Below are positions 1 to 64,000 of a stretch of DNA of 64,000 nt, one piece after another. The stretch comes from Phytophthora quininea (Eukaryota > Oomycota > Peronosporomycetes > Peronosporales > Peronosporaceae), in the NCBI GenBank assembly GCA_011947345.1, contig JAAVTG010000586.1:434001-498000 (forward strand). The letters run 5' to 3'. A program made the translations under genes and the position numbers. Below the pieces are notes generated by a model that was not told where the DNA came from, made no database searches, and worked only from the letters and a program-made list of their open reading frames with translations. Every line of letters starts with the position of its first letter. Position 1 is the stretch's first letter.

Positions 1-1152
1 GATGTGCATCACGTGCGAGTACTTTTCGATCTGCATGAGGCGCTCCACCCGCACCGAGCCGGGCACGGCCACGCGCCCGACGTCGTTGCGGCCCAGGTCC
101 ACCAGCATAATGTGCTCGGCACGCTCCTTCTCGTCCGCGAGCAGCTCGGCCTCCAGCGCGTCGTCTTCGGCGTCGGTGGCGCCGCGGTGGCGCGTGCCAG
201 CGATCGGGTGGGTCTCCACGACGCGCTCGTGGTTCACCTTGACCAGCATCTCTGGTGAGGCGCCGACGATCTGGAAGTCCTCGCCCAGGTCCAGGAAGAA
301 CATGTACGGCGACGGGTTGATGGAGCGCATCTGGCGGTACAGATCCAGCGGCGTCACGTCCTTCGGCAGCTCCACGGCCAGTCGCTGCGACGGCACAGCC
401 TGGAAGATGTCGCCGTCCACAATGTGCTCCTTGAGTTTGTTCACGAAGCCCATGTATCCGGCCTTGCCGACGTTGGACGCAGCCTCCAGGTCCAGCTTCA
501 CGGACGAGGACGGCGCGTTGGCATGAGCGACGCGGGACGTGCGTGCGAGCGGCCTCTCCAGCGCAGCGTTCACTGCCATGATCTTATCTGTGGCCTCCTT
601 GTAGGCAGCAGCCAGGTCACCCGTGTCGAGCCGCACGTGCGACACAATCTTGAGCGAGTGGAACACGTGGTCGAAGATCACGACCGTGTCGAAGAACATG
701 TAGATGCTCTCGGGCACCTGCAGCATGTCCTTCTGCTTCTCCACGTACGGGGCGATCTTGGGCTCAAAGTGGCGGATGGCGTCGAAGCCGCAGTAGCCCA
801 CGGCGCCGCCAGTCATGGGCACGGACAACTCGGGCAGCAAGACGGCGCGGTAGTTGTGCATCTCCTTCTCCAGGTTGACGAGCGGGTCGCCCTGGAAGCT
901 CTGTCCCGGGCCCGTGGCCACCACCTTGAGCGGGCCGGCCCCGATGAACGAGTAGCGCGCAATCTTCTCGCCCGGCGCCACCGACTCGAGCAGGAACGAG
1001 TGCGGCTGGCCCTCGCGCAGCTTGAGCAGCACGCTCACGGGCGTGTCCAGGTCGGCCACTGCATCCAGGTACACGGGCGCGAGGTTCTTGTCCTGGTTCT
1101 CGGGCAGCTGCTGCAGTTCGGCCACGCGCTCCAGTCGCGGGAGGAAGTCCAT
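1..1152 (-). CDS. trpE: Anthranilate synthase component I (TrpE), C-terminus cut by window edge
   Basis: Catalyses chorismate plus ammonia (from a TrpG-type glutamine amidotransferase) to anthranilate, the first committed step of tryptophan synthesis. The minus strand is open for 384 codons from the ATG at 1152-1150. An in-frame stop lies just upstream near 1221, so this is the first possible Met. The N-terminal domain carries SFLLESVAPGEKIARYSFIG; LLES is the classic tryptophan feedback-binding element. The chorismate-binding domain begins with GYMGFVNKLKEHIVDGDIFQ, then NPSPYMFF, then the ASPEM and ETHPIAGTRHRG stretches and HIMLVDLGRNDVG. The last roughly 120 residues lie beyond base 1. 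No intron or frameshift is seen, unlike most other genes here. No amidotransferase domain is fused at the N-terminus; whether one is fused at the C-terminus cannot be seen. Promoter DNA is shared with the divergent gene at 1288. Confidence 0.93.
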   Translation of the reverse strand, partial: MDFLPRLERVAELQQLPENQDKNLAPVYLDAVADLDTPVSVLLKLREGQPHSFLLESVAPGEKIARYSFIGAGPLKVVATGPGQSFQGDPLVNLEKEMHNYRAVLLPELSVPMTGGAVGYCGFDAIRHFEPKIAPYVEKQKDMLQVPESIYMFFDTVVIFDHVFHSLKIVSHVRLDTGDLAAAYKEATDKIMAVNAALERPLARTSRVAHANAPSSSVKLDLEAASNVGKAGYMGFVNKLKEHIVDGDIFQAVPSQRLAVELPKDVTPLDLYRQMRSINPSPYMFFLDLGEDFQIVGASPEMLVKVNHERVVETHPIAGTRHRGATDAEDDALEAELLADEKERAEHIMLVDLGRNDVGRVAVPGSVRVERLMQIEKYSHVMHI

Positions 1153-1225
1153 GGCCAACGTACGTGTCGATCGGCGTCTTGGGAGCGGAGCCCGCCACAA
1201 GAACTTGACGTACGGGTTATGTACA

Positions 1226-1249
1226 GATGGCTACAATATTGTAGCCATC
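1226..1249. repeat. 24-bp perfect palindrome in divergent intergenic region
   Basis: GATGGCTACAAT is followed directly by its exact reverse complement ATTGTAGCCATC. It lies 74 bp upstream of the TrpE start and 39 bp upstream of the ATG at 1288. It could be a dimeric regulator site serving both genes or a hairpin in either 5' leader. Its function is inferred only from position. Confidence 0.6.
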
Positions 1250-1287
1250 GCTGGTTGCAGTTCTTCGTCTGGGACCAAGGCTAACCG

Positions 1288-2482
1288 ATGGCAATGAAGA
1301 GCAAGCGTGCCCTTCGGTTCGTGGGGCAGAAAGTGTACAAGACAGAGCTGGACGGACGTGGAGAGCGCCAGGTTGAGGGCGTGGTGAAGACGTACTGCCC
1401 AGCGTCGGCCACATTTGTGGCCACGTTCTCGGACGGATCCTCGGATGGGATTCCTCTTGAAGACATTGAGGACTATGTGCCGATTGCACTGCAGATGAAA
1501 GAGAGCAAGAAGAAGTCACGCAACGGAGAACATGGCAAGACGCAGGAGGAGTGTGCGCCACCACAAAAGAAGTGCAAGACTGCAGTCGCCAATAAGGACG
1601 ATGATGATGACGACTTGCCGGCTCTGGCTGGCGTGGCGCGGCTGGGCTTTCAAATTGTGTGCGATTTCCTGTGGGCGCTAACTGCAACACGTGATGCGAG
1701 CAGCCAGCAGTCGAAGCTGTGCAGCATTTTATTCAGCAACGGCAGCAAGGTGAGACGCCTAATCTGTTGCGAGATCCTTGTCTGTATTTGCACTAACTCG
1801 TGCCCCAGCCTCGCATTGCGCTTGGCCAGTATTTCTCTACGGGGGCAACGACTTCATGGAGACACACTGTACCGAGTGGATCAGACGAGGAGAAAATGGC
1901 TTCGCTGGAGATGATGATGGTTGCTTGGATGTTGTGGCTCGAACGTTTGTGCTGAGGATGCTGACCAGCTTGGACAAACCCAAAATTCTAGCGCAGATCA
2001 GTCCAAGCTCGCAGCAAACTTGGAGGCAGCGCTGCAGCAGCACAGCGGCGGCGAAAACAGTTATCTGCAGGCGTTAGCACGCTGGGTTCTGAGTAACTTG
2101 CAGACAAGCCCGCGAGCGAAGGAGGCTGAACAAGTCACCGGGTCGAAGGAATTAATCCCAGCTCAGCTGCGTCGCCCTCCATCGGACTCCAAGTCAACAA
2201 GGCTGCAAAGCAGAGTGAACCTTTGCCAATGGAGAATGAAGCACCCAAGCCCATGGCAAAACATTCCCACCACAAACCTCCACTCGCCTGCGCACGCAAG
2301 CCATCGTGCAGCCAGCACCTGCACAAACTCCTGACAGGCAGACGCGTTCGATTTGGGGCTGTGTCGGTGCGGCATTTCAAAAGAGCGAGACACCGAAGGA
2401 GTTCCGGAAAAGGGCGCTGCAAGCTGGATCGGTGCCCAAGCAAAAGTCTCGTGTATGCAAGTCTGCGTTGAAGTCGTCGTGA
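1288..2482 (+). CDS. Tudor/SH3-barrel-like N-terminal protein of unknown function, frame-disrupted
   Basis: Start ATG at 1288 (MAMKSKRALRFVGQKVYK). Residues about 8-65 resemble small Tudor/agenet-type barrels common in oomycete proteins: a VGQKVYK opening, a VVKTYCPASATFVATFSDG core, and the acidic LEDIEDYVPI end. A Lys-rich and then Asp-rich linker follows. A 59-bp intron (1750-1808, GTGAGA..CCCCAG) precedes a helical stretch. Three frame changes are needed to read on: near 1950 (a TG dinucleotide missing), near 2155 (one A) and near 2260 (AAAA read as AAAAA). The repaired C-terminus holds TRSIWGCVGAAFQKSETPKE and ends in a basic tail at TGA 2480-2482. Total about 370 residues. I do not recognise the family. 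Chromatin reading is a guess from the barrel. Genuine decay is possible, but the shifts match the sequence-wide pattern. Confidence 0.5.
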
Positions 2483-2669
2483 AGGGAGGCAGCGACTTCA
2501 TCAGGATGAATGAGTTCGTGTCTGTGTTGTTTGCGTCGCTCATGTACAAGCAAGCTTACGAGAGTATTTAGTAGTTAATGCACCGTTGAAGTTCTTCATG
2601 GAGCAGTGCCATTAATTGCCATCAAAGTCGACCCTTTCATGCGGACGCGTCGGTTCACCCGAACGATCC

Positions 2670-2677
2670 TCATTTCG
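2670..2677 (+). promoter_or_regulatory. Possible oomycete initiator (TCATTTCG)
   Basis: TCATTTCG lies 24 bp before the PIH1 ATG and fits the TCATTY core of the oomycete initiator element. The motif is short and could be chance. The rest of the 2483-2700 spacer shows nothing else I can name. Confidence 0.25.
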
Positions 2678-2700
2678 CCGACTCGACACCTTTGCAGAAG

Positions 2701-4190
2701 ATGAACTACGGCATCATCAACAACCGACGCCCTGATCCACGCAAGCGTGGCGGTGCTGCATCCGTGCAAGCAGTGCTGGCAGATCCTCGCATGCGCGAGA
2801 TCGCCAAACAAATGGGACTGCAGCCGAAAGACTTTGGCGAGGAGGCGCAGGCACTCTGGCAGACGCTCAACGAAATGTCGTCGTCTGATCCCAAGCGCTA
2901 TGAGTCCTTTATCAACGAACAACTGCAAGACGGGCCGCCAATTCCTCCGTCCAGCGAGCAAGCATCAAACCAGTCGGCCCATGATCCTCCTCAGTTCTTC
3001 ACACCGGATCCAGGCTTCGTGGTCAAGTGCAACATGTATCACTCGATCAAGTGCCAGCAGAAAGAGACCAAGCTCTTCTTGAACATCTGCGCTCATGGAC
3101 TGGTTGACGCGCCGAAGAATCCCAATTCCGATGCTCCCGTTCCTCACGACACTCGCGCAGTGCCCAACACCAACAGTCTTCAAGTCCCGCTGGTTGTCGG
3201 CAAATTGCGTGAGATCACTGACTTTAGCGGCGCACTTTGCTGTGCTGCCGATGTGGTGGTGAATCCGTGGGTCCTTCGTCGCTGCGAATGGGACGCCAAT
3301 TTCAAGCGCGAGGTCATGAAGCTTGCTGTGCAGTGGGTGCAACAAGATGCAAATGTTCGACTCGTGACACCATCAGGAAAGTTCATCAAGGCGAGATACA
3401 AGGGCGGCGTCACGGTGGGGAGCGAGATCATCACGTCTAAATTCCGCATCGATGATGCGGATCCTTCCAAGCAGCGAATGGAGTCGCCTGCCGATCTCTT
3501 GAAGCAGATCAGTCTGGATGAAGCGAAAGAAAACGATACGACAAGCGAGATCATGATCACACCGTCGAAAATGGTGGAGAAGAACACGACGGAAGCTCCA
3601 GACGTCTTGGTACATGCTCCGTCGTCGGTTGTTCATCCCCCACCAGCACCTGTGAAAGCACAAGAAAGCAAACCAGCGAAGAAAGTGCTGATCGAGGAAC
3701 TGCCATCACCCCAGAGCAAGCAGACCACACCTCGTGTTTCAAAACACAAGACAGAAGCAAAGAAATCGGCTCCCAAAGCTACACCACAGCAAAAGAAAAA
3801 AGCAGTGGTGGTGTTGTCAAGCGAGGCTTCTTGAATTCGGCGAAGACGGAATTGTATCCGAAGGGGTCAAGTGAAGGCCGGCCTTCGTCGGCATACGTGA
3901 ACCTTCTCAGTCGCAGCAAAATTGTGGATGTTGGAGAAGTTGAACGACAGAGGCAAGCTCAGCAGGACAAGCAAAAAGAGGCGATGTCCTGCTTCCAGGA
4001 GGCGCAGAGTGTGGAGGTCAACCAGGCAACGGGAGAAATCGATCACGGAGACCATCTATTTGACGAGCTTTGCCAGCAAGCTGAACCCAATCTTCAGGCT
4101 ACTCCATCCGCCACGAACCCCGATGCGGTTGGTGGTGATCAGCTCTTCGGTGCTGGTTTTGAAGAACTCGCAAAACTACTGACACCGTAG
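2701..4190 (+). CDS. PIH1-domain protein (R2TP / dynein-assembly cofactor family)
   Basis: PIH1 proteins work with HSP90, RUVBL1/2 and TPR partners to assemble large complexes; some members (Kintoun/DNAAF2, PIH1D3) pre-assemble axonemal dyneins in the cytoplasm. The first ATG, at 2701, starts MNYGIINNRRPDPRKRGG. After a helical lead-in, the PIH1 domain spans about residues 95-240: FFTPDPGFVVKC, ETKLFLNICAH, VPLVVGKLREITDFSG, VVNPWVLRRCEWDANFKREV and ARYKGG. A Pro/Lys-rich linker follows. A frame change near 3818 (one T missing) then restores a C-terminus with FLNSAKTELYPKGSSEG and VDVGEVERQRQ, ending at TAG 4188-4190, about 496 residues. Whether it is PIH1D1-like or a dynein-specific paralogue cannot be settled here; I see no obvious CS domain. 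The dynein heavy chain downstream makes an axonemal role attractive but unproven. Confidence 0.75.
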
Positions 4191-4267
4191 GAAACTCTCC
4201 ATACGACGAGCTACCACTGCAAACGTCAATTCATACGCTTCCATCATGCTTCATTCAATTCATTTTA

Positions 4268-6190
4268 TCAGGCACGCGCCTCCGGGTTCACAACATCGTG
4301 GATCCGCTGGTACGACATCAGCAGGAACGCGTTGAGCCGACGCATGCTGGACGAGGTAGACGGAAACTCCTCCAGCCTCTTCAACAACACCACAGTATTG
4401 TGCTTGACGCTGATAGACGGGTGAAAAATGCCTTGAGCAATGGTCTGCAGCCCGCCGCGCAGTACCGGTAGAAAGCTGAGAAATTCCTGGAGCTCCAATT
4501 CTGTATGCAGTAGCGTCGCGAAGTCCGCGTAGATTTTCTCCACGAGCGAGTCGTCCAGCACCACCATATCGCCTTGGAGACATCGAATGTGGCGCTTCAG
4601 ATCCACTCCCGTTTTCTCTACGTAAACACAAGAACACAGCAAAGAAGCGATCGGCCGATCACGTTAAGGAGTAACTAGATATGTCGCTAGAACATTTGCC
4701 TGCTATATAAGCAAGCAGACAAGAGATTTCGGTGGTGAGGATATATCAAAGGCAGGCGAGTGGAAGCGCTGTCGATTCGGCGAGTCCATGAAGCGCTTGT
4801 AGCTTTCCGTTCGCGCCCACTTGGTGATACGCTTGTTGTTGACCGCAGATTTTTTGCTAGCGCATCTGGGCTCAGGTAGTTGGCCTCACCGAGCGCAATG
4901 TCCACGACGTTTTTCCGCGTGTACTCCTCGAACATACAACGCACCCATTCCTCATCGTAGCCTGCCGCTACACCGTCCAGGACCTGCACAAATAAGCGGT
5001 AGTTAACAGGAATCGACACTTATCGACTCACCATCGCCTACCTCCAGCACGAAATTGCGGTCCGTCGTGTCGTAGTCCTCCTTTTCCACAGGTGATGACA
5101 CGAACACTTCCCCAGTCGAGATATCGCACAGGACATCCCACCATTCACGCTTGGTCTTAAACATTGGGTTCGTCACGCCCGCAATAAAACCTGGTGTGGT
5201 CAAGAAGCCGAGATCCGTGAGATTCGCGTACCTGTTCAAGCAAACGTGAGTCGAGTTCGTCGGCCAAGCAACAAATAGTGCCTTACGGGAACTGGCGGTG
5301 GATCAATCCGAACAACGGTGGACACACCAGCGAGCTCGTGGCCAGCACAAAGTTGCACACTTCGCCTGCCGGGCGGTTGTAGCCCAGCATAATCACCCGT
5401 GCGCCGGTGAGCACTGCGTTGAACAGCACCATGACTTGGTCTCCAAACGTTTGCAACAGTTGCGTCAAAGTGCCGTCGTCATGCTGGTCGTCTGTACTGC
5501 AGATCTTAAACTGCAGCGGGATGGGGAAGTCCTCCCAGAGCGCTTGGGTGCGGAAGAACAGTGCCTTCTCCAGCGTCTGGGCGTCTTCCTGGTTGGCTGC
5601 GGCACGTCCCGTACTGCTGATGGTGCGCTTCATGAGCCGCTTCTCCATGTTGCTTAGTCCCCGGACGCCTGAGATGTCCACCGCGTTCACCACGGCATGG
5701 AGCTCCTCCAGCACCTGGTTGCTCTGCTCCTCGCTCTGAGAGCCCACGATCTTCAACACCGCCAGGTTTAGAACGTCCTTGAGTGCGAAGCAGCTTTTGT
5801 GCGTGGAGCACAGCGCCACCGCCGTCACTTTGGCGCCGCGACGGGCCGCCGCGTCGTGCGTTGTGCGCACCACGCTGAGGCAGTACATGAAGCTCTGGAG
5901 GGGTCCTGCTGGGCCTGGTCGCTGTCCAGCTTGTCCTGTGTCTCGGCTGACGTCGCCTCTCCGCTCTCCAGCGGCTTGTGCGCGTTCTGTCGGTTCAGGA
6001 AGAAGATGGTGAAGTCCTCCTCGCGGTTGTGCACGCCCTCGGGCAGCATGATGTCGGCGAAGAACTCGGGCGAGTACTGCGCGAAGGCACTCGGATAGCT
6101 GGCACGCAGCGTGCTGCCCTTGGTCAAGTCGAACTCGGCGTAGAGCACCACCTCGGCCAGCGGCCGGGGAGCAGGCAAGGCGTCGGTCAT
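4268..6190 (-). CDS. Afi1/SPA (stabilisation of polarity axis) DENN-related protein
   Basis: Afi1/Anr2-type proteins are DENN relatives that link Arf/Rab GTPases to vesicle targeting and polarity. Start ATG at 6190 (MTDALPAPRPLAEVVLYAEF). The Afi1 N-domain shows DLTKGSTLRASYP, ADIMLPEGVHNREEDFTIFF and FLNRQN. The SPA part shows PLFGLIHRQFP, AGVTNPMFKTKREWWDVLCD and ISTGEVFVSS. The C-terminal part shows RITKWARTESYKRFMDSPN and a helical tail ending NPEARA. Introns: 5232-5286 (55 bp) and 4984-5041 (58 bp, GTAGGC..GTGCAG, which keeps phase). A third lies within about 4632-4735 and its donor is unclear. Two frame changes: 5900-5903 (GGGG on the + strand for five) and 4850-4855 (T6 for T7). About 600 residues, convergent with the PIH1 gene 78 bp away. 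Confidence 0.75.
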
Positions 6191-7782
6191 GGGATACAGT
6201 ATCTTGAAGAGAGCAAATTTTGTGTTTTGGCCGAAATATGACATTATTGTATTATTCTGCTTGAATTGGAACTTGGCGGGAAGCACGTCGCTGCTGGTGG
6301 AGAAACCGCAGCAGAAGAAGCATGGTGTGAAGCGCATCGCACTTCTCCGCGTAGCCTTCGGTCTTCTCCGTAGCGTGTTTCAAGATTGGTGTCGTTGCGG
6401 AGCGCGTCCTTGCGGTGGTGGCGCTTGGGCATAACTACGTCGCTCGGTGGTTGAAATGGTGAGGGAATCGTCTCGGACGAGCTGGGACGGTAGAGCTGAC
6501 TGTAATGCCGTTCATTCGGGTATATGTGCTGGCTGGCGTGACCTATAGAGAACTGTCGGTGCTGGATGCGGCAGTGAATGGGAAGAAAAGTGTTGGGACA
6601 GTCTGAAGCAGTCCCTGCGCTGGTGCTGCTGCGGTTCTCGTTGAAGCTGCCAGATGCACCAGCGCAACGCATCACATGCCACGACCAAGGGATCGCTTTC
6701 GATATGCTGTATCGACTTTATGGCTGCGGTGAATGTGTTGCTGGGGACTAAGCCAAAGCGATTATTTACGCCAAGGTGCCTGCGGCAAGTGAACTGCGCC
6801 ACCTCGGTGCTTTATTTCGTCCCGTGATGCTGTGCACTACGCTCTACACGTTACGAGCGATGAGTTCATTTTTAATGGAACCTGCCATCACTTCAACACC
6901 TGCTGAAGACAGCAGCAGAGGTGTAGGAGACATCCAAGCCAATGTTTCGTTTCGACTTACGATCTTCGGGGCTGGTGTTGAAGAGGCTGAAACTGAGGCA
7001 GGATTTATCGCTGTCGCTGCTAATTGCGCGCTACTTCATTGTGGAAATTAGAAGACGTCCAGCGATTTTGTGCTTCGGCTGCTGCATGGTGGCATTAGGT
7101 TGCTCCTTTTGCTCGCCATGCATCTAGGAGAGAGCGGAGAGTTCCCTGTGCTGGACTGGAATGATGAAGACTTTTTTGCACTATTGTGCGAGAATGGCAT
7201 CGAGTTGGACGAAGCGTTCTCAGTCTTGTGCTCGTTTGGAGACGACGACGATAATGTGAGTGCGTCCTCGCGAGTACTGTTCAGGCACCAGTATACTGTT
7301 CTCCTTGCCGGGACTGGTTACACTAGTTGGATTGAATGGAAATAGTTCTCGGTGGGCCTTGTGCTGCATGATAGCACCTCAGAAGCTGAGCAATTCAGTG
7401 CTCATGGGCTACACTGGAAACAACGCGATCCGACAGAGGCTTGTGGAATGCTTAAGAGGCACCGCGTGGTGTGACCAAGGTTTTAAGTGCCATTTTCGTG
7501 CCACGCCACGCGACAACGGTGAGATCACCAACACATTTCCTGTCGTCGCTAGACAAAACCTCCCTCTAAACGGAGCGCGTACTTCCTGGTGTGATTTTGA
7601 ATTGAGCAATACAGTGATGGCAGGAATCCCAGAGCTTCCCCATGTGAACACAGCAATTATTAGTAGCCTGCAAGGGGACTTTGAGAATGGCTCACCAAAA
7701 TGGGGCGACTCTTTGAGCAACTTCACTTTGCTCGGCGTCCCCCAGATTTTCTGGCAGAAAATCCTTCAAGATTTAGACCTCG
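6191..7782. other. 1.6 kb intergenic region with no supportable gene
   Basis: Only short or unrelated open frames occur. A plus-strand stretch near 7120-7260 (LGESGEFPVLDWNDEDFF) and the frame 7260-7790 look mildly coding, but they match nothing I know and lack a coherent start. The interval separates the Afi1-like 5' end (which reads leftward) from the start of the giant gene, so it must hold both promoters. A decayed gene is possible. Confidence 0.3.
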
Positions 7783-10700
7783 ATGGCGTCCGCGCGTCCC
7801 GGCAGCAGCCAGCTCCTCGCCCTCGGCGTGGGCGACCACGTGACAGTGAAGCCCAAGCCTGGAGAAGACGCTCCCAAGAGACTCGGTCGCGTGCAGCGTC
7901 TGCGCTCCAGCGGCCACGTCGACGTTTTCTATGCGGACGGACAGGTGGAGCAGCGCGTGGGGCGCGACCGCCTCGTGGCGCCGCAGTCTCCCAGCAGCAA
8001 GACGCCTAGAAGCAGCAAGAACACTCCGACAGCAGCAGCGACCAGCAAAAGACCAAAAAGACAGCAGCAAACGACGCAGAAAGACCAAGAAGCAGTCGAC
8101 GAGCCGACAGAGACACCGAGCAGAAGCCTGCCGCAACAAGCAGAACCAAGTCCCCAGGAACAAGCCACAAGACCCGGCAGACGGATGCGTCGTCGTCGCA
8201 CACTGCGCGAGCTCCGCAAAAGCAATCCGTGACCTCGTCACGTCGACAACGAGACCTGAGCGACTCAGTCGCTCGAACGCAGCAGCAGGTGGCCGAGATT
8301 TTGCAAGCGATCGCAGCGACAGACGCCGATGCCATCTCTGTGGTAGGTCGAACGGGTTATTAGGTGGGGTTCTGGATCGTTTTCTGATGATTCTTATTAC
8401 CTGTTTGTGGTGTGCGAGCAGAAAAACTCGCTGTCATTGCTGCTTCGCGTGATTCGATCGGCGCCCCAGGTGACCGCAGAGTGCGTTCATGAACAACAGG
8501 GCGAGCTGCTGCTGCTGGACACGATCCAAACGCACTCGACGCACGCGGTTTTGCTCTGCTACGGCTGCGTGCTAATGCGCAAATTATGCCATCTGAGCGC
8601 TGATTCTTTAGAGCTTTTTACGCAGTACGGCATCGTCCCAACTGTTGCCCAAGCGCTTGTGAGCTTCCCGGACGACTCGATTCTGCAGGCATCAGCATGC
8701 GGTTGTCTTGCCGTCCTAACCCAGACAAGCGACATCAGCAAAACCGAGATGCTTGCGATGCGGAACCCGAGTATCCTTGAACTCGTGCTCGCATCCCTCG
8801 ACAGCCATCGCGAGTACTCAAATCTTACACGTCAAGTCCAGATTTATGCATGTGAAGGTGCGTTCTGCTTATTGATCTCGCCCTGGTTGTACTTAATGTA
8901 ACTTCTTGTTGCTTTGAACAGTGTTAACCGAACTGTGTGACTATGGTGGTGCATCCACTGTTGCCGCTTTGATATCCTCCGACTCCGCCCGCAAGGCTGA
9001 AACCCCGATAGAACTTATCGTCTCACTTATTCGTCAAAGCGTCGCGCGAGAAGACAAGAAAGTGACGTGCTCGTTTTGCACGCTCCTGCTGTGGTAAGCG
9101 ATTTAATTTGCCATCGATGTGAGGTACCATTTTTCTAACGAAAGCGCTTTTCTCAGTATGGCATCGATTAGCACAGCTGCAGCTGAGCTGTTGCGCGATC
9201 TTGGGGCCATCTCCGACATTTCAGTGGTCATGGCAAAGTATCCTGTCGACGAAGGTGATTCCTTTGTTTATCTGTCCTACAGGGAATTTGTAGAAATAAA
9301 CTGATGTCTTTCTTAACTTATGATGCAGGTATTATTCGATTTTCGGCTGCTGCGCTGCGAGAGATCGCCGAGACAAGTCTCAGCCATTCTCCTTCAAAGC
9401 GCGTCCATGAAACAGCAAGAGGTATTTTGGACGAACACATGCAAGAAGTGTCAGTGCCGTCATCCCGACTCCGCTCGCCTTTGAGCGGGTCTTTATCCAC
9501 TCGTAATCGGGATAGCTCGCCACGTGGAACGGGTCGAAGAGTCGATGCAGAGCAGAAGTCAGCAAGTCGACGACGGCCAAAGTCTCCTAATAGTCGTCCC
9601 AACACTTCGTTAGGGATCCCAACCCCAACGAGTGTGCATTCGTTCGGGCAAATGGCACATGTGCTTGGTGCGGCGCCAGCAGCATCTACCTATGCATCGC
9701 CTGTGAAACTAGCCGAAGATACCCGAAAATCGTCAGCAAAACCTTCAAGACTCCCGCCTCCACGAAGCCGAGATGAACATGCCCAGAGAGCAAGCGAGTT
9801 AAAGCGACGAAGCAACGGGAGTGGAAAACGTGATCGTCTGCTAATGAAGACATACGGAAATCCAACAGCAACTGGTTCTAAGGCCCAGCGAGCTGGCACT
9901 GCATCCAGTGCCATGACTGACAGAAGACTCACATCGGATAGTTCTGCGTCCCGGTTCAGTCCTCTCAAGAACAATTATCTGGGCACCGACGGTGTTACGT
10001 TTGTCATCCCGCCACCTCTTTCAAGCAGCCACTCTCTAGAGCAACCAATAGTATCACAAAGTATCAAGACTCCGACGCGTCCCCATTCTGCGCGTTTAAC
10101 ACCTCTCGTCAACGAACGGATAAAAATTTCAAATGCGAAACCAGAATTGGACTGGCAGAGTGGAAATGATTTGTGGCCGATGGATTCCAGTGGGAATTTA
10201 CGTCCTCAAACTGCTGTGGTAGTGACCAAGGTGTCCGATCACCCAAGCCGGCGTCGTTCGAATGAACTGGATAGGAGAAGGAAACGCGGGGATTCCAGAG
10301 AAAGGAAGCGAGATCGTGAGTCACCAGGAGTGTCATCGGCAGCACGAGGGGCGGATTATTTGGATTCTAAGGGAGGTTGCTTAACAAAAGCGATGACATG
10401 TATGATGAACCGATGGAAGAATCCCAGGACCGGTGGCATGAAGAGGAACGGAGTGGAAACTCTGACGTGACGGATATGGATCAATCAATGGCTGAATTGC
10501 GAGAGTTTGCACAACAATTACTGAGAGAAGAGGCTCGTATTTCATCCTTGCTCGCGCAGACTGCTTCCAAATCGCCCAGTCTGAACCGTATGAGTTTTTC
10601 GGATAAACTCCACAAAATGATAGAAATTGCAGAGTCATCGATGTATAAACGAAGCTCTCGTGGGTCAGCTCGATCACCCCAAGAGCAAGCTCAATTTTCT

Positions 10701-13700
10701 CCTCGTGAACACAGTGAGCAATCCGATGCTACAAGGGCAGTAGCAACAGAACCCGTGGAACCAGCAGTCACACGGAAAATTCCCTCAGTAGCAGAAGATA
10801 AGAGCGCTGTCTCTGAGCATCAAAAGGTGTCATCCACGGGGTACAAGAAAGCACGAACACCAGGCCATAAAAACAAAAACTTTCGGTCAAGAGCAATACA
10901 TTAGATCCTGACCGAAAGGGAACTGTCAGCCTTCCTGACCCAAAAGCACGGGTCCCCTTCCTCGAGCCGCTCCAGATTCTCGATAAAGCCCCCGCAAAAC
11001 AAGATACTGAAGAGCAAAGCCATTCGAGTTTGTCAGCACCAGAGGGTTCGTCCTCGACACGGCTACCAGATATGGAGAGTTCGCAACCGATGAAGGAGGA
11101 TGGCATTTGCGAAGAATCCATTCAAGAAGATATTTCAGTCCTACGTTGCCAATGACGACCCTATCCAATGCTGTAAATGAAGAAGAGGAAACAGTTCCAG
11201 AGAAAATCGAGGCGAAGCATGAAGACGATGACGAGTATCGAGATGTGAATTTATCTCTATCTGAAAAAACTTGCACGACCCCGTTGAAGCTGCAACCGTT
11301 GATGAGGACATTGAGATGACATCGCCACCAAAAGGAATCGAGGATTTGATATTAACTCAACTAAATTTGAACCTCCCGCGAACGAAGTGGAGGAGGAGAT
11401 GTACGAGGACGAGCAGAAGCTGTTTGATAAAGAAGTAAAGGCAGCAGACTTTGAGACTTCTCGAGAGGCGCCAAATGAAAGCGTGTTTGGAGAAAACCAT
11501 CTTGATGTATCGGAATGTGATTTTGACGGCGTGGATACGCTGTCACAAATGGATATAGTGAATATACAAAATCCGGCTTTGGAAGATGATAATGACAAAT
11601 CTGCCCCCGACGCCAACGTATTTGAGAAGCCAGATTACGAGATCGAATCTGAAGCTGATAAAATGTTGCTGGCTCTTTCAGACCCACGTGATCGGAAGAG
11701 CGAGGAGGACGAGGCAGACACGAAAGAAACAGAACCCAGTGTCACACTAGAGGATGAAGGTTACTACGACGATTTTGAACACGTTGAACTGCTGGATCCA
11801 GCCCAACCCGAGGTAAGTGCTACCTTTGACTGGGTAACAGCTCGAGCTATTTGTGAGCAATTCGTAAATCGTGGAATCATTGATGCATTGGCTGAGATCG
11901 ATGCATTAGGGGTGGTTTGTTTGGAGAGCACGGACTCTGGAGTTTGTGGATACGATAATGACGGCAATTTTGACAGCGAAATGGTTGACTTAGATCCAGC
12001 TGCGGAGCATGATGAAGTGGTGACCCCAACAGCAGCTGATTCTGTCCTGTTGACAGCTCTTCAAAATGTTGTCAACTCATTGGCCCCGCCAACAAAGCTG
12101 GCAGAAGAGATCATCACAACGACAATGAACCAGTTAACGGGTCGGATTCAAGACGACTCCTCCAGGATGCGTCCAGCATCAGCAACGAGGGTTTTCCGCC
12201 GCCTGTCGAGGAAATGGCCGCTGAAGTCGGTCGTATAGTGGCGTCAACGATTGCAGGGTCGCTAAGTAGTGCTGTGGAGCAACTTCGTTCTTTCCCTTTG
12301 GATGAGTCTCTAGGTTTCGGGGTTCTGCACCTGATGGAGAAATATTTGTGACAATGACACCGGAGTTTTGCCGAAATCTAAATGAGCTGGTTGCTGTTGC
12401 TGTCGAAGCTGTAGCTGATAGAATACGATCTCACGGCGAAATAGACATCAGTTCTTCAAGAGATATGTCCCTTCCTACACCAGATAGCGATACGATTACG
12501 TTACCAGAAGACAACAATGCCAGTGGTGATGTTAGCTATCGCTCGATGGCTTCATCAGGGGAAGAAGGGCAGGTGTCGATTCAGATGGCGAAAGCCATTC
12601 GCGACAGCGTTAATGGGATAATCGCGGTCTCTTTGGTTAGCATCATGGACCAACTTGAGCCCTCTGTCAATCAAGCCCAAGAACTTCCAGAGTTTGACGA
12701 CTCGTACGAGTTTGCTGCAACAGATCACCATCCTTCCCTGATTTTGGAAGATGACAAGATATTGCCGGCAAAAGCAGCAGTAGCTGTGGGTAGTTACGTC
12801 AACGGCTTAATCGCCATGGCTGTCCAAAACTCCGCTGAACGTGCTCTAGAGAATAGCAGTCATATAAGCAGTGTTCGAGAACTTACTGCACTGGCAGTGA
12901 ACATTGAGCTATCTCCAAGAGTGGAAGAATTTACTTGCCAGTTGAAAAATCCGTCGAATTTGGACGCAAGTCACTTAAAGAGTAAATCCTCTGCAGCTTA
13001 CGATTCTGACGTGGAAAATAACATTGAAGATGAGCTTCCCGTGCAGACAATTATTGCAATTAGTCGAAATATCGACGGCATCATCGCACTTTCACTCGAG
13101 AAAACAGTGAACCACTTGTGCTCGCCACAGCAGCAAGATATTGTTGGTGCTGAGCAGCAGCTCAGTGAGGAGACACTTGTTGTCCCACCAGGCGCATATT
13201 CTTCAGTGTCTATAATGGATTACGCAAACGACCTAACACTGTTGCCGTCGCAGCCAGAGACTGACGAAGCTGGTCATTTCGCAACGAGGGAGGATCAGAA
13301 TCCGTTAGATGCACAACAACCACGCACTGAAAGAGAGGTGCCAGAAGATGTATCCTCCGCGATCCGGCGAAACATTTCGGCAGTCGTTGCTGTTTCGTTA
13401 GAGTCAGTGTTACAAATATTGCACGTCGCTAGTGAACGGCTCGTTATTCGAACAAACCGTGACGAAGTAACAATAAGTGGAGACTCTCTAGCGCCATCGG
13501 TGCTGACGACGTTAGAACATTCCGCTCCGAGTGAACTCGCCAATGTTTATGAAAGTGGCTCTTCAAAAGCGAAAACCCCACCGCAAGAACTGGATATCTG
13601 CCATCAAGATGACAGCTCGGATGATTTGCCAGTGGCAATGTCCATTTCAATTCAACGAAGTGTCAACGCAATTTTGATGCAGGCGCTTCAAAATGTGATA

Positions 13701-16700
13701 GTGGATTTGTCCCATGAATCTAGACTACCTGATGATGAAGTATCGCTTCAACTTCCTGATCCTTCTGATCATCTTACGACGGAACGGGTGGCTTACGATC
13801 ACGGTGCAGTTATCGCGGCGATCGAGTCCTGTGACCAGATTTCCCCCATGACGAAGACAATCAAACGTTAGAACGAAGTGCAAGTGGAATTTCTATTCAA
13901 ATGGCGATTGCTGTACGGTGGACAGTTAGCGGGATGATCGCTCTAGCCGTTGAGAATGCTATCACGGATTGTATGTCGGAGAGCATACTGCAACTGCCAC
14001 CCGGCACTGTGATAGAACCGGCTAAGTGTGAAACACTGGATGTCGAATCCCAGCAGAGCACTTCGGATCGCCCTATCAATGCCATTACACAAGAAATCTC
14101 CAGCGACATGACTCATGCAATTCGCCAGACTGTGGACGAAATCATTGACAAAACCGCCACTAGTGTTTTAGCTCAGATTGGTCCTTGCACTGTCAATGAG
14201 TTGCTGTCCCAATTATCTATGGACAACGTCGCAATTGGTGCTGGTGAACTACCAACGCAAAAGGAGATGTCTGCAGCTTTCGAAGCCGTTGGCGGGGTGG
14301 GGTTTAACACACTTCCAGTGCAGATGTCCGTGGCAATTCAGCAAGCTGTGAATGGCCTGATTGGCACATCGCTTCAGGCTGCATTGGAAGATGTTATGGG
14401 TAAAGCTCAGGCTGTTCAACCAGTTGATCCTGCTACGGCCAAGTCCCAAATGGATAGCCCCGCGATTGAAAGTGTGCACGTTTCAGAGGGCAGGCCCCAC
14501 TTTACTCCCGTACATATTCCGCCTTTGGTTTTCCCCTTACATGCGGGAGCAAGCGAGCGCAAACATGTCGAAGTGAAGTCAGAAGAAAATGATCCAGTAG
14601 AATTGTCCGTAATGGCTGCGATTGCAGTGAGTCGAACGGTAAATGCTGTCATTGCGTCTGGAGTTGAAAAAGTGTTCGACTCGATGATCAACGTGGGAAA
14701 CTCGCTTGCAGCTGGCGTGGGCGCAAAAGAAATGGATCGTAATCCTGGAGTGCCTGAACAAGAAACTATTTCAATCACCCCGCCAAAGTCAACTGCTACT
14801 CCTCAAGACATGAATGCGAAGTGTAATGAAGATCACACTAGTGGCAACGATGAAGTGAAAGCTTTGTCACCATCGATGTCGATCGCTATAGCACGCTCCG
14901 TCAGGGCAATGCTACTGGAGGCAGTAGAGAGCGCTGCTCAACAAATCGAAATACCTGGTGATTATGAAGACGATGTCCAGTTTATAAAAGACGAAGTACT
15001 TGAAATTTCTCCCGCTGGAGGTGTTATCCCGTCCTCGTCAGACTATGATGATCCTGTATCGATCGCAATCACAAGTGTCGTCAACATCATGACCGAACAC
15101 ACATTACAAGCCGTCACCATTGCGAACACTACAAACAGTCCGCCTCAAACTAAAGAAAATACTAATTCACCCACCCCGGTTGCCGCTGCGGTGACTCCCG
15201 CGGAAGCTGCCGAAGCCGTGCCGGAAGACGTGGTGTCGCCGGAGGTGGAGTTCTCGTCTGCGTCGGAGGAGACGATGGTGGAGTTGATGGCGGCTGTTGA
15301 GACGACGGCCGCCGCGGCCATAGCTGCCGACGCGGAAGCCGCTGCCGCAGCCGAAGCCGCAGCCGAAGCCGCACCCGTATCGGCGACCGATGTGGCGGCT
15401 GCTGCCGAAGAGCTGGTGAGCGCAGTGGAGTCGACCGTTGCGTCGGCAGCGACAGCACAAGAGGAGGCTGTGGTGCCGGAGGCGGAGATCGTCGTGGGGA
15501 CACCGGACGCGACCACGGAGCCTGCCGCGGACGCTCAGGCAGAGGCCGAGTCTGCGACCGAGGTAGCGGCCGCAACCGAGCAGCTTGTGAGCGCGGTCGA
15601 GTCGGACACGACAGCGGCTGCGGTGACTCCCGCGGAAGCTGCCGAAGCCGTGCCGGAAGACGTGGTGTCGCCGGAGGTGGAGTTCTCGTCTGCGTCGGAG
15701 GAGACGATGGTGGAGTTGATGGCGGCTGTTGAGACGACGGCCGCCGCGGCCATAGCTGCCGACGCGGAAGCCGCTGCCGCAGCCGAAGCCGCAGCCGCAG
15801 CCGAAGCCGCCCCCGTATCGGCGACCGATGTGGCGGCTGCTGCCGAAGAGCTGGTGAGCGCAGTGGAGTCGACCGTTGCGTCGGCAGCGACAGCACAAGA
15901 GGAGGCTGTGGTGCCGGAGGCGGAGATCGTCGTGGGGACACCGGACGCGACCACGGAGCCTGCCGCGGACGCTCAGGCAGAGGCCGAGTCTGCGACCGAG
16001 GTAGCGGCCGCAACCGAGCAGCTTGTGAGCGCGGTCGAGTCGGACACGACAGCGGCTGCGGTGACTCCCGCGGAAGCTGCCGAAGCCGTGCCGGAAGACG
16101 TGGTGTCGCCGGAGGTGGAGTTCTCGTCTGCGTCGGAGGAGACGATGGTGGAGTTGATGGCGGCTGTTGAGACGACGGCCGCCGCGGCCATAGCTGCCGA
16201 CGCGGAAGCCGCTGCCGCAGCCGAAGCCGCAGCCGAAGCCGCACCCGTATCGGCGACCGATGTGGCGGCTGCTGCCGAAGAGCTGGTGAGCGCAGTGGAG
16301 TCGACCGTTGCGTCGGCAGCGACAGCACAAGAGGAGGCTGTGGTGCCGGAGGCGGAGATCGTCGTGGGGACACCGGACGCGACCACGGAGCCTGCCGCGG
16401 ACGCTCAGGCAGAGGCCGAGTCTGCGACCGAGGTAGCGGCCGCAACCGAGCAGCTTGTGAGCGCGGTCGAGTCGGACACGACAGCGGCTGCGGTGACTCC
16501 CGCGGAAGCTGCCGAAGCCGTGCCGGAAGACGTGGTGTCGCCGGAGGTGGAGTTCTCGTCTGCGTCGGAGGAGACGATGGTGGAGTTGATGGCGGCTGTT
16601 GAGACGACGGCCGCCGCGGCCATAGCTGCCGACGCGGAAGCCGCTGCCGCAGCCGAAGCCGCAGCCGTATCGGCGACCGATGTGGCGGCTGCTGCCGAAG

Positions 16701-19700
16701 AGCTGGTGAGCGCAGTGGAGTCGACCGTTGCGTCGGCAGCGACAGCACAAGAGGAGGCTGTGGTGCCGGAGGCGGAGATCGTCGTGGGGACACCGGACGC
16801 GACCACGGAGCCTGCCGCGGACGCTCAGGCAGAGGCCGAGTCTGCGACCGAGGTAGCGGCCGCAACCGAGCAGCTTGTGAGCGCGGTCGAGTCGGACACG
16901 ACAGCGGCTGCGGTGACTCCCGCGGAAGCTGCCGAAGCCGTGCCGGAAGACGTGGTGTCGCCGGAGGTGGAGTTCTCGTCTGCGTCGGAGGAGACGATGG
17001 TGGAGTTGATGGCGGCTGTTGAGACGACGGCCGCCGCGGCCATAGCTGCCGACGCGGAAGCCGCTGCCGCAGCCGAAGCCGCAGCCGAAGCCGCACCCGT
17101 ATCGGCGACCGATGTGGCGGCTGCTGCCGAAGAGCTGGTGAGCGCAGTGGAGTCGACCGTTGCGTCGGCAGCGACAGCACAAGAGGAGGCTGTGGTGCCG
17201 GAGGCGGAGATCGTCGTGGGGACACCGGACGCGACCACGGAGCCTGCCGCGGACGCTCAGGCAGAGGCCGAGTCTGCGACCGAGGTAGCGGCCGCAACCG
17301 AGCAGCTTGTGAGCGCGGTCGAGTCGGACACGACAGCGGCTGCGGTGACTCCCGCGGAAGCTGCCGAAGCCGTGCCGGAAGACGTGGTGTCGCCGGAGGT
17401 GGAGTTCTCGTCTGCGTCGGAGGAGACGATGGTGGAGTTGATGGCGGCTGTTGAGACGACGGCCGCCGCGGCCATGGCTGCCGACGCGGAAGCCGCTGCC
17501 GCAGCCGAAGCCGCAGCCGCAGCCCAAGCCGCACCCGTATCGGCGACCGATGTGGCGGCTGCTGCCGAAGAGCTGGTGAGCGCAGTGGAGTCGACCGTTG
17601 CGTCTGCAGCGACAGCAGAAGAGGAGGCTGTGGTGCCGGAGGCGGAGATCGTCGTGGGGACACCGGACGCGACCACGGAGCCTGCCGCGGACGCTCAGGC
17701 AGAGGCCGAGTCTGCGACCGAGGTAGCGGCCGCAACCGAGCAGCTTGTGAGCGCGGTCGAGTCGGACACGACAGCGGCTGCGGTGACTCCCGCGGAAGCT
17801 GCCGAAGCCGTGCCGGAAGACGTGGTGTCGCCGGAGGTGGAGTTCTCGTCTGCGTCGGAGGAGACGATGGTGGAGTTGATGGCGGCTGTTGAGACGACGG
17901 TCGCCGCGGCCATGGCTGCCGACGCGGAAGCCGCTGCCGCAGCCGAAGCCGCAAGCCAAGCCCAAGCCCAAGCCGCACCCGTATCGGCGACCGATGTGGC
18001 GGCTGCTGCCGAAGAGCTGGTGAGCGCAGTGGAGTCGACCGTTGCGTCGGCAGCGACAGCAGAAGAGGAGGCTGTGGTGCCGGAGGCGGAGATCGTCGTG
18101 GGGACACCGGACGCGACCACGGAGCCTGCCGCGGACGCTCAGGCAGAGGCCGAGTCTGCGACCGAGGTAGCGGCCGCAACCGAGCAGCTTGTGAGCGCGG
18201 TCGAGTCGGACACGACAGCGGCTGCGGTGACTCCCGCGGAAGCTGCCGAAGCCGTGCCGGAAGACGTGGTGTCGCCGGAGGTGGAGTTCTCGTCTGCGTC
18301 GGAGGAGGCGATGGTGGAGTTGATGGCGGCTGTTGAGACGACGGTCGCCGCGGCCATGGCTGCCGACGCGGAAGCCGCTGCCGCAGCCGCAGCCGAAGCC
18401 GCAAGCCCAAGCCGCACCCGTATCGGCGACCGATGTGGCGGCTGCTGCCGAAGAGCTGGTGAGCGCAGTGGAGTCGACCGTTGCGTCGGCAGCGACAGCA
18501 GAAGAGGAGGCTGTGGTGCCGGAGGCGGAGGTCGTCGTGGGGACACCGGACGCGACCACGGAGCCTGCCGCGGACGCTCAGGCAGAGGCCGAGTCTGCGA
18601 CCGAGGTAGCGGCCGCAACCGAGCAGCTTGTGAGCGCGGTCGAGTCGGACACGACAGCGGCTGCGGTGACTCCCGCGGAAGCTGCCGAAGCCGTGCCGGA
18701 AGACGTGGTGTCGCCGGAGGTGGAGTTCTCGTCTGCGTCGGAGGAGGCGATGGTGGAGTTGATGGCGGCTGTTGAGACGACGGTCGCCGCGGCCATGGCT
18801 GCCGACGCGGAAGCCGCTGCCGCAGCCGAAGCCGAAGCCCAAGCCGAAGCCGCCCCCGTATCGGCGACCGATGTGGCGGCTGCTGCCGAAGAGCTGGTGA
18901 GCGCAGTGGAGTCGACCGTTGCGTCTGCAGCGACAGCACAAGAGGAGGCTGTGGTGCCGGAGGCGGAGATCGTCGTGGGGACACCGGACGCGACCACGGA
19001 GCCTGCCGCGGACGCTCAGGCAGAGGCCGAGTCTGCGACCGAGGTAGCGGCCGCAACCGAGCAGCTTGTGAGCGCGGTCGAGTCGGACACGACAGCGGCT
19101 GCGGTGACTCCCGCGGAAGCTGCCGAAGCCGTGCCGGAAGACGTGGTGTCGCCGGAGGTGGAGTTCTCGTCTGCGTCGGAGGAGACGATGGTGGAGTTGA
19201 TGGCGGCTGTTGAGACGACGGCCGCCGCGGCCATGGCTGCCGACGCGGAAGCCGCTGCCGCAGCCGAAGCCGCCCAAGCCCGTATCGGCGACCGATGTGG
19301 CGGCTGCTGCCGAAGAGCTGGTGAGCGCAGTGGAGTCGACCGTTGCGTCGGCAGCGACAGCACAAGAGGAGGCTGTGGTGCCGGAGGCGGAGATCGTCGT
19401 GGGGACACCGGACGCGACCACGGAGCCTGCCGCGGACGCTCAGGCAGAGGCCGAGTCTGCGACCGAGGTAGCGGCCGCAACCGAGCAGCTTGTGAGCGCG
19501 GTCGAGTCGGACACGACAGCGGCTGCGGTGACTCCGCGGAAGCTGCCGAAGCCGTGCCGGAAGACGTGGTGTCGCCGGAGGTGGAGTTCTCGTCTGCGTC
19601 GGAGGAGACGATGGTGGAGTTGATGGCGGCTGTTGAGACGACGGCCGCCGCGGCCATAGCTGCCGACGCGGAAGCCGCTGCCGCAGCCGAGCCGAGCCGC

Positions 19701-22700
19701 AAGCCCGTATCGGCGACCGATGTGGCGGCTGCTGCCGAAGAGCTGGTGAGCGCAGTGGAGTCGACCGTTGCGTCGGCAGCGACAGCACAAGAGGAGGCTG
19801 TGGTGCCGGAGGCGGAGATCGTCGTGGGGACACCGGACGCGACCACGGAGCCTGCCGCGGACGCTCAGGCAGAGGCCGAGTCTGCGACCGAGGTAGCGGC
19901 CGCAACCGAGCAGCTTGTGAGCGCGGTCGAGTCGGACACGACAGCGGCTGCGGTGACTCCCGCGGAAGCTGCCGAAGCCGTGCCGGAAGACGTGGTGTCG
20001 CCGGAGGTGGAGTTCTCGTCTGCGTCGGAGGAGACGATGGTGGAGTTGATGGCGGCTGTTGAGACGACGGCCGCCGCGGCCATGGCTGCCGACGCGGAAG
20101 CCGCTGCCGCAGCCGAAGCCGCAAGCCCAAGCCGCACCCGTATCGGCGACCGATGTGGCGGCTGCTGCCGAAGAGCTGGTGAGCGCAGTGGAGTCGACCG
20201 TTGCGTCTGCAGCGACAGCAGAAGAGGAGGCTGTGGTGCCGGAGGCGGAGGTCGTCGTGGGGACACCGGACGCGACCACGGAGCCTGCCGCGGACGCTCA
20301 GGCAGAGGCCGAGTCTGCGACCGAGGTAGCGGCCGCAACCGAGCAGCTTGTGAGCGCGGTCGAGTCGGACACGACAGCGGCTGCGGTGACTCCCGCGGAA
20401 GCTGCCGAAGCCGTGCCGGAAGACGTGGTGTCGCCGGAGGTGGAGTTCTCGTCTGCGTCGGAGGAGGCGATGGTGGAGTTGATGGCGGCTGTTGAGACGA
20501 CGGTCGCCGCGGCCATGGCTGCCGACGCGGAAGCCGCTGCCGCAGCCGAAGCCGCAAGCCGCCCAAGCCCAAGCCCCCGTATCGGCGACCGATGTGGCGG
20601 CTGCTGCCGAAGAGCTGGTGAGCGCAGTGGAGTCGACCGTTGCGTCTGCAGCGACAGCAGAAGAGGAGGCTGTGGTGCCGGAGGCGGAGGTCGTCGTGGG
20701 GACACCGGACGCGACCACGGAGCCTGCCGCGGACGCTCAGGCAGAGGCCGAGTCTGCGACCGAGGTAGCGGCCGCAACCGAGCAGCTTGTGAGCGCGGTC
20801 GAGTCGGACACGACAGCGGCTGCGGTGACTCCCGCGGAAGCTGCCGAAGCCGTGCCGGAAGACGTGGTGTCGCCGGAGGTGGAGTTCTCGTCTGCGTCGG
20901 AGGAGGCGATGGTGGAGTTGATGGCGGCTGTTGAGACGACGGTCGCCGCGGCCATGGCTGCCGACGCGGAAGCCGCTGCCGCAGCCGAAGCCGCAAGCCG
21001 CAAGCCGAAGCCGCACCCGTATCGGCGACCGATGTGGCGGCTGCTGCCGAAGAGCTGGTGAGCGCAGTGGAGTCGACCGTTGCGTCTGCAGCGACAGCAG
21101 AAGAGGAGGCTGTGGTGCCGGAGGCGGAGGTCGTCGTGGGGACACCGGACGCGACCACGGAGCCTGCCGCGGACGCTCAGGCAGAGGCCGAGTCTGCGAC
21201 CGAGGTAGCGGCCGCAACCGAGCAGCTTGTGAGCGCGGTCGAGTCGGACACGACAGCGGCTGCGGTGACTCCCGCGGAAGCTGCCGAAGCCGTGCCGGAA
21301 GACGTGGTGTCGCCGGAGGTGGAGTTCTCGTCTGCGTCGGAGGAGGCGATGGTGGAGTTGATGGCGGCTGTTGAGACGACGGTCGCCGCGGCCATGGCTG
21401 CCGACGCGGAAGCCGCTGCCGCAGCCGCTGCCGCAGCCGAAGCCAAGCCCAAGCCCAAGCCAAGCCCCGTATCGGCGACCGATGTGGCGGCTGCTGCCGA
21501 AGAGCTGGTGAGCGCAGTGGAGTCGACCGTTGCGTCTGCAGCGACAGCAGAAGAGGAGGCTGTGGTGCCGGAGGCGGAGGTCGTCGTGGGGACACCGGAC
21601 GCGACCACGGAGCCTGCCGCGGACGCTCAGGCAGAGGCCGAGTCTGCGACCGAGGTAGCGGCCGCAACCGAGCAGCTTGTGAGCGCGGTCGAGTCGGACA
21701 CGACAGCGGCTGCGGTGACTCCCGCGGAAGCTGCCGAAGCCGTGCCGGAAGACGTGGTGTCGCCGGAGGTGGAGTTCTCGTCTGCGTCGGAGGAGGCGAT
21801 GGTGGAGTTGATGGCGGCTGTTGAGACGACGGTCGCCGCGGCCATGGCTGCCGACGCGGAAGCCGCTGCCGCAGCCGAAGCCGCAGCCGCAAGCCCAAGC
21901 CAAGCCCCCGTATCGGCGACCGATGTGGCGGCTGCTGCCGAAGAGCTGGTGAGCGCAGTGGAGTCGACCGTTGCGTCTGCAGCGACAGCAGAAGAGGAGG
22001 CTGTGGTGCCGGAGGCGGAGGTCGTCGTGGGGACACCGGACGCGACCACGGAGCCTGCCGCGGACGCTCAGGCAGAGGCCGAGTCTGCGACCGAGGTAGC
22101 GGCCGCAACCGAGCAGCTTGTGAGCGCGGTCGAGTCGGACACGACAGCGGCTGCGGTGACTCCCGCGGAAGCTGCCGAAGCCGTGCCGGAAGACGTGGTG
22201 TCGCCGGAGGTGGAGTTCTCGTCTGCGTCGGAGGAGGCGATGGTGGAGTTGATGGCGGCTGTTGAGACGACGGTCGCCGCGGCCATGGCTGCCGACGCGG
22301 AAGCCGCTGCCGCAAGCCGAAGCCCAGCCGCAGCCGAAGCCGCACCCGTATCGGCGACCGATGTGGCGGCTGCTGCCGAAGAGCTGGTGAGCGCAGTGGA
22401 GTCGACCGTTGCGTCGGCAGCGACAGCACAAGAGGAGGCTGTGGTGCCGGAGGCGGAGATCGTCGTGGGGACACCGGACGCGACCACGGAGCCTGCCGCG
22501 GACGCTCAGGCAGAGGCCGAGTCTGCGACCGAGGTAGCGGCCGCAACCGAGCAGCTTGTGAGCGCGGTCGAGTCGGACACGACAGCGGCTGCGGTGACTC
22601 CCGCGGAAGCTGCCGAAGCCGTGCCGGAAGACGTGGTGTCGCCGGAGGTGGAGTTCTCGTCTGCGTCGGAGGAGACGATGGTGGAGTTGATGGCGGCTGT

Positions 22701-25700
22701 TGAGACGACGGCCGCCGCGGCCATAGCTGCCGACGCGGAAGCCGCTGCCGCAGCCGCAGCCGCAGCCGAAGCCGCACCCGTATCGGCGACCGATGTGGCG
22801 GCTGCTGCCGAAGAGCTGGTGAGCGCAGTGGAGTCGACCGTTGCGTCGGCAGCGACAGCACAAGAGGAGGCTGTGGTGCCGGAGGCGGAGATCGTCGTGG
22901 GGACACCGGACGCGACCACGGAGCCTGCCGCGGACGCTCAGGCAGAGGCCGAGTCTGCGACCGAGGTAGCGGCCGCAACCGAGCAGCTTGTGAGCGCGGT
23001 CGAGTCGGACACGACAGCGGCTGCGGTGACTCCCGCGGAAGCTGCCGAAGCCGTGCCGGAAGACGTGGTGTCGCCGGAGGTGGAGTTCTCGTCTGCGTCG
23101 GAGGAGACGATGGTGGAGTTGATGGCGGCTGTTGAGACGACGGCCGCCGCGGCCATGGCTGCCGACGCGGAAGCCGCTGCCGCAGCCGAAGCCGCAGCCG
23201 CAGCCGAAGCCGCACCCGTATCGGCGACCGATGTGGCGGCTGCTGCCGAAGAGCTGGTGAGCGCAGTGGAGTCGACCGTTGCGTCGGCAGCGACAGCACA
23301 AGAGGAGGCTGTGGTGCCGGAGGCGGAGATCGTCGTGGGGACACCGGACGCGACCACGGAGCCTGCCGCGGACGCTCAGGCAGAGGCCGAGTCTGCGACC
23401 GAGGTAGCGGCCGCAACCGAGCAGCTTGTGAGCGCGGTCGAGTCGGACACGACAGCGGCTGCGGTGACTCCCGCGGAAGCTGCCGAAGCCGTGCCGGAAG
23501 ACGTGGTGTCGCCGGAGGTGGAGTTCTCGTCTGCGTCGGAGGAGACGATGGTGGAGTTGATGGCGGCTGTTGAGACGACGGCCGCCGCGGCCATAGCTGC
23601 CGACGCGGAAGCCGCTGCCGCAGCCGAAGCCGCAAGCCGTATCGGCGACCGATGTGGCGGCTGCTGCCGAAGAGCTGGTGAGCGCAGTGGAGTCGACCGT
23701 TGCGTCGGCAGCGACAGCACAAGAGGAGGCTGTGGTGCCGGAGGCGGAGATCGTCGTGGGACACCGGACGCGACCACGGAGCCTGCCGCGGACGCTCAGG
23801 CAGAGGCCGAGTCTGCGACCGAGGTAGCGGCCGCAACCGAGCAGCTTGTGAGCGCGGTCGAGTCGGACACGACAGCGGCTGCGGTGACTCCCGCGGAAGC
23901 TGCCGAAGCCGTGCCGGAAGACGTGGTGTCGCCGGAGGTGGAGTTCTCGTCTGCGTCGGAGGAGACGATGGTGGAGTTGATGGCGGCTGTTGAGACGACG
24001 GCCGCCGCGGCCATGGCTGCCGACGCGGAAGCCGCTGCCGCAGCCGAAGCCGCAGCCGCAAGCCGCACCGTATCGGCGACCGATGTGGCGGCTGCTGCCG
24101 AAGAGCTGGTGAGCGCAGTGGAGTCGACCGTTGCGTCGGCAGCGACAGCACAAGAGGAGGCTGTGGTGCCGGAGGCGGAGATCGTCGTGGGGACACCGGA
24201 CGCGACCACGGAGCCTGCCGCGGACGCTCAGGCAGAGGCCGAGTCTGCGACCGAGGTAGCGGCCGCAACCGAGCAGCTTGTGAGCGCGGTCGAGTCGGAC
24301 ACGACAGCGGCTGCGGTGACTCCCGCGGAAGCTGCCGAAGCCGTGCCGGAAGACGTGGTGTCGCCGGAGGTGGAGTTCTCGTCTGCGTCGGAGGAGACGA
24401 TGGTGGAGTTGATGGCGGCTGTTGAGACGACGGCCGCCGCGGCCATAGCTGCCGACGCGGAAGCCGCTGCCGCAGCCGAAGCCGCAGCCGAAGCCGCACC
24501 CGTATCGGCGACCGATGTGGCGGCTGCTGCCGAAGAGCTGGTGAGCGCAGTGGAGTCGACCGTTGCGTCGGCAGCGACAGCACAAGAGGAGGCTGTGGTG
24601 CCGGAGGCGGAGATCGTCGTGGGGACACCGGACGCGACCACGGAGCCTGCCGCGGACGCTCAGGCAGAGGCCGAGTCTGCGACCGAGGTAGCGGCCGCAA
24701 CCGAGCAGCTTGTGAGCGCGGTCGAGTCGGACACGACAGCGGCTGCGGTGACTCCCGCGGAAGCTGCCGAAGCCGTGCCGGAAGACGTGGTGTCGCCGGA
24801 GGTGGAGTTCTCGTCTGCGTCGGAGGAGACGATGGTGGAGTTGATGGCGGCTGTTGAGACGACGGCCGCCGCGGCCATAGCTGCCGACGCGGAAGCCGCT
24901 GCCGCAGCCGAAGCCGCAGCCGAAGCCGCACCCGTATCGGCGACCGATGTGGCGGCTGCTGCCGAAGAGCTGGTGAGCGCAGTGGAGTCGACCGTTGCGT
25001 CGGCAGCGACAGCACAAGAGGAGGCTGTGGTGCCGGAGGCGGAGATCGTCGTGGGGACACCGGACGCGACCACGGAGCCTGCCGCGGACGCTCAGGCAGA
25101 GGCCGAGTCTGCGACCGAGGTAGCGGCCGCAACCGAGCAGCTTGTGAGCGCGGTCGAGTCGGACACGACAGCGGCTGCGGTGACTCCCGCGGAAGCTGCC
25201 GAAGCCGTGCCGGAAGACGTGGTGTCGCCGGAGGTGGAGTTCTCGTCTGCGTCGGAGGAGACGATGGTGGAGTTGATGGCGGCTGTTGAGACGACGGCCG
25301 CCGCGGCCATAGCTGCCGACGCGGAAGCCGCTGCCGCAGCCGAAGCCGCAGCCGCAGCCGAAGCCGCACCCGTATCGGCGACCGATGTGGCGGCTGCTGC
25401 CGAAGAGCTGGTGAGCGCAGTGGAGTCGACCGTTGCGTCGGCAGCGACAGCACAAGAGGAGGCTGTGGTGCCGGAGGCGGAGATCGTCGTGGGGACACCG
25501 GACGCGACCACGGAGCCTGCCGCGGACGCTCAGGCAGAGGCCGAGTCTGCGACCGAGGTAGCGGCCGCAACCGAGCAGCTTGTGAGCGCGGTCGAGTCGG
25601 ACACGACAGCGGCTGCGGTGACTCCCGCGGAAGCTGCCGAAGCCGTGCCGGAAGACGTGGTGTCGCCGGAGGTGGAGTTCTCGTCTGCGTCGGAGGAGAC

Positions 25701-28700
25701 GATGGTGGAGTTGATGGCGGCTGTTGAGACGACGGCCGCCGCGGCCATAGCTGCCGACGCGGAAGCCGCTGCCGCAGCCGAAGCCGCAGCCGAAGCCGCA
25801 CCCGTATCGGCGACCGATGTGGCGGCTGCTGCCGAAGAGCTGGTGAGCGCAGTGGAGTCGACCGTTGCGTCGGCAGCGACAGCACAAGAGGAGGCTGTGG
25901 TGCCGGAGGCGGAGATCGTCGTGGGGACACCGGACGCGACCACGGAGCCTGCCGCGGACGCTCAGGCAGAGGCCGAGTCTGCGACCGAGGTAGCGGCCGC
26001 AACCGAGCAGCTTGTGAGCGCGGTCGAGTCGGACACGACAGCGGCTGCGGTGACTCCCGCGGAAGCTGCCGAAGCCGTGCCGGAAGACGTGGTGTCGCCG
26101 GAGGTGGAGTTCTCGTCTGCGTCGGAGGAGACGATGGTGGAGTTGATGGCGGCTGTTGAGACGACGGCCGCCGCGGCCATAGCTGCCGACGCGGAAGCCG
26201 CTGCCGCAGCCGAAGCCGCAGCCGCAGCCGAAGCCGCACCCGTATCGGCGACCGATGTGGCGGCTGCTGCCGAAGAGCTGGTGAGCGCAGTGGAGTCGAC
26301 CGTTGCGTCGGCAGCGACAGCACAAGAGGAGGCTGTGGTGCCGGAGGCGGAGATCGTCGTGGGACACCGGACGCGACCACGGAGCCTGCCGCGGACGCTC
26401 AGGCAGAGGCCGAGTCTGCGACCGAGGTAGCGGCCGCAACCGAGCAGCTTGTGAGCGCGGTCGAGTCGGACACGACAGCGGCTGCGGTGACTCCCGCGGA
26501 AGCTGCCGAAGCCGTGCCGGAAGACGTGGTGTCGCCGGAGGTGGAGTTCTCGTCTGCGTCAGGAGGAGACGATGGTGGAGTTGATGGCGGCTGTTGAGAC
26601 GACGGCCGCCGCGGCCATAGCTGCCGACGCGGAAGCCGCTGCCGCAGCCGAAGCCGCAGCCGAAGCCGCACCCGTATCGGCGACCGATGTGGCGGCTGCT
26701 GCCGAAGAGCTGGTGAGCGCAGTGGAGTCGACCGTTGCGTCGGCAGCGACAGCACAAGAGGAGGCTGTGGTGCCGGAGGCGGAGATCGTCGTGGGGACAC
26801 CGGACGCGACCACGGAGCCTGCCGCGGACGCTCAGGCAGAGGCCGAGTCTGCGACCGAGGTAGCGGCCGCAACCGAGCAGCTTGTGAGCGCGGTCGAGTC
26901 GGACACGACAGCGGCTGCGGTGACTCCCGCGGAAGCTGCCGAAGCCGTGCCGGAAGACGTGGTGTCGCCGGAGGTGGAGTTCTCGTCTGCGTCGGAGGAG
27001 ACGATGGTGGAGTTGATGGCGGCTGTTGAGACGACGGCCGCCGCGGCCATAGCTGCCGACGCGGAAGCCGCTGCCGCAGCCGAAGCCGCAGCCGAAGCCG
27101 CACCCGTATCGGCGACCGATGTGGCGGCTGCTGCCGAAGAGCTGGTGAGCGCAGTGGAGTCGACCGTTGCGTCGGCAGCGACAGCACAAGAGGAGGCTGT
27201 GGTGCCGGAGGCGGAGATCGTCGTGGGGACACCGGACGCGACCACGGAGCCTGCCGCGGACGCTCAGGCAGAGGCCGAGTCTGCGACCGAGGTAGCGGCC
27301 GCAACCGAGCAGCTTGTGAGCGCGGTCGAGTCGGACACGACAGCGGCTGCGGTGACTCCCGCGGAAGCTGCCGAAGCCGTGCCGGAAGACGTGGTGTCGC
27401 CGGAGGTGGAGTTCTCGTCTGCGTCGGAGGAGACGATGGTGGAGTTGATGGCGGCTGTTGAGACGACGGCCGCCGCGGCCATAGCTGCCGACGCGGAAGC
27501 CGCTGCCGCAGCCGAAGCCGCAGCCGCAGCCGAAGCCGCACCCGTATCGGCGACCGATGTGGCGGCTGCTGCCGAAGAGCTGGTGAGCGCAGTGGAGTCG
27601 ACCGTTGCGTCGGCAGCGACAGCACAAGAGGAGGCTGTGGTGCCGGAGGCGGAGATCGTCGTGGGGACACCGGACGCGACCACGGAGCCTGCCGCGGACG
27701 CTCAGGCAGAGGCCGAGTCTGCGACCGAGGTAGCGGCCGCAACCGAGCAGCTTGTGAGCGCGGTCGAGTCGGACACGACAGCGGCTGCGGTGACTCCCGC
27801 GGAAGCTGCCGAAGCCGTGCCGGAAGACGTGGTGTCGCCGGAGGTGGAGTTCTCGTCTGCGTCGGAGGAGACGATGGTGGAGTTGATGGCGGCTGTTGAG
27901 ACGACGGCCGCCGCGGCCATAGCTGCCGACGCGGAAGCCGCTGCCGCAGCCGAAGCCGCAGCCGCAGCCGAAGCCGCACCCGTATCGGCGACCGATGTGG
28001 CGGCTGCTGCCGAAGAGCTGGTGAGCGCAGTGGAGTCGACCGTTGCGTCGGCAGCGACAGCACAAGAGGAGGCTGTGGTGCCGGAGGCGGAGATCGTCGT
28101 GGGGACACCGGACGCGACCACGGAGCCTGCCGCGGACGCTCAGGCAGAGGCCGAGTCTGCGACCGAGGTAGCGGCCGCAACCGAGCAGCTTGTGAGCGCG
28201 GTCGAGTCGGACACGACAGCGGCTGCGGTGACTCCCGCGGAAGCTGCCGAAGCCGTGCCGGAAGACGTGGTGTCGCCGGAGGTGGAGTTCTCGTCTGCGT
28301 CGGAGGAGACGATGGTGGAGTTGATGGCGGCTGTTGAGACGACGGCCGCCGCGGCCATAGCTGCCGACGCGGAAGCCGCTGCCGCAGCCGAAGCCGCAGC
28401 CGCAGCCGAAGCCGCACCCGTATCGGCGACCGATGTGGCGGCTGCTGCCGAAGAGCTGGTGAGCGCAGTGGAGTCGACCGTTGCGTCGGCAGCGACAGCA
28501 CAAGAGGAGGCTGTGGTGCCGGAGGCGGAGATCGTCGTGGGGACACCGGACGCGACCACGGAGCCTGCCGCGGACGCTCAGGCAGAGGCCGAGTCTGCGA
28601 CCGAGGTAGCGGCCGCAACCGAGCAGCTTGTGAGCGCGGTCGAGTCGGACACGACAGCGGCTGCGGTGACTCCCGCGGAAGCTGCCGAAGCCGTGCCGGA

Positions 28701-31700
28701 AGACGTGGTGTCGCCGGAGGTGGAGTTCTCGTCTGCGTCGGAGGAGACGATGGTGGAGTTGATGGCGGCTGTTGAGACGACGGCCGCCGCGGCCATAGCT
28801 GCCGACGCGGAAGCCGCTGCCGCAGCCGAAGCCGCAGCCGAAGCCGCACCCGTATCGGCGACCGATGTGGCGGCTGCTGCCGAAGAGCTGGTGAGCGCAG
28901 TGGAGTCGACCGTTGCGTCGGCAGCGACAGCACAAGAGGAGGCTGTGGTGCCGGAGGCGGAGATCGTCGTGGGGACACCGGACGCGACCACGGAGCCTGC
29001 CGCGGACGCTCAGGCAGAGGCCGAGTCTGCGACCGAGGTAGCGGCCGCAACCGAGCAGCTTGTGAGCGCGGTCGAGTCGGACACGACAGCGGCTGCGGTG
29101 ACTCCCGCGGAAGCTGCCGAAGCCGTGCCGGAAGACGTGGTGTCGCCGGAGGTGGAGTTCTCGTCTGCGTCGGAGGAGACGATGGTGGAGTTGATGGCGG
29201 CTGTTGAGACGACGGCCGCCGCGGCCATAGCTGCCGACGCGGAAGCCGCTGCCGCAGCCGAAGCCGCAGCCGAAGCCGCACCCGTATCGGCGACCGATGT
29301 GGCGGCTGCTGCCGAAGAGCTGGTGAGCGCAGTGGAGTCGACCGTTGCGTCGGCAGCGACAGCACAAGAGGAGGCTGTGGTGCCGGAGGCGGAGATCGTC
29401 GTGGGGACACCGGACGCGACCACGGAGCCTGCCGCGGACGCTCAGGCAGAGGCCGAGTCTGCGACCGAGGTAGCGGCCGCAACCGAGCAGCTTGTGAGCG
29501 CGGTCGAGTCGGACACGACAGCGGCTGCGGTGACTCCCGCGGAAGCTGCCGAAGCCGTGCCGGAAGACGTGGTGTCGCCGGAGGTGGAGTTCTCGTCTGC
29601 GTCGGAGGAGACGATGGTGGAGTTGATGGCGGCTGTTGAGACGACGGCCGCCGCGGCCATAGCTGCCGACGCGGAAGCCGCTGCCGCAGCCGAAGCCGCA
29701 GCCGAAGCCGCACCCGTATCGGCGACCGATGTGGCGGCTGCTGCCGAAGAGCTGGTGAGCGCAGTGGAGTCGACCGTTGCGTCGGCAGCGACAGCACAAG
29801 AGGAGGCTGTGGTGCCGGAGGCGGAGATCGTCGTGGGGACACCGGACGCGACCACGGAGCCTGCCGCGGACGCTCAGGCAGAGGCCGAGTCTGCGACCGA
29901 GGTAGCGGCCGCAACCGAGCAGCTTGTGAGCGCGGTCGAGTCGGACACGACAGCGGCTGCGGTGACTCCCGCGGAAGCTGCCGAAGCCGTGCCGGAAGAC
30001 GTGGTGTCGCCGGAGGTGGAGTTCTCGTCTGCGTCGGAGGAGACGATGGTGGAGTTGATGGCGGCTGTTGAGACGACGGCCGCCGCGGCCATAGCTGCCG
30101 ACGCGGAAGCCGCTGCCGCAGCCGAAGCCGCAGCCGCAGCCGAAGCCGCACCCGTATCGGCGACCGATGTGGCGGCTGCTGCCGAAGAGCTGGTGAGCGC
30201 AGTGGAGTCGACCGTTGCGTCGGCAGCGACAGCACAAGAGGAGGCTGTGGTGCCGGAGGCGGAGATCGTCGTGGGGACACCGGACGCGACCACGGAGCCT
30301 GCCGCGGACGCTCAGGCAGAGGCCGAGTCTGCGACCGAGGTAGCGGCCGCAACCGAGCAGCTTGTGAGCGCGGTCGAGTCGGACACGACAGCGGCTGCGG
30401 TGACTCCCGCGGAAGCTGCCGAAGCCGTGCCGGAAGACGTGGTGTCGCCGGAGGTGGAGTTCTCGTCTGCGTCGGAGGAGACGATGGTGGAGTTGATGGC
30501 GGCTGTTGAGACGACGGCCGCCGCGGCCATAGCTGCCGACGCGGAAGCCGCTGCCGCAGCCGAAGCCGCAGCCGCAGCCGAAGCCGCACCCGTATCGGCG
30601 ACCGATGTGGCGGCTGCTGCCGAAGAGCTGGTGAGCGCAGTGGAGTCGACCGTTGCGTCGGCAGCGACAGCACAAGAGGAGGCTGTGGTGCCGGAGGCGG
30701 AGATCGTCGTGGGGACACCGGACGCGACCACGGAGCCTGCCGCGGACGCTCAGGCAGAGGCCGAGTCTGCGACCGAGGTAGCGGCCGCAACCGAGCAGCT
30801 TGTGAGCGCGGTCGAGTCGGACACGACAGCGGCTGCGGTGACTCCCGCGGAAGCTGCCGAAGCCGTGCCGGAAGACGTGGTGTCGCCGGAGGTGGAGTTC
30901 TCGTCTGCGTCGGAGGAGACGATGGTGGAGTTGATGGCGGCTGTTGAGACGACGGCCGCCGCGGCCATAGCTGCCGACGCGGAAGCCGCTGCCGCAGCCG
31001 AAGCCGCAGCCGCAGCCGAAGCCGCACCCGTATCGGCGACCGATGTGGCGGCTGCTGCCGAAGAGCTGGTGAGCGCAGTGGAGTCGACCGTTGCGTCGGC
31101 AGCGACAGCACAAGAGGAGGCTGTGGTGCCGGAGGCGGAGATCGTCGTGGGGACACCGGACGCGACCACGGAGCCTGCCGCGGACGCTCAGGCAGAGGCC
31201 GAGTCTGCGACCGAGGTAGCGGCCGCAACCGAGCAGCTTGTGAGCGCGGTCGAGTCGGACACGACAGCGGCTGCGGTGACTCCCGCGGAAGCTGCCGAAG
31301 CCGTGCCGGAAGACGTGGTGTCGCCGGAGGTGGAGTTCTCGTCTGCGTCGGAGGAGACGATGGTGGAGTTGATGGCGGCTGTTGAGACGACGGCCGCCGC
31401 GGCCATAGCTGCCGACGCGGAAGCCGCTGCCGCAGCCGAAGCCGCAGCCGAAGCCGCACCCGTATCGGCGACCGATGTGGCGGCTGCTGCCGAAGAGCTG
31501 GTGAGCGCAGTGGAGTCGACCGTTGCGTCGGCAGCGACAGCACAAGAGGAGGCTGTGGTGCCGGAGGCGGAGATCGTCGTGGGGACACCGGACGCGACCA
31601 CGGAGCCTGCCGCGGACGCTCAGGCAGAGGCCGAGTCTGCGACCGAGGTAGCGGCCGCAACCGAGCAGCTTGTGAGCGCGGTCGAGTCGGACACGACAGC

Positions 31701-32422
31701 GGCTGCGGTGACTCCCGCGGAAGCTGCCGAAGCCGTGCCGGAAGACGTGGTGTCGCCGGAGGTGGAGTTCTCGTCTGCGTCGGAGGAGACGATGGTGGAG
31801 TTGATGGCGGCTGTTGAGACGACGGCCGCCGCGGCCATGGCTGCCGTCGCTGGCTGGGCCTCTGTAAATGAGATGGAGACTTCTGAATTCGTGCAAGCGA
31901 TGGAGCCTAATATTACGACTACCTCTGTAGAGGGCTCTGTGGAGTCCCAGACACCGTCGAGAGAGGATGAGGAGGTTGTGTTAACTGAGGTGGGGATGCA
32001 TGAGATGCCTGCAATCACTGCTGGAACGATTCCCCGTTTGAAAGGTTATGGAGTGATGACGATCTTTATCCTTTGCCAGCTGTAAAGATTGCTAACGCTA
32101 CTCCTACTGAGGTGTCGGCGACCGCGGTAACAAGTGCAGTTATCGGGGCGCTGTTGGAGGTTATCGACACGGTAGACTTTGATAACGAAAGCACTTACTA
32201 TCCGGATTCAGCACGAGCCGAGGAAGAGACTGACGTCGTGGCCGCAAGCCGTGACCCCACTCCTCGTTCTGAAAGGACGAGTCCAGCGACGACACTGTCG
32301 AGATGGTTCGCTTGCCTGAACCGAGTCCGGCCGAGCTGTCTGCAGCGGCAAGTAGCTACGCTGTCGTAGGAGCTCTCATAGACGTCATGGACGCTGTCGA
32401 CACGGATGACAGCGCTCAATAA
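7783..32422 (+). CDS. Giant ARM-like / helix-module / tandem-repeat protein (~8,100 aa), function unknown
   Basis: Start ATG 7783 (MASARPGSSQLLALGVGDHV). Residues about 10-70 are a small barrel-like domain (VGDHVTVKPKPGED, VFYADGQVEQRVGRDRL). Introns 8343-8421, 8858-8921, 9094-9156 and 9255-9328 join exons encoding an armadillo/HEAT-like helical region (about residues 187-480: VLLCYGCVLMRKLCHL, SILQASACGCLAVLTQ, ACEVLTELCDYGG, SAAALREIAETSL). A Ser/Arg/Pro-rich linker and an acidic region follow. About fifteen amphipathic modules (11.8-15.1 kb) lead into 38 tandem units (about residues 2370-7930) and a tail with two more modules (TAVTSAVIGALLEVIDTV; YAVVGALIDVMDAVDTDD), stop TAA 32420-32422. 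Single-base losses break the frame near 8008, 10371, 10881, 11149, 11264, 11345, 12159, 12319, 13840, 32055 and 32270, plus breaks inside the array. No signal peptide or membrane segment. Possibly a cytoskeletal or flagellar scaffold; no homologue recognised. Confidence 0.7.
11800..15130 (+). repeat. Degenerate amphipathic-helix modules (about 15) preceding the array
   Basis: Within the giant gene, modules of about 25 residues recur, separated by acidic Ser/Pro linkers. Examples: SVNGIIAVSLVSIMDQL, SYVNGLIAMAVQNSAERA, SRNIDGIIALSLEKTVNHL, RRNISAVVAVSLESVLQIL, QRSVNAILMQALQNVIVDL, RWTVSGMIALAVENAITDC, QQAVNGLIGTSLQAALEDV, SRTVNAVIASGVEKVFDSM and ARSVRAMLLEAVESAAQQI. The shared pattern is roughly S-V-N-G/A-hydrophobic-I-A-x-A/S-L/V-E/Q-x-V. 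They are diverged at the DNA level, so they are older than the array. Confidence 0.75.
15181..31850 (+). repeat. 38 full + 1 partial tandem copies of a ~432/438-bp coding unit
   Basis: Spacing between copies, measured at the VVGTPDATTEP site, is mostly 432 or 438 bp (range 420-450). The unit (144 or 146 aa) runs VTPAEAAEAVPEDVVSPEV, SASEETMVELMAAVETTA, a hinge of AEAAA-type residues, then VSATDVAAAAEELVSAVES, AVVPEAEIVVGTPDATTEP, and SATEVAAATEQLVSAVES. Copies 22-38 are almost identical and differ mainly by a 6-bp step in the hinge. Copies about 6-17 form a variant group (EEAM, TVAAAM, AEEE, EVVVG) with unusual Gln/Lys/Pro hinges. The last copy stops after 150 bp at AAAAMAAVAGW. The DNA lacks stop codons in several frames, so long false ORFs appear on both strands. 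Confidence 0.95.
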
Positions 32423-32423
32423 A
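32418..32423 (+). terminator. Possible poly(A) signal AATAAA overlapping the stop codon
   Basis: AATAAA contains the TAA stop of the giant gene. Only 119 bp separate that stop from the dynein ATG, so 3' processing of one transcript and initiation of the next must occur in this short spacer. Oomycete poly(A) signals are loose, so this is tentative. Confidence 0.3.
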
Positions 32424-32541
32424 GCCCAAAACGCTTGTTTCAATTACGCAGACTACATTGACGAGAGGTGATGCTGGCGACGACACTTCCCAAATCCTCC
32501 GCGACGAGTCGTGTAAAGCGTCGCCACTAGGGTATCCGAAG

Positions 32542-35500
32542 ATGACAGCGCTAGACGATGTGGCGCGGCGGTGGCTGCGGCGTCTCGTGACACGAGCGCT
32601 GGACTTGGAGCCATCAGTGATAGACCCACTGCTGGGCCCTGCGACCAAGAGCCCTGGCAGCCAAGTTGCTGCCGATGCGGACGTCGTGGACGCTTTCTTC
32701 TCGTCTCGGACAGAGGCTGGCAGTGTGCTCTTTTTCACGCGTGGGGAGGAGCAGTACGAGCTGGAAGGTGAGTCTGTCGATATTAAACGCATGAACTAAT
32801 CAGTCTAACGGGTTGTCTTTGTGCTCCAGAGGAAGTGGAGGAAGAGGTGGAAGTGGTTCGAGAAGCCTCGCCAACAGGTAAGAAACGTGAAGAAAGCTAC
32901 AACCACATCCAGGATCGTCACATTAATTTTACTTGCAGACCCGCCAAGTAATGGAGCACCGCCACCAGAGCCGACAGACGAGCAATTGTTTCTGGATGCT
33001 GAAGCACCACCGCTCGAGATGGAGACGGTCAAGCGCCTCGTGAAGCGCTCTCGGACAGTCACCCACCAAGTGTGTCATGCATTCCTGAACACTGTTCCAG
33101 CTGACTCGGCAGGGTTTGCGACCATATTCCTCATCAAGGAGGCGGCTGGACCGGTCACAGTGCAAAATATCGTGGTAGAAGGTCATGAAAAGGTTGTGCA
33201 CACCAACGTCGAACTCGGCTGCTCTACGGGAGATCTATTGTCGAACCTGGAAGGCATCATTTGCCATGTCTTCATGCCGCTTCTCGACCCGCAGCTATCT
33301 AGACCAGAGAACGGGAATGGAATCAATGGGCGATCCGAGACCGATGACGCTGCCAAAGGCTCGACGGCTCACCATCAGGCGCTCAAGGTTATCGACGCTG
33401 TTCGCAACGAGTTTAAGAGCAACTTGGTCAAGTTCTCGTCCCAAATCTCCAATGCGATCCAGCAGATCCAAGGCGACATCCATTTGAATATCCCGGACGT
33501 TATCATTACAAAGCCTGAGTCGCATCTGGATGACTACGAGCTCATTAACACCCTCGAGCAGGCTCTCGAGGAGTGGTCCAAGAGTGTAGCCAGCGTCGTG
33601 GACCAGGAGACTCGCAAGACGCCCAAGCGCAAGGGACCGCTGGCCGAAGTTGAGTTCTGGCGGGAGCGCAACGCCACCCTCAGTACAATCTTCGAGCAAA
33701 TCAACATGCCGACGGTCCAGAAAATGCTCAAGCTGCTTGAACTGGTAGAGGCTGGCATGGTGCTGACCTTCAAGTATCATTTCTCGGAGCTCAGCAAACT
33801 TTACGTCGAGGCGAAAGACAACGTCAAGTTCCTCACCACACTGGAGCGCCACTTCAAGAACATCGCCAGCGGTTCATTCTCCGCGATTGCGGATACATTG
33901 CCGTCCATGATGAATGCCATCCGCATGGTGTGGATCATTTCGCGGCACTACAACACGGACGAGCGCATGGTACCGCTCATGGAGCGCATTGCGTCAGAAA
34001 TTGTGGACAAAGTGGCTGTGGAGATCAACATCCACACGATCCTCCGCAAGAGCCCTGAGAATGCTCTGCATGCTATCGAAGAGGCCAAGATGGTGCTGGA
34101 ACTGTGGCATTCGACGTACATGAAAGTACGCGAGCGAATCGAAGCCAGTGGGACGGATCATCGCTGGGAGTTCGACCGCAAGCGATTGTTCGAGCAGACA
34201 AACTACATGGCCAAGATCTGCGAGAACTTGCAGGAAGTAGCGACTGTGCTGGACCAGTTCAACAAGTTCCTGGGACCGGAGCTCAAGTCCGTGACAGGCG
34301 ACTCACAGGGCATTGACGAGGTGATGGCGCGTGTGGAAAATCTCATCACTCCGTTCGAGGTCGTCCCGTTCAAAATCTTTGACCGCGGCTACAAGACGAG
34401 CTGGGAATCGGTGATGGTCCAGTTCCGAGACAAGGTGAGCGAGATCGAGCACATGACACGCAAATTCATCGACACTTCGTTCCAAAAGCTCCGCTCTGCT
34501 GAAGGCGCCTTCGACTTGCTGCAGAACTTCCAGAATATTCAGTCCCGCGAGTCAATTAACAAGCAGATGATGGAGAAGTACAAGGACATTCTGATGCAGT
34601 ACACGAAAGAGCTAGAAAAGCTCGAGGAACAGTTTCACAAACACAAGCACCGCCCTCTTGTGTACAAGAACCACCCGCCTGTGGCAGGGGCGATTAGCTG
34701 GTCGAGGGCGCTCTACTTACGCGCAAAGAAACCTATCTTACGTTTCCGCGCAATGAATGACCTTCTGAAAAGCCCCCACGGGGAGGAAGTGAAAGAGAAA
34801 TATCTCGTCTTCGCACGTGCGGTGGATGTGTATATCAAGCAGCTCCATAAGGACTGGAAGGAAAAGGTTCCGGCTCTCACGAATGAGTGCTTGAAACAAT
34901 CGATTCTCGGCCCAAAGTTGCTCGAAGCAGGCAAGTCCGAGACGGGAGTCATGATGTACAAGCTGCCCCAACCTCCGTTCTACGCAAACTTCTCGCCCGA
35001 GCTCGCGATGATCATCAAGGAGTCGAAATATCTGGATCGCCTCGGGTTTGAGATTCCGGAAGAGGCTCTGAACGTGACGCTACAGGAAGACAAGTATCAC
35101 CAGTACGTGCAGGAGCTGACGTTGATGCTGAGGCGATACGACTCGCTGCTAGCAGAACTCACACCCGTTGAAACTCACCTTCTGCGCTCCCAGCTGAAGA
35201 GCCTTGAAGATGTATTACGTGTCGGATTCTCTCCACTCAACTGGAACTCACAACGTGTGCTGAGCTTCATTGAAAACTGCAACAAGTCGCTGAATCAGTT
35301 TGCAAACCTCGTGAGCCAGATACATAAGAGCAGCAAGATGGTGGAAGAAATTGTGACGGAGATTGAAAACACGCTACTGATCAAGATCGAGGACTTTGAA
35401 GAAGGAGTAGTGACGGAGGTGGGGAGTTCTATGAACTCGTTGAACGCAATCGGATGCAGCGTATTGAAGAGCTCGTGCAAAGTTACCGCTCGATTGGTCC

Positions 35501-38500
35501 GTTGCTCATCAAAGTGGAGGAGATTGTGGCTGGAGTGAACACGGGGACGAGCCCAAAGATGTCGACGTACTATATGTACTGGGAGCGCCGCATTTTAATG
35601 CCATTACGAAGATGATCATTGCCTCCATGACGACGTTCCAGGCGCTCTTAAATGTCCACACAAAGGACATTAACAATGCTGACTTAATCATGGGCGGGAG
35701 TCGCTTCCGATCTGAAGAAGGAGGCAAACTGAAGCGTCCCCCGCTTTGCAAGGTGAAAGCGACTATGAATGGCAAAGACATCATCGTGACACCGTCTTTA
35801 TCAGACATGTACAAGTACTTGAGCAAGTCGGTGAAGCATATCGTCGAAAGTGCCAAGGCTTTCATACGTTGGATGCACGGAACATGCCGTGAAACAGCGC
35901 CATTGATCGTCAATGAGGACGAAGAGCCCATCACGTTCACATTCTACTCGGACATCTCACAAAATCCGTACGTGATCAAGATGACGCTGTCATTGAACCA
36001 GGAAATCCACAAGGTCTTCAACATCGTGAACCGATACTTGGATAGCTGGCGTCGCTATGATACTGTGTACAATCTCTGGAATACCAAGCGTCGAAGCGCT
36101 CTGGAAAAACTTGCGGATAAGAAACCCCCATGCGTATACTTCGACACACGTATGGCGCAGTACACGCGACTCGCTGAGTCTGTTCGCAATCAGCCTACGG
36201 AAAAAGACACTGATTTCTTGCAGATTAATTGTCTGCCTCTCGCAGTGGCGATCTCTAAGCAGGCTGAGATGTGGAAAGATGACTATGGTAAGATCTTGCT
36301 GGAAGTGTCCAATAAAAAATTGCTTGCAATCAGCGCCACTATGGATCAGCTCCAGGATGAGCTGGAGGCCACACCAGAAGACCTCGAATCGCTTAAGAAA
36401 GTGTTGAACACAGTTGCAAGTATCAGCGATATGGGGATGGAGATGGAGCTCGAGTACGCAGACATCATTGAGCGCTACCGCACGCTGCAGATATTTAACA
36501 TTTCTGGAGACCCGGCAGAGTTCAAAAGGCGTTTTCACTGGAGCAACGCTGGAAAGACCTTTATCTTTCGTCGAAGACCAAGGACTTGCGGCTCGTGAAG
36601 GTGAAAGATCAATTCCGAGGCGTGACAAGACAGGATGCCGTAAACTTTGCAGAGGAATGCAAAGATATGAAGAAAGAGTTTCTTCAACGAGGACCAGGAA
36701 CGTGTGCTACAGACCTAGATGCAGGGCTCGAGATGGTCACGGCCTTCCAGAAGAAATTGACTGTATTCAAGGCACGGCGTCAAGAATTGGCAAACGCCGA
36801 GAACCTTTTGCTCTCCCGATCACTTCTTACCCGGAACTACAACAAATCACTGAGGCGCTCGAAAAGCAAGACGTCATCTACTCGCTCTACACCGAGCAGA
36901 AAGAGTTTATCAGCAACTTGTCAAGCATGCTCTGGGCAGAGCTAGATGTGGCAGCCATGAACAAAGGCATCGAAGAACTGGAAAAGCGGTGTCGGAAGAT
37001 CCCAAAGGACCTTAAGGCCATGTCAACCTTCGTGGAAGTGGAGAAACAAATCCTGTCATTTAAGGAGAGTATCCCACTCATTCAAAGTTTGAAAAACGAG
37101 GCGATGAAGCCGCGCCACTGGGAGGAACTCATGACGGTGACGCAAGTCCGTTTCGACATGAACCTCAAAACGTTTACGCTGGGGAATCTATTCGCAATGA
37201 AACTTCACCGCTTCTCGTCGGAGATTGGTGAGATTGTGAACGCAGCGATGCAGGAGCAGAAGATCGAGCAGGAAATCTTGAAGATTGAGGACTCGTGGGC
37301 GAAAGCTGTGCTGGAGCTGGTCAAGTACAAGAAGAACGGAACAGATCGCGGATGGGTGCTGCGTGCTGCAGATGAACTGAAGATCACACTGGAAGATCAT
37401 ATGCTAAATCTGCAGACAATGTCCGGCTCGCGGTTCATAGCGAGCTTTGCTGAACGTGTTCGCAAGTGGGAGAAGCGGCTTGGTGTGGTGAATGAGTGTT
37501 TGGATATCTGGTTTGTCGTGCAGCGCAAGTGGATGTATCTCGAGAGCATCTTCGTTGGAGCTGAAGACATTCGCCAGCAGTTACCAGAGGAAGCAAAGAA
37601 GTTTGATGCCATCGACAAAGCGTGGAAGACGATCATGGCTGCTACCTACAAAAACGCTAACGCAGTAGAGGCTTGCACTGCAGAAAATCGAGTGGAGACA
37701 CTGCAATCTCTCTCGGAACGACTGGACAAGTCGCAGAAGTCGCTGAGTGACTACCTCGACACCAAGCGAAACTCGTTCCCGCGGTTCTTTTTCATTTCCG
37801 ATGACGAGCTGCTGAGTGTACTGGGCTCCTCGGACCCGACGTCAATCCAGGTCCATATGCTCAAGCTCTTCGATAACGTTAAACTATTGAGCTTTGTTCG
37901 CAATAACAAAAACGTCGGAGCCATGGAGAGTGCTGAAGGCGAAGGGTTTTCCTTTCGCACCCTATCACCTGTCGAGGGCCCTGTCGAATCCTGGATGACG
38001 GGCGTCGAAGATGAAATGAGAGTCACTCTGCAGCGTATTGCGAAGGAAGGTGTATTCCAATACGCCAACATGGATCGCACGAAGTGGCTCGAAGAGGTGC
38101 TAGGCATGGTGTCTCTAGTAGGAAGTCAGATCTGGTGGACGTGGGAGGTTGAAGACGTGTTCCACCGCGTCAAAGGGGTGACAAGTATGCGATGAAGGGG
38201 CTGGAAGGACGGTTGACAGAACAACTCAACAGTCTGGTGCGAAGGGTTCGAGAACCACTTCATAAACTCACTCGCAAGAAAGTCAACACGTTGCTGATCA
38301 TTGACGTCCATGCGAGAGACATCGTAGACTCGTTTGTTCGTGACAGTATTCTTAACGAGAAGGAGTTTGCCTGGGAATCGCAGCTTCGGTTCTACTGGCG
38401 GAAAGATGTGGACGACGTTGTCATCAGCCAATGCACGGGCAATTTCCGCTACGGATATGAGTACATGGGACTGAATGGCCGTTTGGTGATCACGCCTCTC

Positions 38501-41500
38501 ACAGATCGCTGCTACATGACGCTCACACAGGCACTAACCTTTAAGTTGGGTGGGTCTCCTGCTGGCCCTGCTGGTACTGGAAAAACTGAGACCGTGAAAG
38601 ACTTGGCTAAGTCGCTCGCACTACCGTGCTATGTGATTAACTGTGGAGAGGGGCTGGATTACAAAGCAATGGGGAGCATTTTCTCTGGACTTGTCCAAGT
38701 GGGAGCCTGGGGCTGTTTCGACGAGTTCAACCGCATCAATATCGAAGTGCTGTCGGTGGTGTCGGCCCAGCTCCGAGCTATCCAAAACGCATTGAATTAC
38801 GACAAACCAACCGTTGACATTGGCTTTGGAACGGAGATCGCTATCCATCGCACAGCAGGTTTCGCTACTTGTGGCTTCTTCATCACGATGAACCCGGGCT
38901 ACGCTGGTCGAACGGAGCTCCCTGATAATTTGAAGGCGCTCTTCCGACCGGTGACGATGATCGTGCCCGACCTGCTGCAGATTTGCCAGATCATGCTCTT
39001 CTCGGAAGGCTTCGAACACGCCGTCTCGCTGGCAAAAAAATGACGGTGCTGTACAAGCTGTCGCGCGAGCAGCTCCAAGCAGTACCACTACGACTTTGGT
39101 TTGCGAGCCCTGAAGAGTGTGCTAGTCATGGCTGGGTCCCTTAAACGTGAGTACAGCGACATGAATGAGGACTTGGTGCTCATGCGCGCACTGCGTGACA
39201 GCAACATGCCAAAGTTTGTATTTGAAGACGTTCCTCTTTTCCACGGTCTCATCAACGACTTGTTCCCTGGACTGGATTGTCCTCGAGTGGGGTACGCAGC
39301 TCTAAAAGAGGCTATCGAGGCCGAACTAGTCGCTGGCGAGTACAATACGACCAACCCCGCAGTGTACAACGAGCAGATCGACAAGATCATTCAGATGTAC
39401 GAGACGATGCTGGTGAGGCACACGACGATGATTGTGGGACCCACTGGCGGTGGCAAAACGCTCGTGTTGAATACTCTAGCGGCTGCATCCAAGACAGCTC
39501 TTGACGAGCAAGTGAAGATCTTTGTGTTGAATCCGAAAGCACAGCCCATTGCAGAGCTGTATGGCACGATGGACCCAGTCACTCGCGACTGGACGGATGG
39601 TGTGCTGTCCAAGCTCTTCCGAGAGCTTAACCAGCCACTGCCTCCTGGCAAAGAAAACGAGAAGCGCTGGCTTATCTACGACGGCGATGTCGATGCGGTG
39701 GGTGGAGAACATGAACAGTGTGATGGACGACAACAAGCTGCTTACGCTTCCAAACGGAGAGCGCATCCGATTGCAGACGCATTGCTGCATGATCTGTGAG
39801 ACGTTTGACTTGCAATACGCTTCTCCTGCTACGATCAGTCGCTGCGGTATGGTATGGGTCGACCCCAAGAACCTCGGATATCGACCGTACTACGAGCGCT
39901 GGCTTAAGAAGAAGTATCCACTAGTTGCTGCACCTGCAGGAGATGCAGCAACATCACCAACTCTTACGGCGCCGTTGGAACGTTCATTGCTGCTTGAACT
40001 ATTTGACAAGTACGTCCCAAAGTGTATCGACTTTATCTTGGAAGGTGTGGTTAGCGCCGAGGAGGTTGTGGCCAAATGCCAGCAAGTGATTCCCATCAGC
40101 AACATGGAAATGTGCAAGCAGCTTTGCATCTCGCTAGACGCGTTCTTGCCTGTGGATGGATCCTTAGACCCCACGACAGACCGTGCCAGTGTGGAAGGCA
40201 TCTTTCTGTTTAGTGTGGTCTGGTCGCTTGGAGCTGCATTGCTGGGAAGTAGTCGGGCTCGCTTTAACGAGTTCATCCGCAAGATTGCCGACTGCTCGCT
40301 ACCGGCCACCAGTCTCTACTACAACTTCTTCGATTTGGAGAGTCGCAAGTGGCAGCTTTGGGAGTCTCGCGTTGTTCCCTACGCTGAGCCTGCACCGTTC
40401 AACTTTTCACGTGTATTCGTTCCCACCACAGACTCAGTGCTTTACAGCTTTATCCTCGCAAGTTGTATGCGAACCGAGAAGCCAATCCTGTTTGTAGGAG
40501 AGAGCGGAACGGCTAAAACCGTCACGATTCAAAGCTACCTGAAGGACTTGGACCAGCAAACATGCTCTACACTCAACATAAATTTCTCGAGCCGTACCAG
40601 CAGCTTGGATGTCCAAACGAATATTCAAGCCAACGTTGACAAGCGATCCGGCAAAATCTATGGTCCCCAGCTGGGAAGAAGCTGTTGATTTTCATCGATG
40701 ACTTGAACATGCCCAAGGTGGATCTCTATGGGACGCAGCAGCCAATTGCACTCCTGCACTTTGTCATGAACCGCGGAAGTATTTACGACCGCGGCAAGGA
40801 TTTGGACCTGCGTATTCTCAAAGACTTGTTGTTTATCGGTGCCATGGGGCCGCCAGGTGGTGGCCGCAACCAAGTCGACCCGCGCTTTGTAGCCCAATTC
40901 AACGTGTACAACCTCACGCCTCCAACGAAAGAAGTGCTAAAGCACATCTACGGCTCTATTGTGAGCACGTATTTGCGCAACTTTAGCGAAGTCATTCAAG
41001 GGAAGGCGCTCAAACTCACAGATGCGCTGCTGCAATTCTTCGAGTTCACCGTCGAGAAGCTGCCGCCCACTCCGTCCAAGTTCACTACATCTTTAACCTT
41101 CGCGATCTGGGTCGCGTCTGCGAGGGGATATGTATGGCTACGGTCGATAAATTCGACAACGCTGGCAAGATCGTTCGTCTGTGGAGGAACGAGATTAAGC
41201 GCATTTTCTGTGATCGACTCACCAGCGAGTCTGACAACGCGCTAGTGGACGGAGCGATCTCACAGATCCTGCGTGACTCATTCCCCGACGAGGCCGAAAC
41301 AGCCTCTGTAGATCCCATCATATTTGGAGACTATGCGGAGTGCATTGGCCGCATCACTGGCCAGGCTGCAACGGAAGACGCACGTTTGTACCAGGACATG
41401 GAGTCGTATCGTCGCATCCGTGGCATCTTTGATGAAGCGCTAGAGACGTACAACCTAGACAACAAGCCCATGACTCTCGTTCTGTTTGAGATGGCATTGG

Positions 41501-44500
41501 AGCACTTGTCTCGCATCCTACGCATCATACGCAACCCGTTGGGCCATGCGTTATTAATCGGAGTTGGCGGTAGTGGGAAGCAGAGTTTGTCACGTCTTGC
41601 AGCGTTCACGGCAGGCTACGACCTGTTTGAGATTTTCCTTACCCGTGGCTACGGCGAGACGGAGTTCCGCGAAAACCTGAAAGATTTGTATCGCCAACTA
41701 GGTAAAAAGCCCGTCGTGTTCCTCTTCACGGATGCACATGCGGTGGAGGAAGGGTTTTGGAGTTTATCAACAATATGCTGACGACTGGAGTTGTTCCCGC
41801 ACTATTCGAGACCGATGAGCGTGACGCACTTGCAAGCTCTGTCCGGGACCAAGTCAAGGCTGCTGGACTTGTCGAAACGAACGAAAGTTGCTGGCGGTAC
41901 TACGTGAATTTGTGTCGCCAGAATCTGCATGTGATATTGGCTATGTCACCATCGGGCAACACACTACGCACGCGTTGCCGTAATTTCCCGGGATTGGTAT
42001 CGGCTACCGTGATCGACTGGTTCTTTGCGTGGCCCGAAGACGCCCTCCGCAACGTCGCGCAGTACTTCTTGGCTGAGGAATCCATCCCGGAGGATTCGCG
42101 TGAGCAGGTGACCAACCACCTTGTGCATGCTCATCTCCGTGTAGTTCGCGTTGCTCACCAGTTTGGTGAAGAACTCCGTCGCCATTACTACGTGACCCCG
42201 AAGAACTACCTCGACTTCATCTCCAACTACCGCTTGCAGCTCAAAGAGAATAAGTTGAAGGTCACGGCTAGTATTTCCCGTCTCAAAGGTGGGCTCACCA
42301 AACTGGTCGAAGCTGCCCAAGCTGTGGACGTGATGCAAGTTGAACTATCAGAGAAGAAGGTGATTGTGGACGAGAAGACACTGGCCTGCGAGGCTTTAAT
42401 CAAGACGATCGAGGAGAAGTCGACGGTAGCTTCGAAGCAGCAGGAAGTTGCTGCGGCTACACAAGTGGAATGTGAGAAGGCGTCTGTGTTGATTGCCCGC
42501 GAGAAAGAGGAAGCTGATGCGGCACTGTTGGAGGCACTTCCGGCAGTGGAAGCCGCCGCCGCCGCGCTGCAGGATCTGTCCAAGGCTGACTTGACAGAAC
42601 TGAAGTCGTTCGCGTCGCCTCCGCCGCTTGTGATGTCCGTGTGCATGTGCGTTTTGATTCTCAAACCTACGGGCCAGGAATTGGAGCTGGACTGGAAAGG
42701 CGCCAAGGTCATGCTGAGCAACCCGAATCTGATCACGCTGCTCAAAGAGTACGAGAAGGACAAGATTTCGTCCAAGATGATCACTAAGATCAAGACCTTT
42801 TTCAAGAACCCAGACCTGAATATCGAAAACATGAAGTCCATCTCGAGAGCGGGCGCAGGGCTGCTCGTGTGGGTGGTGGCTATTGTCAAGTATCACGATG
42901 TTGCCAAGAATGTCGAGCCGCTGCGACTGAAAGTAAAGACGATGGAGAAGGAGCAGACGGTGAAGGAGCAGGAGTTGGCAGACCTCAAGGCTACGCTTGA
43001 TCGACTGAAGACAGAGCTGGATAATTTGTCCACACAGTTTCAGGAAGCAAACTCGGAACTCCAAGGACTCAAGACACAGGCAGATCAGATGCAGAAGCGG
43101 TTGCAAGCAGCAAGTAAGTTACTAGCTGGTCTTGGCTCGGAGCGCACCCGTTGGACGAAGGACGTCGACTCCCTCAATGTACAGAGCGATAGACTAGTGG
43201 GCGATTGCTTGCTCACTGCCAGCTTCTTGAGCTATGCCGGTGCATTCAGCTTCGACTATCGCTCCGACTTGATATACCGCGACTTCTTCCAGGACATTGA
43301 GGCGCGAAAACTCCCCGTCACATCACCTTTCCGTCTTGAGAGCTCGCTGACGGATGATGCTACGATTCAAAAGTGGGTCTCGGAAGGCTTACCAGCTGAC
43401 GAACACTCAGTGCAGAATGGCATCCTGACAACGAAAGCCAGTCGATTCCCGTTGTGCATCGACCCACAGCAGCAAGCTGTGAACTGGATCAAAAGAAGGA
43501 AGAGAAAAACAGTTTGACCGTGAAGACGCTAAGCGATCCGGACTTCATGAAGCACTTGGAGCTGGCAATCCAGTTCGGAAACCCCTTTTTGTTTGAGAGC
43601 GTGGATGAAGAACTGGACCCCATCCTTGATCCAGTGCTGGAGAAGAGCACGTTCATGGAGGGCTCACAACGGCTGATCAAACTTGGCGACAAGAACATCG
43701 AATGGGATGCCAACTTCCGATTGTACTTCACTTCCAAACTGGCCAACCCGCACTACTCCCCTGAAGTCATGGGCAAGACGATGATCGTGAACTACAGTGT
43801 GACACAGGATGGTCTGGCTAACCAGCTACTGAACGTCGTGGTGGCACACGAACGGCCGGATCTGGAAGAGCAGTACAGCGACCTTGTGCGGGAAATGTCG
43901 GAGAGTACGCAGTTGATTGTGGAGCTCGAGGACACTTTGCTTCGTGAGTTGTCAAGCAGCTCAGGCAACATTCTGGACAACGAGGAATTGATTGCTACTT
44001 TGGATGAAACAAAGAATAAAGCCACAGAGATCAGTGCCAAACTGGAGTTGGCTAGCTTTACCAAGGACGAGATCACGAAGGCGAGAGAAGTGTACACCCC
44101 AGTGGCTCTTCGTGGATCCATCATGTACTTTGCAATGGCAGCGCTGGCCACCATCATGAAGATGTACGAAATCTCGCTGGCTAGCTTCCTCACCGTCTTT
44201 CACACAGCTCTTGAGACAGCGAAGCGTGACGTCGTACTCGAAAAGCGACTACGCTACATGGTGCAGTCTATCACGGAGATGATGTACGACTACACTTGCA
44301 CAGGCATTTTTGAGCGGCACAAGCTCATGTTCTCATTCCAGATGACATGATTTTAAGCGCGTCGGGAGAACTCAATCGCGCAGAGCTCGATTTTTCTTGA
44401 AGGGAGACACGTCACTTGATGCTGCGTCTCGACCAAAGCCGGAAGACGTAACATGGGTCTCAGGTGCCGGCTGGAAAGACCTGCTGTGTCTGTGTAAATT

Positions 44501-46618
44501 GGGTGAGGAAGAAGAGAATGGTGGAGTCTTTGGGACGTTGTTTGACGACTTCACAAAGAAAACTAGTGAGTGGAAAGCTTGGTATGACCTGGAAGCCCCT
44601 GAACTCGCAGACCTTCCGTGTGGGTACTCAGACAAGCTGTCCAGCTTGCAGAAACTGCTGGTCTTCCGTTGCTTCCGACAGGACCGTGTGTACAACGCCA
44701 TGAAGCTGTTTGTGATGGCAGTGATGGGAGAAAAGTTTGTGCAGCCTCCGGTGCTGGACTACGCTCGTATCTACAGTCAGAGTGCTGCCACTTCGCCAAT
44801 CGTTTGCATTCTAAGTCCTGGAGCTGACCCACAGAGCGATATTCAAACTCTTGGCGATGAGTACGGGTTTTCGGGCCATCGATTCAAATTTTTGGCTTTG
44901 GGACAAGGCCAAGGACCACTCGCTGAGCAAATGTTGGAGGCAGGAGCAACTCGCGGGCACTGGGTGTTACTGCAGAATTGCCACCTGCTTGCTAGCTGGC
45001 TGAGAACGTTAGAGAAAATGCTGTTGGCCATGACAAAGCCGCACAAAGACTTCCGCCTGTGGCTCACGACGGAACCAACTGATCGATTTCCTCTGGGGAT
45101 TTTGCAGCGGTCACTGAAGGTGGTCACGGAGCCTCCGGATGGCCTTAAGCAGAACATGCGCAGTCTGTACTCAAAGCTGGACCAAAGCATGCTGGAAGAG
45201 TGTCCACACGGCGCCTTCCGCTCCGTAGTCTACGTGCTGTGCTTCTTGCATGCTGTGGTGCTCGAGCGTCGCAAATACGGGAAGATTGGGTGGAACGTCA
45301 GCTACGACTTCAACGAGTCCGATTTTACGATTTCCCGAAAGCTACTGAGTCTCTATCTCTTCAAGGCCTACGAAGACCGCGACGAACAATTGCCGTGGGG
45401 CTCATTGAAATATCTCATTGGCGACGCGATGTATGGCGGTCGTGTTAGTGACGATTACGATCGTCGCATCCTCACGACGTACCTGTCCGAATACATGGGC
45501 GACTTTCTCTTCGACGACTGCCAGCGGTTTTACTTTAGTCGTTCGGGATTTGACTACGTTCTTCCCGGAGCAGTGGAGGGCAATTCCAGCCCATTATCTC
45601 TCCAACTGGAAGATTACGTGGCAACAGTGGAGACACTACCACTCACGAACAGTCCTGCGGTGTTTGGACTTCACCCGAACGCCGAGATTGGCTACTACAC
45701 GAACATGTCGAAGAGCGTGTGGAAGGACCTGATCTCGTTGCAGCCGCGATCTGCACAGTCGGGCGCAGGCATTTCTCGGGAAGACCACATTGGCAACGTG
45801 GCTAGCGACATTCAGTCCAAGGTCCCTGAGCCTGTTGATGTGGATCTGATCCGCAAGAAGTTGGGATTGACTCCGACGCCGACGCAAGTGGTGCTGCTGC
45901 AGGAACTGGATCGCTGGAACTTGCTGACGGCTCGGATGCGAGTGTCGCTGGGAGATCTCCAGAAGGCGCTCGTAGGCGAGATCGGTATGAGCGACGAGCT
46001 GGACGCTGTGGGCAATGCACTCTACGACGGCTTCCTGCCCAATTTGTGGCGGTCGTTGTGTCCCAAGACTGAAAAGCCTCTAGGCAGCTGGATGGAGCAC
46101 TTCACCCAGCGCTTCAAACAGTACATGGACTGGGTGGCGCATGGCGATCCTCGCGTCATGTGGCTGTCGGGTCTGGGGATCCTGAGTCGTATCTGACGGC
46201 GCTAGTGCAGGCTACGTGTCGAGCCAAGAATTGGCCGCTGGACAAGTCGACGCTCTACACGCGCGTCACGAGCTTCACATACGACTCGCAGCTGCCTCCG
46301 TTGGACGGCGCGAAAGACGACGGGTGCTTTGTCAAAGGATTGTATCTGGAAGGAGCGTCCTGGGACTTGGAACACGGCTGCCTCGCCCCACAGCGGCCTA
46401 AACAGCTCGTGGAAGAGCTTCCGATCCTGCAAGTCATCCCGATAGAGGCCAGTCGTCTCAAGCTGCAGAACACATTCCGCACCCCAGTGTACGTGACTCA
46501 GTCTCGACGCAACGCCATGGGCGTCGGTCTCGTGTTTGAAGCGGATCTCTTCTCCACGGAGCACTCGTCCCATTGGGTTCTGCAAGGCGTCGCACTCGCA
46601 CTCAACACCGACTACTAA
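32542..46618 (+). CDS. DNAH10: Axonemal dynein heavy chain, DNAH10 / inner-arm I1-alpha type
   Basis: Microtubule motor ATPase of the inner dynein arm in the flagellar axoneme. Start ATG 32542 ([20 protein letters not shown]). Introns 32768-32829 and 32878-32938 keep phase. Tail to about residue 1700. AAA1 P-loop GPAGTGKTE near residue 1966 (38.57 kb), with [12 protein letters not shown] after it; AAA2 GPTGGGKT near 2258; AAA3 GESGTAKT near 2611; AAA4 GVGGSGKQ near 2966. Stalk coiled coils and microtubule-binding tip lie at about 42.2-43.1 kb. C-terminus ends [20 protein letters not shown] before TAA 46616-46618, about 4,650 residues, a normal full length. DNAH10 assignment rests on stretches such as [13 protein letters not shown] and [20 protein letters not shown], compared from memory. 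Fifteen frame changes: 35421, 35593, 36526, 36806, 38175, 39034, 39073, 39700, 40665, 41083, 41755, 43491, 44346, 44391 and 46175, all explained by lost simple-repeat bases. Confidence 0.92.
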
Positions 46619-46732
46619 CACAAAAGCAAGTTGAAGTTTGTGTAGCCATCTTTTCGTTTTAGTAAACTTTTAAGCAAAGAAAATGTTGTTTTCATTAAAG
46701 TAACTTAAGTAAAATTGGATAATAGAATCCTG

Positions 46733-47987
46733 ATGGAAGTGGTGATGCTGAACGAGCGTCTGCGCGAGGGCTTCTCGCCGCTGCTGAAGCTGCTGCGCGC
46801 CCCGTACGCCGTGTCCACGCTGCATGTCTCTAACTTCCATGCCCTACCACCACAATCCACAGACTCTGACGACCGCTATACGCAGCACTGCCGCCAGATG
46901 CTGTGGCGACTCAACTCGTACCAATACGGCTCGGCCAGCGCGTTTCTGCTGGATCTGGAGCAACTGGAGCGCAGTGCAGACAGCGACGATCAAAAGCAGC
47001 AAGTGAGTAAGCTCAGGGAGCAGCTGGCGGTCTCAGAGGGCGAGAAACAAAGTCAGGAGAGCGTAGGGACCCAGTACTTGAGTGGGGGCGAGCAGGTGAC
47101 TCTGTTGGGTTCTTCGGGAGTCTTAGGACTGCAGGAAGTAGCCAAAGAAGGCGAAGAGACCAGTTGGCTGTGTAACGTGACGCTGCAGGACCAGGCAGTG
47201 ACTATCGGCAGCTTTGAGACTCGGGAGAAGGCGCTGGAAGGGTACGCAGAGCAGGTTAAGCAGATGGGGAGCCCCGCGGGCTTTGCGAAGCTCCGTAAAC
47301 TGGGGGAAAAGAAGGCAGTCGAGCAGAGAGAAGCGGACAAAAGAATAGTGAAGGAGGCCGTGGCTCTGTGCCACCCTCGATTGACGTCCATGAAGGCCCC
47401 GACGGTGATGGCGAGCGCTCCTGCTCCAGCTGCTAATGGGAGTGCTGGGCCAAGAACTGCCCCTCGATCAGCTACGAAGACTGTCGGCTGCAGCTTCGCC
47501 TGTCGCCAGTCCAGTAGCAACGGAGGCGGTCCCTGCGTCATCAACGCGTCATTCCTTGAGATCATCGACCAAGAGACAGAAAGTGGAGGCAGCTACAGCG
47601 ACCCCGTCGACCAACCCAGGCTCGTACCTTCGACTGCGGCGGATGATCCAGAGACGGCTGTGCAGACATCTAAAAGCCAAGGAAGTCTGCGTGGTGGAAA
47701 ACCCGGAGGCGTTGGAAGGCACGAGACTGCACCCGAAAGGCCGACTGGAGGCGGGCAAAGTGTTTTCTTATCGCCGCAAGAAGCAGATGACGTTCGCTGC
47801 CTTCGTAAGCGACGAGCTGGGCCACTCCGTGTCGGCCTGTGAGCACATTTTCCTCGTCCAGGAACGGGCTAGTATCGACGACCATCTCAAGGTCTGCGAT
47901 GCCTTCTCGGACAAGGAACCCGCAGCTCGTTCCCGCGCACAAACTTCAGCAGCTAAAACGCGGAAGTCGTCGCGCGGAACGCACTGA
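46733..47987 (+). CDS. Unrecognised protein, possibly with a divergent bromodomain-like N-terminus
   Basis: ATG at 46733 (MEVVMLNERLREGFSPLLKL) gives about 417 residues to TGA 47985-47987, after one frame change near 47440 (plus-2 to plus-3 frame). Residues about 50-90, with MLWRLNSYQYGSASAFLLDL, faintly recall the last helices of a bromodomain (L-x3-Y-x-S-x3-F-x2-D-L), but no acetyl-lysine asparagine is evident. A Glu/Lys-rich helical middle follows (FETREKALEGYAEQVKQMG). The C-terminal part is basic, with SYLRLRRMIQRRLCRHLKAK and FSYRRKKQMTFAAFVSDELG, and ends in a Ser/Lys tail. It starts 114 bp after the dynein stop and converges on VPS39. I cannot assign a function; a nuclear role is only suggested by charge. 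Confidence 0.5.
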
Positions 47988-48100
47988 GGTGTGCCTGCAT
48001 TGCTACTATGAATTTCCAACTTGAGATTTGGCTGGGCTCTTTCTACAATATGTTGCACACCAATTCTGCCTGAGCTAACGACTTCGGTTCCTACGTTTTC

Positions 48101-51100
48101 TTAGGAGAAGCGCTCGCCTGTTACAGGACACAGCGTGAGATTGCTGTTGGTGCAGTTGTAGTGCACGACCTTGCCGTTCGGGTACACGGCGAACACGATA
48201 TCGCCGATACGCTTATGGCACACAGGACACAGCGTGTTCGGATCAATCTGCACGCTTTGGTTCAGACGCTCCACGCGGTCGCACTGCACCTGCAGGTTGT
48301 ATACGTTCGACAGCGACTTGGTGATGCTCATTTCGCGCACGTTGTGGGCGCTGTGTGGTAGCGCCTGGGCAAAGAACTCACCCAACTTGGCCAGCGGCGT
48401 TCCCGGAGGCAGTAGCTCCAAGGCTACTGCAGGCTCGAGACTCTTTCCGTGACGTGCCAATAGCTGGAACCCAAAATCGTTGAATGCTGCTTTCTTCGAC
48501 TCGTCCCGAGGCGAGAAGCAGATTTTCAACAGCTCCATCAGAGCTTCGTTGCGCTCCATAACGACTGCGCCAGCTCCAGTCTTCTTCTTCGTTGCTGCTG
48601 ACGAGCCCACTGAAGGCGCACGCGTCCCGTACTTAACAGAGTAACTTTCTGCTCCACGGAGATCGTTCAACTCGTACACGAGAGACTTCACGGCCTCCTC
48701 GTGCAAGGCCCCACGTCCGCACAGAATCACAAACTCGTTGTAAAGGGGCTTGCCCTTGATCTTCTCAACGAGTGGTGCCACGTCGTAGCGTGACGTGCCG
48801 GCCTTAAGGAACTTGAGTAACCGCTTGCGAGCCTCACCCAACGCACCAGGTTCCTTGCCAGGCTGAGACTTGGAGGGAACCTCTCCACGAGCTACCAAAC
48901 AGAGTGTTTCGTCTAAATATTCCAGCGCCAAACGGGTGTGGTGAGGGTCCACCACGATCGATGTAGCACCATCAGGACCACGAGTTGGCTCGTCGTCGTC
49001 GTCATTGTCGCCAGCAAGGAAGTGGCTGTAACTATCGTTCACTCCGAGTGGGTCTGCCGCCATGTCAGTAAAACCAAAGCCCCGGCTGCTGCCTTCAATG
49101 CTTATTCCCGCTCCAGCATCTGCAGCCGCGGCACCTGTTGCACCCCCGCTGCAAGTGCTGCGCCAGCTTCACCAGTAGCCTTAACAAGGGTCTCGAGATA
49201 TCGCTGAACAATAGCAGGATCGTCGGAGTGTTGGCGTAAATGAGCGACCACATCATTCGATGGTAGCGGCGGTCGACGGTCTGTGAAGATACGGAGAGCC
49301 TGCTTCGGAGACGTGGCCTTGATAATCCAGATGGACTGTTTGAAAATGAACTCTGTCTCTGTCTCGGGAACAGCAAGGAGAACATCGATAGCGGCCTCAA
49401 TGGGGGACTTTGGCATCCCACTTGAGCCGCCGCGTTGTTTGTACTCACCATGATGCAGCAGCGCAAATACCTCCAGAGCTTCGTCGTAGCTTCTGTGCGC
49501 GAACAGAAGCTGTCCGGCTTCGTAGTACAATTTGTGCTTCATCAGGAGCGCGCGACACGACTCCAGTTCAAGCGCGCAGCCGCCAAGAGATCCTTCTGGG
49601 CCTTCAACATCCGGGTTCGGCTCTTGAATGAGGACGAGCAACTCCTTGTATCGCTTGAAGTGGACATACAACCGGAAGAGAGCCGTATCGATGGCCTCAA
49701 CTCGCCGTGCATCTTTAGGGGTGCTTGTGACGTTTGACACTGAACGACCACGCGCTGAAGACATTGTACGCACTCGAGCACGAGCCTTGTCCCGCATATG
49801 CTTTTATACTGCCCGAGGAACTTAAGAAGTGCCTTTTGTGCGTCGACAACGAGGTCAGCCGCATCGCTTTTAGCAATGTCAGGGTCTAATGGGGCCCTCG
49901 GAGACGACAGAAGCTCTTTAATAACGGACGAAATATCAGGAGCGGAGCTGTTGCCGCGCGGGAGCACTTCAGCTTTGAACACTGACGGTTCGTAAGCAAA
50001 CGACGAGCACTGCAGTTCTGGAAAGAACGAGATGAACTCGCACGGCTCAATAGCGGCGCGATACATGTAGTCAGCAGCCTGCTCAAACTCGAGTCTTCGA
50101 AGAAGCGCCACCGTGGCCTGGCGCTGGAAGCGCTTGATCTTACTGCGCTGTTTGTCGCTCGACAGCGACGAAATCGACTTGCGAACCAAGTTCTGAGCCT
50201 CATCAATCTGTCCGCGATCCAAGAGCTCCCAACCTGCTGATCCAGCGGCATGGGTTCAATCTTCATCACGCTCGAGATGCCGCTGGAGTCTCGCACTCCG
50301 ACAATCACAACATCTTCGCTGTCTCCGCTTTGTCTCGGCTCCATATCCCACTTCATACCGTTGCCAAACATGCACACTGCACGTGTCAGCGGGATCGTCT
50401 GGACCAGAGAGCCGTCGCTCGCTCGATGGATCTCCACGCCAACTCGCGGCACAAGCGCCAGCAAATAGGGCGCCGAGAACTCCACATGCTGCGGACTTTG
50501 GGCCCACGTGATGGAATTCTTAGGTACTGTATCTCCCGTGAAGCCCACAAAGACACCGACACGATCCATCACGGCGACTAAAATCTCCTCCTTAGGGAGC
50601 AGCTTCACTATGGGAAAACTGTCGGGTCCTGAATGCCTGGCGAGTTGATCTGGGTCGCGTCTCCGGACTTGTCGTTGAGTAGAAAATAGTCCTTCCTGTA
50701 GCCCACCACCACCTTATTCCTGTACCAGGCCATAGCTTCGGGTATATCTTGAGTGGCGAACTCTCTTAAGTACTGGTAGCTCTTGTCGGAGCTGTGGTAC
50801 TGGTAGATGACGATCGACTTCTTCTTGAGCAGTGCCACGCCCAGTCGGAAGTGCGGGGGCCCTCGCTGGTTCACGCAGACCGTGCGCACCTGGTGGTTGT
50901 TGGCTCGGGAGAAGTCAAAATCCAACGGCTTGAGGTCGGTGGCTCCGTGGGCCGTCACTTCCCCGTTGGAGACGACGATCAGCATGCGGATGTGCGGCAC
51001 GGCCAGCAGCTGCTCCACCCGCTGGCCGTGGGCGAACTTGTAGTGGGCCCCGGCGTGCTGGTGCCCTTGCGGGTGTCGTACATGACGAGGCGGCCGTCCT

Positions 51101-51209
51101 TGGAGCCCACCACCACACGAGAGCTGTAGTGCGTCACGCACTCCACCTTGCCCTCGAAGCCCGTGACCACAGCGGTGGACCGGAAGGCCACGCGCTCGGA
51201 GGACGACAT
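48101..51209 (-). CDS. VPS39: VPS39/Vam6-type HOPS (or VPS3-type CORVET) tethering subunit
   Basis: Vam6/Vps39 binds Rab7/Ypt7 and tethers late endosomes and vacuoles in the HOPS complex. Start ATG 51209 (MSSSERVAFRSTAVVTGFEG). The N-terminal CNH/beta-propeller shows SSRVVVGSKDGRLVMYD, IRMLIVVSNGEV and EILVAVMDRVGVFVGFTGD. Helical clathrin-type repeats follow (RLYVHFKRYKELLVLIQ, YEAGQLLFAHRSYDEALEVF). The C-terminus has the zinc-ribbon hallmark TLCPVCHKRIGDIVFAVYPN and then GKVVHYNC. About 1,040 residues, normal for the family, with no intron. Five frame changes: 51048-51051 (CCCC on +), 50624-50626, 50228-50230, 49802-49805 and 49105, each repaired by one homopolymer base. The close relative TGFBRAP1/Vps3 is the alternative. 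Diverges from the short ORF at 51378. Confidence 0.85.
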
Positions 51210-51377
51210 GGGGAAGCGCGAGCTGTAGCGGAAGAAGGGGACGCTGAGGACTTTGCTCGCGGTGGACTTTGCCCGTAAACTTCGGTTAAATGTCAAATCT
51301 ATTGTAAGATATATTTGGTCATACCTATTTTCAAGGGATTTCATTGGTCAATCAAAGAAACCCCAGTTCTGCCTGCT

Positions 51378-51641
51378 ATGCCTCCAAGCCAAGCAGACGG
51401 GATCGAAGCGGCCAACAATCGACGCATCAGCATCAGCACCGACAAACGAAATTGGCACTGCGCTAGGAGTCAATTTGAAAACGGATATCAAGGCGGATTG
51501 AGAAGGCCACAAGCGCTTGTTAACGATGGTAGAGCATACATCAAGCTAACATTGCATCCTCTTACTGTACAAGACGAAAAAGCAGCTGAGAAGCTGATTA
51601 AACTTCGTGGTAGAGTTACAAAAGTAATGGGAATCATATAA
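51378..51641 (+). CDS. Small hypothetical ORF (87 aa)
   Basis: ATG 51378 to TAA 51639-51641. The middle (YQGGLRRPQALVNDGRAYIK, KAAEKLIKLRGRVTKVMGI) looks mildly coding and basic, but I recognise no family. It sits at the edge of the AT-rich island, 169 bp from the VPS39 start and divergent to it. It could be the remnant of a longer gene or of a transposon. Confidence 0.25.
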   Translation: MPPSQADGIEAANNRRISISTDKRNWHCARSQFENGYQGGLRRPQALVNDGRAYIKLTLHPLTVQDEKAAEKLIKLRGRVTKVMGII

Positions 51642-51831
51642 GCAATTTGTCTGATTTGGGGTTGGGAAATACAGTTTTGGTGGTATCGTGGAATTTGATG
51701 AGCTATACAAGCAATCCCATTTCCATTTGTTATGACCACTTCGAAACCTGTAGCAAATCGTCTCAATCGAGTGAATACCAGCAAAACTTTGTTACAGTAT
51801 AAACTTGCGGACCTAGACAGCAAACTGGAAA

Positions 51832-52110
51832 TTAATTATGAGGTATGCAGCTAATCCATCGTAAACCTAACGTATTGAGCGACCAAGCGCGTAGCAGAGA
51901 CGCAAGCATATTTAAACAGGCGACGTCAATGGCACTTGAGTCGTCGACCTTTCCTAAGTGGTGCGCGTAATCTCCAATGAATTCTCGAGTGATTAACTCA
52001 GTACTAAGCAGTACTACTGGTGCAGCACCAGCAGAATAGCGTTCCGTATGCGTACCAAATTTCACCCTTACACCTTCATTGATTCTTGGCTGATCTAATA
52101 ATACGCGCAT
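51832..52110 (-). CDS. Short ORF with faint histone-fold resemblance
   Basis: 92 codons. The segment ERYSAGAAPVVLLSTELITR recalls the AGAPVYLAAVLEYLTAE region of H2A with a one-residue offset, but the rest (GDYAHHLGKVDDSSAIDV) diverges. No basic tail is present. It may be a relic or chance similarity, in AT-rich surroundings. Confidence 0.2.
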   Translation of the reverse strand: MRVLLDQPRINEGVRVKFGTHTERYSAGAAPVVLLSTELITREFIGDYAHHLGKVDDSSAIDVACLNMLASLLRAWSLNTLGLRWISCIPHN

Positions 52111-55100
52111 TGCTGTGGCCCAGAACAGGTGACAAGGTTACCGTCACAACTGTCGGCTCGTGGTATTCGACGCGGTCCTGAAAGGTGTCTTAATATGAAC
52201 AGTGCCCTACATATGTTGGCAGCAGCACCACTGGCTAGTGATTGTTGGCACACTTCCTCAGCTTTCCATAACCTTCATCGGACGACCAGTAAAAAGCATT
52301 GAGACTACTGAAACACATAATGCATAATTGCAAATGGTACGTGAAGCACAGCCTTTAATCAATCCAAATTGAGGTTAGAATGAATATGTCGCGGTGCGGG
52401 TAAGCGGCTTCAAGAAGAAATAAAATGTCACGCTTACTAATATCGGAGATTATAAGCGTCCGATGTAATCCCTGATAGAAAATAAGTGCAGATTTCTGGC
52501 TAGTTCAAAGAAAGACTTTTGTTATTGCGGTTGTCACCAGAAGCGGAGGCGTCTACACAGCTGTTGTGCACGGAAGAGAGCGGTTACTCCACGACCCTGC
52601 CATCGGAGGAGGGTGAAGGGGGCATTGATTCCACTATGGTATACTTTGGCATTCTTGCCGATTTCATTCGTGTAGACAGCTGACTGCAGATTTGCGTGCA
52701 GCGCTCGACTGCACCAGATCATTGCGGCCAGACATCAAGATCGCTAAGCTGTCGACTTCAATTTTAAAACTCGCCATGGTGCCACCATTGCGCAGGCAAT
52801 GAGAGAGAATCGTAACCTGTTCAGCGCACTTACCCGCCTTGACGAAATAGCGCATTGGAAAGCTGTAGCTTCAGGCCTAGCTCCGACCGACTTGTGATTG
52901 CTTGTCAGAACCCATACTACTAGCACAATACAGCACCAATTCCTGCGACCTCGCCATAGGTTTTAACGGGCTATCACACCGAATTGGTCTGTTTGCTCTT
53001 AGATTGTTTCTAAACGGAATTGCGAGCCCCACCTTGAGATCTGCCTGGCCGGTTTTGTTCCGCGCTAGGGCTCGCCGGCACATTGGCTGACCATTGATCA
53101 CAACGGTATCCAGACGAGCGCAACGACTGCGTCCTCGTCGGTTTGGACTGGAACGCTGCTACATAAACATGTGAAACGCTTCTTGCGTCGAATACCAAAC
53201 TCGAGCAGCCCTCAATGCTAGCACTGGGTCCGACGTATATCCGGTGACGAGGCCCGTTCTTAGATTACGTAAACCAACGATGCCATAAAATCAGCTGTAA
53301 TGTGAGAAGCTAACGTTTGTGGATTCGGCTGAAAAAGAAGGCAGCTTTTATGAGGGGCTCTGAGCAGCTACCTGCCCTCGCCAATTGTCTATGGGGCTAG
53401 AGGTCCTGTATTATTGGCGACAATGACGTTAGACATGCAGAAAATGACCCACTGCCGTAGCGGTTAGTACCGGCGTTATTCGACTGGAAAAGTACCTGCG
53501 GGATGTTATACAGAGGTACGTGCTTATGTCAAGATCAACATCATCAGATAATTATTTGAATGCTCTGGTAATAGCGTGACTTGAATCAGTTGCGACACTG
53601 AAAGCAAAACTGTTAAACTTTCCTGAGGTCGGGAGTGGTGTGGTAATGCTACTGGCAAGCTGCGAGATAGCCATCTACAACATGGTTTCAGGGATCACGG
53701 GTTCTGACTCGGTTGTCGAATTGATTGAGTTTGTTCCACATCCATGCGGTAGCAATACTTGACTACCATTCAAGCAAAACCGTCTGTTTGTGCCCAGTTA
53801 GATAAATGATGGAGGAGGCTCAAGATACTCGGGATACCGAAGAAGTACTTACCCCGATTGTTCTGCTCCTTGTCGTGGATGTTTTTCTCCGGCGGCGGAG
53901 GAATGCGTTGAAGGATTATAATAATGTGGAAGAACGTTCCCACCAGCTATTCTCATCGATATTCGCCTCAAATCCATTGCTTATACTGTCGACAGCACAT
54001 AAGAAGAGTAAAATAATAGCTGAAGAGCCGTCAAAGATGTAGTATGATTAACAATGTATGAGCCTACTAAAATGTATCAGCATAGAGAACCAATTTCCAT
54101 TTATTGCGTTGCACATATAATTAAATTCCGATTGCTCACGCTGGCCTTTGCCATAACATACTCCACGCCGCCTACTTCGCGTGGCGTAATCATTCACCGA
54201 GCCATTTCTGCCGGACGTGCTTATGATGAACAGGCACACCAGATCTTCAACGCTTGCGTCACGATCAAAATTTTATGTGATTGAGTCTTGTAGGCGTATT
54301 TTTATGTGATGATTTTACTGTTGATACCAACGGGTATCCCATTACAATATCCTGGCTCTACTGCAATATCATTACGGCAGCGGTACTGGGTATCAGTTGG
54401 ATGTTCACTCGCATGCATTAGTACTGGCCACCTCACCATAATATAACTGATCTTCTTACTTAGAAATCGTTTGACGAGGGGCCGGTAGCTGCTTGAGGTT
54501 CTGTAAACCTGCCTTCTTGGTTTTAATTTCATCATGATCGCCAGTCCATCATGTGTGGTTTGACCGGTTTTGTCATTGATCGCAACGGTGTTGTTGTAAG
54601 TGTGATAGCATGAATTTGTAAAATATGGAGAAAACTGCGTTAAGTTGATCGTAAGTCTGGGTAGCGTTTTGGCATTTGAAAAGAATAATCTCTAACATAA
54701 TTGCTATTTCTGTGTAAGGAAATGAAGAGGACCAAATGTTGCGTTCCGCTTTGGTAGGTGTATGGTACGGTGGATCCGGTCGTAACGAGAGTTCGGACGA
54801 TTACGCTATGTTACATTCGCGACTAGGACGATGTCGACGTTGATGCTGTGGACGCAGCTCGCGGTGTCCGCCGTAAGGTATCGAATCTGTTTGGCGATAC
54901 CATCCAAATGGAATACTAGACGCACGCCATCAATATGTGCGTGATCTACGCAATGGGAATGCGTGAGCATGTCGAGACAATTTTGAATGTAAAACGAGAT
55001 AAAAAGGCTCGTTCAGTCTGCACTAAGGATATAGCTTTTACATAGGGATCTTTAATGATCAAGAAAGTTCATGCTACCAACAACTATTAACATCCCTCAG

Positions 55101-56066
55101 CGTGTCGAGTGATTTGCCAAAATCTAACGGCAGAATGGTCTTCCTCATGTATTCGACATTGTCGACTGTGGCACACGTGTAGAATCGACCATTTTGCTGT
55201 TTAGAATCTGCATAATTAACTCCGAGACATCGTATGCGCACGATGTGGCACATCATTATTTTGTGTGTCAATATGTCGATGGAAAAGTGCGTGTGTGCGG
55301 GGTGCAATGATTCCACGAGTTTCCCGCCGATTTTTCCCGCTGAAATCGGCAACAACATGGTGACCGATCGTGTTACAATTTCGAACACAGTAAATGACAA
55401 CGAGTCGACATCTGAACCGGGTATCTCGATCGGGTCCATCAGTTCGGTGGTTCAGCTACGGAAATGAATTGAATACATTGAGTGATGATGTTCTTTGTTG
55501 GAGATCTCGTGGTTGCAAGTTTCAAGGGTTTTTGCGTGGATGTGAGGAAAGGTCGTATTTGTTGCCGTCCGAGTATCCTAAAAGCATAGCAGTTTCCAAC
55601 TTTCAAATGTTCGTGCCTACAGGTGAAACGTATAATTAGTCTGGACACCTATTCAGTCTGGACTCGTATCTAGTTTGAACGGTTGTTATCAGAAATATCA
55701 CCGTGAACGTCTTGAATCTCGAATAAACACGAGATTGCGCGCTTTCATTATTTGCCATTATTTTATCAGCACCACGGGGTTTTAACTTCTCCTATCGCTT
55801 ACAGCGATTCTAGCAGCAGCATGAATATACTAAGAACTCACTTCGCTGCTCGCCTTGTCGCTTTCCCGCTGCTCGCTGTACTACTTGCTCCACCGCTTAT
55901 TTTATTGCTTGCGCTGCTGATTGATTTGCAGATTGTCTTTCTGCTTGCTTTGTCGCTCGCTGCGCTGGTAGAATCTTTAGCCTGCAATGCTCGTCTGTCA
56001 TTCGGCCGTGCAAACTCACTTAACGCCCGCTGAATTGTAGCAGAAGCGAGGCGTCGTTGTGCTGTG

Positions 56067-56097
56067 GCTCAGCAGGAGCAGCCCACTCCTGCTGAGC
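56067..56097. repeat. Perfect 12-bp stem hairpin, 7-nt loop
   Basis: GCTCAGCAGGAG, loop CAGCCCA, then CTCCTGCTGAGC. It is GC-rich within AT-rich DNA and lies inside the candidate mobile element, so it may be an internal structure of that element. Confidence 0.5.
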
Positions 56098-57548
56098 GCT
56101 TGATTCCGATCCTCGGTGGCAATCCAAGCGCCGCACATGGCTGCCTTGCTTCTCCTCCTGCTGCTCTTCTTGCTGGGTTAGACCTCCGAGGTATCTTCGC
56201 CATGACCACTGCGTTCGTGTAAACAGCGTCGATACAGCGGTTTTGTGGTAGATTTGATGCTGTTTCACGTCGCCAGTGCAGAAACCTCGTATACAGTCCC
56301 GAAAAGACCGCGGAGATTGAGCGATGCGTGGGTGCCCAACTCGGCAGACGATTCGCATTTGAATCAGGTAAAAATACTACATTTAACATGAATAAAGTTC
56401 ATTTTGTGGTTAACATGGGTGATGGTAAAAAATAGAGCTTTCGAGACGATTCACGATTCAATTCGATACCATGACGTTGTTAGTGGTGGTGAGGGGCGGC
56501 TCTAGTCGTTAAAATTAGTGATGGGGCAAGTGCTAGAATTGAGCCTCCCATGATAATATTCCAGAATACCGATTCTAGATATCGGTTCGTTGTCTGAAAT
56601 ATGACATACCTGGCGTCGCGTACCGCTCAGGGCCAATAGGGTGAACGAATCAACGAGGCTTGGGCAAATGGCCTGCCGACAACAAATGAGATAGAAGAGA
56701 AATTTATGATACAGACTATTTTCATGGACGATGCCACTACGCAAAATTTTTTGGTAATATTTTGGAGGAGAAACACATCAATGCCAGCCTCCTGCCTCCA
56801 AATGCAACACACCTATGCCAACCTGGAGACTCATTTATTATCAAATTCATTAACAGCGCGTGATGAACCGAGTGGGATAAAAAGAAGCGCCGTCTTGCCG
56901 AAGAGAATAACTTCTCAATACCAAACAGAGCTGGACAATGGTCTTAAACGCTAGAAATCCAGGAAAAGATATTATCTAAGTCTTACGACTCGATGTGTTC
57001 AAAATGTGAATAAAACACGTGATGATAATAACATAATGTTTTCTAGAAAAGCAATGATGTTGTGTGGCCTTTCAAAAAACTTAACAGTCTGTAGGAAGAA
57101 GCATCAGAGCACCGTGATATCATTGAAAAGTATCGAAACAACTTTGAAAGCGGTGAGGTATGATCCAACAATATTAATACAATAAACAACACTTTTCTGC
57201 CATATAGGGAAATGTACAGCTAAGCCCAACAAGAGTTTATGTCAACGCTGGTCACTAAATACCGGTACTAAATCGGTACATATATGTGCCCTCCCAAACC
57301 CTTAATGCCAACGCTGGTCAGTACGGTAATTGCCAGTACGATATTGCTTCGAATCCGTCCGTATCCACGAGGGCAGATGGTGCGGCTGCGAGCAGACGCA
57401 CTAGATGCCGAAAAACACATATCACTGGAACCAGTATTTAAAAGTCCTATCCCAGTATTCGCGTAGCCCTAGTTGTATTGCTTCTTCGGACTCGCATTTA
57501 GTCTGACTTACAATGTTTGATTTGTTGGCCGATGAAATGTCAATTCAG

Positions 57549-57571
57549 AATTAGTCTGGTCCAGACTAATT
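57549..57571. repeat. 23-bp inverted repeat (head-to-head TIR junction)
   Basis: AATTAGTCTGG, a single T, then CCAGACTAATT. Each arm equals the terminus of the candidate element at 55634, so two element ends seem to abut here, as in a nested insertion or a solo junction. Confidence 0.6.
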
Positions 57572-57794
57572 GACCTATTTAACGTACGGAGTGGCACTTT
57601 TGACAGGAGGAATACGCCTCGATCTCGATTCTATCGAACGGCAGCAAATTACTCGTGGGCGAAATTTACAGGATGAATGACTGGTTTTAGTAGAGAATAT
57701 ATAAATTGAAGACAAGATTAAGGAGGCGATTGGCATTGCTGCCCTACCAGCATCTACTCAACACCCTCGGCAACGTTATCCTTAGCTTTTTTCC

Positions 57795-58527
57795 TCAGCA
57801 GAGTGGCCCCGAAACCAACACGAACTGCACTCGGCGCCGTCTTCTGTTCATTTTTGTTGTGACCAGTAACCCAACGGCACTCTTGCACTGCTGAAATACG
57901 TCCACAGCACCAGCAAACGAGAGATTTGCTGTTGTCAGCCCGAGTGTCGAAGATTTCAACTCGATTTTTCTCATCAGGAAGCGAAGCTCATAGAGACGCT
58001 TTTGCTGATTCCCATCACTCAAGTCTACAGAAGGCATTCGACGAAAAGGCGGTAGATTTCGTGAGATATTACCACAGCACCAGTAAACCCACGCCTGCTC
58101 TGCATTACCAGACGGCAGCTTCAATCCCAGCAGGAAAACATGCGTGCCTCCACCCTAGATGGGATACGCTGACTCACCAGCACTGTCGATTTCACCTGTA
58201 TGGTCAATTCAGTAGCGATGTCTTCAGGACTGGTCACTTCCGCATTACCGCGTAATTGATGCAGTACTCCTGTGTCTTCCAACCGCTTCATGATTGAAGA
58301 TGCCATACTGTCACAAGTGAGAATCCCAGTTGACCCGCACGCTCTTTCAGCACCGTCGACACCCCACCAAACAACTGTTCACACATTGCATCTTGCGACC
58401 CAGTAATTGTTTTCATATCGACATTTCGGGCATCCACTTCCGCTCGCAGATCATCTCGAGCAGCATGTATTTCGCCCGATATTGTGACGTGGGGTGGAAC
58501 GCAAGTAGGCTGTATCTCTGACTCCAA
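57795..58527 (-). pseudogene. Fragmented minus-strand coding relic
   Basis: Three consecutive minus-strand frames can be chained. MESEIQPTCVPPHVTISGEI with VDARNVDMKTITGSQDAM and EQLFGGVSTVLKERAGQLGF comes first; then MASSIMKRLEDTGVLHQLRG with TELTIQVKSTVLVSQRIP; then MRKIELKSSTLGLTTANLSF. The helical, polar character resembles oomycete retroelement gag-type proteins, but no zinc knuckle or protease motif is seen. Breaks and stops suggest decay. Confidence 0.3.
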
Positions 58528-59595
58528 ACAATCGGTGCGGATATTATATTTTAATTATAATATCAAATCAGCATCTGCAAACAAAGAACACTGGAAAAAT
58601 GGATGGTTGTCCCGTAGATTTTCTCCCAAAACTCCAAGTGATACACTAGTATCGCCAGAGAAAATTCCGCAGCGAACTCGACTGGCCCAGATAAACTGGG
58701 AAAGCGAAGACGCTTTGTTTTGAGTACATATTCTTCAAACTGAACGAAGTGAGGAAGTGATGCAAACTCAGGTTCAAAATGGGAAGCCCGCAAACTGTAC
58801 GTCCAACGAACATGTCACCTGCTGCATCGTGACGCAGATATCTGTCTTGGACCCCTCCCGTCGATTAACGCGCCCGCAAATAAACTGCTTCGAATGGGGA
58901 CACGGTGTCGACCCAGAAGAGAAAATATGGAAGAGCCCTTCCTCATCGAGTCCGTGCCAATGTCAGTAGACGAAGTACCGCGTCGATCAAGATTTGCGGC
59001 AACCTGTGGTCCTTCCTACCGACCACCTTACGATAGGGCTCGTACTGGTCGCTTCCTGGAAATAAATGTGCATAGGTTGTGTCGACATTGTACGTTGCCC
59101 ATTACACGCCTGTAGCAAACAAACAAAATATTACTAAAAGCTACAAAAATAAATTGAGCTTTCCAAGAGCAAGAATGGGCCAGACTTCCGGCGCCAACGG
59201 ATTTGTGCAGACATGGCGAGGGTGTCGTGGCCTAGATCCACGTTGGTCGTTTGTGCAAAATAAACGCATACTGCGTCGTCGCGCCACTCCAGGTGACTGT
59301 AGCATATTGATACTGTGTTTGCTGCTCGGGACATCAAGTTCCAAGATATTTGCACGGGGAACCCTCAGGTTTCCCCGATGCCAACATGGAAAACAACCTC
59401 GAGACCGCCGCGTTTCCTTCAGTCCTACCGCGTCCTACGTAATACGCATAACGAATTCTGTTTTTCTCGTCCAGTATCACGCAATCCGATGCATGAATTT
59501 TCTGATTTTTTAATAATATTTTGAAAGCAGACCGAAGAAAGGGCCGGACCCCAACAACAGAACAGCGCACGACGGCGGGCCACGAGAGCGACGGC

Positions 59596-60833
59596 ATGCG
59601 CTCGGAAGCTCTGGACGCGCCCGGCGGCTCGGGGAGCGGCCAGTGGCAGCAGACGCGGCGTCCTCCGACATCTCGGGCGGCGTGGCGGTCGTCCCCATGT
59701 GCGCGACAGGCGCCGAGTCACCCGCCACTCCCATGGAGGTGGCGCTGGTCCAGGAGAGAGCCGCAGACAGGAATCAGGACGCGCCCATGACGGCAGAGCA
59801 GGTGACGCAGCGGCAGAACGAGCAGCGCAGAGAGCGACACTGGCGACGGCTGGTGCACAGCGAACTGCGGGACCGCTTGGTGACGGGAATGTACGTGGAG
59901 AAGTCCCCAGACGGCTTCAAATACTAGCTATTGACGCCTTTTATTTGTGCTCTGCAGGATGGTGGAGCTGCAGAGGATTACAGGGGACACGGACACGAGA
60001 CACCTGCGAATGTGCGCGTCTCGCTACGAGTCGTTCGTGTGGAAGAAGAGCGCCAATCAGCTACAGTACAAGCAGAAGCTGGAACGGAGACTCGAGTCGC
60101 TCAGGAGACAACCTTCGCAGGCGGACAATGGAGGTGTTAACGTCAGTGTGCGGGTGCTGGAAGGGTCCCGTCTCAGTCTGGTCCGATCGCTGAACTCGTC
60201 TCCAGAGCCACACGAGTCCACTGCTGCTGCTGTTCCAGCGCTGGAGTCGTGCCCTTACAGCCGTCGCCAACCAGAGCAGCAACAGAGGGATCGAGATACA
60301 CCGTGTCCATTGATGGCAACGACACGTCGACACAGCAGTCGGTCGAGCAGTCGCAGGACTGCCAGCAGCAGTAGCAAACGAGCAGGGAAACGGAAAGCAC
60401 GCTCGTCCTCGACGTCTTCAGCGTCCTCTGCAGACAGCTCGTCCTCGCAACGCGATGAGCAGTACTTTGCCAAGCTGAGGGAATGAAGACAAAGTACCGC
60501 GACGAGGTCGCGCTGGTGTTTCGCGAGCTCTGCCGCGTCAACACGGTGATCCAGCACTCGGCCAGTCTGCGACGCCACGAGTCCAACAACCTGGGCGATT
60601 TCCTGGCCAACCTCAAGAAAATAATTTATTTGCTGGAGCAGCAGCCTGGCGAGGCCTGCGGCATGATCCCGGCGCGCAAGCGCACCGTCGAGTATCTGGA
60701 CGTGGTGGAGTCCCACATCCAGCGCAAGGTGCTGCCGATTCTCCACCGACTGCGCCACACGTACTCGACCATCCTGCGTCCGATCGTGCTCAACTACATG
60801 AAGAATAGTTACCGCTTCAACCGCCGATTCTAG
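59596..60833 (+). CDS. MED15-like KIX-domain protein (putative Mediator tail subunit)
   Basis: MED15 uses an N-terminal KIX domain to receive activators for the Mediator complex. ATG 59596 (MRSEALDAPGGSGSGQ) followed by a one-base loss near 59643. The KIX-like region begins RRERHWRRLVHSELRDRLVT, then crosses a 67-bp intron (59891-59957, GTACGT..CTGCAG) into MVELQRITGDTD and RYESFVWKKSANQLQYKQKL, matching the order W-R..L..R-L/I-V....ELK....YE..I/V....S...Y..K. A long Ser/Arg/Gln-rich low-complexity stretch follows. After a one-base loss near 60482 there is a conserved-looking helical C-terminus (LGDFLANLKKIIYLLEQQ, HIQRKVLPILHRLRHTYST) ending TAG 60831-60833. About 390 residues, shorter than animal MED15. 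Identification is by layout, not by strong identity. Confidence 0.5.
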
Positions 60834-60969
60834 TGGAGGAAGCAAGTATGGGGCGCCTTCACCGTGGCCTAAGGTTCTTCTTTTCAAATGTAGTATGAAC
60901 GAGTGATCGCCCTGCTTTAGTGTTCTTCTGTTTAATTCTTTTGAGTTTATGTATCGGCGGCGTCGTCGC

Positions 60970-63717
60970 TTAAACATATCTGCGGCCAGTCGATGGGCTA
61001 TGAGGTAGCTTTAATCCCGCAGCAGTGGCAGAGCTAAGGCCCCTCGGCAACGCAGCTGTCGTCGTAGACATGGCCTCCGTGGCATCAATCGTCTGAGTCT
61101 TGGACGAGTTGGACACAATTACGAGCGCCGTGCCAGCGATGATCAGCAGAGAGCCCACGATGGTGAGTAAACCAGGAAACACATCCACCCCCACTGCTAC
61201 GCCCATGAAAGCAGCAAGGACAGGCTCAACCAGCATGACGACCGAAACAACAATGGGAGCAAAGTACTTCATCACAGCCACGTAGCCAAGAGTGCCCACC
61301 AACGTGCAAACGAGCACAATGTAAGCTTCAGACACTGCGCGCGGGGTCCAGCCACCCGAAGAGACCGATGACGGGATCTCGAGACATTTCGAAGGGAATC
61401 TCCAGCACTGAGAACACGGGGAAGATCAAGAGCGCCAGCATAGTGAACATCCCCACAAAAAGCAGACTAATATCCATCTCAAGACGGAGCTTCTTGGCCG
61501 TAATGAGGTAAAGCGCACCGCCCACGGCACCAACAAGAGCGACGAGATCGCCAGCTAGCGAAACCTGCACGATCTCCGTCTCTAGAGCTGTTGATGTTGA
61601 TGATTGCTGGTGGTCTAGTGTCGTGAGAGCGCCGCCAATCACACCGATAGCAGTTCCAAGCCCCTCAAACTGCGAAACGTAACGTCCGAGTAACAATCGG
61701 CCCACCACCATCAGCAGAGAGTGGCAATTGTTAAATATATAGGCGTGGTCGATGGACGTGTGCGACAGCGACCATAGGAATGTCATCAAGAAGACCGCGT
61801 ACGACAGGGAGCACGTCAAAAGAGAAACATATTCTTGGTCGTGAAGAGTGGAAGTCCCTGGTCATAGAGTGCAGCCACCGCAAGCGGGATGAACATCATC
61901 AAAGATGCCGATGTGCGCCAAAAGAGTTTCATGAATGGATCCACATTTCGCTGCAAGTCAAGAGCTGCGCCCATGGACGAGATCGTAAATAGCGCCGCAA
62001 AAAGCAGCACGTAGCCAATAATCGGCACTTGGCGCTTGACAAGCAACTGCAGCTCCATAGTTCCATTGCGTAACTCCACCGTCTCCACGGCAACATCCTT
62101 AATGTCAGTCGGAAGCGAGGACAATCGGCGCAATAATCCGGGGCGTTTGTATAGCTTGTCGCTGTCGGGGACAGCCAAGACGAACTGTTGCGAGGTCTCT
62201 TGAACGGCACCAGAGCCTCCACCGGTCGCTGTGACGTGAGGGAGCTCAATAAGATACGCATTCCGCTCCGTTGCTGTCGGTACCCCATCACTTTCGGTGG
62301 GGTGTCCAGTGGGACCAGCAGATCCCTCCCCAGGATGCTCAAATGGAATAGACACCACAAAAGAGTCCTCAGCCTGCTCCAGTATTGAGCTCCGCTTTCG
62401 CCGAATTGTCATGGGCACGCCTGCAGCTTCTCGCTCACGTCGAGATAACGTATTCGCCGAGAGTCCTCGAAGAAGTGGCGTGGTCTCGACAGGTCGAGTT
62501 GCAGTCGTGCCGTCATCCACTTCCTGCAGTTGATTAACACCCACCACAAACCCTTCAAACACGTCAGCAGATTGACGTACATGGGCGTCAACCGCACGCA
62601 GCATCGAGTCATCGTCGGCAGCAGAAACAGCGAGAAAAACATTTTTGCTTCCAGGGGTCGTCGGTCGTGCAGGCAATTGCTCCGACGGCTCTTTCGCCAC
62701 AAACACAGGCCACGGCGACAGCGACGAGATGCTATCGTTCGCTACAATGGCGTCCAGCTGCGCCTGGGTCTCCACACTGAGCCAGGCGTCCCCGCTCGTC
62801 TCTAAATATTTCAGTCCATAGCTAGGTCGCAGCACATTAAGAGCTTCAGCTAAAGAGAACTTGGGCTTCTCGTACGCCAGCATCTCCAACGCTGCAAACA
62901 GTCTCCCCGTCGTGAGGAAAAGCCCCGCGTCAATGGCATCAAACTGTTTGAGTCCACGACCAATCTTGCGGATCGTTCCGTTCGCATTGTTCAGTAATAC
63001 TTTCCCTGCCGTCGACGGGAGGCCTCGCAGCTTATCCTTGTCGGAATCCACCAGCACACACGCAACGCAGCCTTCCAGCTCAAAGTGGGCAAGTCGACTA
63101 ATGATCGCGCGGTCAAAGATATGGTCCGCCGTGTGGATCAAGAAGGGCTTGGTAAACATCTCTCTCGCAGACAGCAACGTCCGCGCATGTCCGTAGGGCG
63201 TCTCCTCTCCTAAATTGAGGAACTCAATCTGCAGCTTGGCGTAGAGGAAGCTCTCCTTCACGTGCTCCATGATCTCATGGCCAAAGTACGAGATGATGAT
63301 CACCACACGCTCCATCCCAGCCACAAACAGCTGAGCCAAAATGTGCTCGATGAGAGTGTACTCCCCAGCATAATCAGACACTTGGGCGTGTCGGAGCCGT
63401 CCAGGCACATGGTGCTGGACGCCGCAGTCAGCAGCACCTGCTTAACGCCATCCTTATCTCTGACGGGGAGGGAGGCCCCTCGCTCGGGGACTGGCTCGGT
63501 CTTCGTCATCTTCGGGCGTCTTGCCCACCGCCTCGAACGGAACCTCCTGGCCGCGGTTCACCACGACGCCCTGCATGTCCACGGCGTCCTCGGATTGCAT
63601 GCCGCGCACCAGATCCGCCTCGGGGATGTGCGCCAGCTCGCTCAGCTTCACCAGGTCCAGCGTGTACACGTTGGACGGCACCTCCGTGTCGATCTGCAGC
63701 CGCTCGCGGCCTTCCAT
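60970..63717 (-). CDS. Nucleotidyltransferase-like domain fused to an EamA/DMT-type transporter
   Basis: ATG 63717 (MEGRERLQIDTEVPSNVYTL), stop TAA 60972-60970, about 917 residues. After about 85 residues a nucleotidyltransferase fold follows: QVLLTAASSTMCLDGSDTPK, EYTLIEHILAQLFVAGMERV, PYGHARTLLSAREMFTKPFL and FDAIDAGLFLTTGRLF, as in alcohol- or sugar-phosphate cytidylyl/nucleotidyl transferases. The usual Gly-rich GxGTR loop is replaced by ASSTMC, so catalysis is doubtful. A long polar linker leads to about ten membrane segments from near residue 565 (VPIIGYVLLFAALFTISSMG, LMVVGRLLLGRYVSQFEGLG, VMLVEPVLAAFMGVAVGVDV) typical of EamA drug/metabolite transporters. Frame changes: about 63500 (dinucleotide), 63389 (one G), 61818-61821 (A4 for A5) and 61335-61342 (one GC lost). 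The LicC/LicB choline pathway pairs the same two activities as separate proteins. Confidence 0.75.
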
Positions 63718-64000
63718 GGTGAGTCGATGGAATTGGATTGCGTCGAAGAATCTACAGTGACTTTTTGTATGGCTACAGGAAATGTTATAATAACTTAATG
63801 GCAAGTTGAAGTGTTCATGCCCACGTAGAAGGCGGTGGGGCTGTGGGCTCTGAAGCTTTGAATAAATATAATAGCTCACTGTGAGCATTATCTGTAGCAT
63901 GTTCGTCTTCATGACACGCAAAGCATCAAATAAATGAACGTGCACGGTGCAGATCACGCGAGCTTCGACTGCTCACGCTATGCCTTGTCTGCGATGGCAG
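63718..64000. other. Upstream region of the transporter fusion gene
   Basis: 283 bp, AT-rich, with no open frame of note. It must include the promoter of the minus-strand gene starting at 63717. No clear initiator motif was found. Confidence 0.4.

Follow-up and report, generated by a model that had tools for sequence, protein, structure and literature searches.

We analysed a window of 64,000 nucleotides of Phytophthora quininea DNA and found on its plus strand a chain of open segments that begins with an ATG at 7783, ends at a stop at about 32420-32422 and adds up to a product of about 8,086 residues. Our preferred reading, held tentatively and a little short of probable, is that 7783 to about 32422 is one gene, that its product of about 8,100 residues is intracellular and longer than the one paralogue that shares its head, and that the breaks in its frame are assembly errors. 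The sequence-only reading of this DNA had proposed one giant modular gene of about this length, read to a stop 24.6 kb downstream once single-base losses are allowed. That proposal is still the best one and its outline of the anatomy and of the array held up, but a kinship of array or tail with the modules was not confirmed. The computations described here establish the anatomy of the gene, the head shared with the paralogue, the failure of the two tails to match, and the composition and homogeneity of the array.

As had been proposed, the ATG opens five exons of compatible phase, separated by four introns with GT and AG ends. Exon 1 (7783..8342) encodes a putative Tudor/SH3-like barrel (7783-7980) followed by a basic low-complexity linker, with one frame break somewhere in about 8010-8230. 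Intron 1 (8343..8421) is followed by exon 2 (8422..8857), which encodes an ARM-like helical region recognized by a match to Pfam ARM_LRRK2 below the gathering cut-off and by a match to the paralogue. Exons 3 (8922..9093) and 4 (9157..9254) continue the ARM region in alignment with the paralogue. Between them lie intron 2 (8858..8921), which has the identical place and phase in the paralogue, and intron 3 (9094..9156), while intron 4 (9255..9328) is apparently absent from the paralogue. Exon 5 starts with the end of the ARM region and a basic Ser/Arg-rich linker (9329..10480), where codon usage is undecided. There follow an acidic linker with Y..F-D/E type motifs and several frame breaks (10892..12140), 13 helix modules with 28-residue cores and linkers in between (12202..15133), an Ala/Glu/Val-rich tandem array (15185..31850) and two tail repeats (32082..32192 and 32306..32416), the second of which ends just ahead of the stop. 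All of these features are on the plus strand. The array shares its frame with the unique sequence to either side, since an open frame at 13835-18775 enters it and one at 26491-32085 leaves it.

The neighbouring gene (32809..46618, plus strand), which is separate from the giant and encodes a dynein heavy chain of the DNAH10 / inner-arm f(I1)-alpha type, was used as a control for the frame breaks. We found that the dynein falls into 12 open pieces over 13.8 kb (11 junctions, some maybe introns). Its AAA_7, AAA_8, AAA_9 and Dynein_C domains each continue past a break, their profile coordinates overlapping or nearly continuous from one side to the other, and AAA_6 spans an in-frame stop, possibly an intron. 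The paralogue breaks at least as often as the window gene: 16 segments were needed to cover its roughly 9.2 kb; one of the junctions is an intron, and 3 stops persist within one of the segments. On contig C3, a chaperonin gene is split into three successive pieces. Because the dynein breaks inside Pfam domains and the paralogue breaks too, we read the breaks in the giant gene as sequence errors that probably arose in assembly, in line with the earlier reading, which allowed for single-base losses.

Codon usage, trained on the neighbouring dynein, was scored as far as 15.4 kb in 50 windows, each of 300 nt; 11 of these straddled segments and were set aside. The proposed frame was the best plus frame in 34 of the 39 unambiguous scoring windows. 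A minus frame outscored it in 11 of the 39, ten of them between 9283 and 11532. Support for the proposed frame was therefore good from 11.4 kb onward and in exon 2, and weak at 9.3-11.4 kb. Frame breaks also crowd together at 10.4-12.3 kb, where 1.9 kb holds 7 junctions compared with 11 in 13.8 kb of the dynein, so that a gene boundary or a missed intron could lie there. Together with the higher minus-frame scores in most windows at 9.3-11.4 kb, this density leaves room for more than one gene: the Tudor-ARM part would end near 10.4-12.3 kb, and modules, array and tail would form a repeat gene of their own. The module piece 13844-15184 would suit such a division as well, since a search of the 87.2-Mb assembly at E<=10, in which 2 candidates were scored, returned only its own locus. 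However, of the 7 unambiguous windows with starts at 11233-12433, 6 have the proposed frame as their best plus frame, and from 11383 on no minus frame scores higher. Moreover, the paralogue shares the KLHKMI motif found here at 10.6 kb and itself passes from ARM region through linker to acidic tail within a single series of open segments. We consider a division into two or more genes unlikely, though a serious contender.

The head of the protein, consisting of Tudor-like barrel, ARM region and basic linker, appears from alignment to be a family together with the paralogue (contig C570, about 107,475-98,310, minus strand; about 2,990 residues). The two proteins align at 40.5% over 279 aa (E 2e-52), their ARM-like domains are homologous and the position of intron 2 is conserved. 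A second aligned blastp segment (E 5e-4) contains the short motif MSFSDKLHKMIEIAESSM (10590..10643, plus strand), which resembles LSFAEKLHKMIDKAKSSL in the paralogue; a global MAFFT alignment left the two motifs unpaired. The ARM-like helices claimed for this region are supported by the Pfam ARM_LRRK2 profile, which the ARM region matched at E 4.3e-5 and 4.6e-5, under the curated cut-off, and which the paralogue matched at overlapping positions (E 6.3e-5). In the PDB, the ARM region matched LRRK2 chains with E values of 0.058 or worse. The same region gave 21 pattern matches in prokaryote genomes, 0 of them confirmed, and nothing in viral contigs. The window barrel had no Pfam match reported at E<=10. 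It resembles a multi-Tudor protein on contig C419 (E 6e-4) and aligns with the second Tudor domain of the paralogue, a protein that matched Tudor_5 at E 3e-14; the barrel-like N-terminus finds support through these relatives.

Like the window gene, in which the Tudor part is putative, the paralogue has a Tudor-ARM-basic linker-KLHKMI head and an acidic repeat tail; unlike it, the paralogue is only about 2,990 residues long and has two Tudor domains and a tail built on Y..F-D/E motifs. We counted 13 of these motifs in the paralogue tail against a shuffle mean of 0.99 and a maximum of 6 in 1,000, the pattern having been picked after reading that tail. The array and module region of the window gene found no match in the paralogue, and the likeness of the two tails is one of acidity only. 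The earlier statement that no named family has this layout agrees with Pfam and with NCBIfam, where six pieces of the protein gave weak matches far under cut-off, but the head is not unique.

When each of the 13 helix modules was scored against a profile built from the remaining ones, recognition exceeded chance for 12 of them (p=0.001 in every case; p=0.138 for the 13th); to that extent the diverged helix modules of the sequence-only reading are related. These p-values are somewhat generous because the cores were chosen by eye and two further candidates were dropped before the profile test. The modules were predicted as single helices (block pLDDT 92-98 over residues 11-40). When columns were averaged over 11 of the 13 modules, hydrophobic positions recurred with a period of 4 residues (p=0.005 for the peak at 90 degrees). 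Weak Pfam matches in the module region to YqiJ_N (E 0.0022) and YabP (E 0.073), both under cut-off, were set aside.

This periodicity recalls the docking helices of AKAPs. Those of AKAP5 (2h9r), D-AKAP2 (3im4) and AKAP7 (4zp3) resemble the modules in being single helices with, by eye, hydrophobic pairs about every 4 residues, and differ from them in having no significant sequence similarity; the portions of PMC12203939 and PMC8339350 consulted give background on such helices and no consensus to test against. The protein might then be an AKAP-like multivalent anchor whose modules dock RIIa/Dpy-30 dimerisation domains, and with them signalling proteins, along a flagellar structure. A period-4 pair pattern scored 8/8 in 6 of 11 modules and 7/8 in the other 5, while AKAP5, AKAP7 and D-AKAP2 scored 8, 7 and 6, and dynein 28-mers (n=4,250) reached 8 in 0.8% and 7 or more in 10%. 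The pattern was, however, defined after the modules had been seen, and ARM 28-mers score 7 or more in 18%. Possible partners exist, with 3 RIIa and 6 Dpy-30 rows over the curated cut-off in the genome (two of the Dpy-30 rows being adjacent pieces), and the adjoining gene is an inner-arm dynein. Against the anchor, the module profile did not match AKAP helices significantly (shuffle p 0.138 for AKAP5, 0.24 for D-AKAP2 and 0.47 for AKAP7), no RII-binding family was reported in Pfam at E<=10, and the hydrophobic moment of individual modules was weak (p<0.05 in 2 of 13). A PDB search with the module profile at E<=10 returned no AKAP chain and one chance-level match, PsbZ (E 0.97). We regard such an anchor as highly unlikely.

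As claimed, the array has 38 complete copies; a 39th is partial. Copies are 420-450 bp long, mostly 432 or 438 bp, and the 38 anchors define 37 intervals, one of double length. A typical unit of 146 residues has 52 Ala, 31 Asp+Glu and 0 Lys/Arg/His. When its bases were shuffled, Arg+Lys averaged 26 with a minimum of 13; when they were shuffled within codon positions, the mean was 3.4 and the minimum 0, so that the absence of basic residues is not extreme under the latter. Folded from single sequence, two units were each predicted to form three long helices, with low confidence (a mean pLDDT of 55.1). The array matched only its own locus in the 87.2-Mb assembly (E<=0.001). Copies are homogeneous, with 6 variable sites in 402 bp. 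The differences are 5 non-synonymous and 1 synonymous, with no signal of purifying selection.

These last features would also fit a satellite that is open in frame by accident, in a decaying or artefactual locus that makes no giant protein. The array, at 70% GC, adjoins a module region of 48%, and the locus has many frame breaks. The length of the open frame inside the array is not independent evidence for coding, because near-identical units are jointly stop-free and two antisense frames are open as well. On the other hand, the array keeps frame with the sequence on either side, and 30 of the 37 interval lengths are divisible by three and free of stops, a count that omits the double interval and in which copy 19 conceals two breaks that compensate each other. 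Break density is similar in the conserved dynein gene and in the paralogue. This suggests that an accidental satellite is quite improbable.

The charge of the unit, extremely acidic and free of basic residues, and the Tudor domains of the paralogue could instead point to an acidic nuclear protein, whose Tudor head would read methylated basic tails and whose polyanionic tail would chaperone basic proteins. The window barrel, however, has no reported Pfam match and we found no pointer to the nucleus; this is the least probable of the explanations we weighed.

The 13 modules, the array and the tail pair appear to be three repeat classes that are not detectably related. Comparisons across classes gave p=0.90 for unit and modules, p=0.93 for tail and modules and p=0.83 for unit and tail, tests that the Ala-rich unit makes insensitive. 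With all of them at p>=0.83, a single repeat family of modules, array and tail was dropped. The two tail segments are related to one another (p=0.001), and what had been called two more modules is a separate repeat pair. Within the unit, two of three putative sub-repeats are related (p=0.001), the third giving p=0.17 and 0.09.

In the single-gene reading that we prefer, we infer a single transcript, a scaffold role and a location inside the cell; the anatomy makes an intracellular scaffold or spacer plausible. Both paralogues would share a head of Tudor-like barrel, ARM-like domain, basic Ser/Arg linker and short SF..KLHKMI motif, past which each would bear its own distinct, strongly acidic repeat tail. 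The folded head and basic linker may tether the protein to a stationary partner in the cytoskeleton or in chromatin, and the 13 helices, spaced by acidic linkers, could offer many weak binding sites. The polyanionic array of 5,500 residues would be a long spacer or brush in which length, helicity and charge outweigh exact sequence. It was probably homogenised recently through unequal exchange or gene conversion, and its length could therefore change quickly. That one Tudor-ARM head independently gained different acidic repeat polymers in each paralogue, with the modules as about a dozen RIIa/Dpy-30 docking sites, strikes us as a long shot. If it were true, this would be a new family of oomycete giants, and the window protein would be among the largest multivalent anchoring proteins, with a polyanionic spacer that changes rapidly in length.

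If it is real, a flagellated protist makes a protein of unusual size, about 5,500 residues of which form a stretch nearly without basic residues. Such an array would be hard to assemble from short reads and would be missed by standard proteomics: a search for repeat peptides with trypsin would fail because the typical unit has neither Lys nor Arg. The paralogue pair, with one head and different acidic tails, could test selection on tail length and charge as opposed to sequence.

Among the titles and abstract openings covered in the literature we found no such protein, which is not proof of its absence from print. Known giants with repeats allow a comparison by layout. The large peripheral vesicle protein Lpv of Phytophthora, described in PMC3869178 as a glycoprotein of >400 kDa stored in vesicles, is likewise a very large oomycete protein; whereas Lpv is vesicle-stored, the window protein enters its Tudor-like barrel within about 15 residues and by eye has no signal peptide. 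H49/calpain of Trypanosoma cruzi, a cytoskeletal protein, has a large central block of tandem repeats of 68 aa (204 bp) according to PMC3214072; it resembles the window protein in layout alone and differs in its calpain-like domains at both ends and its repeat length. FAZ10 of Trypanosoma brucei, as presented in PMC5358337, is a cytoskeletal giant whose 52 tandem repeats are nearly identical and form a region that its authors state may be misassembled. Its repeats, unlike those of the window protein, are of 35 aa and lie in coiled-coil domains, with 502 kDa predicted; compared by layout alone, both are giants with near-identical tandem repeats.

We found that the giant gene on the plus strand begins with an ATG at 7783 and is followed by four introns with GT..AG ends and compatible phases (8343–8421, 8858–8921, 9094–9156 and 9255–9328), in agreement with the ATG and five phase-compatible exons of the sequence-only reading. 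From 9329 onward the gene reads without introns. Ten open segments, hence nine junctions, lead up to the array, which is entered through the open frame 13835–18775 and left through the open frame 26491–32085; the tail contains two further junctions. This chain ends at a stop at about 32422, as had been claimed for a path of 24.6 kb, and encodes about 8,086 residues.

Codon scores were trained on 3,206 codons of the adjacent dynein gene and applied to 50 windows of 300 nt, 11 of which straddle segments, leaving 39 scored. The proposed frame was the best plus frame in 34 of the 39; four of the five misses start at 9583–10183, a Ser/Arg-rich stretch, and the fifth at 12283. A minus frame outscored the proposed frame in 11 windows (8083 and ten starting at 9283–11233), and no minus frame did so in these dynein-trained windows from 11383 on. 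The locus is probably truly coding and a single gene.

The dynein gene is itself split into 12 open pieces over 13.8 kb, and some of its 11 junctions may be introns. We found that breaks fall inside AAA_7 (profile positions 5–102, then 93–181), AAA_8 (1–99, then 98–257), AAA_9 (1–47, then 25–222) and Dynein_C (2–163, then 166–308), and that AAA_6 (1–191, then 199–327) continues across an in-frame stop, at which there may alternatively be an intron. Similarly, the path of a paralogue on contig C570 comprises 16 segments over about 9.2 kb, with one junction an intron and one segment retaining three stops. The genome's 39 chaperonin matches include intact genes as well as fragmented ones, such as one in three consecutive pieces on contig C3. 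Frame breaks are not peculiar to the giant gene. Because dynein, paralogue and chaperonin genes are broken too, sequence errors would be the simplest reading of its breaks, and those within conserved dynein domains back the earlier claim that the path is open once single-base losses are allowed. Seven junctions of the giant gene lie at 10.4–12.3 kb, above the average density, and the codon signal is weak at 9.3–11.4 kb; together these mean that a gene boundary or a missed intron may lie within 10.4–12.3 kb. One gene for an intracellular scaffold giant, with frame breaks due to assembly errors, is still our best reading, held tentatively since the junction excess and weak codon signal moved it from an even balance to just short of one.

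On C858/C859 and C375/C527, chaperonin matches come in pairs whose scores are equal or almost equal, suggesting that these contigs are unmerged haplotypes. No twin of the giant locus was found when the genome was searched with the array, the ARM region and a module piece.

Genome searches covered an assembly of 87.2 Mb in 993 contigs, in which the window is C578:434001–498000. The ARM region matched one other place, C570:105765–106610 (two of six rows, E≤10), within the paralogue of the giant head (L024, L025; C570:98310–107475, minus strand). In this protein of about 2,990 residues, two Tudor domains, for which Tudor_5 matched at E 3e-14 and both Agenet and Tudor_3 passed the cut-off, are followed by an acidic linker, then the ARM region, a basic linker, a short motif and an acidic repeat tail. 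The two ARM regions are 40.5% identical over 279 aa (E 2e-52), and an intron after YACE has the identical place and phase in both genes. The motif, LSFAEKLHKMIDKAKSSL in the paralogue and MSFSDKLHKMIEIAESSM in the window, lies within a second blastp block (E 5e-4) and is unpaired in the MAFFT alignment. Both ARM regions match the LRRK2 ARM profile at overlapping positions (E 4.3e-5 and 6.3e-5, under the curated cut-off), which supports the ARM-like helices noted before. Judged by sequence, the head of the giant protein is a family; the layout of the whole protein is probably new. The paralogue tail has 28% Asp+Glu and 5% Lys+Arg over 1,830 positions. It also carries 13 Y..F-D/E motifs, compared with an average of 0.99 and a maximum of 6 among 1,000 shuffles, for a pattern chosen once the tail had been read. 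The module piece 13844–15184 and the array had no match elsewhere in the genome. Separately, C419:1098296–1100908 (L026) encodes tandem Tudor-like barrels (six match rows, more than ten by eye), and this protein weakly matches the giant's N-terminal barrel.

Thirteen module cores of 28 residues each, chosen by eye from 15 candidates, lie between 12202 and 15133. With leave-one-out profiles 12 of the 13 beat all 1,000 shuffles of their own neighbourhood, and m14 was missed (p=0.138). When 12 of the 13 segments were mutually aligned, AlphaFold2 predicted a single long helix at residues 11–42 (block pLDDT 92–98 over 11–40). Hydrophobic columns recur every 4 residues in the average of 11 modules (m3 and m14 omitted; peak at 90 degrees, p=0.005), and the moment is weak in single modules (p<0.05 in 2 of 13). 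A similar spacing is seen in AKAP docking helices. By module profile, shuffle p values were 0.138 for AKAP5, 0.24 for D-AKAP2 and 0.47 for AKAP7, and the AKAP5 helix ranked within the top 1.1% of 4,322 dynein 22-mers. By a pair pattern defined with the modules already in view, 6 modules scored 8/8 and 5 scored 7/8 out of 11; AKAP5, D-AKAP2 and AKAP7 scored 8, 6 and 7, and 0.8% of 4,250 dynein 28-mers reached 8/8. Database matches from family and structure searches gave the link no support. RIIa had 3 rows above cut-off in the genome and Dpy-30 had 6, two being adjacent pieces. The modules may be AKAP-type docking helices, which we regard as a lead only. By eye, an RIIa-like stretch (L029, C521:243096–243182) lies directly upstream of a guanylate-kinase-like open frame.

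Array copies (15185–31850) were numbered by anchor, with the partial copy as 38 and the double interval 10 as two copies. We found that 30 of 37 intervals were divisible by three in length and stop-free, the double interval being excluded by a length limit; at least one of these 30, copy 19, hides two compensating breaks, and copies 14–16 and 20 show short excursions. Breaks concentrate in copies 8–16, with others in 19, 25 and 26. Variants were read from 37 of 38 head stretches (copy 26 dropped) and 35 of 37 end stretches (copies 19 and 25 dropped), those dropped being out of register. With the Ala/Glu tract, its edge and the partial copy's departure from the repeat set aside, 402 bp contain 6 variable sites, of which 5 are non-synonymous and 1 is synonymous, with most of the variation in copies 6–16; the tract, between the head and end stretches, varies mainly by 6-bp steps, or two residues. 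The copies are recently homogenised, and the variant numbers are too small for a selection test. G+C is 69.8% in the array versus 47.8% in the module region 12318–15184, as if biased conversion had accompanied homogenisation. An antisense open frame of 3,747 codons also runs through the array (20737–31980, minus strand); it is not evidence of a gene, because near-identical, stop-free units explain it.

The 146-residue unit has 52 Ala, 25 Glu and 6 Asp, and zero Lys, Arg, His, Cys, Trp, Tyr or Asn. Modelled from single sequence, two units showed three long helices each, at low confidence. Two unit sub-repeats are related (score 67, p=0.001) and the third has no clear relation to either (p=0.17, 0.09). 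The tail repeats are mutually related (score 85, p=0.001). Comparing the unit with the tail, the unit with the modules and the tail with the modules gave chance-level results (p=0.83, 0.90 and 0.93), with the Ala-rich unit blunting these tests, so the tail did not bear out its description as two more modules. As far as the sequence goes, the giant protein would hold three repeat classes, not one.

Upstream of the giant gene, a PIH1-domain gene occupies 2590–3834 on the plus strand, and a gene matching SPA/DENND11 lies at 5283–6251 on the minus strand. The dynein is a DNAH10-type inner-arm chain (for one 296-residue piece searched, best PDB match 8glv_Cn, E 1.6e-130, then DNAH10 and IDAf-alpha). 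Downstream of it is a Vps39-type gene in several open pieces with a CNH domain and C-terminal zinc finger (48101–51285, minus strand). The dynein and PIH1 neighbours hint weakly at a flagellar role.

We propose that the giant protein may be an intracellular scaffold, in which the folded head would dock the protein, the many module helices would serve as binding sites and the array would act as a long polyanionic spacer. Because two common-head paralogues bear different yet similarly acidic repeat tails, these two cases suggest that bulk tail properties matter in the head family. Beyond the sequence-only reading, the analysis mainly adds a paralogue of the head, divides the repeats into separate classes, shows that the unit lacks basic residues and supplies a control for assembly errors.

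The closest in kind that we found, by description and not by sequence, are two giant trypanosome repeat proteins: FAZ10, with 52 near-identical 35-aa repeats, predicted at 502 kDa and running at about 2000 kDa on blots (PMC5358337), and H49, with 68-aa repeats (PMC3214072). The oomycete PnLpv, at above 400 kDa (PMC3869178), is like the window giant in size class and unlike it in being a vesicle glycoprotein.
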